This document shows, one piece after another, positions 1-64,000 of a DNA stretch of 64,000 nucleotides. The first letter of the stretch is position 1. Each line of letters opens with the position of its first letter. Under the pieces are notes generated by a model that saw nothing but the letters and a program-made list of their open reading frames with translations, was not told where the DNA came from and made no database searches. Origin of the DNA: Gymnothorax reevesii (taxonomy: Eukaryota > Chordata > Actinopteri > Anguilliformes > Muraenidae). The stretch spans positions 6,840,395-6,904,394 of the forward strand of contig CM056584.1 of the NCBI GenBank assembly GCA_029721435.1. The letters run 5' to 3'. Position numbers and translations under genes: made by a program.

Positions 1-973
1 CTTTTATCCTTACCCCCTTCACCTTTTACCCTTACCCTTTTACCTTTTCCCCTTTCCCTTTTTTCTCTTTCCCTTTTTCCCTTTTTTTTCTTTCCCTTTT
101 TCCCTTTCCCTTTTTCCCTTTTTCCCTTTTGCCCTTTCCCTTTTTCCCTTATGCCCTTTCCCTTTTTCCCTTTTCCCTTTTCCCCTTTCCCCTTTTCCCT
201 TTGCCCTTTTACCCTTTTCCTTTTCCCTTTTTCCCTTTTACCCTTCCCTTTTTCCCTTTTCCCTTTTCCCCTTTCCCCTTTTCCCTTTGCCCTTTTAACC
301 CTTTTTCCTTTTCCCTTTTCCCCTTTTACCCTTTCCCTTTTACCTTTTCCATTTCCCTTTTTCCATTTCCCTTTCCCTTTTGCCCTTTCGCCCTTTCCCC
401 TTTTACCCTTTTTCCTTTTTGCCCTTTTTCTCTTTTTGCACTTTTTCCCTTTCCCTTTTTACCTTTTATCCTTACAACCCTTACCCTTTTACCCTTACCC
501 TTTTACCTTTACCCATTTACCCTTTTTACCCTTCCCCATTTACCCTTCTACCCTTACCCATTTACCCCTCTACCCCTACCCATTTACCCTTCTACCCTTA
601 CCCGTTTACCCTTTTACCCTTACCCGTTTACCCTTCTACCCTTTTACTATACACCCTTCACCTTTTACCCTTACCCGTTTACCCTTTTACCCTTTTATCC
701 TTACCCCCTTCACCTTTTACCCTTACCCTTTTACCCTCTCCCCTTTCCCTTTTTCCTTTTCCCTTTTTCCCCTTTCCCTTTTGCCCTAATACCCTTTCCC
801 TTACCCTTTTCCCTTTTTCCCTTTTACCCTTACCCATTTACCCTTTTACCCTTACCCTTTTATCCTGACACCCTTCACCTATTTCCCTTTTACCCCTACC
901 CATTTACCCTTTTTTCCCCTTTTTCCCCTTACCCTTACCCTTACACCCTCACCCTTTTGCCCTTACCCTTTTT
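1..973 (+). repeat. CCC-word array P1 (left edge cut by window)
   Basis: The array enters from outside the window. Bases 1-30 are A-containing words, about 35-470 are almost pure pyrimidine (words such as CCCTTT, CCCTTTTT, CCCTTTTG), 470-720 are words ending in A (CCCTTA, CCCATTTA, CCCTTCTA), 720-830 are polypyrimidine again, and the last 140 bp are mixed words leading into the U6 fragment. All three + frames are open because A is nearly always followed by C, so no stop codon can form; the open frames starting near 129, 151 and 380 begin at non-ATG codons and are not genes. Confidence 0.95.
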
Positions 974-977
974 CTCC

Positions 978-1025
978 TGGCCCCTGCGCAAGGATGACAT
1001 GCAATTTTGTGAAGCGTTCCATATT
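978..1025 (+). pseudogene. U6 snRNA 3'-half fragment, copy U1
   Basis: These 48 nt match the 3' half of metazoan U6 snRNA as I remember it, at 45 of 48 positions and without gaps. GCGCAAGGATGACA (U6 internal stem-loop region) and GTGAAGCGTTCCATATT (3' end) are intact. Two of the three differences are C-to-T at CpG sites. The 5' half, with the ACAGAGA box and the 5' stem-loop, is missing: the P array runs straight into TGGCCCC. The terminal T-run is replaced by GTCTACC, so this cannot be a working U6 gene. Sense is on the + strand. Confidence 0.9.
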
Positions 1026-1260
1026 GTCTACCTTTAAGAAAGTTATGTTCACATTATGGATCCTAAACCCTAAAAGAATACCCGAACCCTAAATGCAAAC
1101 AATAGCCCTGACCCTAAAACAAACTGTCAACTGAAAACATATACAAGAAGCTTAGATCCAGACCTTAACTCTAACCCCCCCCGCAGCCATGACTCTGAAG
1201 CTGGGAAATAACAGAAATGACTATCCCAAAAAACCTTAAATTGCAACGCTACAGGCACCT
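1026..1260 (+). repeat. J spacer, copy J1
   Basis: Unique-looking spacer between the U6 fragment and the R array. It carries a GGATCC site just after the U6 end, CCCTAA-like words around 1052-1155, an 8-C tract near 1176-1183 followed by GCAGCC, and from about 1189 a segment aligning with the R monomer in a diverged form (CTCTGAAGCTGGGAAAT against CTCTAAAGCTGGAAAAT). J1 shares AAGCTTAGATCC and CCTTTAAGAAAG with J8, which marks them as one subfamily. Confidence 0.85.
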
Positions 1261-4200
1261 TACCCCTAAACCCTAACCCCTAATCACTTACCTATATGTC
1301 GTAACCCTAACTCTAAAGCTGGAAAATTGCATAAATCGCAAACCCCAAAATCGAAAAGGGGAACGCTACTGACCCCTAACCCTGATGTCCGAATCCTTAA
1401 ACCCTAACCCCTAATCACTTACCCATATGTCGTAACCCTAACTCTAAAGCTGGAAAATTGCATAAATCGCGAACCCCAAAATCGAAAAATGGAACGCTAC
1501 TGCCCCATAACCCCTATGCCCGAATCCCTAAACCCTAATCACTTACCCATATGTCGTAACCCTAACTCTAAAGCTGGAAAATTGCATAAATCGCAAACCC
1601 CAAAATCGAAAAGTGGAACGCGACTGAGCCCTTACCCATATGTCGTAACCCTAACTCTAAAGCTGTAAAATTGCATAAATCGCAAACCCCAAAATCGAAA
1701 AGGGGAACGCTACTGACCCCTAACCCCTATGTCCGAATCCTTAAACCCTAACCCCTAATCACTTACCCATATGTCGTAACCCTAACTCTAAAGCTGGAAA
1801 ATTGCATAAATCGCGAACCCCAAAATCGAAAAGTGGAACGCTACTGCCCCACAACCCCTATGCCCGAATCCCTAAACCCTAATCACTTACCCATATGTCG
1901 TAACCCTAACTCTAAAGCTGGAAAATTGCATAAATCGCAAACCCCAAAATGGAAAAGTGGAACGCGACTGAGCCCTTACCCATATGTCGTAACCCTAACT
2001 CTAAAGCTGTAAAATTGCATAAATCGCAAACCCCAAAATCGAAAAGGGGAATGCTACTGACCCCTTACTCCTATGTCTGAATCCTTAAACCCTAACCCCT
2101 AATCACTTACCCATATGTCGTTACCCTAACTCTAAAGCTGGAAAATTGCATAAATCGCGAACCCCAAAATCAAAAAGTGGAACGCTACTGACCCCTAACC
2201 CCTATGTCCGAATCCCTAAACCCTAATCACTTACCCATATGTCGTAACCCTAACTCTAAAGCTGGAAAATTGCATAAATCGCGAACCCCAAAATCGAAAA
2301 GTGGAACGGTACTGACCCCTAACCCCTATGTCCGAATCCTTAAACCGTAACCCCTAATCACTTACCCATATGTCGTAACCCTAACTCTAAAGCTGGAAAA
2401 TTGCATAAATCGCAAACCCCAAAATCGAAAAGGGGAACGCTACTGACCCCTAACCCCTATGTCCGAATCCTTAAACCGTAACCCCTAATCACTTACCCAT
2501 ATGTCGTAACCCTAACTCTAAAGCTGGAAAATTGCATAAATCGCAAACCCCAAAATCGAAAAGGGGAACGCTACTGACCCCTAACCCCTATGTCCGAATC
2601 CTTAAACCCTAACCCCTAATCACTTACCCATATGTCGTAACCCTAACTCTAAAGCTGGAAAATTGCATAAATCGCAAACCCCAAAATCGAAAAGTGGAAC
2701 GCTACTGTCCCATAACCCCTATGCCCGAATCCCTAAACCCTAATCACTTACCCATATGTCGTAACCCTAACTCTAAAGCTGGAAAATTGCATAAATCGCG
2801 AACCCCAAAATCGAAAAGTGGAACGCGACTGAGCCCTTACCCATATGTCGTAACCCTAACTCTAAAGCTGGAAAATTGCATTAATCGCAAACCCCAAAAT
2901 CAAAACGTGGAACGCGACTGACCCCTGACCCATATGTCGTAACCCTAACTCTAAAGCTGGAAAATTGCATAAATCGCGAACCCCAAAATCGAAAAGTGGA
3001 ACGATACTGACCCCTAACCCCTATGTCCGAATCCCTAAACCCTAATCACTTACCCATATGTCGTAACCCTAACTCTAAAGCTGGAAAATTGCATAAATCG
3101 CGAACCCCAAAATCGAAAAGTGGAACACTACTGACCCCTAACCCCGATTTCCGAATCCCTAAACCCTAATCACTTACCCATATGTCGTAACCCTAACTCT
3201 AAAGCTGGAAAATTGCATAAATCGCGAACCCCAAAATCGAAAAGTGGAACGCTACTGACCCCTAACCCCTATGTCCGAATCCTTAAACCGTAACCCCTAA
3301 TCACTTACCCATATGTCGTAACCCTAACTCTAAAGCTGGAAAATTGCATAAATCGCGAACCCCAAAATCGAAAAGTGGAACGCTACTGCCCCATAACCCC
3401 TATGCCCGAATCGCTAAACCCTAATCACTTACCCATATGTCGTAACCCTAACTCTAATGCTGGAAAATTGCATAAATTGCAAACCCCAAAATCGAAAAGT
3501 GGAACGCTACTGACCCCTAACCCCTATGTCCGAATTCTTCAACCCTCACCCCTAATCACTTACCCATATGTCGTAACCCTAACTCTAAAGCTGGAAAATT
3601 GCATAAATCGCGAACCACAAAATCGAAAAGTGGAACGCTACTGCCCCATAACCCCTATGCCCGAATCCCTAAACCCTAATCACTTACCCATATGTCGTAA
3701 CCCTAACTCTAAAGCTGGAAAATTGCATAAATCGCGAACCCCAAAATCGAAAAGGGGAACGATACTGACCCCTGACCCATATGTCGTAACCCTAACTCTA
3801 AAGCTGGAAAATTGCATAAATCGCGAACCCCAAAATCGAAAAGTGGAAGGCTACTGCCCCACAACCCCTATGCCCGAATCCCTAAACCCTAAACACTTAC
3901 CCATATGTCGTAACCCTAACTCTAAAGCTGGAAAATTGCATAAATCGCAAACCCCAAAATCGAAAAGTGGAACCCGACTGAGCCCTTACCCATATGTCGT
4001 AACCCTAACTCTAAAGCTGGAAAATTGCATAAATCGCAAACCCCAAAATCGAAAAGGGGAACGCTGCTGACCCCTAACCCCTATGTCCGAATCCTTAAAC
4101 CCTAACCCCTAATCACTTACCCATATGTCGTAACCCTAACTCTAAAGCTGGAAAATTGCATAAATCGCAAACCCCAAAATCGAAAAGGTAAAGGCTACTG

Positions 4201-4821
4201 ACCCCTAACCCCTATGTCCGAATCCTTAAACCCTAACCCCTAATCACTTACCCATATGTCGTAACCCTAACTTTAAAGCTGGAAAATTGCATAAATCGCG
4301 AACCCCAAAATCGAAAAGTGGAACGCTACTGACCCCTAACCCCTATGTCCGAATTTCTAAACCCTAATCACTTACCCATATGTCGTAACCCTAACTCTAA
4401 AGCTGGAAAATTGCATAAATCTCGAACCCCAAAATCGAAAAGTGGAACGCGACTGCCCCATAACCCCTATGCCTGAATCCCTAAACCCTAATCACTTACC
4501 CATATGTCGTAACCCTAACTCTAAAGCTGGAAAAATGCATAAATCGCAAACCCCAAAATCGAAAAGTGGAACGCGACTGAGCCCTTACCCATATGTCGTA
4601 ACCCTAACTCTAAATCTGGAAAATTGAATTAATCGCAAACCCCAAAATCAAAAAGTGGAACGCGACTGACCCCTGAATCAAATGTCGTAACCCTAACTCT
4701 AAAGCTGGAAAATTGCATAAATCGCGAACCCCAAAATCGAAAAGTGGAACGATACTGACCCCTTACTCATATGCCCGAATCCCTATGCCCTAATCCCTAA
4801 ACCCTAACCCTATCTCTAAAG
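1261..4821 (+). repeat. R satellite array R1 (30 monomers)
   Basis: I placed 30 monomers by the anchor ATATGTCG (first at 1294, last, degenerate, at 4680). Every spacing is exactly 89, 124 or 131 bp. The core of each monomer holds CTCTAAAGCTGGAAAATTGC, CCCCAAAATCGAAAAGTGG and GGAACGCTACTG. The first six spacings after 1294 run 131-124-89-131-124-89, a 344-bp higher-order repeat. This is the longest R array in the window. Open frames of 60-230 codons here (for example 3375-4070) follow the repeat and start at GTG; I do not regard them as genes. Confidence 0.95.
4774..4808 (+). repeat. Heptamer exit block of R1
   Basis: Five contiguous heptamers of the form CCCTAAN (first CCCGAAT, then CCCTATG, last CCCTAAC) close the array. 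They are followed by CCTATCTCTAAAGTTACCC, where P2 starts. This is degenerate telomere-like sequence, too short and too impure to be a telomere. Confidence 0.85.
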
Positions 4822-7800
4822 TTACCCTTACCTTTTTGCCCTTACCCTTTTGCCCTTTTACCCTTACCCATTTACCCTTTAACCCTTACCCATTTATCCT
4901 TTTACCTTTACCCTTTTGCCCTTACCCATTTACCCTCTTGCCCTTCTACCCTTCCCCATTTACCCTTTTACCCTTACCCATTTATCCCTTTACCTCTCCC
5001 CTTTTGCCCTTACCCATTTACCCTCTTACCCTTTCCCATTTACCCTTTTACCCTTACCCTTTTACCCTTACCCATTTACCCTTCTACCCTTACCCTTTTA
5101 CCCTTCTACCCTTACCCTTTTACCCTTACACCCTTCACCTTTTACCCTTTTACCCTTACCCATTTACCCTTCTACCCTTACCCTTTTACCCTTCTACCCT
5201 TACCCATGTACCCTTTTACCCTTCCCCATTTACCCTTCTACCCATACCCATTTACCCTTTTACCTTTACCCATTTACCCTTACCCATTTACCCTTTTTAC
5301 CCTTTTACCCTTACCCATTTACCCTTTTACCCTTACCCTTTTACCCTTTTACCTTTACCCTTTTACCTTTACCTTTTTATCCTTACCCATTTACCCTTTT
5401 ACCCTGACCCATTTACCCTTCTACCCTTACCCATTCACCGTTTTACCCTTACCCTTTTACCTTTACCCTTTTACCTTTACCCTTTTACCCTTACCCTTTT
5501 ACCCTTTTACCTTTACCCTTTTACCCTTTTATCCTTACCCATTTACCCTTCTACCCTTTTACCCTTACCCATTTACCCTTCTACCCTTACCCATTCACCG
5601 TTTTACCCTTACCCTTTTACCTTTACCCATTTACCCTTACCCCTTTACCCTTTTACCCTTACCCTTTTACCCGTACCCTTTTACCCTTACCCATTTACCC
5701 TTTTACCCTTACCCATTTACCCTTCTACCCTTACCCATTTACCCTTACCCATTTACCCCTTTACCCTTACCCATTTACCCTTTTACCCTTACCCTTTTAC
5801 CCTTACCCATTTACCCTTTTACCCATTTACCCAATTACCCTTTACCCATTTACCCATTTACCTTTTTACCCTTACCCATTTACCCTTTTACCCTTTTACC
5901 CATTTACCCTTTTACCCTTACCCGTTTACCCTTTTACCCTTACCCATTTACCCTTCTACCCTGACCCATTTACCCATCTACCCTTACCCATTTACCCTTC
6001 TACACTTACCCTTTTACCCTTTTACCTTTACCCTTTTACCCTTTTACCCTTACCCATTTACCCTTCTACCCTTTGACCCTTACTCATTTACCCTTCTACC
6101 CTTACCCTGTTACCCTTTTACCTTTACCCTTTTACCCTTACCCTTTTACCCTTTTACCCTTACCCATTTACCCTTTTACCCATTTACCCTTTTACCCATT
6201 TACCCATTTACCCTTTTACCCTTACCCATTTACCCTTTTACCCTTTTACCCATTTACCCTTTTACCCTTACCCATTTAACCTTTTACCCTAACCCATTTA
6301 CCCTTCTACACTTACCCATTTACCCTTCTACCCTTACCCATTTACCCGTCTACCCTTACCCATTTACCCTTTTACCCATTTACCCATTTACCCTTTTACT
6401 CTTTTACCCATTTACCCTTACCGATTTACCCTTTTACCCATTTACCCATTTACCCTTTTACCCTTACCCATTTACCCTTCTACCCTTACCCATTTACCCT
6501 TCTACCCTTACCCATTTACCCTTCTACCCTTACCCATTTACCCTTTTACACTTACCCATTTACCCTTTTACCCTGACCCATTTACCCTTTTACCCTTACC
6601 CATTTACCCTTTTACCCTTTTACCCTTACCCATTTACCCTTTTACCCTTTCCCATTTACCCTTTTACCCTTACCCATTTACCCTTTTATCCATTTACCCT
6701 TTTACCCATTTACCTTTACCCTTTTACCCTTACCCATTTACCCTTTTACCCTTACCCTTTTACCCGTACCCTTTTACCCTTACCCATTTACCCTTTTACC
6801 CTTACCCATTTACCCTTTTACCCTTACCCATTTACCCTTTTACCCTTACCCATTTACCCTTTTACCCTTACCCTTTTACCCTTACCCATTTACCCTTTTT
6901 ACCCTTACCCATTTACCCTTTTACCCATACCCTTTTATCCTTTTTCCCGTACCCTTATACCCGTACCCTTTTACCCTTTCCCATTTACCCTTTTACCCTT
7001 ACCCTTTTATCCTTTTACCCTTACCCATTTATCCTTTTACCCTTACCCTTTTACCCTTACCCATTTACCCTTTTACCCTTACCCTTTTACCCTTACCCAT
7101 TTACCCTTTTTACCCTTACCCATTTACCCTTTTACCCATACCCTTTTACCCTTTTTCCCGTACCCTTATACCCGCACCCTTTTACCCTTTCCCATTTACC
7201 CTTTTTCCCTTACCCTTTTACCCTTTTACCCTTACCCATTTATCCTTTTACCCTTTCCCTTTTTCCCTTACCCATTTACCCTTTTACCCTTACCCTTTTA
7301 CCCTTACCCATTTACCCTTTTACCCTTACCCTTTTACCCTTTTACCTTTACCCTTTTATCCTTACCCATTTACCCTTCTACCCTTTTACCCTTACCCATT
7401 TACCCTTCTACCCTTACCCATTCACCGTTTTACCCTTACCCTTTTACCCTTTTACCTTTACCCATTTACCCTTACCCCTTTACCCTTTTACCCTTACCCT
7501 TTTATCCTTACCCTTTTACTCTTACCCATTTACCCTTTTCCCCTTACCCATTTACCCTTCTACCCTTACACATTTACCTTTCTACCCTTACCCGTTTACC
7601 CTTCTACCCTTTTACCCTTACACCCTTCACCTTTTACCCCAACCCGTTTACCCTTTTACCCGTACCCTTTTACCCTTACCCATTTACCCTTTTACCCTTA
7701 CCCATTTACCCTTTTACCCTTACCCTTTTACCCTTACCCATTTACCCTTCTACCCTTACCCATTTACCTTTACCCTTTTACCCTTACCCATTTACCCTTT

Positions 7801-10109
7801 TACCCTTTCCCATTTACCCTTTTACCCTTCCCTTTTACCCTTACCCATTTACCCTTCTACCCTTACCCTTTCACCCTTCTACCCTTTCCCTTTTACCCTT
7901 ACACCCTTCACCTTTTACCCTTTTACCCTTACCCATTTACCCTTCTACCCTTACCCTTTTACCCTTCTACCCTTACCCATTTACCCTTTTACCCTTCCCC
8001 ATTTACCCTTCTACCCCTACCCATTTACCCTTTTACCTTTACCCATTTACCCTTTTACCCTTACCCTTTTACCCTTTTACCTTTACCCTTTTACCTTTAC
8101 CCTTTTACCCTTACCCATTTACCCTTTTACCCTTACCCATTTACCCTTCTACCCTTACCCATTCACCGTTTTACCCTTACCCTTTTACCCTTACCCTTTT
8201 ACCCTTACCCTTTTACCCTTTTACCTTTACCCTTTTACCCTTTTATCCTTACCCATTTACCCTTCTACCCTTTTACCCTTACCCATTTACCCTTCTACCC
8301 TTACCCATTCACCGTTTTACCCTTACCCTTTCACCCTTTTACCTTTACCCATTTACCCTTACCCCTTTACCCTTTTACCCTTACCCTTTTACCCGTACCC
8401 TTTTACCCTTACCCATTTACCCTTTTACCCTTACCCATTTACCCTTCTACACTTACCCATTTACCCTTCTACCCTTACCCATTTACCCTTTTACCCATTT
8501 ACCCATTTACCCTTTTACCCTTTTACCCAGTTACCCTTACCCATTTACCCTTTTACCCATTTACCCATTTACCCTTCTACCCTTACCCATTTACCCTTCT
8601 ACCCTTACCCATTTACCCTTTTACACTTTCCCATTTACCCTTTTACCCTTACCCATTTACCCTTTTACCCATTTACCCTTTTACCCATTTACCTTTACCC
8701 TTTTACCCTTACCCATTTACCCTTTTACCCGTACCCTTTTACCCTTACCCATTTACCCTTTTACCCTTACCCATTTACCCTTTTACCCTTACCCTTTTAC
8801 CCTTACCCATTTACCCTTTTTACCCTTACCCATTTACCCTTTTTACCCTTACCCATTTACCCTTTTACCCTTACCCTTTTACCCTTTTTCCCGTACCCTT
8901 ATACCCGTACCCTTTTACCCTTTCCCATTTACCCTTACCCTTTTACCCTTACCCATTTATCCTTTTACCCTTACCCTTTTACCCTTACCCATTTACCCTT
9001 TTACCCTTACCCATTTCCCCTTTTACCCTTACCCTTTTACCCTTACCCATTTACCCTTTTTACCCTTACCCATTTACCCTTCTACCCTTACCCATTTACC
9101 CTTCTACCCTTACCCATTTACCCCTACACCCTTACCCTTTTACCCTTACACCCTTACCCTTTTTACCCTTACCCACTTACCCTTCTACCCTTACCCATTT
9201 ACCCTTCTACCCTTACCTGTTTACCCTTCTACCCTTTTACCCTTACACCCTTCACCTTTTACCCTTACCCGTTTACCCTTTTACCCGTACCCTTTTACCC
9301 TTACCCATTTACCCTTACCCATTTACCCTTTTACCCTCACCCATTTACCCTTTACCCTTACCCTTTTACCCTTTTTCCTGTACCCATTTACCCTTACCCA
9401 TTTACCCTTTTACCCTTACCCATTTACCCTTTTACCCTCACCCATTTACCCTTTACCCTTACCCTTTTACCCTTTTACCCGTACCCATTTACCCTTTTAC
9501 CCTTACCCATTTACCCTTTCACCCTCACCCATTTACCCTTTTACCCTTACCCTTTTACCCTTTTTTCCCGTACCCTTTAACCCTTACCCTTTTACCCTTT
9601 TACCCTGACCCATTTACCCTTTTACCCCTACCCATTTACCCTTTTACTCTTACCCATTTACCCTTTTACCCTTACCCTTTTACCCTTACCCATTTACCCT
9701 TTTTACCCTTACCCATTTACCCTTTTACCCTTACACTTTTACCCTTTTTCCCGTACCCTTTTACCCGTACCCTTTTACCCTTACCCATTTACCCTCTGAC
9801 CCTTACCCATTTACCCTTTTACCCTTACCCTTTTACCCTTTTACCCTTACCCATTTACCCTTTTACCCTTACCCATTTACCCTTTTACCCTTACCCTTTT
9901 ACCCTTTTACCCTTACCCATTTACCCTTTTTCCCTTACCCTTTTACCCTTCTACCCTTCCCGTTTCCCCTTCTACCCTTACCCGTTTACCCTTTTAACCT
10001 AACCCATTTACCCTTCTACCCTTTTACCCTTACACCCTTCACCTTTTACCCTTACCCGTTTACCCTTTTACCCTTCCCCATTTACCCTTTTACCCTTTTA
10101 TCCTTACCC

Positions 10110-10790
10110 CCTTCACCTTTTACCCTTTCCCCTTTCCCTTTTTCCCTCTTTCCCTTTTACCCTTTCCCTTTTTCCCTTTTGCCCTTTTGCCCTTTCCCTT
10201 TTGCCCTTTCCCTTTTTTTTCCCTTTTGCCCTTTTGCCCTTTCCCTTTTGCCCTTTCCCTTTTTTCCCCTTTTGCCCTTTTGCCCTTTCCCTTTTGCCCT
10301 TTCCCTTTTTTCCCCTTTTGCCCTTTTGCCCTTTCCCTTTTGCCCTTTCCCTTTTTTTCCCCTTTTGCCCTTTCCCTTTTTTCCCCTTTTGCCTTTTCCC
10401 TTTTTTCCCTTTTGCCCTTTCCCTTTTTCCCCTTTTGCCCTTTCCCTTTTTCCCCTTTTGCCCTTTCCCCTTTACCCTTTTGCCCTTTTCCCCTTTCCCT
10501 TTTTCCCCTTTCCCCTTTTCCCTTTTGCCCTTTTCCCCTTTCCCTTTTTCCCCTTTTCCCTTTTGTCCTTTTCCCCTTTCTTTTTTTCCCTTTGCCCTTT
10601 TTCCCCTTTCCCTTTTACCCTTTCCCTTTTTCCCCTTTCCCTTTTTCCCTTTGCCCTTTTTCCCCTTTCCCTTTTACCCTTTCCCTTTTACCCTTTGCCC
10701 TTTTTCCCCTTTCCCTTTTACCCTTTCCCTTTTACCCTTCCCTTTTTCCCTTTTGCCCTTTCCCTTTTTCCCTTACCCATTTACCCTTTT
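10110..10790 (+). repeat. Polypyrimidine block in P2
   Basis: Nearly A-free run of CCCTTT, CCCTTTTT and CCCTTTTG words, with single G interruptions. Mirror-like polypyrimidine of this kind can form triplex DNA (known property; not shown here). It sits inside P2, far from the U6 fragment, and 22-mer array resumes after it. Confidence 0.85.
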
Positions 10791-12009
10791 TCCCGTACCC
10801 TTTTACCCGTACCCTTTTACCTGTACCCTTTTACCCTGACCCATTTACCCTTTTACCCTTACACCCTTACCCTTTTACCCTTACCCATTTACCCTTTTTA
10901 CCTTTACCCATTTACCCATTTACCCTTTTACCCTTACCCATTTATCCTTTTACCCATTTACCCATTTACCCTTACCCATTTACCCTTTTACCCTTACCCT
11001 TTACCCTTTTACCCTTACCCATTTACCCTTTTACCCATTTACCCTTTTACCCTTACCCATTTACCTTTCTACCCTTACGCATTTACCCTTCTACCCTTAC
11101 CCTTTTACCCTTACCCATTTACCCTTTCACCCTTACCCATTTACCCTTTTACCCATTTACCCTTACCCATTTTCCCTTCTACCCTTACCCATTTACCCTT
11201 CTACCCTTACCCATTTACCCTTCTACCCTTACCCATTTACCCTTCTACCCTTACCCATTTACCCTTTTACCCTTACCCATTCACCCTTCTACCCTTACCC
11301 ATCTACCCTTTTACCCTTACCCATTTACCCTTTTACGCTTACCCATTTACCCTTTTACCCTTACCCATTTACCCTTTTACCCATTTACCCTTACCCATTT
11401 TCCCTTCTACCCTTACCCATTTTCCCTTCTACCCTTACCCATTTACCCTTCTACCCTTACCCATTTACCCTTTTTACCCTTACCCATTTACCCTTCTACC
11501 CTTACCCATTTACCCTTCTACCCTTACCCATTTACCCTTCTACCCATACCCTTTTACCCTTCTACCCTTACCCTTTTACCCTTACACCCTTACCCTTTTA
11601 CCCTTACCCATTTACCCTTTTACCCTTACCCATTTACCCTTTTACCCTTACCCATTTACCCTTCTACCCTTACCCATTTGCCCTTACCCATTTTACCCTT
11701 TTTACCCTTACCCATTTACCCTTTTACCCATACCCTTTTACCCTTCTACCCATACCCTTTTACCCTTACACCCTTACCCTTCTACCCTTACCCATTTACC
11801 CTTTTTACCCTTACCCATTCACCCTTCTACCCTTACCCATTTACCCTTTTACCCTTACCCATTTACCCTTCTACCCTTACCCGTTTACCCTTTTACCCTT
11901 CCCCGTTTACCCTTCTACCCTTTTACACTTACACCCTTCACCTTTTACCCTTACCCGTTTACCCTTTTACCCTTTTATCCTTACCCCCCTCACCTTTTAG
12001 CCTTACCCT

Positions 12010-12460
12010 TTTACCCTTTCCCCTTTCCCTTTTTCCCTTTCCCTTTTTCCCTTTTGCCCTTTTGCCCTTTCCCTTTTGCCCTTTCCCTTTTTTTCCCCTT
12101 TTGCCCTTTCCCTTTTTTCCCTTTTGCCCTTTCCCTTTTTCCCTTATGCCCTTTCCCTTTTTCCCTTTTGCCCTTTTCCCCTTTGCCCTTTTTCCCTTTG
12201 CCCTTTTACCCTTTTCCCTTTGTCCTTTTACCTTTTTCCTTTGCCCTTTTTCCCTTTTACCCTTTCCCTTTTACCCTTCCCTTTTTCCCTTTTGCCCTTT
12301 CCCTTTTCCCCTTTTGCCCTTTCCCCTTTTCTCTTTTCCCCTTTTACCCTTCCTTTTACCTTTTCCATTTCCCTTTTTCCATTTCCCTTTTCCTTTTGCC
12401 CTTTCGCCCTTTCCCTTTTACCCTTTCCCCTTTTACCCTTTTTCCTTTTTGCCCTTTTAT
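12010..12460 (+). repeat. Polypyrimidine block before copy U2
   Basis: Second polypyrimidine block of P2. After it come about 400 bp of mixed words with ACACCCTTCACC motifs, and then the U6 fragment. The same order (22-mer, mixed, polypyrimidine, short mixed tail, U6) is seen in P3, P4 and P5. Confidence 0.85.
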
Positions 12461-12867
12461 CCTTACACCCTTCACCTTTTACCCTTACCCTAACACCCTT
12501 CACCTTTTACCCTTACCCTTTTACCCTTACCCTTTTACCTTTACCCATTTACCCTTGCCCTTTTTCCTTTTCCCTTTTTCCCCTTTCCCTTTTGCCCTTT
12601 TATCCTTACACCCTTACCCTTTTACCTTTACCCATTTACCCTTTCCCTTTTTCCTTTTCCCTTTTTCCCCTTTCCCTTTTGCCCTTTTACCCTTTCCCTT
12701 ACCTTTTTCCCTTTTACCCTTACCCATTTACCCTTTTACCCTTACCCTTTTATCCTGACACCCTTCACCTATTTCCCTTTTACCCTTACCCATTTACCCT
12801 TTTTTCCCCTTTTTCCCCTTACCCTTACCCTTACACCCTCACCCTTTTGCCCTTACCCTTTTTCTCC

Positions 12868-12915
12868 TGGCCCCTGCGCAAGGATGACATGCAATTTTGT
12901 GAAGCGTTCCATATT
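12868..12915 (+). pseudogene. U6 snRNA 3'-half fragment, copy U2
   Basis: Same 48 nt as copy U1, no gaps, same truncation point and same three differences from metazoan U6. It is followed by CTACCTTAAAGAAAG rather than the CTACCTTTAAGAAAG of U1. Confidence 0.9.
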
Positions 12916-13150
12916 GTCTACCTTAAAGAAAGTTATGTTCACATTATGGATCCTAAACCCTAAAAGAATACCCTAACCCTAAATGCAAACAATAGCCCTG
13001 ACCCTAAAACAAACTGTAAACTGAAAACATATACAAGAAGCATTGATCCAGACCTTAACTCTAACCCCCCCCCAAGCCATGACTCTGAAGCTGGGAAATA
13101 ACAGAAATGACTATCCCAAAAAACCTTAAATTGCAACGCTACAGGCACCT
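12916..13150 (+). repeat. J spacer, copy J2
   Basis: Carries ACCCTAACCC where J1 has ACCCGAACCC, a 9-C tract followed by AAGCC, and GCATTGATCC where J1 has GCTTAGATCC. The minus strand is open for 62 codons (12960-13148) from a GTG. The same frame survives in J4 and, with three fewer C residues, in J9, but is broken in the other copies, so I do not call it a gene. Confidence 0.85.
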
Positions 13151-15417
13151 TACCCCTAAACCCTAACCCCTAATCACTTACCTATATGTCGTAACCCTAA
13201 CTCTAAAGCTGGAAAATTGCATAAATCGCGAACCCCAAAATCGAAAAGTGGAACGCTACTAACCCCTAACCCCTATGTCCGAATCCCTAAACCCTAATCA
13301 CTTACCCATATGTCGTAACCCTAACTCTAAAGCTGGAAAATTGCATAAATCGCGAACCCCAAAATCGAAAAGTGGAACGCTACTGACCCCTAACCCCTAT
13401 GTCCGAATCCTTAAACCGTAACCCCTTATCACTTACCCATATGTCGTAACCCTAACTCTAAAGCTGGAAAATTGCATAAATCGCGAACCCCAAAATCGAA
13501 AAGTGGAACGCTACTGCCCCATAACCCCTATGCCCGAATCCCTAAACCCTAATCACTTACCCATATGTCGTAACCCTAACTCTAAAGCTGGAAAATTGCA
13601 TAAATCGCGAACCCCAAAATCGAAAAGTGGAACGCTACTGCCCCAAAACCCCTATGCCCGAATCCCTGAACCCTAATCACTTACCCATATGTCCTAACCC
13701 TAACTCTAAAGCTGGTAAATTGCATAAATCGCAAATCCCAAAATCGAAAAGGGGAACGCTACTGACCCCTAACCCCTATGTTCGAATCCTTAAACCGTAA
13801 CCCCTAATCACTTTCCCATATGTCGTAACCCTAACTCTAAAGCTGGAAAATTGCATAAATCGCGAACCCCAAAATCGAAAAGTGGAACGCTACTGCCCCA
13901 CAACCCCTATGCCCGAATCCCTAAACCCTAATCACTTACCCATGTCGTAACCCTAACTCTAAAGCTGGAAAATTGCATAAATCGCGAACCCCAAAATCGA
14001 AAAGTGGAACGCTACTGACCCCTAACCCGTATGTCCGAATCCCTAAACCCTAATCACTTACCCATATGTCGTAACCCTAACTCTAAAGCTGGAAAATTGC
14101 ATAAATCGCGAACCCCAAAATCGAAAAGTGGAACGCTACTGACCCCTAACCCCTATGTCCGAATCCTTAAACCGTAACCCCTCATCACTTACCCATATGT
14201 CGTAACCCTAACTCTAAAGCTGGAAAATTGCATAAATCGCGAACCCCAAAATCGAAAAGTGGACAGTACTGCCCCATAACCCCTATGCCCGAATCCCTAA
14301 ACCCTAATCACTTACCCATATGTCGTAACCCTAACTCTAAAGCTGGAAAATTGCATAAATCGCAAACCCCAAAATCGAAAAGTGGAACGCGACTGAGCCC
14401 TTACCCATATGTCGTAACCCTAACTCTAAAGCTGGAAAATTGCATAAATCGCAAACCCCAAAATCAAAAAGTGGAACGCGACTGACCCCTGACCCATATG
14501 TCGTAACCCTAACTCTAAAGCTGGAAAATTGCATAAATTGCGAACCCCAAAATCAAAAAGTGGAACGATACTGACCCCTAACCCCTATGTCCGAATCCCT
14601 AAACCCTAATCACTTACCCATATGTCGTAACCCTAACTCTAAAGCTGGAAAATTGCATAAATCGCGAACCCCAAAATCGAAAAGTGGAACGCTACTGACC
14701 CCTAACCCCTATGTCCGAATCCTTAAACCCTAACCCCTAATCACTTACCCATATGTCGTAACCCTAACTCTAAAGCTGGAAAATTGCATAAATCGCGAAC
14801 CCCAAAATCGAAAAGTGGAACGCTACTGCCCCATAACCCCTATGCCCGAATCCCTAAACCCTAATCACTTACCCATATGTCGTAACCCTAACTCTAAAGC
14901 TGGAAAATTGCATAAATCGCAAACCCCAAAATCGAAAAGTGGAACGCGACTGAGCCCTTACCCATATGTCGTAACCCTAACTCTAAAGCTGGAAAATTGC
15001 ATAAATCGCAAACCCAAAAATCGAAAAGGGGAATGCTACTGACCCCTAACCCCTATGTCCGAATCCTTAAACCCTCACCCCTAATCACTTACCCATATGT
15101 CGTAACCCTAACTCTAAAGCTGGAAAATTGCATCAATCGCAAACCCCAAAATCAAAAAGTGGAACGCGACTGAGCCCTTATCCATATGTCGTAACCCTAA
15201 CTCGGAAGCTGGAAAATTGCATTAATCGCAAACCCCAAAATCAAAAAGTGGAACGCGACTGACCCCCTACCCATATGTCGTAACCCTAACTCGGAAGCTG
15301 GAAAATTGCATAAATCGCGAACCCCAAAATCGAAAAGTGGAACGATGCTGACCCCTTACCCATATGCCCGAATCCCTATGCCCTAATCCCTAAACCCTAA
15401 CCCTATCTCTAAAGTTA
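13151..15417 (+). repeat. R satellite array R2
   Basis: About 18-19 monomers of the 89/124/131-bp family. The first monomer carries the edge variant ACCTATATGTCG. One monomer near 13943 has lost two bases of the anchor (CATGTCG), and the unit near 14263 has a one-base loss (GTGGACAGTACTG). Two late monomers read AACTCGGAAGC in place of AACTCTAAAGC (about 15200 and 15290), a private change shared by neighbours, as expected from local unequal exchange. Confidence 0.93.
15367..15401 (+). repeat. Heptamer exit block of R2
   Basis: Five CCCTAAN-type heptamers, same order as at the end of R1, followed by the same CTCTAAAGTTACCC transition into P3. Confidence 0.85.
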
Positions 15418-17221
15418 CCCTTACCTTTTTGCCCTTACCCATTTACCCTTTTACCCTGACCCATTTACCCTTTTACCCTTACCCATTTACCCTTTTACCC
15501 TTACCCATTTGCCCTTTTACCTTTACCCATTTACCCTTTTACCCTTACCCATTTACCCTTCTACCCTTACCCTTTTACCCTAACCCATTTACCCTTTTAC
15601 CCTTACCCATTTACCCTTTTACCCTTACCCATTTACCCTTTTACCCATTGACCCATTTACCCTTTTACCCTTACCCATTTACCCTTTTACCCTTACCCAT
15701 TTACCCTTTTACCTTTACCCTTTTACCTTTACCCATTTACCCATTTACCATTTTACCCTTACCCTTTTACCCTTTTACCCTTACCCATTTACCCTTTTAC
15801 CCTTACCCATTTACCCTTTTACCCTTACCCTTTTACCCTTACCCATTTACCCTTTTACCTTTACCCTTTTACCCTTACCCATTTACCCTTTTACCCTTAC
15901 CCTTTTACCCTTACCCTTTTACCCTTTTACCCTTACCCTTTTACCCGTACCCTTTTACCCTTACCCATTTACCCTTTTACCCTTTCACCCTTACCCATTT
16001 ACCCTTTTACCCTTTCACCCTTACCCATTTACCCGTTTACCCTTTTACCCATTTACCCATTTACCCTTTTACCTTTACCCTTTTACCCTTACCCATTTAC
16101 CCTTTTACCCTTACCCATTTACTCTTTTACCCTTACCCATTTACCCTTTTACCCTTTTACCCTTACCCATTTACCCTTTTACCCATTTACCCTTCTACCC
16201 TTACCCATTTACCCTTCTACCCTTACCCATTTACCCTTTTACCCTTACCCATTTACCCTTTATCCTTACCCATTTACCCTTTTACCCTGACCCATTTACC
16301 CTTTTACCCTTACCCATTTACCCTTACCCATTTACCCTTTTACCTTTACCCTTTTACCCTTACCCTTTTACCCTTTTTCCCGTACCCTTTTACCCTTTTA
16401 CCCGTACCCTTTTACCCTTTTACCCTTACCCATTTACCCTTTTACCCTTTTACCTTTACCCTTTTACCCTTACCCTTTTACCCTTACCCATTTACCCTTT
16501 TACCCTTACCCATTTACCCTTTTACCCTTACCCTTTTACCCTTTCCCTTTTACCCTTACCCTTTTACCCTTACCCTTTTACCCTTTTACCTTTACCCTTT
16601 TACCCTTACCCATTTACCCTTTTACCCTTACCCTTTTACCCTTACCCTTTTACCCTTTTACCCTTACCCTTTTACCCGTACCCTTTTACCCTTACCCATT
16701 TACCCTTTTACCCTTTCACCCTTACCCATTTACCCATTTACCCTTTTACCCATTTACCCTTTTACCTTTACCCTTTTACCCTTACCCATTTACCCTTTTA
16801 CCCTTACCCATTTACCCTTTTACCCTTATTCATTTACCTATTTACCCTTTTACCCTTACCCATTTACCCTTTTACCCATTTGCCCTTCTACCCTTACCCA
16901 TTTACCCTTCTACCCTTACCCATTTACCCTTTTACCCTTACCCATTTACCCTTTTACCCTTACCCATTTACCCTTTTACCCTTACCCATTTACCCTTTTA
17001 CCCTTACCCATTTACCCTTTTACCTTTACCCTTTTACCCTTACCCTTTTACCCTTTTTCCCGTACCCTTTTACCCTTTTACCCGTACCCTTTTATCCTTT
17101 TACCCGTACCCTTTTACCCTTACCCATTTACCCTTTTACCCTTTTACCTTTACCCTTTTACCCTTACCCTTTTACCCTTTTACCCTTACCCTTTTACCCT
17201 TTTACCCTTACCCTTTTACCC

Positions 17222-19470
17222 GTACCCTGTAACCCTTACCCATTTACCCTTTTACCCTTACCCATTTACCCTGTTACCTTTACCCTTTTCCCTTTTCCCT
17301 CTTACCTTTACCCATTTACCCTTTTACCCTTACCCTTTTACCTTTACCCTTTTACCCTTACCCATTTACCCTTCTACCCTTACCCATTTACCCTTCTACC
17401 CTTACCCATTCACCGTTTTACCCTTACCCTTTAACCCTTTTACCTTTACCCTTTTACCCTTTTATCCTTACCCTTTTACCCTTACCCATTTACTCTTTTA
17501 CCCTTACCCATTTACCCTTTTACTCTTACCCATTTACCTATTTACCCTTTTACCCTTACCCATTTACCCTTTTACCCATTTACCCTTCTACCCTTACCCA
17601 TTTACCCTTCTACCCTTACCCATTTACCCTTTTACCCTTACCCATTTACCCTTTTACCCTTACCCATTTACCCTTTATCCTTACCCTTTTTCCCTTTTCC
17701 CCTTACCCATTTACCCTTTTACCTTTACCCTTTTACCCTTACCCTTTTTCCCGTACCCTTTTACCCGTACCCTTTTACCCTTACCCATTTACCCTTTTAC
17801 CCTTTTACCTTTACCCTTTTACCCTTTTACACTTACCCTTTTACCCTTACCCATTTACCCTTTTACCCTTACCCTTTTACCCGTACCCTGTAACCCTTAC
17901 CCATTTACCCTTTTACCCTTACCCATTTACCCTTTTACCTTTACCCTTTTACCTTTTCCCTCTTACCTTTACCCATTTACCCTTTTACCCTTACCCTTTT
18001 ACCTTTACCCTTTTACCCTTACCCATTTACCCTTTTACCTTTACCCTTTTACCTTTTCCCTCTTACCTTTACCCATTTACCCTTTTACCCTTACCCTTTT
18101 ACCTTTACCCTTTTACCCTTACCCATTTACCCTTCTACCCTTACCCATTCACCGTTTTACCCTTACCCTTTTACCCTTTTACCTTTACCCTTTTACCCTT
18201 TTATCCTTACCCTTTTACCCTTACCCATTTACCCTTTTACCCTTACCCTTTTACCTTTACCCTTTTACCCTTACCCATTTACCCTTCTACCCTTACCCAT
18301 TTACCCTTCTACCCTTTTACCCTTACCCTTCTACCCTTTTACCCTTACCCATTTACCCTTTTACCCTTACCCTTTTACCCTTTTACCCGTACCCTTTTAC
18401 CCTTACCCATTTACCCTTTTACCCTTTTACCTTTACCCTTTTACCCTTACCCTTTTACCCTTTTACCCTTACCCTTTTACCCTTTTACCCTTACCCATTT
18501 ACCCTTTTACCCTTACCCTTTTACCCGTACCCTGTAACCCTTACCCATTTACCCTTTTACCCTTACCCATTTACCCTTTTACCTTTACCCTTTTACCTTT
18601 TCCCTCTTACCTTTACCCATTTACCCTTTTACCCTTACCCTTTTACCTTTACCCTTTTACCCTTACCCATTTACCCTTCTACCCTTACCCATTTACCCTT
18701 CTACCCTTACCCATTCACCGTTTTACCCTTACCCTTTAACCCTTTTACCTTTACCCTTTTACCCTTTTATCCTTACCCTTTTACCCTTACCCATTTACTC
18801 TTTTACCCTTACCCATTTACCCTTTTACCCTTACCCATTTACCTATTTACCCTTTTACCCTTACCCATTTACCCTTTTACCCATTTACCCTTCTACCCTT
18901 ACCCATTTACCCTTCTACCCTTACCCATTTACCCTTTTTACCCTTACCCATTTACCCTTTATCCTTACCCATTTACCCTTTTACCCTTACCCATTTACCC
19001 TTTTACCCTTTTTCCCGTACCCTTTTACCCTTTTACCCGTACCCTTTTACCCTTTTACCCGTACCCTTTTACCCTTATCCATTTACCCTCTTACCCTTAT
19101 CCTTTATCCCTTATCCTTTTACCCTTACCCTTACACTTTTACCTTTTTACCCTTACCCTTTAACCCTTCCCCATTTGCCCTTTTACCCTTACCCTTTTAC
19201 CCGTACCCTGTAACCCTTACCCATTTACCCTTTTACCCTTACCCATTTACCCTTTTACCTTTACCCTTTTACCTTTTCCCTCTTACCTTTACCCATTTAC
19301 CCTTTTACCCTTACCCTTTTACCTTTACCCTTTTACCTTTACCCTTTTACCCTTACCCATTTACCCTTCTACCCTTACCCATTTACCCTTCTACCCTTAC
19401 CCATTCACCGTTTTACCCTTACCCTTTTACCCTTTTACCTTTACCCTTTTATCCTTACCCTTTTACCCTT
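17222..19470 (+). repeat. Higher-order repeat of 0.64-0.68 kb in P3
   Basis: The rare string GTACCCTGTAACCC occurs at 17222, 17883, 18527 and 19203 (spacings 661, 644, 676). Each copy is followed by TTTTCCCTCTTACC and by the CACCGTTTT marker (17411, 18150, 18716, 19406), so the words repeat in long blocks and not only as single 22-mers. Confidence 0.85.
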
Positions 19471-21734
19471 ACCCTTTTACCCTTACCCATTTACCCTTTT
19501 ACCCTTACCCTTTTACCTTTACCCTTTTACCCTTACCCATTTACCCTTCTTCCCTTACCCATTTACCCTTCTACCCTTTTACCCTTACCCTTCTACCCTT
19601 TTACCCTTACCCATTTACCCTTTTACCCTTACCCTTTTACCCTTTTACCCGTACCCTTCTACCCTTCCCCATTTACCCTTCTACCTTTTTACCCTCACCC
19701 ATTTACCCTTTTACCCTTACCCATTTACCCTTTCCCATTTTCCCTTACACCCTTCACCTTTTACCCTTTTCCCTTTGCCCTTTTACCCTTACCCATTTAC
19801 CCTTACCCATTTTACCCTTTTTACCCTTACCCATTTACCCTTCTACCCTTACCCATTTACCCTTACACCCTTCACCTTTGACCCTTTTACCTTTGCCCTT
19901 TTACCCTTACCCATTTTCCCTTTTACCCTTACCCATTTACCCTTACCCATTTTACCCTTTTTACCCTTACCCATTTACCCTTTTTACCCTTACCCATTTA
20001 CCCTTCTACCCTTACCCATTTACCCTTACACCCTTCACCTTTTACCCTTTTACCCTTTTACCTTTGCCCTTTTACCCTTACCCTTTTACCCTTCTTCCCT
20101 TACCCATTTACCCTTCTACCCTTACCCATTTACCCTTTTTACCCTTACCCATTTACCCATTTACCCTTACCCATTTACCCTTTTACCTTTGCCCTTTTAC
20201 CCTTACCCTTTTACCCTTTTACATTTGCCCTTTTACCCTTACCCATTTACCCTTTTACCCTTACACCCTTCACCTTTTACCCTTTTCCCTTTGCCCTTTT
20301 ACCCTTACCCATTTACCCTTACCCATTTTACCCTTTTTACCCTTACCCATTTACCCTTCTACCCTTACCCATTTACCCTTACACCCTTCACCTTTTACCC
20401 TTTTACCTTTGCCCTTTTACCCTTACCCATTTTCCCTTTTTCCCTTACCCATTTACCCTTTCCCATTTTACCCTTTTTACCCTTACCCATTTACCCTTTT
20501 TACCCTTACCCATTTACCCTTCTACCCTTACCCATTTACCCTTACACCCTTCACCTTTTACCCTTTTACCCTTTTACCTTTGCCCTTTTACCCTTACCCA
20601 TTTACCCTTTTACCCTTACCCTTTTACCCTTCTACCCTTACCCATTTACCCTTCTACCCTTACCCATTTACCCTTTTTACCCTTACCCATTTACCCATTT
20701 ACCCTTACCCATTTACCCTTTTACCTTTGCCCTTTTACCCTTTTACCTTTGCCCTTTTACCCTTACCCATTTACCCTTTTACCCTTACACTTTTACCCTT
20801 TTACCCTTTACCCATTTACCTTTTTTACCCTTACCCATTTACCCTTCTACCCTTACCCATTTACCCTTCTACCCTTACCCATTTACCCTTACCCATTTTA
20901 CCCTTTTTACCCTTACCCATTTTACCCTTTTTACCCTTACCCATTTACCCTTTTACCCTTACCCATTTACCCTTCTACCCATACCCTTTTACCCTTACAC
21001 CCTTACCCTTTTACCCTTACCCATTTACCCTTTTTACCCTTACCCATTTACCCTTCTACCCTTACCCATTTACCCTTCTACCCTTACCCGTTTACCCTTT
21101 TACCCTTACCCGTTTACCCTTCTACCCTTTTACCCTTATACCCTTCACCTTTTACCCTTACCCATTTACCCTTTTACCCTTACACTTTTACCCTTTTACC
21201 CTTACCCATTTACCCTTTTACCCTTACCCATTTACCCTTACCCATTTTACCCTTTTTACCCTTACCCATTTACCCTTTTACCCTTCTACCCTTACCCATT
21301 TACCCTTCTACCCAAACCCTTTTACCCTTCTACCCTTACCCTTTTACCCTTACACCCTTACCCTTTTACCCTTACCCATTTACCCTTTTTACCCTTACCC
21401 ATTTACCCTTCTACCCTTACCCATTTACCCTTACCCATTTTACCCTTTTTACCCTTACCCATTATCCTTTTACCCTTACCCATTTACCCTTCTACCCATA
21501 CCCTTTTACCCTTACACCCTTACCCTTTTACCCTTACCCATTTACCCTTTTTACCCTTACCCATTTACCCTTCTACCCTTTCCCATTTACCCTTCTACCC
21601 TTACCCATTTACCCTTCTACCCTTTCCCATTTACCCTTCTACCCTTTTACCCTTACACCCTTCACCTTTTAGCCTTACCCGTTTACCCTTTTACCCTTTT
21701 ATCCTTACCCCCTTCACCTTTTACCCTTACCCTT

Positions 21735-22240
21735 TTACCCTTTCCCCTTTCCCTTTTTTCCCTTTCCCTTTGTCCCTTTCCCTTTGTCCCTTTCCCTTTT
21801 TCCCTTTTACCCTTTCCCTTTTACCCTTTCCCTTTTTCCCTTTTGCCCTTTTGCCCTTTCCCTTTTGCCCTTTCCCTTTTTTTCCCCTTTTGCCCTTTCC
21901 CTTTTTTCCCTTTTGCCCTTTTCCCTTTTCCCCTTTGCCCTTTTCCCCTTTCCCCTTTTCCCTTTGCCCTTTTACCCTTTTCCCTTTGCCCTTTTACCCT
22001 TTTCCTTTTTCCTTTTTCCCTTTTACCCTTTCCCTTTTACCCTTCCCTTTTGCCCTTTCCCTTTTGCCCTTTTGCCCTTTTCCCTTTTCCCCTTTTACCC
22101 TTTCCCTTTTACCTTTTCCATTTCCCTTTTTCCATTTCCCTTTCCCTTTCCCTTTTGCCCTTTCGCCCTTTCCCTTTTACCCTTTCCCCTTTTACCCTTT
22201 TTCCTTTTTGCCCTTTTTACCTTTCCCTTTTTCCCTTTTA
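21735..22240 (+). repeat. Polypyrimidine block before copy U3
   Basis: CCCTTTCCCTTTTTCCC-type sequence with CCCTTTG words. Its counterpart in the right copy of the duplication is at 29735-30235. Confidence 0.85.
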
Positions 22241-22561
22241 TCCTTACACCCTTCACCTTTTACCCTTACCCTTACACCCTTCACCTTTTACCCTTACCCC
22301 TTTACCCTTACCCTTTTACCTTTACCCTTTCCCTTTTTCCTTTTCCCGTTTTCCCCTTTCCCTTTTGCCCTTTTACCCTTTCCCTTACCCTTTTCCCTTT
22401 TTCCCTTTTACCCTTACCCATTTACCCTTTTACCCTTCCCCTTTTATCCTGACACCCTTCACCTATTTCCCTTTTTCCCTTACCCATTTACCCTTTTTTC
22501 CCCTTTTTCCCCTTACCCTTACCCTTACACCCTCACCCTTTTGCCCTTACCCTTTTTCTCC

Positions 22562-22609
22562 TGGCCCCTGCGCAAGGATGACATGCAATTTTGTGAAGCG
22601 TTCCATATT
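22562..22609 (+). pseudogene. U6 snRNA 3'-half fragment, copy U3
   Basis: 48 nt, identical in extent to the other copies, with the two CpG-to-TpG changes and the A-to-T change before TTTGTGAAG. Confidence 0.9.
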
Positions 22610-22845
22610 GTCTACCTTAAAGAAAGTTATGTTCACATTATGGATCCTAAACCCTAAAAGAATACCCTAACCCTAAATGCAAACAATAGCCCTGACCCTA
22701 AAACAAACTGTAAACTGAAAACATATACAAGAAGCATAGATCCAGACCTTAACTCTAACCCCCCCCCCCAGCCATGACTCTGAAGCTGGGAAATAACAGA
22801 AATGACTATCCCAAAAAACCTTAAATTGCAACGCTACAGGCACCT
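22610..22845 (+). repeat. J spacer, copy J3
   Basis: GCATAGATCC variant, ACCCTAACCC variant, 11-C tract. Near-identical to J4 apart from one C in the tract and a few bases. Confidence 0.85.
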
Positions 22846-24611
22846 TACCCCGAAACCCAAACCCCTAATCACTTACCCATATGTCGTAACCCTAACCCTA
22901 AAGCTGGAAAATTGCATAAATCGCGAACCCCAAAATCGAAAAGTGGAACGCTACTGCCCCACAACCCCTATGCCCGAATCCCTAAACCCTAATCACTTAC
23001 CCATATGTCGTAACCCTAACTCTAAAGCTGGAAAATTGCATAAATCGCGAACCCCAAAATCGAAAAGTGGAACGCTACTGACCCCTATCCCCTATGTCCG
23101 AATCCCTAAACCCTAATCACTTACCCATATGTCGTAACCCTAACTCTAAAGCTGGAAAATTGCATAAATCGCGAACACCAAAATCGAAAAGTGGAACGCT
23201 ACTGACCCCTAACCCCTATGTCCGAATCCTTAAACCGTAACCCCTAATCACTTACCCATATGTCGTAACCCTAACTCTAAAGCTGGAAAATTGCATAAAT
23301 CGCGAACTCCAAAATCGAAAAGTGGGCAGTACTGCCCCATAACCCCTATGCCCGAATCCCTAAACCCTAATCACTTACCCATATGTCGTAACCCTAACTC
23401 TAAAGCTGGAAAATTGCATAAATCGCAAACCCCAAAATCGAAAAGTGGAACGCGACTGAGCCCTTACCCATATGTCGTAACCCTAACTCTAAAGCTGGAA
23501 AATTGCATAAATTGCAAACCCCAAAATCGAAAAGGGGAACGCTACTGACCCCTAACCCCTATGTCCGAATCCTTAAACCCTCACCCCTAATCACTTACCC
23601 ATATGTCTTAACCCTAACTCTAAAGCTGGAAAATTGCATAAATCGCAAACCCCAAAATCAAAAAGTGGAACGCGACTGACCCCTGACCCATATGTCGTAA
23701 CCCTAACTCTAAAGCTGGAAAATTGCATAAATCGCGAACCCCAAAATCGAAAAGTGGAACGATACTGACCCCTAACCCCTTTGTCCGAATCCCTAAACCC
23801 TAATCACTTACCCATATGTCGTAACCCTAACTCTAAAGCTGGAAAATTGCATAAATCGCGAACCCCAAAATCGAAAAGTGGAACGCTACTGACCCCTAAC
23901 CCCTATGTCCGAATCCTTAAACCGTAACCCCTAATCACTTACCCATATGTCGTAACCCTAACTCTAAAGCTGGAAAATTGCATAAATCGCGAACCCCAAA
24001 ATCGAAAAGTGGAACGCTACTGCCCCATAACCCCTATGCCCGAATCCCTAAACCCTAATCACTTACCCATATGTCGTAACCCTAACTCTAAAGCTGGAAA
24101 ATTGCATAAATCGCAAACCCAAAAATCGAAAAGTGGAACGCGACTGAGCCCTTACCCATATGTCGTAACCCTAACTCTAAAGCTGGAAAATTGCATAAAT
24201 CGCAAACCCAAAAATCGAAAAGGGGAACGCTACTGACCCCTAACCCCTATGTCCGAATCCTTAAACCCTCACCCCTAATCACTTACCCATGTGTCGTAAC
24301 CCTAACTCTAAAGCTGGAAAATTGCATCAATCGCAAACCCCAAAATCAAAAAGTGGAACACGACTGAGCCCTTATCCATATGTCGTAACCCTAACGCTAA
24401 AGCTGGAAAATTGCATTAATCGCAAACCCCAAAATCAAAAAGTGGAACGCGACTGACCCCCTACCCATATGTCGTAACCCTAACTCTAAAGCTGGAAAAT
24501 TGCATAAATCGCGAACCCCAAAATCGAAAAGTGGAACGATACTGACCCCTTACCCATATGCCCGAATCCCTATGCCCTAATCCCTAAACCCTAACCCTAT
24601 CTCTAAAGTTA
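22846..24611 (+). repeat. R satellite array R3 (15 monomers)
   Basis: 15 monomers by the ATATGTCG anchor (22879 to 24467), spacings 124, 124, 131, 123, 89, 131, 89, 124, 131, 124, 89, 131, 89, 89. The 123 comes from the one-base loss in GTGGGCAGTACTG near 23322. The length, 1766 bp, equals that of R4. Confidence 0.93.
24561..24595 (+). repeat. Heptamer exit block of R3
   Basis: Five CCCTAAN-type heptamers, unchanged from the R1 version. Confidence 0.85.
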
Positions 24612-27600
24612 CCCTTACCTTTTTGCCCTTACCCATTTACCCTTTTTCCCTTACCCATTTACCCTTTTACCCCTACCCATTTACCCTTTTCCCCTTACCC
24701 ATTTGCCCTTTTACCTTTACCCATTTACCCTTTTACCCTTACCCATTTACCCTTTTACCCTTACCCATTTACCCTTCTACCCTTACCCTTTTACCCTTAC
24801 CCATTTACCCTTTTACCCTTCCCCATTTCCCCTTTTACCCATTTACCCATTTACCCTTTTACCCTTACCCATTTACCCTTTTACCCTTACCCATTTACCC
24901 TTTTACCTTTACCCTTTTACCTTTACCCATTTACCATTTTACCCTTACCCTTTTACCCTTACCCATTTACCCTTTTACCCTTAGCCATTTACCCTTTTAC
25001 CCTTACCCATTTACCCTTTTACCCTTACCCATTTACCCTTTTACCTTTTCCCTTTTACCCTTACCCATTTACCCTTTTACCCTTACCCATTTACCCTTTT
25101 ACCCTTACCCTTTTACCCTTTTACCCTTACCCTTTTACCCGTACCCTTTTACCCTTACCCATTTACCCTTTTACCCTTTCACCCTTACCCATTTACCCAT
25201 TTACCCTTTTACCTTTACCCTTTTACCCTTACCCATTTACCCTTTTACCCTTACCCATTTACTCTTTTACCCTTACCCATTTACCTATTTACCCTTTTAC
25301 CCTTACCCATTTACCCTTTTACCCTTACCCATTTACCCTTACCCATTTACCCTTTTACCCTTACCCATTTACCCTTACCCATTTACCCTTTTACCTTTAC
25401 CCATTTACCCTTACCCTTTTAAGCTTTTTCCCGTACCCTTTTACCCTTTTACCCGTACCCTTTTACCCTTTTACCTTTACCCTTTTACCCTTACCCTTTT
25501 ACCCTTACCCTTTTACCCCTTTACCCTTACCCATTTACCCTTTTACCCTTACCCATTTACCCTTTTACCCTTACCCATTTACCCTTTCCCATTTACCCTT
25601 TTACCCTTACCCATTTACCCTTTTACCCTTACCCTTTTACCCGTACCCTTTTACCCTTACCCATTTACCCTTTTACCCTTTCACCCTTACCCATTTACCC
25701 ATTTACCCTTTTACCCATTTACCCATTTACCCTTTTACCTTCACCCTTTTACCCTTACCCATTTACCCTTTTACCCTTACCCATTTACCCTTTTACCCTT
25801 ACCCATTTACTCTTTTACCCTTACCCATTTACCCTTTTACCCTTACCCATTTACCTATTTACCCTTTTACCCTTACCCATTTACCCTTTTACCCATTTAC
25901 CCTTCTACCCTTACCCATTTACCCTTCTACCCTTACCCATTTACCCTTTTACCCTTACCCATTTACCCTTTTACCCTTACCCATTTACCCTTTATCCTTA
26001 CCCATTTACCCTTTTACCCTTACCCATTTACCCTTACCCATTTACCCTTTTACCTTTACCCTTTTACCCTTACCCTTTTACCCTTTTTCCAGTACCCTTT
26101 TACCCTTTTACCCGTACCCTTTTACCCTTACCCATTTACCCTTTTACCCTTTTACCTTTACCCTTTTACTCTTACCCTTTTACCCTTTTACCCTTACCCA
26201 TTTACCCTTTTACCCTTACCCTTTTACCCGTACCCTTTTACCCTTACCCATTTACCCTTTTACCCTTACCCATTTACCCTTTTACCTTTACCCTTTTACC
26301 TTTTCCCTCTTACCTTTACCCATTTACCCTTTTACCCTTACCCATTTACCCTTTTACCCTTACCCTTTTTCCTTTACCCTTTTACCCTTACCCATTTACC
26401 CTTCTACCCTTACCCATTCACCGTTTTACCCTTACCCTTTTACCCTTTTATCCTTACCCTTTTACCCTTACCCATTTACCCTTTTATCCTTACCCATTTA
26501 CCCTTTTACCCTTACCCATTTACCCTTTTACCCTTACCCATTTACCCTTCTACCCTTACCCATTTACCCTTCTACCCTTTTACCCTTACCCATTTACCCT
26601 TTTACCCTTACCCTTTTACCCGTACCCTTTTACCCTTACCCATTTACCCTTCTACCCTTACCCATTAACCCTTCTACCTTTTTACCCTTACCCATTTACC
26701 CTTTTACCCTTACCCATTTACCCTTTCCCATTTACCCTTACACCCTTCACCTTTTACCCTTTTCCCTTTGCCCTTTTACCCTTACCCATTTACCCTTACC
26801 CATTTTACCCCTTTTTCCCTAACCCATTTACCCTTCTACCCTTACCCATTTACCTTTACACCCTTCACCTTTTACCCTTTTACCTTTGCCCTTTTACCCT
26901 TACCCATTTTCCCTTTTACCCTTACCCATTTACCCTTACCCATTTTACCCTTTTTACCCTTACCCATTTACCCTTTTTACCCTTACCCATTTACCCTTCT
27001 ACCCTTACCCATTTACCCTTACACCCTTCACCTTTTACCCTTTTACCCTTTTGCCTTTGCCCTTTTACCCTTACCCATTGACCCTTTTACCCTTACCCTT
27101 TTACCCTTCTACCCTTACCCATTTACCCTTCTACCCTTACCCATTTACCCTTTTTACCCTTACCCATTTACCCTTTTACCCTTACCCATTTACCCTTTTA
27201 CCCTTACCCATTTACCCTTTTACCCTTACCCTTTTACCTTTGCCCTTTTACCCTTACCCTTTTACCCTTTTACCTTTGCCCTTTTACCCTTACCCATTTA
27301 CCCTTTTACCCTTACCCTTTTACCCTTACCCATTTACCCTTTTACCCTTACCCATTTACCCTTTTACCCTTCTACCCATACCCATTTACCCTTCTACCCA
27401 TACCCTTTTACCCTTCTACCCTTTCCCTTTTACCCTTGCACCCTTACCCTTTTACCCTTACCCATTTACCCTTCTACCCTTACCCATTTACCCTTCTACC
27501 CTTACCCATTTACCCTTACACCCTTCACCTTTTACCCTTTTACCCTTTTACCTTTGCCCTTTTACCCTTACCCATTTACCCTTTTACCCTTACCCATTTA

Positions 27601-27914
27601 CCCTTCTACCCTTACCCATTTTACCCTTTTTTCCCTTACCCATTTACCCTTTTACCCTTACCCATTTACCCTTCTACCCATACCCTTTTACCCTTACACC
27701 CTTACCCTTTTACCCTTACCCATTTGCCCTTTTTACCCTTACCCATTTACCCTTCTACCCTTACCCATTTACCCTTCTACCCTTACCCGTTTACTCTTTT
27801 ACCCTTACCCGTTTACCCTTCTACCCTTTTACCCTTACACCCTTCACCTTTTAGCCTTACCCGTTTACCCTTTTACCCTTTTATCCTTATCCCCTTCACC
27901 TTTTAACCTTACCC

Positions 27915-28475
27915 TTTTACCCTTTCCCCTTTCCCTTTTTTCCCTTTCCCTTTGTCCCTTTCCCTTTTTCCCTTTTCCCTTTTTCCCTTTTTCCCTTTTA
28001 CCCTTTCCCTTTTTCCCTTTTGCCCTTTTGCCCTTTCTCTTTTGCCCTTTCCCTTTTTTTCCCCTTTGCCCTTTCCCTTTTTTTCCCCTTTTGCCCTTTC
28101 CCTTTTTTCCCTTTTGCCCTTTTCCCTTTTCCCCTTTGCCCTTTTCCCCTTTCCCCTTTTCCCTTTGCCCTTTTACCCTTTTCCCTTTGCCCTTTTACCC
28201 TTTTCCTTTTCCCTTTTTCCCTTTTACCCTTTCCCTTTTACCCTTCCCTTTTTCCCTTTTGCCCTTTCCCTTTTCCCCTTTTGCCCTTTCCCTTTTCCCC
28301 TTTTGCCCTTTTCCCTTTTCCCCTAATACCCTTTCCCTTTTACCTTTTCCATTTCCCTTTTTCCATTTCCCTTTCCCTTTTGCCCTTTCTCCCTTTCCCT
28401 TTTACCCTTTCCCCTTTTACCCTTTTTCCTTTTTGCCCTTTTTACCTTTCCCTTTTTCCCTTTTATCCTTACACC
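27915..28475 (+). repeat. Polypyrimidine block, left of the P4 seam
   Basis: Matches the block at 35950-36475 in P5. Unlike the other main blocks of P3-P5 it is not followed by a U6 fragment, because the duplication seam intervenes. Confidence 0.85.
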
Positions 28476-29734
28476 CTTCACCTTTTACCCTTACCCTTAC
28501 ACCCTTCACCTTTTACCCTTACCCTTACACCCTTCACCTTTTACCCTTTTACCCTTTTACCTTTGCCCTTTTACCCTTACCCATTTACCCTTTTACCCTT
28601 ACCCTTTTACCCTTCTACCCTTACCCATTTACCCTTCTACCCTTACCCATTTACCCTTTTTACCCTTACCCATTTACCCATTTACCTTTGCCCTTTTACC
28701 CTTTTACCTTTGCCCTTTTACCCTTTTACCTTTGCCCTTTTACCCTTACCCATTTACCCTTTTACCCTTACACTTTTACCCTTTTACCCTTTACCCATTT
28801 ACCTTTTTTACCCTTACCCATTTACCCTTCTACCCTTACCCATTTACCCTTCTACCCTTACCCATTTACCCTTACCCATTTTACCCTTTTTACCCTTACC
28901 CATTTTACCCTTTTTACCCTTACCCATTTACCCTTTTACCCTTACCCATTTACCCTTCTACCCATACCCTTTTACCCTTCTACCCATACCCTTTTACCCT
29001 TACACCCTTACCCTTTTACCCTTACCCATTTACCCTTTTTACCCTTACCCATTTACCCTTCTACCCTTACCCATTTACCCTTCTACCCTTACCCGTTTAC
29101 CCTTTTACCCTTACCCGTTTACCCTTTTACCCTTTTACCCTTATACCCTTCACCTTTTACCCTTACCCATTTACCCTTTTACCCTTACACTTTTACCCTT
29201 TTACCCTTACCCATTTACCCTTTTACCCTTACCCATTTACCCTTACCCATTTTACCCTTTTTACCCTTACCCATTTACCCTTTTACCCTTCTACCCTTAC
29301 CCATTTACCCTTCTACCCAAACCCTTTTACCCTTCTACCCTTACCCTTTTACCCTTACACCCTTACCCTTTTACCCTTACCCATTTACCCTTTTTACCCT
29401 TACCCATTTACCCTTCTACCCTTACCCATTTACCCTTACCCATTTTACCCTTTTTACCCTTACCCATTACCCTTTTACCCTTACCCATTTACCCTTCTAC
29501 CCATACCCTTTTACCCTTACACCCTTACCCTTTTACCCTTACCCATTTACCCTTTTTACCCTTACCCATTTACCCTTCTACCCTTTCCCATTTACCCTTC
29601 TACCCTTACCCATTTACCCTTCTACCCTTTCCCATTTACCCTTCTACCCTTTTACCCTTACATCCTTCACCTTTTAGCCTTACCCGTTTACCCTTTTACC
29701 CTTTTATCCTTACCCCCTTCACCTTTTACCCTTA

Positions 29735-30235
29735 CCCTTTTACCCTTTCCCCTTTCCCTTTTTTCCCTTTCCCTTTGTCCCTTTCCCTTTTTCCCTTTTA
29801 CCCTTTCCCTTTTACCCTTTCCCTTTTTCCCTTTTGCCCTTTTGCCCTTTCCCTTTTGCCCTTTCCCTTTTTTTCCCCTTTTGCCCTTTCCCTTTTTTCC
29901 CTTTTGCCCTTTTCCCTTTTCCCCTTTGCCCTTTTCCCCTTTCCCCTTTTCCCTTTGCCCTTTTACCCTTTTCCCTTTGCCCTTTTCCCCTTTTCCTTTT
30001 TCCTTTTTCCCTTTTACCCTTTCCCTTTTACCCTTCCCTTTTGCCCTTTCCCTTTTCCCCTTTTGCCCTTTTGCCCTTTTCCCTTTTCCCCTTTTACCCT
30101 TTCCCTTTTACCTTTTCCTTTTCCCTTTTTCCATTTCCCTTTCCCTTTTGCCCTTTCGCCCTTTCCCTTTTACCCTTTCCCCTTTTACCCTTTTTCCTTT
30201 TTGCCCTTTTTACCTTTCCCTTTTTCCCTTTTATC
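29735..30235 (+). repeat. Polypyrimidine block before copy U4
   Basis: Counterpart of the block at 21735-22240. The mixed tail after it is shorter than in P3: the stretch with CCTGACACCCTTCACC is missing before the U6 fragment. Confidence 0.82.
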
Positions 30236-30488
30236 CTTACACCCTTCACCTTTTACCCTTACCCTTACACCCTTCACCTTTTACCCTTACCCCTTTACCC
30301 TTACCCTTTTACCTTTACCCTTTCCCTTTTTCCTTTTCCCTTTTTCCCCTTTCCCTTTTGCCCTTTTACCCTTTCCCTTACCCTTTTCCCTTTTTCCCTT
30401 TTACCCTTACCCATTTACCCTTTTTTCCCCTTTTTCCCCTTACCCTTACCCTTACACCCTCACCCTTTTGCCCTTACCCTTTTTCTCC

Positions 30489-30536
30489 TGGCCCCTGCGC
30501 AAGGATGACATGCAATTTTGTGAAGCGTTCCATATT
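30489..30536 (+). pseudogene. U6 snRNA 3'-half fragment, copy U4
   Basis: Same 48 nt and same differences as copy U3, its partner in the tandem duplication. Confidence 0.9.
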
Positions 30537-30771
30537 GTCTACCTTAAAGAAAGTTATGTTCACATTATGGATCCTAAACCCTAAAAGAATACCCTAACCC
30601 TAAATGCAAACAATAGCCCTGACCCTAAAACAAACTGTAAACTGAAAACATATACAAGAAGCATAGATCCAGACCTTAACTCTAACCCCCCCCCCAGCCA
30701 TGACTCTGAAGCTGGGAAATAACAGAAATGACTATCCCAAAAAACCTTAAATTGCAACGCTACAGGCACCT
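30537..30771 (+). repeat. J spacer, copy J4
   Basis: 10-C tract and GCATAGATCC variant. Minus-strand 62-codon frame at 30581-30769 matches the one in J2 and starts with GTG; judged not a gene. Confidence 0.85.
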
Positions 30772-32537
30772 TACCCCGAAACCCTAACCCCTAATCACTT
30801 ACCCATATGTCGTAACCCTAACCCTAAAGCTGGAAAATTGCACAAATCGCGAACCCCAAAATCGAAAAGTGGAACGCTACTGCCCCACAACCCCTATGCC
30901 CGAATCCCTAAACCCTAATCACTTACCCATATGTCGTAACCCTAACTCTAAAGCTGGAAAATTGCATAAATCGCGAACCCCAAAATGGAAAAGTGGAACG
31001 CTACTGACCCCTAACCCCTATGTCCGAATCCCTAAACCCTAATCACTTACCCATATGTCGTAACCCTAACTCTAAAGCTGGAAAATTGCATAAATCGCGA
31101 ACACCAAAATCGAAAAGTGGAACGCTACTGACCCCTAACCCCTATGTCCGAATCCTTAAACCGTAACCCCTAATCACTTACCCATATGTCGTAACCCTAA
31201 CTCTAAAGCTGGAAAATTGCATAAATCGCGAACTCCAAAATCGAAAAGTGGACAGTACTGCCCCATAACCCCTATGCCCGAATCCCTAAACCCTAATCAC
31301 TTACCCATATGTCGTAACCCTAACTCTAAAGCTGGAAAATTGCATAAATCGCAAACCCCAAAATCGAAAAGTGGAACGCGACTGAGCCCTTACCCATATG
31401 TCGTAACCCTAACTCTAAAGCTGGAAAATTGCATAAATTGCAAACCCCAAAATCGAAAAGGGGAACGCTACTGACCCCTAACCCCTATGTCCGAATCCTT
31501 AAACCCTCACCCCTAATCACTTACCCATATGTCGTAACCCTAACTCTAAAGCTGGAAAATTGCATTAATCGCAAACCCCAAAATCAAAAAGTGGAACGCG
31601 ACTGACCACTGACCCATATGTTGTAACCCTAACTCTAAAGCTGGAAAATTGCATAAATCGCGAACCCCAAAATCGAAAAGTGGAATGATACTGACCCCTA
31701 ACCCCTTTGTCCGAATCCCTAAACCCTAATCACTTACCCATATGTCGTAACCCTAACTCTAAAGCTGGAAAATTGCATAAATCGCGAACCCCAAAATCGA
31801 AAAGTGGAACGCTACTGACCCCTAACCCCTATGTCCGAATCCTTAAACCGTAACCCCTAATCACTTACCCATATGTCGTAACCCTAACTCTAAAGCTGGA
31901 AAATTGCATAAATCGCGAACCCCAAAATCGAAAAGTGGAACGCTACTGCCCCATAACCCCTATGCCCGAATCCCTAAACCCTAATCACTTACCCATATGT
32001 CGTAACCCTAACTCTAAAGCTGGAAAATTGCATAAATCGCAAACCCAAAAATCGAAAAGTGGAACGCGACTGAGCCCTTACCCATATGTCGTAACCCTAA
32101 CTCTAAAGCTGGAAAATTGCATAAATCGCAAACCCAAAAATCGAAAAGGGGAACGCTACTGACCCCTAACCCCTATGTCTGAATCCTTAAACCCTCACCC
32201 CTAATCACTTACCCATATGTCGTAACCCTAACTCTAAAGCTGGAAAATTGCATCAATCGCAAACCCCAAAATCAAAAAGTGGAACACGACTGAGCCCTTA
32301 TCCATATGTCGTAACCCTAACGCTAAAGCTGGAAAATTGCATTAATCGCAAACCCCAAAATCAAAAAGTGGAACGCGACTGACCCCCTACCCATCTGTCG
32401 TAACCCTAACTCTAAAGCTGGAAAATTGCATAAATCGCGAACCCCAAAATCGAAAAGTGGAACGATACTGACCCCTTACCCATATGCCCGAATCCCTATG
32501 CCCTAATCCCTAAACCCTAACCCTATCTCTAAAGTTA
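30772..32537 (+). repeat. R satellite array R4
   Basis: 1766 bp, same monomer order as R3. Differences are scattered single bases such as ATGTTGTAACC near 31620 (CpG to TpG), GGAATGATACTG near 31684 and CCATCTGTCG near 32392. Confidence 0.93.
32487..32521 (+). repeat. Heptamer exit block of R4
   Basis: Five CCCTAAN-type heptamers, identical to R3. Confidence 0.85.
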
Positions 32538-35500
32538 CCCTTACCTTTTTGCCCTTACCCATTTACCCTTTTACCCTTACCCATTTACCCTTTTACCCTT
32601 ACCCATTTACCCTTTTACCTTTACCCATTTACCCTTTTACCCTTACCCATTTACCCTTTTACCCTTACCCATTTACCCTTCTACCCTTACCCTTTTACCC
32701 TTACCCATTTACCCTTTTACCCTTACCCATTTCCCCTTTTACCCATTTACCCTTTTACCCTTACCCATTTACCCTTTTACCCTTACCCATTTACCCTTTT
32801 ACCTTTACCCTTTTACCTTTACCCATTTACCCATTTACCATTTTACCCTTACCCTTTTACCCTTTTACCCTTACCCATTTACCCTTTTACCCTTAGCCAT
32901 TTACCCTTTTACCCTTACCCATTTACCCTTTTACCCTTACCCATTTACCCTTTTACCTTTTCCCTTTTACCCTTACCCATTTACCCTTTTACCCTTACCC
33001 ATTTACCCTTTTACCCTTACCCTTTTACCCTTACCCTTTTACCCTTTTACCCTTACCCTTTTACCCGTACCCTTTTACCCTTACCCATTTACCCTTTTAC
33101 CCTTTCACCCTTACCCATTTACCCATTTACCCATTTACCCTTTTACCTTTACCCTTTTACCCTTACCCATTTACCCTTTTACCCTTACCCATTTACCCTT
33201 TTACCCTTACCCATTTACTCTTTTACCCTTACCCATTTACCTATTTACCCTTTTACCCTTACCCATTTACCCTTTTACCCATTTACCCTTTTACCCTTAC
33301 CCATTTACCCTTACCCATTTACCCTTTTACCCTTACCCATTTACCCTTTTACCCTTACCCATTTACCCTTACCCATTTACCCTTTTACCTTTACCCATTT
33401 ACCCTTACCCTTTTACGCTTTTTCCCGTACCCTTTTACCCTTTTACCCGTACCCTTTTACCCTTACCCATTTACCCTTTTACCCTTTTACCTTTACCCTT
33501 TTACCCTTACCCTTTTACCCTTTTACCCTTACCCTTTTACCCCTTTACCCTTACCCATTTACCCTTTTACCCTTACCCATTTACTCTTTTACCCTTACCC
33601 TTTTACCCTTACCCATTTACCCTTTCCCATTTACCCTTTTACCCTTACCCATTTACCCTTTTACCCTTACCCTTTTACCCTTACCCTTTTACCCGTACCC
33701 TTTTACCCTTACCCATTTACCCTTTTACCCTTTCACCCTTACCCATTTACCCATTTACCCTTTTACCCATTTACCCATTTACCCTTTTACCTTTACCCTT
33801 TTACCCTTACCCATTTACCCTTTTACCCTTACCCATTTACCCTTTTACCCTTACCCATTTACCCTTTTACCCTTACCCATTTACTCTTTTACCCTTACCC
33901 ATTTACCCTTTTACCCTTACCCATTTACCTATTTACCCTTTTACCCTTACCCATTTACCCTTTTACCCATTTACCCTTCTACCCTTACCCATTTACCCTT
34001 CTACCCTTACCCATTTACCCTTTTACCCTTACCCATTTACCCTTTTACCCTTACCCATTTACCCTTTTACCCTTACCCATTTACCCTTTTACCCTTACCC
34101 ATTTACCCTTTTACCTTTACCCTTTTACCCTTACCCTTTTACCCTTTTTCCAGTACCCTTTTACCCGTACCCTTTTACCCTTTTACCCGTACCCTTTTAC
34201 CCTTACCCATTTACCCTTTTACCCTTTTACCTTTACCCTTTTACTCTTACCCTTTTACCCTTTTACCCTTACCCATTTACCCTTTTACCCTTACCCTTTT
34301 ACCCGTACCCTTTTACCCTTACCCATTTACCCTTTTACCCTTACCCATTTACCCTTTTACCTTTACCCTTTTACCTTTTCCCTCTTACCTTTACCCATTT
34401 ACCCTTTTACCCTTACCCATTTACCCTTTTACCCTTACCCTTTTTCCTTTACCCTTTTACCCTTACCCATTTACCCTTCTACCCTTACCCATTCACCGTT
34501 TTACCCTTACCCTTTTACCCTTTTATCCTTACCCTTTTACCCTTTTATCCTTACCCTTTTACCCTTACCCATTTACCCTTTTAACCTTACCCATTTACCC
34601 TTTTACCCTTACCCATTTACCCTTCTACCCTTACCCATTTACCCTTCTACCCTTTTTCCCTTACCCATTTACCCTTTTACCCTTACCCTTTTACCCTTTT
34701 ACCCGTACCCTTTTACCCTTACCCATTTACCCTTCTACCCTTACCCATTAACCCTTCTACCTTTTTACCCTTACCCATTTACCCTTTTACCCTTACCCAT
34801 TTACCCTTTTCCCTTTGCCCTTTTACCCTTACCCATTTACCCTTACCCATTTTACCCTTTTTACCCTAACCCATTTACCCTTCTACCCTTACCCATTTAC
34901 CTTTACACCCTTCACCTTTTACCCTTTTACCTTTGCCCTTTTACCCTTACCCATTTTCCCTTTTACCCTTACCCATTTACCCTTACCCATTTTACCCTTT
35001 TTACCCTTACCCATTTACCCTTTTTACCCTTACCCATTTACCCTTCTACCCTTACCCATTTACCCTTACACCCTTCACCTTTTACCCTTTTGCCCTTTTG
35101 CCTTTGCCCTTTTACCCTTACCCATTGACCCTTTTACCCTTACCCTTTTACCCTTCTACCCTTACCCATTTACCCTTCTACCCTTACCCATTTACCCTTT
35201 TTACCCTTACCCTTTTACCCTTACCCATTTACCCTTTTACCCTTACCCTTTTACCTTTGCCCTTTTACCCTTACCCTTTTACCCTTTTACCATTTTACCC
35301 TTACCCTTTTCCCCTTTTACCCTTCCCCTTTTACCCTTACATCCTTTCCCTTTTACCCTTTTACCCTTACCCATTTACCCTTTTACCCTTCTACCCATAC
35401 CCATTTACCCTTCTACCCATACCCTTTTACCCTTCTACCCTTTCCCTTTTACCCTTGCACCCTTACCCTTTTACCCTTACCCATTTACCCTTCTACCCTT

Positions 35501-36821
35501 ACCCATTTACCCTTCTACCCTTACCCATTTACCCTTACACCCTTCACCTTTTACCCTTTTACCCTTTTACCTTTGCCCTTTTACCCTTTCCCATTTACCC
35601 TTTTACCCTTACCCATTTACCCTTCTACCCTTACCCATTTACCCTTCTACCCTTACCCATTTACCCTTACCCATTTAACCCTTTTTACCCTTACCCATTT
35701 ACCCTTTTACCCTTACCCATTTACCCTTCTACCCATACCCTTTTACCCTTACACCCTTACCCTTTTACCCTTACCCATTTGCCCTTTTTACCCTTACCCA
35801 TTTACCCTTCTACCCTTACCCATTTACCCTTCTACCCTTACCCGTTTACTCTTTTACCCTTTTACCCTTACACCCTTCACCTTTTAGCCTTACCCGTTTA
35901 CCCTTTTACCCTTTTATCCTTATCCCCTTCACCTTTTAACCTTACCCTTTTACCCTTTCCCCTTTCCCTTTTTTCCCTTTCCCTTTGTCCCTTTCCCTTT
36001 TTCCCTTTTCCCTTTTTCCCTTTTTCCCTTTTACCCTTTCCCTTTTTCCCTTTTGCCCTTTTGCCCTTTCCCTTTTGCCCTTTCCCTTTTTTTCCCCTTT
36101 GCCCTTTCCCTTTTTTTCCCCTTTTGCCCTTTCCCTTTTTTCCCTTTTGCCCTTTTCCCTTTTCCCCTTTGCCCTTTTCCCCTTTCCCCTTTTCCCTTTG
36201 CCCTTTTACCCTTTTCCTTTTCCCTTTTTCCCTTTTACCCTTTCCCTTTTACCCTTCCCTTTTTCCCTTTTGCCCTTTCCCTTTTCCCCTTTTGCCCTTT
36301 CCCTTTTCCCCTTTTGCCCTTTTCCCTTTTCCCCTAATACCCTTTCCCTTTTACCTTTTCCATTTCCCTTTTTCCATTTCCCTTTCCCTTTTGCCCTTTC
36401 TCCCTTTCCCTTTTACCCTTTCCCCTTTTACCCTTTTTCCTTTTTGCCCTTTTTACCTTTCCCTTTTTCCCTTTTATCCTTACACCCTTCACCTTTTACC
36501 CTTACCCTTACACCCTTCACCTTTTACCCTTACCCTTACACCCTTCACCTTTTACCCTTACCCCTTTACCCTTACCCTTTTACCTTTACCCTTTCCCTTT
36601 TTCCTTTTCCCTTTTTCCCCTTTCCCTTTTGCCCTTTTACCCTTTCCCTTACCCTTTTCCCTTTTTCCCTTTTACCCTTACCCATTTACCCTTTTACCCT
36701 TACCCTTTTATCCTGACACCCTTCACCTATTTCCCTTTTACCCTTACCCATTTACCCTTTTTTCCCCTTTTTCCCCTTACCCTTACCCTTACACCCTCAC
36801 CCTTTTGCCCTTACCCTTTTT
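32538..36821 (+). repeat. CCC-word array P5
   Basis: 22-mer at 32538-34800 (CACCGTTTT marker at 34494), CCTTTGCCC set at 34800-35935, polypyrimidine at 35950-36475, mixed tail with CCTGACACCCTTCACC, then the U6 fragment. The cleanest example of the standard internal order of a P array. Confidence 0.95.
35950..36475 (+). repeat. Polypyrimidine block before copy U5
   Basis: Same word order as 27915-28475, including two long T-runs next to CCCC (about 36085 and 36112). Confidence 0.85.
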
Positions 36822-36825
36822 CTCC

Positions 36826-36873
36826 TGGCCCCTGCGCAAGGATGACATGCAATTTTGTGAAGCGTTCCATATT
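36826..36873 (+). pseudogene. U6 snRNA 3'-half fragment, copy U5
   Basis: 48 nt without gaps, consensus version. Confidence 0.9.
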
Positions 36874-37109
36874 GTCTACCTTAAAGAAAGTTATGTTCAC
36901 ATTATGGATCCTAATCCCTAAAAGAATACCCTAACCCTAAATGCAAACGATAGCCCTGACCCTAAAACAAACTGTAAACTGAAAACATATACAAGAAGCA
37001 TAGATCCAGACCTTAACTCTAACCCCCCCCCCCAGCCATGACTCTGAAGCTGGGAAATAACAGAAATGACTATCCCAAAAAACCTTAAATTGCAACGCTA
37101 CAGGCACCT
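36874..37109 (+). repeat. J spacer, copy J5
   Basis: 11-C tract; private changes CCTAATCCCTAAAAG after the GGATCC site and CAAACGATAGCC where the others have CAAACAATAGCC. Confidence 0.85.
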
Positions 37110-39078
37110 TACCCCTAAACTCTAACCCCTAATCACTTACCCATATGTCGTAACCCTAACTCTAAAGCTGGAAAATTGCATAAATCGCGAACCCCAAAAT
37201 CGAAAAGTAGAACGCTACCTGCCCCACAACCCCTATACCCGAATCCCTAAACCCTAATCACTTACCCATATGTCGTAACACTAACTCTAAAGCTGGAAAA
37301 TTGCATAAATCGCAAACCCCAAAATCGAAAAGGGGAACGCTACTGACCCCTAACCCTTATGTCCGAATCCTTAAACCCTAACCCCTAATCACTTACCCAT
37401 ATGTCGTAACCCTAACTCTAAAGCTGGAAAATTGCATAAATCGCGAACCCCAAAATCGAAAAGTGGAACGCTACTGCCCCACAACCCCTATGCCCGAATC
37501 CCTAAACCCTAATCACTTACCCATATGTCGTAACCCTAACTCTGAAGCTGGAAAATTGCATAAATCGCGAACCCCAAAATCGAAAAGTGGAACGCTACTG
37601 ACCCCTAACCCCTATGTCCGAATCCCTAAACCCTAATCACTTACCCATATGTCGTAACCCTAACTCTAAAGCTGGAAAATTGCATAAATCGCGAACCCCG
37701 AAATCGAAAAGTGGAACGCTACTGACCCCTAACCTTTATGTCCGAATCCTTAAACCCTAACCCCTAATCACTTACCCATATGTCGTAACCCTAACTCTAA
37801 AGCTGGAAAATTGCATAAATCGCGAACCCCAAAATCGAAAAGTGGAACGCTACTGCCCCATAACCCCTATGCCCGAATCCCTAAACCCTAATCACTTACC
37901 CATATGTCGTAACCCTAACTCTAAAGCTGGAAAATTGCATAAATCGCAAACCCCAAAATCGAAAAGTGGAACGCGACTGAGCCCTTACCCATATGTCGTA
38001 ACCCTAACTCTAAAGCTGGAAAATTGCATAAATCGCAAACCCCAAAATCGAAAAGGGGAATGCTACTGACCCCTAACCCCTATGTCCGAATCCCTAAACC
38101 CTAATCACTTACCCATATGTCGTAACCCTAACTCTAAAGCTGGAAAATTGCATAAATCGCGAACCCCAAAATCGAAAAGTGGAACGCTACTGCCCCATAA
38201 CCCCTATGCCCGAATCCCTAAACCCTAATCACTTACCCATATGTCGTAACCCTAACTCTAAAGCTGGAAAATTGCATAAATCGCAAACCCCAAAATCGAA
38301 AAGTGGAACGCGACTGAGCCCTTACCCATATGTCGTAACCCTAACTCTAAAGCTGGATAATTGCATAAATCGCAAACCCCAAAATCGAAAAGGGGAACGC
38401 TACTGACCCCTAACCCCTATGTCCGAATCCTTAAACCCTCACCCCTAATCACTTACCCATATGTTGTAACCCTAACTTTAAAGCTGGAAAATTGCATAAA
38501 TCGCGAACCCCAAAATCGAAAAGTGGAACGCTACTGACCCCTAACCCCTATGTCCGAATCCTTAAACCCTAACCCCTAATCACTTACCCATATGTCGTAA
38601 CCCTAACTCTAAAGCTGGAAAATTGCATAAATCGCGAACCCCAAAATCGAAAAGTGGAACGCTACTGCCCCACAACCCCTATGCCCGAATCCCTAAACCC
38701 TAATCACTTACCCATATGTCGTAACCCTAACTCTAAAGCTGGAAAATTGCATAAATCGCAATACCCAAAATCGAAAAGGGGAACGCTACTGACCCCTAAC
38801 CCCTATGTCCGAATCCTTAAACCCTCACCCGTAATCACTTACCCATATGTCGTAACCCTAACTCTAAAGCTGGAAAATTGCATAAATCGCAAACCCCAAA
38901 ATCAAAAAGTGGAACGCGACTGAGCCCTTACCCATATGTCGTAACCCTAACTCTAAAGCTGGAAAATTGCATAAATCGCGAACCCCAAAATCAAAAAGTG
39001 GAACGATACTGACCCCTTACCCATATGCCCGAATCCCTATGCCCTAATCCCTAAACCCTAACCCTATCTCCTAAGTTA
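37110..39078 (+). repeat. R satellite array R5
   Basis: About 16 monomers. Private changes include an inserted C in GCTACCTGCCCC near 37217, CCCCGAAATCG near 37699 and AAGCTGGATAATTGC near 38355. Two 75-codon open frames (37842-38069 and 38179-38406) are the same stretch of consecutive monomers, copied 337 bp apart. Confidence 0.92.
39028..39062 (+). repeat. Heptamer exit block of R5
   Basis: Five CCCTAAN-type heptamers. The following transition reads CTCCTAAGTTACCC in place of CTCTAAAGTTACCC. Confidence 0.85.
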
Positions 39079-40050
39079 CCCTTACCTTTTTGCCCTTACC
39101 CTTTTGCCCTTTTACCCTTACCCATTTACCCTTTTACCCTTACCCATTTACCCTTTTACCCTTACCCATTTACCCTTTTACCCTTACCCATTTACCCTTT
39201 TACCTTTACCCTTTTACCCTTACCCATTTACCCTTTTACCCTTACACCCTTTTACCCTTTTACCCTTACCCATTTTCCCTTTTACCCTTACCCATTTACC
39301 CTTATACCCTTTCCCATTTACCTTTTTGCCCTTACCCTTTTGCCCTTTTACCCTTACCCATTTACCCTTTTACCCTTACCCATTTACCCTTTTACCTTTA
39401 CCCTTTTACCCTTTTACCCTTACCCATTTACCCTTTTACCCTTACCCTTCTACCCCTACCCATTTACCCTTTTACCCTTACCCATTTACCCTTTTACCTT
39501 TACCCTTTTACCCTTACCCATTTACCCTTTTACCCTTTTACCCTTACCCTTTTACCCTTTTACCCTTACCCTTTTACCCTTTTACCCTTACCCATTTACC
39601 CTTTTACCCTATCCCATTTACCCTTCTACCCTTACCCATTTACCCTTTTACCTTTACCCTTTTACCCTTACCCATTTACCCTTTTACCCTTACCCATTCA
39701 CCGTTTTACCCTTACCCTTTTACCCTTTTTCCCGTACCCTTTTACCCGTACCCTTTTACCCTTACCCATTTACCCTTTTACCCTTTCCCTTTTACCCTTT
39801 TACCCGTACCCTTTTACCCTTACCCATTTACCCTTTTACCCTTACCCTTTTACCCTTTTACCCTTACCCATTTACCCTTTTACCCTTTCCCTTTTGCCCT
39901 TTTGCCCTTTTTTCCTTTCCCTTTTACCCTTTTTCTCTTTCCTTTTTACCCTTTTACCCTTTCCCCTTTACCTTTCTACCCTTACCCATTTACCCTTCTA
40001 CCCTTACCCATTCACCGTTTTACCCTTACCCTTTTACCCTTTTTCCCGTA
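39079..40050 (+). repeat. Short CCC-word array P6, interrupted
   Basis: 22-mer words with CACCGTTTT at 39699 and 40013 and a small polypyrimidine patch at about 39885-39975. The array stops in mid-word after CCCGTACCC and joins R sequence directly. No U6 fragment and no J spacer follow, unlike all other P arrays that end inside the window. Confidence 0.93.
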
Positions 40051-40861
40051 CCCTAAATTGCATAAATCGCAAACCCCAAAATCGAAAAGTGGAACGCGAC
40101 TGAGCCCTTACCCATATGTCGTAACCCTAACTCTAAAGCTGTAAAATTGCATAAATCGCAAACCCCAAAATCGAAAAGGGGAATGCTACTGACCCCTAAC
40201 CCCTATGTCCGAATCCTTAAACCCTAACCCCTAATCACAAACCCATATGTCGTAACCCTAACTCTAAAGCTGGAAAATTGCATAAATCGCGAACCCCAAA
40301 ATCGAAAAGTGGAACGCTACTGACCCCTAACCCCTATGTCCGAATCCTGAAACCGTAACCCTAATCACTTACCCATATGTCGTAACCCTAACTCTAAAGC
40401 TGGAAAATTGCATAAATCGCGAACCCCAAAATCAAAGTGGAACGCTACTGCCCCATAACCCCTATGCCCGAATCCCTAAACCCTAATCACTTACCCATAT
40501 GTCGTAACCCTAACTCTAAAGCTGGAAAATTGCATAAATCGCAAACCCCAAAATCGAAAAGGGGAACGCTACTGACCCCTAACCCCTATGTCCGAATCCT
40601 TAAACCCTCACCCCTAATCACTTACCCATATGTCGTAACCCTAACTCTAAAGCTGGAAAATTGCATAAATCGCAAACCCCAAAATCAAAAAGTGGAACGC
40701 GACTGAGCCCTTACCCATATGTCGTAACCCTAACTCTAAAGCTGGAAAATTGCATAAATCGCGAACCCCAAAATCGAAAAGTGGAACGATACTGACCCCT
40801 TACCCATATGCCCGAATCCCTATGCCCTAATCCCTAAACCCTTACCATATCTCTAAACTTA
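40051..40861 (+). repeat. R satellite array R5b, entered without U6 or J
   Basis: Begins inside a monomer at AAATTGCATAAATCGC. Six anchors follow (40114 to 40717) with spacings 131, 130, 122, 131 and 89. The 122 comes from a short loss in the A-tract near 40434. It ends with the usual heptamer block at 40811-40845, with CCTTACCATATC in place of CCTAACCCTATC. Confidence 0.92.
40811..40845 (+). repeat. Heptamer exit block of R5b
   Basis: CCCTAAN-type heptamers, the last one altered to CCCTTAC. Confidence 0.8.
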
Positions 40862-41344
40862 CCCTTACCTTTTTGCACTTACCCTTTTGCCCTTTTACCC
40901 TTACCCATTTACCCTTTTACCCTTACCCATTTACCCTTTTACCCTTACCCATTTACCCTTTTACCCTTACCCCTTTACCCTTTTACCCTTACCCATTTTA
41001 CCCTTTTACCCTTACCCATTTACCCTTTTACCCTTACCCTTCTACCCCTACCCATTTACCCTTTTACCCTAACCCATTTACCCTTACCCATTTTACCCTT
41101 TTTACCCTTACCCATTTACTCTTACCCATTTTACCCTTTTTACCCTTTCCCATTTACCCTTTTTACCCTTACCCATTTACCCTTCTACCAGTACCCATTT
41201 ACCCTTCTACCCTTACCCATTTACCCTTCTACCCTTCCCCTTTTACCCTTACACCCTTACCCTTTTACCCTTACCCATTTACCCTTCTACCCCTACCCAT
41301 TTACCCTTTTACCCTTACCCATTTACCCTTACCCATTTTACCCT

Positions 41345-41905
41345 TACCCATTTCCCTTTTTTTCCCTTTCCCTTTGTCCCTTTCCCTTTTGCCCTTTTTC
41401 CCTTCCCTTTTACCCTTTTTTCCCTTTCCTTTTTGCCCTTTTGCCCTTTCCCTTTTGCCCTTTCCCTTTTGCCCTTTCCCATTTGCCCTTTTACCCTTAC
41501 CCATTTGCCCTTTCCCTTTTGCCCTTACCCATTTGCCCTTTCCCTTTTACCCTTTTGCCCTTTCCCTTTTACCCTTTTGCCCTTTCCCTTTTGCACTTTC
41601 CCTTTTTCCCTTTCCCTTTTTCCCCCTTTCCCTTTTCCCCTTTTTCCCCTTTTCCCTTTTACCCTTTCCCTTTTTTCTTTCCTTTTTACCCTTTTACCCT
41701 TTCCTTTTCCCTTTCCATTTTACCCTTTTCCTTTTCCCTTTCCATTTTACCCTTTTCCCTTTCCCTTTTTCCTTTCCTTTTTACCCTTTTCCTTTTTCCT
41801 TTCCCTTTTCCCTTTTACCCTTTCCCTTTTCCCTTTTACCCTTTCCCTTTTTCCCTTTCCCATTTTCCCTTTTACCCTTTCCCTTTTTCCCCTGTCCCTT
41901 TTACC
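41345..41905 (+). repeat. Polypyrimidine block in P7 (left)
   Basis: Contains CCCATTTGCCC words and TTTTCCTTTTCCC runs shared with 46820-47390 in P8; bounded on the right by CCTGTCCCTTTTACCC. Confidence 0.82.
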
Positions 41906-42904
41906 CTTATTGCCTTACCCATTTACCCCTTTACCCTTACCGATTTACCCTTCTACCCTTACCCATTTACCCTTTTACCCTTACCCTTTTACCCTTCTAC
42001 CCTTCACCTTTTACCCTTACACCCTTACCCTTTTACCCTTCTACCCTTCACCTTTTACCCTTACACCCTTCACCTTTTACCCTTACCCATTTACCCTTAC
42101 CCTTTTGCCCTTATTGCCTTACCCATTTACCCCTTTACCCTTACCGATTTACCCTTCTACCCTTTTACCCTTACCCATTTACCCTTTTACCCTTACCCTT
42201 TTACCTTTGCCCTTTTACCCTTACCCATTTACCCTTTTACCCTTACCCTTTTACCCGTACCCTTTTACCCTTACCCATTTACCCCTTTACCCTTACCCAT
42301 TTACCCTTCTACCCTTACCCATTTACCCTTCTACCCTTTTACCCTTTTACCCTTACCCATTTACCCTTACCTATTTACCCTTACACCCTTCACCTTTTAC
42401 CCTTTTACCTTTGCCCTTTTACCCTTACCCATTTACCCTTTTTACCCTTACCCATTTACCCTTCTACTCCTACCCATTTACCCTTCTACTCTTACCCATT
42501 TACCCTTACACCCTTTACCTTTTACCCTTTTACCCTTGCCCTTTTACCCTTACCCATTTACCCTTACCCATTTACCCTTACCCCATTTTACCCTTACCCA
42601 TTTACCCTTTTTACCCTTACCCATTTACCCTTTTTACCCTTACCCATTTACCCTTTTACCCTTACCCATTTACCCTTTTTAGCCTTACCCTTTTACCCTT
42701 ACACCCTTCACCTTTTACCCATTTACCCTTTTACCCTTACCCTTTCACCCTTACCCATTTACCCTTACCCATTTTACCGTTTTTACCCTTACCCATTTAC
42801 CCTTTTTACCCTTACCCATTTACCCTTCTACCTATACCCATTTTCCCTTCTTCCCTAACCCATTTACCCTTCTACCCATACCCATTCACCCTTCTACCCT
42901 TACC

Positions 42905-43430
42905 CTTTTACCCTTTCCCTTTTTCCCTTTTGCCCTTTTGCCCTTTCCCTTTTTTTCCCTTTTGCCCTTTCCCTTTTTCCCTTTTGCCCTTTCCTTTTTC
43001 CCTTTTACCCTTTTCCTTTTCCCTTTTTTCTCTTTACCCTTTCCCTTTTACCCTTCCCTTTTCCCCTTTTGCCCTTTCCCTTTTCCCCTTTTGCCCTTTC
43101 CCTTTTACCTTTTCCATTTCCCTTTTTCCATTTCCCTTTCCCTTTTTTTCCCCTTTTGCCCTTTCCCTTTTTTTCCCTTATGCCCTTTTCCCCTTTCCCT
43201 TTTCCCCTTTCCCTTTTCCCTTTGCCCTTTTACCCTTTCCCTTTTACCCTTCCCTTTTCCCCTTTTGCCCTTTCCCTTTTCCCCTTTTACCCTTTCCCTT
43301 TTACCTTTTCCATTTCCCTTTTTCCATTTTCCTTTCCCTTTTGCCCTTTCGCCCTTTCCCTTTTACCCTTTCCCCTTTTACCCTTTTTCCTTTTTGCCCT
43401 TTTTCCCTTTCCCTTTTTCCCTTTTATCCT
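42905..43430 (+). repeat. Polypyrimidine block before copy U6
   Basis: Similar to the other U6-proximal blocks, with TTTTCCATTTCCC words near 43110 and 43310. Confidence 0.82.
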
Positions 43431-43708
43431 TACACCCTTCACCTTTTACCCTTACCCTTTTACCCATTTACCCTTGCCCTTTTTCCTTTTCCCTTGTTCC
43501 CCTTTCCCTTTTGCCCTTTTACCCTTTCCCTTACCCTTTTCCCTTTTTCCCTTTTACCCTTACCCATTTACCCTTTTACCCTTACCCTTTTATCCTGACA
43601 CCCTTCACCTATTTCCCTTTTACCCTTACCCATTTACTTATTTTTTCCCCTTCTTCCCCTTACCCCTACCCTTACACCCTCACCCTTTTGCCCTTACCCT
43701 TTTTCTCC

Positions 43709-43756
43709 TGGCCCCTGCGCAAGGATGACATGCAATTTTGTGAAGCGTTCCATATT
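43709..43756 (+). pseudogene. U6 snRNA 3'-half fragment, copy U6
   Basis: 48 nt without gaps. The flank differs: CTACCTTAATGAAAGGTCTG where other copies have AAAGAAAGTTATG. Confidence 0.9.
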
Positions 43757-43992
43757 GTCTACCTTAATGAAAGGTCTGTTCACATTATGGATCCTAAACC
43801 CTAAAAGAATACCCGAACCCTAAATGCAAACAATAGCCCTGACCCTAAAACAAACTGTAAACTGAAAACATATACAAGAAGCACAGATCCAGACCGTAAC
43901 TCTAACCCCCCCCCCCAGCCATGACTCTGAAGCTGGGAAATAACAGAAATGACTATCCCAAAAAACCTTAAATTGCAACGCTACAGGCACCT
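43757..43992 (+). repeat. J spacer, copy J6
   Basis: 11-C tract, GCACAGATCC and GACCGTAACTC variants; ACCCGAACCC as in J1, J8 and J9. Confidence 0.85.
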
Positions 43993-45420
43993 AACCCCTA
44001 AACCCTAACCCCTAATCACTTACCTATATGTCGTAACCGTAACTCTAAAGCTGGAAAATTGCATAAATCGCAAACCCCAAAATTGAAAAGTGGAACGCGA
44101 CTGAGCCCTTACCCATATGTCGTAACCCTAACTCTAAAGCTGTAAAATTGCATAAATCGCAAACCCCAAAATCGAAAAGGGGAACGCTACTGACCCCTAA
44201 CCCCTATGTCCGAATCCTTAAACCCTAACTCCTAATCACTTACCCATATGTCGTAACCCTAACTCTAAAGCTGGAAAATTGCATAAATCGCGAACCCCAA
44301 AATCGAAAAGTGGAACGTTACTGCCCCATAACCCCTATGCCCGAATCCCTAAACCCTAATCACTTACCCATATGTCGTAACCCTAACTCTAAACTGGAAA
44401 ATTGCATAAATCGCAAACCCCAAAATCGAAAAGTGGAACGCGACTGAGCCCTTACCCATATGTCGTAACCCTAACTCTAAAGCTGTAAAATTGCATAAAT
44501 CGCAAACGCCAAAATCGAAAAGGGGAACGCTACTGACCCCTAACCCCTATGTCCGAATCCTTAAACCCTCACCCCTAATCACTTACCCATATGTCGTAAC
44601 CCTAACTCTAAAGCTGGAAAATTGCATAAATCGCAAACCCCAAAATCAAAAAGTGGAACGCGACTGACCCCTGACCCATATGTCGTAACCCAAACTCTAA
44701 AGCTGGAAAATTGCATAAATTGCAAACCCCAAAATCGAAAAGGGGAACGCTACTGACCCCTAACCCCTATGTCCGAATCCTTAAACCCTAACCCCTAATC
44801 ACTTACCCATATGTCGTAACCCTAACTCTTAAGCTGGAAAATTGCATAAATCGCGAACCCCAAAATCGAAAAGTGGAACGCTACTGCCCCATAACCCCTA
44901 TGCCCGAATCCCTAAACCCTAATCACTTACCCATATGTCGTAACCCTAACTCTAAAGCTGGAAAATTGCATAAATCGCGAACCCCAAAATCGAAAAGTGG
45001 AACGCTACTGCCCCATAACCCCTTTGCCCGAATCCCTAAACCCTAATCACTTACCCATATGTCGTAACCCTAACTCTAAAGCTGGAAAATTGCATAAATC
45101 GCAAACCCCAAAATCGAAAAGGGGAACGCTACTGACCCCTAACCCCTATGTCCGAATCCTAAAACCCTCACCCCTAATCACTTACCCATATGTCGTAACC
45201 CGAACTCTAAAGCTGGAAAATTGCATAAATCGTAAACCCCAAAATCAAAAAGTGGAACGCGACTGAGCCCTTACCCATATGTCGTAACCCTAACTCTAAG
45301 CTGGAAAATTGCATAAATCGCGAACCCCAAAATCGAAAAGTGGAACGATACTGACCCCTTACCCATATGCCCGAATCCCTATGCCCTAATCCCTAAACCC
45401 TAACCCTATCTCTAAAGTTA
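43993..45420 (+). repeat. R satellite array R6
   Basis: About 12 monomers. First monomer carries the ACCTATATGTCG edge variant. AAGCTGTAAAATTGC, a variant also found in R1 (1662, 2007) and R5b (40138), occurs near 44150 and 44481. One monomer shows AAAATTGAAAAG (CpG to TpG) near 44080. Confidence 0.92.
45370..45404 (+). repeat. Heptamer exit block of R6
   Basis: Five CCCTAAN-type heptamers, unchanged. Confidence 0.85.
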
Positions 45421-46514
45421 CCCTTACCTTTTTGCCCTTACCCTTTTGCCCTTTTACCCTTACCCATTTACCCATTTACCCTTTTACCCTAACCCATTTA
45501 CCCTTTTACCCTTACCCATTTACCCTTTTACCTTTACCCTTTTACCCTGACCCATTTACCCTTTTACCCTTACCCATTTACCCTTTTACCCTTACCCTTT
45601 TACCCTTACCCATTTACCCTTTTACCCTTACCCATTTACCCATTTACCCTTCTACCCTTACCCATTTACCCTTTTACCTTTACCCTTTTACCCTTACCCA
45701 TTTACCCTTTTGCCCTTACCCTTTTACCCTTTTACCCTTACCCATTTACCCTTCTACCCTTACCCTTTTACCCTTCTACCCTTACCCTTTTACCCTTACA
45801 CCCTTCACCTTTTACCCTTACTCATTTACCCTTTTACCCTGACCCATTTACCCTTCTACCCTTCTACCCTTACTCTTTTACCCTTACCCATTTACCCTTT
45901 TACCCTTACCCTTTTACCCTTTTACCCTTACCCATTTACCCTTCTACCCCTACCCATTTACCCTTTTACCCTTACCCATTTACCCTTTTACCCTTACCCT
46001 TTTACCCTTTTACCCTTACCCTTTTACCCTTTTACCCTTTTACCCTTGCCCATTTACCCTTTTACCCTTACCCATTCACCGTTTTACCTTTACCCATTTA
46101 CCCTTTCACCCTTACCCATTTACCCTTTTACCCTTACCCTTTTACCTTTACCCTTTTACCTTAACCCTTTTACCCTTACCCATTTACCCTTCTACCCTTA
46201 CCCATTCACCGTTTTACCCTTACCCTTTTACCCTTTTTCCTTTACCCATTTTCCCTTACCCTTTTACCCTTTTACCCGTACCCTTTTACACTTACCCATT
46301 TACCCATTTACCCTTACCCATTTACCCTTTTACCCTTACCCATTTACCCTTTTACCTTTACCCTTTTACCCTTACCCATTTACCCTTTTACCCTTACCCT
46401 TTTACCCGTACCCTTTTACCCTTACCCATTTACCCTTTTACCCTTACCCATTTACCCTTTTACCCTTACCCTTTTACCCTTTTACTTTTACCCTTTTACC
46501 CTTACCCATTTACC

Positions 46515-47395
46515 CTTTTACCCTTTCCCTTTTGCCCTTTTTCCCTTTCCCTTTTACCCTTTTTCTCTTTCCCTTTTACCCTTTTTCCCTTTCCCTTTTG
46601 CCCTTTCCCCCTTACCCATTTGCCCTTTCCCTTTTGCCCTTTTACCCTTACCCATTTGCCCTTTCCCTTTTGCCCTTTTACCCTTTTTCCCTTTCCCTTT
46701 TACCCTTTTTCCCTTTCCCTTTTGCCCTTTTGCCCTTTCCCTTTTGCCCTTTTACCCTTACCCATTTTCCCTTTCCCTTTTGCCCTTTTTCCCTTTCCCT
46801 TTTGCCCTTTTTCCCTTCCCTTTTACCCTTTTTCCCTTCCCTTTTACCCTTTTTCCCTTTCCTTTTTGCCCTTTTGCCCTTTCCCTTTTGCCCTTTCCCC
46901 GTTACCCATTTGCCCTTTTCCTTTTGCCCTTACCGTTTTGCCCTTTCCCTTTTGCCCTTTCCCATTTGCCCTTTTGCCCTTACCCATTTGCCCTTTCCCT
47001 TTTGCCCTTACCCTTTTGCCCTTTCCCTTTTACCCTTTTGCCCTTTCCCTTTTGCACTTTCCCTTTTTCCCTTTCCCTTTTTCCCCTTTCCCTTTCCCCC
47101 CTTTCCCTTTCCCCTTTTCCCCTTTTCCCTTTTACCCTTTCCCTTTTTTCTTTCCTTTTTTCCCTTTTACCCTTTCCCTTTTACCCTTTCCTTTTCCCTT
47201 TCCATTTTACCCTTTTCCTTTTCCCTTTCCATTTTACCCTTTTCCCTTTCCCTTTTTCCTTTCCTTTTTACCCTTTTCCTTTTTCCTTTCCCTTTTCCCT
47301 TTTACCCTTTCCCTTTTTCCCTTGTCCCTTTTTCCCTTTCCCATTTTCCCTTTTACCCTTTCCCTTTTTCCCCTGTCCCTTTTACCCTTATTGCC
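46515..47395 (+). repeat. Polypyrimidine block in P8 (left)
   Basis: Longest polypyrimidine block in the window, about 0.9 kb, with CCCATTTGCCC words interspersed. Its right part is the paralogue of 41345-41905. Confidence 0.82.
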
Positions 47396-48099
47396 TTACC
47401 CATTTACCCCTTTACCCTGACCGATTTACCCTTCTACCCTTACCGATTTACCCTTCTACCCTTACCCATTTACCCTTCTACCCTTACCCATTTACCCTTC
47501 TACCCTTACCCTTTTACCCTTCTACCCTTACCCTTTTACCCTTACCCCCTTCACCTTTTACCCTTACCCATTTAACCTTACCCTTTTGCCCTTATTGCCT
47601 TACCCATTTACCCCTTTACTCTTACCGATTTACCCTTCTACCCTTTTACCCTTACCCATTTACCCTTTTACCCTTACCCTTTTACCTTTGCCCTTTTACC
47701 CTTACCCATTTACACTTTTACCCTTACCCTTTTACCCGTACCCTTTTACCCTTACCCATTTACCCCTTTACCCTGACCGATTTACCCTTCTACCCTTTCC
47801 CATTTACCCTTCTACCCTTTTCCCCTTTTACCCTTACCCATTTACCCTTACCTATTTACCCTTTTACCCTTTTACCTTTGCCCTTTTACCCTTACCCATT
47901 TACCCTAACTCATTTTACCCTTTTTACCCTTACCCATTTACCCTTTTTACCCTTACCCATTTACCCTTCTACTCTTACCCATTTACCCTTACAGCCTTCA
48001 CCTTTTTCCCTTTTACCTTTGCCCTTTTACCCTTACCCATTTACCCTTACCCATTTACCCTTACCCATTTTACCCTTTTTACCCTTACCCATTTACCCT

Positions 48100-48918
48100 T
48101 TTTACCCTTACCCATTTACCCTTCTACCCTTACCCATTTACCCTTCTACCCTTACCCATTTACCCTTACACCCTTCACCTTTTACCCTTTTACCTTTGCC
48201 CTTTTACCCTTACCCATTTACCCTTTTACCCTTGCCCTTTTACCCTTTTACCCTTACCCATTTACCCTTACCCATTTTACCCTTTTTACCCTTACCCATT
48301 TGCCCTTTTTACCCTTACCCATTTACCCTTCTACCCTTACCCATTTACCCTTCTACCCTCACCCATTTACCCTTTTACCCTTACCCATTTACCCTTACAC
48401 CCTTCACCTTTTACCCTTTTTCCCTTTTACGTTTGCCCATTTACCCTTACACCCTTCACCTTTTACCCTTTTACCTTTGCCCTTTTACCCTTACCCATTT
48501 ACCCTTACCCATTTACCCTTACCCATTTTACCCTTTATACCCTTACCCATTTACCCTTTTTACCCTTACCCATTTACCCTTCTACCCTTACCCATTTACC
48601 CTTCTACCCTCACCCATTTACCCTTTTACCCTTACCCATTTACCCTTACACCCTTCACCTTTTACCCTTTTACCTTTGCATTTTTACCCTTACCCATTTA
48701 CCCTTTTACCCTTGCCCTTTTACCCTTTTACCCTTACCCATTTACCCTTACCCATTTTACCCTTTTTACCCTTACCCATTTGCCCTTTTTACCCTTACCC
48801 ATTTACCCTTCTACCCTTACCCATTTACCCTTCTACCCTCACCCATTTACCCTTTTACCCTTACCCATTTACCCTTACACCCTTCACCTTTTACCCTTTT
48901 TCCCTTTTACGTTTGCCC
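48100..48918 (+). repeat. Tandem duplication, 480-bp offset
   Basis: Roughly 48100-48438 and 48580-48918 are near-identical. The rare string TTTTACGTTTGCCC occurs at both ends, exactly 480 bp apart, and the stretch 48241-48300 equals 48721-48780. The few differences include GCCCTTTTACCC against GCATTTTTACCC near 48679. Confidence 0.85.
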
Positions 48919-49304
48919 ATTTACCCTTTTACCCTTACCCTTTTACCCTTACCCATTTACCCTTACCCATTTCACCCTTTTTACCCTTACCCATTTACCC
49001 TTTTTACCCTTACCCATTTACCCTCTTACCCATACCCATTTACCCTTCTACCCTAACCCATTTACCCTTCTACCCATACCCATTTACCCTTCTACCCTTA
49101 CCCTTTTACCCTTACACCCTTACCCTTTTTACCCTTACCCATTTACCCTTTTTACCGTTACCCATTTACCCTTCTACCCTTACTTGTTAACCCTTTTACC
49201 CTTACCCGTTTACCTATCTACCCTTTTACCCTTACACCCTTCACCTTTTACCCTTACCCGTTTACCCTTTTACCCTTTGATCCTTACCCCATTCACCTTT
49301 TACC

Positions 49305-49635
49305 CTTTCCCCTTTCCCTTTTTTCCCTTTCCCTTTTTCCCTTTTTCCCTTTCCCTTTTTCCCTTTTTCCCTTTCCCTTTTTCCCTTTTCCCTTTCCCTT
49401 TTTCCTTTTTCCCTTTTTCCCTTTCCCTTTTTCCCTTTTGCCCTTTTGCCCTTTCCCTTTTTTTCCCTTTTGCCCTTTCCCTTTTTCCCTTTTGCCCTTT
49501 CCTTTTTCCCTTTTACCCTTTTCCTTTTCCCTTTTTCTCTTTACCCTTTCCCTTTTACCCTTCCCTTTTCCCCTTTTGCCCTTTCCCTTTTCCCCTTTTG
49601 CCCTTTCCATTTTCCCCTTTTGCCCTTTTACCCGT
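49305..49635 (+). repeat. Polypyrimidine block in P8 (middle)
   Basis: CCCTTTTTCCC words and CCCTTTTGCCC words; open for 120 codons on the minus strand as a lysine/glycine-rich frame, which reflects base composition only. Confidence 0.82.
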
Positions 49636-51109
49636 ACCCTTTTACCCTTACCCATTTTACCCTTTTACCCTTACCCATTTACCCTTTTACCCTTACCCAT
49701 TTACCCTTTTACCCTTACCCTTTTACCCTTTTACCCTTTCCCATTTACCCTTTTACCCTTACCCATTTACCCTTTTACCCTTACCCTTTTACCCTTAAAC
49801 CCTTACCCTTTTCCCCTTTTACCTTTACCCTTTTACCTGTACCCTTTTACCCTTACCCATTTTCCCTTTTACCCTTACCCATTTACCCTTCTACCCTTAC
49901 CCATTCACCGTTTTACCCTTACCCTTTTACCTTTACCCATTTACCCTTACCCATTTACCCTTTTAACCTTCCCCTTTTACCCTTTTGCCCTTTTGCCCTT
50001 TTTCCCTTTCCCTTTTCCCCTTTTGCCCTTTCCCTTTTCCCCTTTTGCCCTTTCCATTTTCCCCTTTTGCCCTTTTACCCGTACCCTTTTACCCTTACCC
50101 ATTTACCCTTCTACCCTTACCCATTTACCCTTTCACCCTTACCCATTTACCCTTTTACCCTTACCCTTTTACCCATTTACCCTTACCCATTTACCCTTTT
50201 ACCCTTCTACCCTTACCCATTTACCCTTTCACCCTTACCCATCTACCCTTCTACCCTTACCCTTTTACCCTTACCCATTTACCCTTTTACCCTTACCCAT
50301 TTACCCTTTTACCCATTTACCCTTTTACCCTTACCCATTTACCCATTTTCCCTTTTACCCTTACCCATTTACCCTTCTACCCTTACCCATTTACCCTTTT
50401 ACCGTTACCCATTTCCCCTTCTACCCTTACCCATTTACCCTTTTACCCTTACCCATTTCACCTTTTACCCTTACCCTTTTACCCTTTTACCCATTTACCC
50501 TTTTACCCTTACCCATTTACCCTTTTACCCATTTACCCATTTACCCTTTTACCCTTACCCATTTACCCTTCTACCCTTACCCATTTACCCTTTTAGCCTT
50601 ACCTTTTTACCCATTTACCCTTCTACCCTTTTATCCTTACCCCCTTTACCTTTTACCCTTACCCTTTTACCCTTTGCCTTTTTCCCATTTATCCTTACCC
50701 CTTTTCCCTTTTTCCCTTTTACCCTTTCCCTTTTTCCCATTTATCCTTTCCCTTTTTCCCTTTTACCCTTTTACCCTTACCCATTTACCCTTTTACCTTT
50801 ACCCTTTTACCCTTACCCATTTACCCTTCTACCCTTACCCTTTTCCCCTTTTTTCCCGTACCCTTTTACCCGTACCCTTTTACCCTTACCCATTTACCCT
50901 TTTACCCTAACCCATTTACCCTTTTACCCTTACCCATTTACCCTTTTACCCTTACCCATTTACCCTTTTACCCTTACCCATTTACCCTTTTACCCTTACC
51001 CATTTACCCTTTTACCCTTACCCTTTTGCCCTTTCCCTTTTTCCCATTTATCCTTTCCCTTTTTCCCTTTTACCCTTTTACCCTTACCCATTTACCCTTT
51101 TACCCTTAC

Positions 51110-51500
51110 CCTTTTGCCCTTTGCCTTTTTCCCATTTATCCTTACCCCTTTTCCCTTTTTCCCTTTTGCCCTTTCCCTTATGCCCTTTCCCTTTTTTTTC
51201 CTTTTGCCCTTTCCCTTTTTTTCCCCTTTTGCCCTTTCCTTTTTTTTCCCTTTTGCCCTTTCCCTTTTTTCCCCTTTTGCCCTTTCCCTTTTTTCCCTTT
51301 TGCCCTTTCCCTTTTCCCTTTTCCCTTTTCCCTTTTGCCCTTTTCCCCTTTGCCCTTTTCCCCTTTCCCTTTTTCCCCTTTCCCCTTTTCCCTTTTACCA
51401 TTTTCCCCTTTCCCTTTTTCTTTTTGCCCTTTTACCCATTCCCTTCTACCCTTTCCCTTTTTCCCTTTTGCCCTTTCCCTTTTTCCCTTTTACCCTTACC
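51110..51500 (+). repeat. Polypyrimidine block in P8 (right)
   Basis: Similar content with runs of up to eight T next to CCC. Followed by 22-mer words, so it is internal to the array. Confidence 0.8.
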
Positions 51501-52929
51501 CTTTTACCCTTTTACCCTTTCCCATTTACCCTTTTACCCTTACCCTTTTACCCTTACCCATTTACCCTTTTACCCTTACCCATTTACCCTTTTACCCTTA
51601 CCTATTTACCCTTTTACCCTTACCCATTTACCCTTTTACCCTTACCCTTTTACCCTTTTTCCTGTACCCTTTTACCCTTTTACCCGTACCCTTTTACCCT
51701 TACCCATTTACCCTTTTACCCATTTACCCATTTACCCTTTTACCTTTACCCTTTTACCCTTAAACCCTTACCCTTTTCCCCTTTTACCTTTACCCTTTTA
51801 CCTGTACCCTTTTACCCTTTTACCCTTACCCATTTACCCTTCTACCCTTACCCATTCACCGTTTTACCCTTACCCTTTTACCCTTTTACCTTTACCCATT
51901 TTCCCTTACCCATTTACCCTTTTAACCTTACCCTTTTACCCTTTTACTTGGACCCTTTTACCCTGACCCATTTACCCTTTCACCCTTACCCATTTACCCT
52001 TTTACCCTTACCCTTTTACCCATTTACCCTTACCCATTTACCCTTTCACCCTTACCCATCTACCCTTCTACCCTTACCCTTTTACCCTTACCCATTTACC
52101 CTTTTACCCTTACCCATTTACCCATTTACCCTTTTACCCTTACCCATTTACCCTTCTACCCTTACCCATTTACCCTTTTACCCTTACCCATTTACCCTTT
52201 TACTCTTACCCTTTTTCCCCTTTTACCCTTACCCATTTACCCTTCTACCCTTACCCATTTACCCTTTTACCCTTACCCATTTACCCTTTTACCCTTACCC
52301 ATTTAACCTTTTACCCTTACCCTTTTACCCTTTTACCCTTACCCATTTACCCTTTTACCCATGTACCCTTTTACCCTTACCCATTTACCCTTTTACCCAT
52401 TTACCCATTTACCCTTTTACCCTTACCCATTTACCCTTCTACCCTTACCCATTTACCCTTTTACCCTTACCCATTTACCCTTTTACCCTTACCCTTTTAC
52501 CCTTTTACCCTTACCCATTTACTCTTCTACCCTTTTATCCTTACCCCCTTTACCTTTTACCCTTACCCTTTTACCCTTTGCCTTTTTCCCATTTATCCTT
52601 ACCCCTTTTCCCTTTTTCCCTTTTACCCTTTCCCTTTTTCCCATTTATCCTTTCCCTTTTTCCCTTTTTCCCTTTTGCCCTTTTACCCTTTCCCTTTTAC
52701 CCTTTTTCTCTTTTACCCTTTTACCCTTACCCATTTACCCTTTTACCCTTACCCATTTACCCTTTTACCTTTACCCTTTTACCCTTACCCATTTACCCTT
52801 TTACCCTTTCCCTTTTACCCTTTTACCCGTACCCTTTTACCCTTACCCATTTACCCTTTTACCCTAACCCATTTACCCTTTTACCCTTACCCATTTACCC
52901 TTTTACCCTTACCCATTTACCCTTCTACC

Positions 52930-53330
52930 CTTACCCATTTACCCTTTTATCCTTACCCACTTACCCTCTTACCCTTACCCATTTACCCTTTTACCCTTAC
53001 CCTTTTGCCCTTTCCCTTTTTCCCATTTATCCTTTCCCCTTTTCCCTTTTTCCTTTTTCCCTTTTACCCTTACCCTTTTACCCGTACCCTTTTACCCTTA
53101 CCCATTTACCCTTTTACCCTAACCCATTTACCCTTTTACCCTTACCCATTTACCCTTTTACCCTTACCCATTTACCCTTCTACCCTTACCCATTTACCCT
53201 TTTATCCTTACCCATTTACCCTCTTACCCTTACCCATTTACCCTTTTACCCTTATTCTTTTGCCCTTTCCCTTTTTCCCATTTATCCTTTCCCCTTTTCC
53301 CTTTTTCCTTTTTCCCTTTTACCCTTTCCC
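52930..53330 (+). repeat. Tandem duplication, 255-bp offset
   Basis: TTATCCTTACCC followed by CTCTTACCC and then a CCCATTTATCC polypyrimidine patch occurs twice, with CTCTTACCC at 52966 and 53221. A third copy is in P9 (CTCTTACCC at 54952). Confidence 0.75.
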
Positions 53331-53658
53331 TTTTTCCCATTTATCCTTTCCCTTTTTCCCTTTTTCCCTTTTGCCCTTTTACCCTTTCCCTTTTACCCTT
53401 TTTCCCTTTTTCCCTTTTGCCCTTTCCCTTTTACCCTTTTACCCTTACCCATTTACCCTTTTACCCTTTTACCTTTACACTTTTACCCTTACCCATTCAC
53501 CCTTTTACCCTTACCCTTTTACCCTTTTACCCGTACCCTTTTACCCTTACCCATTTACCCTTTTACCCTTTTACCCTTACCCATTTACCCTTTTTTCCCC
53601 TTTTTCCCCTTACCCTTACCCTTACACCCTCACCCTTTTGCCCTTACCCTTTTTCTCC

Positions 53659-53706
53659 TGGCCCCTGCGCAAGGATGACATGCAATTTTGTGAAGCGTTC
53701 CATATT
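53659..53706 (+). pseudogene. U6 snRNA 3'-half fragment, copy U7
   Basis: Complete 48-nt fragment although the unit behind it is broken. The following CTACCTTTAAGAAAG groups it with U1 and U8. Confidence 0.9.
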
Positions 53707-53756
53707 GTCTACCTTTAAGAAAGTTATGTTCACATTATGGATCCTCAACCCTAAAA
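53707..53756 (+). repeat. Truncated J spacer, copy J7
   Basis: Only the first 50 bp remain. The sequence reads GGATCCTCAACCCTAAAA and then changes directly into CCCTTACCC words of P9. The rest of J and the whole R array are missing. The join lies in CCCTAAAA/CCC, where J and P sequences look alike, so a short-homology deletion is a simple explanation. Confidence 0.85.
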
Positions 53757-55456
53757 CCCTTACCCTTACCCATTTACCCTTTTACCCTTACCCATTTACC
53801 CTTCTACCCTTACCCATTTACCCTTTTACCCGTACCCTTTTACCCGTACCCTTTTACCCTTACCCATTTACCCTTTTACCCTTACCCATTTACCCTTTTA
53901 CCCTTACCCATTTACCCTTTTACCCTTGCCCATTTACCCTTTTACCCTTTTACCCTTTTACCCTTACCCTTTTACCCTTTTACCCTTACCCATTTACCCT
54001 TTTACCCTTACCCATTTACCCTTACCCATTTACCCTTTTACCCTTACCCTTTTATCCTTTTACCCATTTACCCATTTACCCTTTTACCCTGACCCATTTA
54101 CCCTTTTACCTTTACCCTTTTACCCTTACCCATTTACCCTTTTACCCTTACCCATTTACCCTTTTACCCTTACCCATTTACCCTTTTACCTATTTACCCA
54201 TTTACCCTTTTACCCTTACCCATTTACCCTTTTACCCTTACCCATTTACCCTTTTACCTTTACCCTTTTACCCTTACCCATTTACCCTTCTACCCTTACC
54301 CATTCACCGTTTTACCCTTACCCTTTTACCCTTACCCTTTTACCCATTTACCCTTTTACCCTTTCACCCTTACCCATTTACCCTTTTACCCTTTCACCCT
54401 TACCCATTTACCCATTTACCCTTTAACCCTCACCCATTTACCCTTTTACCCATTTACCCTTTTACCTTTACCGTTTTACCCTTACCCTTTTACCCTTACC
54501 CTTTTACCCGTACCCTTTTACCCTTACCCATTTACCCTTTTACCCTTTCACCCTTACCCATTTACCCTTTTACCCTTTCACCCTTACCCATTTACCCATT
54601 TACCCTTTTACCCATTTACCCATTTACCCTTTTACCTTTACCCTTTTACCCTTACCCATTTACCCTTTTACCCTTACCCAATTACCTATTTACCCTTTTA
54701 CCCTTACCCATTTACCCTTTAACCCATTTACCCTTTAACCCATTTACCCTTTTACCCTTACCCATTTACCCTTTATCCTTACCCATTTACCCTTTTACCC
54801 TTACCCTTTTACCCTTACCCTTTTACCCTTACCCATTTACCCTTTTACCCTAACCCATTTACCCTTTTACCCTTACCCATTTACCCTTTTACCCTTACCC
54901 ATTTACCCTTCTACCCTTACCCATTTACCCTTTTATCCTTACCCATTTACCCTCTTACCCTTACCCATTTACCCTTTTACCCTTACCCTTTTGCCCTTTC
55001 CCTTTTTCCCATTTATCCTTTCCCCTTTTCCCTTTTTCCTTTTTCCCTTTTACCCTTTCCCTTTTTCCCATTTATCCTTTCCCTTTTTCCCTTTTTCCCT
55101 TTTGCCCTTTTACCCTTTCCCTTTTACCCTTTTGCCCTTTCCCTTTTACCCTTTTACCCTTACCCATTTACCCTTTTACCCTTTTACCTTTACACTTTTA
55201 CCCTTACCCATTTACCCTTTTACCATTACCCTTTTACCCTTTTACCGTACCCTTTTACCCTTACCCATTTACCCTTTTACCCTTACCCATTTACCCTTTT
55301 ACCCTTTTACCCTTACCCATTTACCCTTTTACCCTTACCCTTTTATCCTGACACCCTTCACCTATTTCCCTTTTACCCTTACCCATTTACCCTTTTTTCC
55401 CCTTTTTCCCCTTTCCCTTACCCTTACACCCTCACCCTTTTGCCCTTACCCTTTTT
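53757..55456 (+). repeat. CCC-word array P9
   Basis: 22-mer words at 53757-54980 (CACCGTTTT at 54305), polypyrimidine patch at 54985-55150, mixed tail with CCTGACACCCTTCACC, U6 fragment. Several CCCATTTACCCATTTA word doublings. Confidence 0.94.
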
Positions 55457-55460
55457 CTCC

Positions 55461-55508
55461 TGGCCCCTGCGCAAGGATGACATGCAATTTTGTGAAGCGT
55501 TCCATATT
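55461..55508 (+). pseudogene. U6 snRNA 3'-half fragment, copy U8
   Basis: 48 nt without gaps, consensus version; flank CTACCTTTAAGAAAG. Confidence 0.9.
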
Positions 55509-55741
55509 GTCTACCTTTAAGAAAGTTATGTTCACATTATGGATCCTAAACCCTAAAAGAATACCCGAACCCTAAATGCAAACAATAGCCCTGACCCTAA
55601 AACAAACTGTAAACTGAAAACATACAAGAAGCTTAGATCCAGACCTTAACTCTAACCCCCCCTGCAGCCATGACTCTGAAGCTGGGAAATAACAGAAATG
55701 ACTATCCCAAAAAACCTTAAATTGCAACGCTACAGGCACCT
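55509..55741 (+). repeat. J spacer, copy J8
   Basis: AAGCTTAGATCC and a 7-C tract followed by TGCAGCC, close to J1. A two-base loss gives AACATACAAGAAG in place of AACATATACAAGAAG. Confidence 0.85.
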
Positions 55742-56441
55742 TACCCCTGAACCCTAACCCCTAATCACTTACCTATATGTCGTAACCCTAACTCTAAAGC
55801 TGGAAAATTGCATAAATCGCGAACTCCAAAATCGAAAAGTGGAACGCTACTGCCCCACAACCCCTATGCCCGAATCCCTAAACCCTAATCACTTACCCAT
55901 ATGTCGTAACCCTAACTCTAAAGCTGGAAAATTGCATAAATCGCAAACCCCAAAATCGAAAAGTGGAACGCGACTGAGCCCTTACCCATATGTCGTAACC
56001 ATAACTCTAAAGCTGGAAAATTGCATAAATCGCAAACCCCAAAATCAAAAAGGGGAACGCTACTGACCCCTAACCCCTATGTCCGAATCCTTCAACCCTA
56101 ACCCCTAATCACTTACCCATATGTCGTAACCCTAACTCAAAAGCTGGAAAAATGCATAAATTGCAAACCCCAAAATCGAAAAGTGGAACGCGACTGAGCC
56201 CTTACCCATATGTCGTAACCCTAACTCTAAAGCTGGAAAATTGCATTAATCGCAAACCCCAAAATCAAAAAGTGGAACGCGACTGACCCCTGACTCAAAT
56301 GTCGTAACCCTAACTCTAAAGCTGGAAAATTGCATAAATCGCGAACCCCAAAATCGAAAAGTGGAACGATTCTGACCCCTTACCCATATGCCCGAATCCC
56401 TATGGCCTAATCCCTAAACCCTAACCCTATCTCTAAAGTTA
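55742..56441 (+). repeat. R satellite array R8 (6 monomers)
   Basis: Anchors at 55775, 55899, 55988, 56119, 56208 and 56297 (last one CAAATGTCG); spacings 124, 89, 131, 89, 89. The last monomer reads GACTCAAATGTCG, like the last monomer of R1 (GAATCAAATGTCG at 4675). This is further evidence that units 1 and 8 share ancestry. Confidence 0.93.
56391..56425 (+). repeat. Heptamer exit block of R8
   Basis: Five heptamers, with TATGGCC in place of TATGCCC. Confidence 0.82.
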
Positions 56442-57679
56442 CCCTTACCTTTTTGCCCTTACCCTTTTGCCCTTTTACCCTTACCCATTTACCCTTTTAC
56501 CCTTACCCATTTACCCTTTTACCCTTACCCTTTTACCTTTTTACCTTTACCCTTACCCATTTACCCTTTTACCCTTACCCATTTACCCTTTTACCCTTAC
56601 CCATTTACCCTTTTACCCTAACCCATTTACCCTTTTACCCTTACCCATTTACCCTTTTAACCTAACCCATTTACCCTTCTACCCTTTTACCCTTACACCC
56701 TTCACCTTTTACCCTTACCCGTTTACCCTTTTACCCGTACCCGTTTACCCTTTTACCCGTACCCTTTTACCCTTACCCATTTACCCTTTTACCCTTACCC
56801 ATTTACCCTTTTACCCTTACCCATATACCCTTTTACCCTTACCCTTTTACCCTTACCCATTTACCCTTCTACCCTTACCCTTTTACCCTTCTACCCTTAC
56901 CCTTTTACCCTTACACCCTTCACCTTTTACCCTTTTACCCTTACCCATTTACCCTTTTACCCTTACCCATTTACCCTTCTACCCTTACCCTTTTACCCTT
57001 CTACCCTTACCCATTTACCCTTTTACCCTTTCCCTTTTACCCTTACCCATTTACCCTTCTACCCCTACCCATTTACCTTTACCCTTTTACCCTTACCCAT
57101 TTACCCTTTTACTCTTACCCTTTTACCCTTACCCTTTTACCCTTTTACTTTTACCCATTTACCCTTTTACCCTTACCCTTTTACCCTTACCCATTTACCC
57201 TTTTACCCTGACCCATTCACCGTTTTACCCTTACCCTTTTACCTTTACCCATTTACCCTTACCCCTTTACCCTTTTACCCTTACCCTTTTACCCTTCTAC
57301 CCTTACCCATTTACCCTTTTACCCTTTAACCTTTACCCTTTTACCCTTACCCATTTACCCTTTTACCCTTACCCTTTTACCCGTACCCATTTACCCTTTT
57401 ACCCTTACCCATTTACCCTTTTACCCATACCCTTTAACCCATTTACCCTTTTACCCTTCCCCATTTACCCTTTCACCCTTACCCATTTACCCTTTTTACG
57501 CTTACCCATTTACCCTTCTACCCTTACTCTTTTACCCTTTTAACCTAACCCATTTACCCTTCTACCCTTTTACCCTTACACCCTTCACCTTTTACCCTTA
57601 CCCTTTTACCCGTACCCTTTTACCCTTACCCATTTACCCTTTTACCCTTTTATCCTTACCCCCTTCACCTTTTACCCTT

Positions 57680-58140
57680 ACCCTTTTACCCTTTCCCCCT
57701 TCCCTTTTTTCCCTTTCCCTTTTTCCCTTTTCCTTTTTCCCTTTTCTCTTTTTCCCTTTTCCCTTTTTCCCTTTTTCCCTCTTTCCCTTTTACCCTTACC
57801 CTTTTTCCCTTTTGCCCTTTCCCTTTTGCCCTTTCCCTTTTTTTTCCCTTTTGCCCTTTCCCTTTTTTTCCCCTTTTGCCCTTTCCCTTTTTTCCCCTTT
57901 GCCCTTTCCCTTTTTTCCCTTTTGCCCTATCCCTTTTCCCTTTCCCTTTTCCCTTTTGCCCTTTTCCCCTTTCCCTTTTTCCCCCTTTTCCCCTTTCCCT
58001 TTTTCCCCTTTTCCCCTTTCCCTTTTTCCCTTTGCCCTTTCACCCTTTCCCTGTTACCCTTTCCCTTTTGCCCTTTCCCTTTTTCCCTTTTGCCCTTTCC
58101 CTTTTTCCCTTTTGCCCTTACCCTTTTACCCTTTACCTTT
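57680..58140 (+). repeat. Polypyrimidine block in P10 (left)
   Basis: CCCTTTTGCCC and CCCTTTTTCCC words with a run of eight or more T near 57838; similar to the start of the block at 10110. Confidence 0.82.
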
Positions 58141-60469
58141 TTCCCTTTTACCCTTACCCATTTACCCTTTTACCCTTACCCATTTACCCTTTTACCCTTA
58201 CACCCTTACCCTTTTACCCTTACCCTTTTACCCTTTTACCCTTACCCTTTTACCCTTACCCTTTTACCCTTTTATCCTTACCCATTTACCCTTTTACCCT
58301 TACCCATTCACCGTTTTACCCTTACCCATTTACCCTTTTACCCATTTACCCTTTTACCCTTACCCATTTACCCTTTTACCCTTACCCTTTTACCTTTTCC
58401 CTTTTACCCTTACCCATTTACCCTTTTACCCTTACCCATTTACCTTTACCCATTTACCCTTCCCTATTTACCCTTTTACCCTTACCCTTTTACCCTTTTA
58501 CTCGTACCCTTTTACCCTTACCCATTTACCCTTTTACCCTTACCCATTTACCCTTCTACCCTTACCCATTTACCTTTTTACCCTTACCCATTTACCCTTT
58601 TACCCTTACCCATTTACCCTTTTACCCTTACCCATTTACCCTTTTACCCATTTACCCTTTTACCCTTACCCATTTACCCTTTTACCCTTACCCATTTACC
58701 CTTCTACCCTTACCCATTTACCCTTTTACCCTTACCCTTTTGCCCTTTTACCCTTACCCATTTACCCTTCTACCCTTTTATCCTTACCCCCTTCACCTTT
58801 TACCCTTACCCTTTTACCCTTTCCTTTTTTCCCATTTATCCTTACCCCTTTTTCCCTTTTCCCTTTTATCCTTTCCCTTTTTCCCTTTTGCCCTTTTACC
58901 CTTTCCCTTTTTCCCTCTCTCCCTTTTTCCCTTTTGCCCTTTCCCTTTTACCCTTACCCATTTACCCTTTTACCCTTACCCATTTACCCTTTTACCCTTA
59001 CCCTTTTAGCTTTTCCCTTTTACCCTTACCCATTTACCCTTTTACCGTTACCCATTTACCTTTACCCATTTACCCTTCCCTATTTACCCTTTTACCCTTA
59101 CCCTTTTACCCTTTTACTCGTACCCTTTTACCCTTACCCATTTACCCCTTTTATACCCTTACCCATTTACCCTTCTACCCTTACCCATTTACCTTTTTAC
59201 CCTTACCCATTTACCCTTTTACCCTTACCCATTTACCCTTTTACCCATTTACCCTTTTACCCTTACCCATTTACCCTTTTACCCTTACCCATTTACCCTT
59301 CTACCCTTACCCATTTACCCTTTTACCCTTACCCTTTTGCCCTTTTACCCTTACCCATTTACCCTTTTACCCTTACCCATTTACCCTTCTACCCTTTTAT
59401 CCTTACCCCCTTCACCTTTTACCCTTACCCTTTTACCCTTTCCTTTTTTCCCATTTATCCTTACCCCTTTTCCCTTTTCCCTTTTATCCTTTCCCTTTTT
59501 CTCTTTTTCCCTTTTGCCCTTTTACCCTTTCCCTTTTACCCTCTTTCCCTTTTTCCCTTTTGCCCTTTCCCTTTTACCCTTACCCTTTTACCCTTTTACC
59601 TTTACCCTTTTACCCTTTTACCCTTACCCTTTTACCCATTTACTCGTACCCTTTTACCCTTTCCCATTTACCCTTTTACCCTTACCCATTTACCCTTCTA
59701 CTCTTACCCATTTACCCTTTCACCCTTACCCATTTACCCTTTTACCCTTATCCTTTTACCCTTTTACCCTTACCCATTTACCCTTTTACCCTTACCCATT
59801 TACCCTTTTACCCTTACCCATTTTCCCATTTACCCTTTTACCCTTACCCATTTACCCTTCTACCCTTACCCATTTACCCTTTTACCCTTACCCATTTACC
59901 CTTTTACTCTTACCCTTTTACCCTTCCCCATTTACCCTTTTACTCTTACCCTTTTACCCTTCCCCATTTACCCTTTTACCCTTACCCATTTACCCTTTTA
60001 CCCTTACCCATTTACCCTTTTACCCTTACCCATTTAGCCTTTTACCCTTACCCATTTACCCTTTTACCCTTACCCATTTACCCTTTTACCCTTTTACCCT
60101 TACCCATTTACCCTTCTACCCTTACCCATTTACCCTTTTACCCTTACCCATTTACCCTTCTACCCTTTTATCCTTACCCCCTTTACCTTTTACCCTTTCC
60201 CTTTTACCCTTTGCCTTTTTCCCATTTATCCTTTCCCCTTTTCCCTTTTTCCCTTTTACCCTTTCCCTTTTTCCCATTTATCCTTTTCCTTTTTCCCTTT
60301 TTCCCTTTTTCCCTTTTACCCTTTCCCTTTTACCCTTTTGCCCTTTCCCTTTTACCCTTTTACCCTTACCCATTTACCATTTTACCCTTACCCATTTACC
60401 CTTTTACCCTTACCCATTTACCCTTTTACCCTTTTACCTTTACCCTTTTACCCTTACCCATTTACCCTT

Positions 60470-61217
60470 TTTCCCGTACCCTTTTACCCTAACCCATTTA
60501 CCCTTTTACCCTTACCCATTTACCCTTTTACCCTTACCCTTTTACCCTTACTCATTTACCCTTTTACCCTTTTACCCTTACCCATTTACCCTTTTACCCT
60601 TACCCATTGACCCTTTTATTCTTACCCATTTACCCTTTTACCCTTACCCATTTACCCTTTAACCCTTACCCATTTACCCTTCTACCCTTTTATCCTTACC
60701 CCCTTCACCTTTTACCCTTACCCTTTTGCCCTTTCCCTTTTTCCCATTTATCCTTTCCCCTTTTCCCTTTTTCCCTTTTCCCTTTTATCCTTTCCCTTTT
60801 TCCCTTTTGCCCTTTTACCCTTTCCCTTTTTCCCTCTCTCCCTTTTTCCCTTACCCATTTACCCTTTTACCCTTTTACCTTTACCCTTTTACCCTTACCC
60901 ATTTACCCTTTTTCCCGTACCCTTTTACCCTAACCCATTTACCCTTTTACCTTTACCCATTTACCCTTTTACCCTTACCCTTTTACCCTTACTCATTTAC
61001 CCTTTTACCCTTTTACCCTTACCCATTTACCCTTTTACCCATTTACCCTTTTACCCTTACCCATTGACCCTTTTATTCTTACCCATTTACCCTTTTACCC
61101 TTACCCATTTACCCTTTAACCCTTACCCATTTACCCTTCTACCCTTTTATCCTTACCCCCTTCACCTTTTACCCTTACCCTTTTGCCCTTTCCCTTTTTC
61201 CCATTTATCCTTTCCCC
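60470..61217 (+). repeat. Tandem duplication, 457-bp offset
   Basis: Two markers repeat at exactly the same offset: CATTGACCCTTTTATTCTTA at 60605 and 61062, and TTTAACCCTTACCC at 60658 and 61115. The copied block includes the CCTTACCCCCTTCACC motif and the polypyrimidine patch after it. Confidence 0.85.
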
Positions 61218-61689
61218 TTTTCCCTTTTTCCTTTTTCCATTTTACCATTTCCCTTTTTCCCATTTATCCTTTCCCCTTTTCCCTTTTTCCCTTTTGCCCT
61301 TTTACCCTTTTTCCCTTTTTCCCTTTTGCCCTTTCCCTTTTACCCTTTTACCCTTACCCATTTACCCTTTTACCCTTTTACTTTTACCCTTTTACCCTTA
61401 CCCATTTACCCTTCTACCCTTACCCATTCACCGTTTTACCCTTACCCTTTTACCTTTACCCATTTACCCTTTTACCTTTACCCATTTACCCTTACCCCTT
61501 TACCCTTTTACCCTTACCCCTTTACCCTTTTACCCATACCCTTTTACCCTTACCCATTTACCCTTTAACCCTTACCCATTTACCCTTTTACCCTTACCCA
61601 TTTACCCTTTTACCCTTACCCATTTACCCTTCTACCCTTACCCATTTACCCTTTTACCCTTACCCATTTACCCTTCTACCCTTACCCTT

Positions 61690-62240
61690 TTACCTTTACC
61701 CATTTACCTTTGCCCTTTTTCCCTTTCCCTTTTTCCATGTCTTTTTCCCTTTTTCCCCTTTCCCTTTTGCCCTTTTACCCTTTCCCTTACCTTTTCCCTT
61801 ACCCTCCCTTTTTCCCCTTTTCCCCTTTCCATTTTTCTCCTTTCCTCTTTTCCCTTTTTCCCTTTTCCCCTTTCCCTTTAATCCTTTCCCTTTTACCCTT
61901 TCCCTTTTACCTTTTCCCTTTTTCCCTTTCCCTTTCCCTTTTTGCCCTTTCCCTTTTGCCCTTTTGCCCTTTCGCCCTTTCCCTTTTGCCCTTTCCCTTT
62001 TACCCTTTCCCCTTTTCCCTTTTAACCTTTTTTCTTTTGCCCTTTTTCCCATTCTCTTTTTCTCTTTTATCCTTACACCCTTCACCTTTTACCCGTACCA
62101 TTTTACCTTTTCCCATTTACCCTTGCCCTTTTTCCCTTTCCCTTTTTCCATGTCCCTTTCCCTTTTTTCCCTTTCCCTTTTGCCCTTTTACCCTTTCCCT
62201 GCCCCTTTTCCCTTTTACCCTTTCCCTTTTTCCCTTTTTT
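61690..62240 (+). repeat. Polypyrimidine block before copy U9
   Basis: Differs from the other U6-proximal blocks by CCATGTC words (61736, 62148) and a TTTTTTACCC tail near 62235, so unit 9 stands apart from units 1-8. Confidence 0.8.
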
Positions 62241-62351
62241 ACCCTTACCCTTTTACTCTTTTTTACCCTTACCCTTTTACCCTTTTTTCGCCTTTTTCCC
62301 TTTTACCCTTACCCCTACACCCTTACCCTTTTGCCCTTACCCTTTTTCCCC

Positions 62352-62399
62352 TGGCCCCTGCGCAAGGATGACATGCAAATTTGTGAAGCGTTTCATATT
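62352..62399 (+). pseudogene. U6 snRNA 3'-half fragment, copy U9
   Basis: 48 nt without gaps. It keeps GCAAATTTGTG, closer to the metazoan U6 GCAAATTCGTG than the GCAATTTTGTG of the other eight copies. It has its own change GCGTTTCATATT. All three differences from U6 are C-to-T. Confidence 0.9.
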
Positions 62400-62631
62400 G
62401 TCTACCTTAAAGAAAGTTATGTTCACATTATGGATCCTAAACCCTAAAAGAATACCCGAACCCTAAATGCAAACAATAGCCCTGACCCTAAAACAAACTG
62501 TAAACTGAAAACATATACAAGAAGCATAGATCCAGACCTTAACTCTAACCCCCCCAGCCATGACTCTGAAGCTGGGAAATAACAGAAATGACTATCCAAA
62601 AAAACCTTAAATTGCAACGCTACAGGCACCT
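62400..62631 (+). repeat. J spacer, copy J9
   Basis: 7-C tract directly followed by AGCC; ACCCGAACCC and GCATAGATCC variants. The minus-strand frame is 61 codons here (62444-62629), one to two glycines shorter than in J2 and J4. Confidence 0.85.
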
Positions 62632-63201
62632 TACCCCTAAACCCTAACCCCTAATCACTTACCTATATGTCGTAACCCTAACTCTAAAGCTGGAAAATTG
62701 CATAGATCGCAAACCCCAAAATCGAAAAGGGGAACGCTACTGACCCCTAACCCATATGTCCGAATCCTTAAACCCTAACCCCTAATCACTTACCCATATG
62801 TCGTAACCCTAACTCTAAAGCTGGAAAATTGCATAAATCGCAAACCCCAAAATCGAAAAGGGGAACGCGACTGACCCCTAACCCCTATGTCCGAATCCTT
62901 AAACCCTAACCCCTAATCACTTACCCATATGTCGTAACCCTAACTCTAAAGCTGGAAAATTGCATAAATCGCGAACCCCAAAATCGAAAAGTGGAACGCT
63001 ACTGACCCCTAACCCCTATGTCCGAATCCTTAAACCCTAACCCCTAATCACTTACCCATATGTCGTAACCCTAACTCTAAAGCTGGAAAATTGCATAAAT
63101 CGCAAACCCAAAAATCGAAAAGTGGAACGATACTGACCCCTAACCCGTATGCCCGAATCCCTATGCCCCAATCCCTAAACCCTAACCCTCTCTCTAAAGC
63201 T
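62632..63201 (+). repeat. R satellite array R9 (4 monomers)
   Basis: Four anchors (62665, 62796, 62927, 63058), all exactly 131 bp apart. It is the shortest R array and the only one with no 89- or 124-bp monomer. The first monomer has the edge variant ACCTATATGTCG and CATAGATCG. Confidence 0.93.
63152..63186 (+). repeat. Heptamer exit block of R9
   Basis: Five heptamers with CCCCAAT in place of CCCTAAT. The transition after it is altered: CTCTAAAGCTCCCC, then polypyrimidine. Confidence 0.8.
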
Positions 63202-64000
63202 CCCCTTCCCCTTCTCCCCTTTCCCTTTTCCCCTTTTACCCTCTTCCCCTTACCCGTTTACCCTTTTACCCATTTACCCTTTTACCCTTACCCATTTACC
63301 CTTCTACCCTTTTATCCTTACACCCTTCGCCTTTTTCCCTTTTCCCTTTTTCCCTTTTTCCCTTTCCCTTTTTCCCTTTCCCTTTTCCCTTTAACCCTTT
63401 CCCTTTTCTCTTTTACCCTTTCCCTTTTACCCTTTTCCCTTTTTCCCTAACTCTTTTGCCCTTTTACCCTTACACCCTTACCCATTTACCCTTGCCCTTT
63501 TACCCATTTACCCTATTGCCCTTTCCCTTTTGCCCTTTTACCCTTACACATTTACCCTTTTACCCTTACTCCTACACCCTTACCCATTTACCCTTGCCCT
63601 TTTACCCATTTACCCTTTTACCCTTTCCCTTTTACCCTTTTCCCTTTTTCCCTAACTCTTTTGCCCTTTTACCCTTACACCCTTACCCATTTACCCTTGC
63701 CCTTTTACCCATTTACCCTTTTGCCCTTTCCCTTTTGCCCTTTTACCCTTACACATTTACCCTTTTACCCTTACTCCTACACCCTTACCCATTTACCCTT
63801 GCCCTTTTACCCATTTACCCTTTTGCCCTTTCCCTTTTGCCCTTTTACCCTTACCCATTTACCCTTTTACCCTTTTATCCTGACACCCTTTCCATTTTGC
63901 CCTTTTTCTCTTTCCCTTTTTTCCCTTTCCCTTTTACCCTTTACCTTTTCCCTTTTACCCTAACTCTTTTGCCCTTCCCATTTCACCCTTACCCTTTTGC
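63202..64000 (+). repeat. CCC-word array P11 (right edge cut by window)
   Basis: Begins with polypyrimidine words (63202-63250 and about 63325-63450) and not the usual CCTTTTTGCCC lead. A 205-bp-offset tandem duplication follows: CCCTAACTC at 63445 and 63650 and ACTCCTAC at 63568 and 63773; a further CCCTAACTC is at 63958. Confidence 0.93.
63445..63860 (+). repeat. Tandem duplication, 205-bp offset
   Basis: Two copies of a block made of CCCTAACTCTTTTGCCC, ACACCCTTACCC, CCCTTGCCC and ACTCCTAC words. Both tracked markers are exactly 205 bp apart. A few word changes separate the copies, such as CCTATTGCCC (63512) against CCTTTTGCCC. Confidence 0.85.

Follow-up and report, generated by a model that had tools for sequence, protein, structure and literature searches.

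A 48-nt piece of U6 snRNA with fixed boundaries occupies a single constant context in a compound satellite of Gymnothorax reevesii, and it is spread with that satellite over several contigs. Judged by its letters, the piece is the 3' half of canonical vertebrate-type U6 snRNA. We consider it probable that the piece was captured once, at the boundary between two satellite components (designated P and J), as a retrocopy of U6 that lacked its 5' part and may have been a U6/retrotransposon chimera, and that it was passively amplified thereafter.

The window, which here means the whole 64,000-nt stretch of DNA that was analysed (C12:6840395-6904394, in a searched genome of 2.17 Gb and 421 contigs), begins at a 100-N scaffold gap, beyond which lies a 161-bp satellite; its right-hand P array stops about 3.5 kb beyond the window. 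A sequence scan recovered nine ungapped copies of the 48-mer, all on the + strand (Table 1), just as an earlier, sequence-only reading of this DNA had described them. Eight of the nine are identical, and the copy at 62352 differs by two substitutions. The 14-nt core GCGCAAGGATGACA has nine matches in the window at no more than two mismatches, compared with an average of 0.02 in shuffled sequences.

The same reading had proposed a search with the Rfam U6 model (RF00026). At gathering cut-offs, Rfam returned no matches across the 64,000-nt window. By E-value (limit 0.1, whole window), there were nine matches, all to RF00026 and precisely at the nine 48-mer sites, with scores of 38.6-38.7 bits and E-values of about 4e-6 in the 64 kb. 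The curated cut-off of 44 bits is not reached at any of the nine sites because just half of U6 is present. Within a 401-nt stretch, the RF00026 alignment has an E-value of 2.6e-8, and a match to algC on the other strand in the same scan, with an E-value of 0.34 and a score short of its cut-off, was regarded as a chance hit. Over the part of U6 that is retained, the alignment to the model is thus significant, which identifies the 48-mer as U6-derived by homology.

Table 1. Positions of the U6 fragments and of representative satellite components in the window (position 1 is its first nucleotide).
Feature	Positions	Strand	Evidence	Remark
U6 3' fragment, copy 1	978..1025	+	48-mer scan and Rfam E-value scan	
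U6 3' fragment, copy 2	12868..12915	+	48-mer scan and Rfam E-value scan	
U6 3' fragment, copy 3	22562..22609	+	48-mer scan and Rfam E-value scan	
U6 3' fragment, copy 4	30489..30536	+	48-mer scan and Rfam E-value scan	
U6 3' fragment, copy 5	36826..36873	+	48-mer scan and Rfam E-value scan	
U6 3' fragment, copy 6	43709..43756	+	48-mer scan and Rfam E-value scan	
U6 3' fragment, copy 7	53659..53706	+	48-mer scan and Rfam E-value scan	Goes back into P, without J or K
U6 3' fragment, copy 8	55461..55508	+	48-mer scan and Rfam E-value scan	
U6 3' fragment, copy 9	62352..62399	+	48-mer scan and Rfam E-value scan	Two substitutions
Constant 38-nt tail after U6 (GTCTACC..GGATCC)	12916..12953	+		Copy 2; offset +48..+85 elsewhere
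J element	12954..13155	+		Copy 2; about 200 nt, last ~80 nt a divergent K monomer
Conserved last ~100 nt of P array	12768..12867	+	Comparison of nine junctions	Module start, copy 2 shown
P array, degenerate CCCTTTTA/CCCTTA	4825..12867 (approximate limits)	+		One of about eleven in the window
K array, 89/124/131-bp units	13156..15414 (approximate limits)	+		One of nine blocks in the window
K block reached from P in mid-monomer	40055..40863 (approximate limits)	+		Without U6 or J

The retained part corresponds to U6 positions 57-104, and the least-changed copies are identical to canonical U6 at 46 of the 48 positions (BLAST, against a canonical reference that the Rfam alignment supports). Together with the RF00026 match, itself below the curated cut-off, this identity supports the earlier assignment of the 48-mer to the 3' half of U6. 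On its left, the piece is truncated: BLAST matches of satellite copies start at U6 position 57, the 5' stem-loop and the ACAGAGA box are missing, and a P array stands upstream instead. On its right, it ends in ATATT, just before the terminal T run; some three bases separate this end from the 3' end of the RNA, and the Rfam alignment extends to the end of the model. This 3' end reads CCATATTGTCTACC and has no Pol III terminator (at least four T); truncated and without a terminator, the piece is ruled out as a working gene. Two differences from canonical U6 are common to all 34 copies examined (those of the loci on C12, the contig of the window, and on C8 and C148), and both are C-to-T changes at CpG sites. 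There are four CpG in the canonical stretch, and a third one shows the same change in two of the 34 copies, a pattern that suggests methylation-type decay.

Within the window, P arrays lead through a U6-J junction into K arrays, which return to P by a uniform exit. Markers for the four parts count nine U6 pieces, eight J elements, nine K blocks and nine exits. P-type sequence precedes all nine U6 copies, and U6 precedes all eight J elements found by marker. Two junctions are irregular. At 53659, U6 is followed by its 38-nt tail and a few more bases and then by P again, and in all other window copies J follows the tail; near 40055, P passes straight into the interior of a K monomer, and that block has no U6 or J at its entrance. 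The sequence-only reading had placed U6 at the exit of every P array that leads to J, which is accurate for the eight J elements, but the U6 piece at 53659 does not lead to J. The second half of J aligns to K with a score of 34, as a divergent K monomer. Of the 34 copies, 18 have a recognisable long J; the remaining copies that were seen aligned have a short stretch followed by K-type sequence, or P again (53659).

The immediate context of the piece is constant. In the fetched satellite loci, the 38-nt tail follows U6 in 34/34 copies located by the U6 core alone, and U6 precedes the tail in 34/34 copies located by the tail; the copies sit on the C-rich strand. Upstream, the constancy reaches into P. 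Pairwise identity among the nine window copies has a median of 0.97 (minimum 0.82) in the 100 nt just before U6 and of 0.80 in the next 100 nt (100-200 nt), whereas beyond 200 nt the medians of 0.72-0.77 are like those of random P windows (0.75). The closest pair (22562 and 36826) keeps an identity of 0.99 up to 300 nt upstream. U6 therefore lies inside a conserved junction module, not at the edge of one. The earlier proposal that one truncated copy was captured at an array edge and then amplified agrees with the constant tail and the common flanks; its placement of U6 at the unit boundary has to be given up, since the module starts ~100 nt upstream, in P.

The same layout recurs on C8, with 8 copies, and on C148, a short contig, with 15; two further stretches of C12, at 6,643 kb and 6,937 kb, have it as well. 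The C8, C12 and C148 counts rest on short U6 patterns (one of 33 rows proved not to be U6 and was left out), which would not pick up strongly diverged copies. Flanks were read on C8, C12 and C148 only. Ungapped copies make up 32 of the 34, and the other two, both from C8, lack a single base. A search with the 86-nt U6 and tail gave 98-100% identity in the 40 scored of 112 candidates, and these scored module copies lie on seven contigs (C8, C12, C148, C149, C161, C169 and C344). The RNA-derived piece is thus found in many tandem units at one position, with the same tail in all 34 copies examined.

The genome's own U6 sequences differ from the captured one. A search of the genome with RF00026 scored 48 candidates out of the 219,703 from its first look, and 42 of the 48 were above the cut-off. 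In a search with canonical U6, no U6 gene of the captured form was present among the 40 scored of 201 candidates, and the best full-length match was 95%. The common genomic form has paired one-base insertions, one on either side of the telestem: of 27 rows matching a sequence pattern (other fetched U6 loci fell outside these rows), 21 have both insertions, two, from one locus on C17, are without them, and four are unreadable at the 3' site. The end of C17 also has 10 telomere-type repeats CCCTAACCCTAA nearby, on the - strand; like the vertebrate-type U6, they point to a vertebrate genome, and some interspersed repeats look teleost. The satellite piece has the uninserted telestem form. Tandem U6 arrays with a 2.3-kb unit are likewise present in this genome, but they contain full-length U6 with other 3' flanks and the paired one-base insertions, whereas the satellite piece is without an insertion on its retained side. 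Derivation of the piece from the present arrays was rejected, as the arrays read CGTTTCC and the piece CGTTCC. The satellite piece may predate the telestem insertion, or it may derive from a gene outside the scored set. It is conceivable, if rather doubtful, that the satellite contains a joint formed on an RNA template at a satellite boundary and later multiplied across contigs, and that this joint retains the canonical telestem side as it was before paired one-base insertions arose on both sides of the stem in the multicopy U6 genes.

Under the preferred explanation, reverse transcription would have started from the 3' end of U6 RNA and stopped early, producing a retrocopy or a U6/retrotransposon chimera, which is the most likely route of capture. 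The capture would have been a single one, at a place where the P simple-repeat array meets the telomere-like J/K satellite. The resulting junction (about 100 nt of P, U6, the 38-nt tail and the start of J) would then have multiplied, in the same array and from array to array, through the ordinary satellite processes of unequal exchange and segmental duplication, and the U6 piece would have been carried passively, decaying at CpG sites. The joint at the RNA 3' end and the 5' truncation, which leave positions 57-104, are the traces expected of reverse transcription that sets out from the 3' end of the RNA. Single capture followed by amplification agrees with the presence of one 38-nt tail in 34/34 copies and with the common flanks. 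Retroposition is not proved, since neither a target-site duplication nor poly(A) is apparent by eye in the flanks, whose repetitive nature makes this test weak.

Known chimeric retropseudogenes offer the closest comparison. U6/L2, U6/RTE and U6/L1 chimeras join the 3' end of U6, often 5'-truncated, to other sequence, and template switching is the mechanism proposed for them (PMC4476161). In the platypus, nearly all U6-L2 chimeras carry a U6 truncated at its 5' end with a short stretch of L2 downstream, and in 72.5% of 40 the target duplications measure just 1-9 bp; a lizard is reported to have U6-RTE chimeras, and the opossum a 5'-truncated U6 next to an RTE-like element (PMC4476161). The chimeras described there are dispersed insertions, whereas here one junction was amplified inside a satellite, with no target duplication apparent by eye.

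These U6-L2, U6-RTE and RTE-adjacent cases lend some plausibility to a specific form of the preferred explanation, in which the 38-nt tail would come from the 3' end of a LINE whose reverse transcriptase switched template to U6, joining a 5'-truncated U6 to a short LINE end. The constancy of the tail agrees with it, as does the rejection of K as the source of U6 and tail: their best local alignment to K scores 9.0, compared with a shuffled mean of 9.15 and a maximum of 16. Against a LINE origin, the tail was missing from the fetched non-satellite stretches of the genome, which are a small sample, and a LINE-type 3' microsatellite cannot be made out by eye. We regard this form as possible but tentative. 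In viral contigs, a scan for the exact 38-mer gave no matches.

Capture could also have happened at the DNA level, without an RNA step, if part of a U6 gene or pseudogene became filler DNA at a break. Satellite boundaries are frequent sites of breakage and repair, and the flanks, which by eye have neither target duplication nor poly(A), would suit such a joint. However, the right end of the piece lies ~three bases from the RNA 3' end, a position that a random DNA break would rarely give, and the 3' flanks of fetched non-satellite U6 loci do not start with the tail. We regard filler DNA as a possible but less likely origin and retain a truncated retrocopy, whether or not chimeric, as the preferred reading.

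A selected role for the piece, such as that of a boundary or recombination site or a place in a satellite transcript, is very unlikely. Its presence at all eight P-to-J junctions of the window and the same tail in all 34 copies would fit such a role, and among the nine window copies U6 is less variable than the tail (mean pairwise differences of 0.009 and 0.031, respectively, with 0.011 in the last 20 nt of P). Over larger sets of copies, U6 is not conserved beyond the tail: the mean pairwise differences are 0.029 for U6 vs 0.030 for the tail in 19 copies, and 0.028 vs 0.020 in the indel-free copies (32 of 34). Taken over all copies, both U6 and the tail vary less than the adjoining 20-36 nt, so that a weak constraint on the module is possible. 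The piece lacks both the 5' domain with ACAGAGA and a T4 terminator, K without U6 (40055) and U6 without J or K (53659) both occur, and descent from one junction accounts for the constant position. Neither the sequence structure nor the variation among the 34 copies gives a good sign of function.

Chance resemblance or an assembly artefact can practically be dismissed: the window does start beside a scaffold gap and the Rfam scores are under the curated cut-off, but E-values of about 4e-6 at nine sites, the 46/48 identity and a module on seven contigs speak against both.

Satellites that incorporate a small-RNA gene sequence have a precedent, as a 5S rDNA-derived satellite is already on record (PcP190 of frogs; PMC12191414). 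There, the 190-bp monomer is itself derived from 5S, whereas here one 48-nt U6 piece stands in each kilobase-scale unit, at one kind of junction. The sequence-only reading knew of no satellite with this layout, and likewise, among the papers listed in searches of the open-access literature, no title or start of abstract pointed to a U6 piece fixed at one compound-satellite junction, which does not establish its absence from print.

Where DNA is repetitive, a sub-threshold U6 match is not necessarily a gene. Provided that the capture was a single RNA-mediated event, the U6 piece marks all of the units that carry it as descendants of one junction and would be usable to trace the spread of the arrays between chromosomes.

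In the full-length, multicopy U6 loci of the genome, which are separate from the truncated U6 piece of the satellite, the telestem carries one additional base on each side (GGAATCG and CGTTTCC, vs the uninserted CGTTCC of the satellite piece) in 21 of 27 rows, these rows being the ones matched by a sequence pattern outside which other fetched U6 loci fall. The stem is predicted to stay in register around a one-by-one mismatch. One multicopy copy instead reads CGGTTCC, a form that would allow a U-G pair in the telestem. Part of the multicopy U6 is held in 2.3-kb tandem arrays.

Locations of U6-related features and scaffold gaps (module matches are from the 40 candidates scored, out of 112, in the 86-nt module search)
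Feature	Contig	Position	Strand
U6 module matches	C12 (CM056584.1)	6643454	-
U6 module matches	C12	6841372-6937034	+
U6 module matches	C344	28-107 kb	-
U6 module matches	C344	216-220 kb	+
100-N scaffold gap, array	C12	window left edge (L025)	
100-N scaffold gap, array	C8	L062 9768-9867	
Multicopy U6 loci	C12, C375, C73, C179 and others	C12:78.0-78.4 Mb; stretches L002-L008, L013, L044-L055	

The plus strand of the window (1-64000) is markedly asymmetric, with 24,503 C vs 2,887 G. On both C12 and C8, the gap adjoins the U6-module array in the 5' direction of the C-rich strand, and the opposite end of the array is bounded by non-satellite DNA.

Sampling of 17 stretches across 6.0-9.0 Mb of C12 (L018-L034) showed 15 of them to be filled by a 161-bp satellite, which reverses orientation between 6.6 and 6.7 Mb and is likewise present in the first 10 kb of that contig. 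The U6 module flips on C12 and C344 in the same sense, from G-rich to C-rich along the contig (for C344, as judged solely from the strands of the matches), as at a head-to-head junction.
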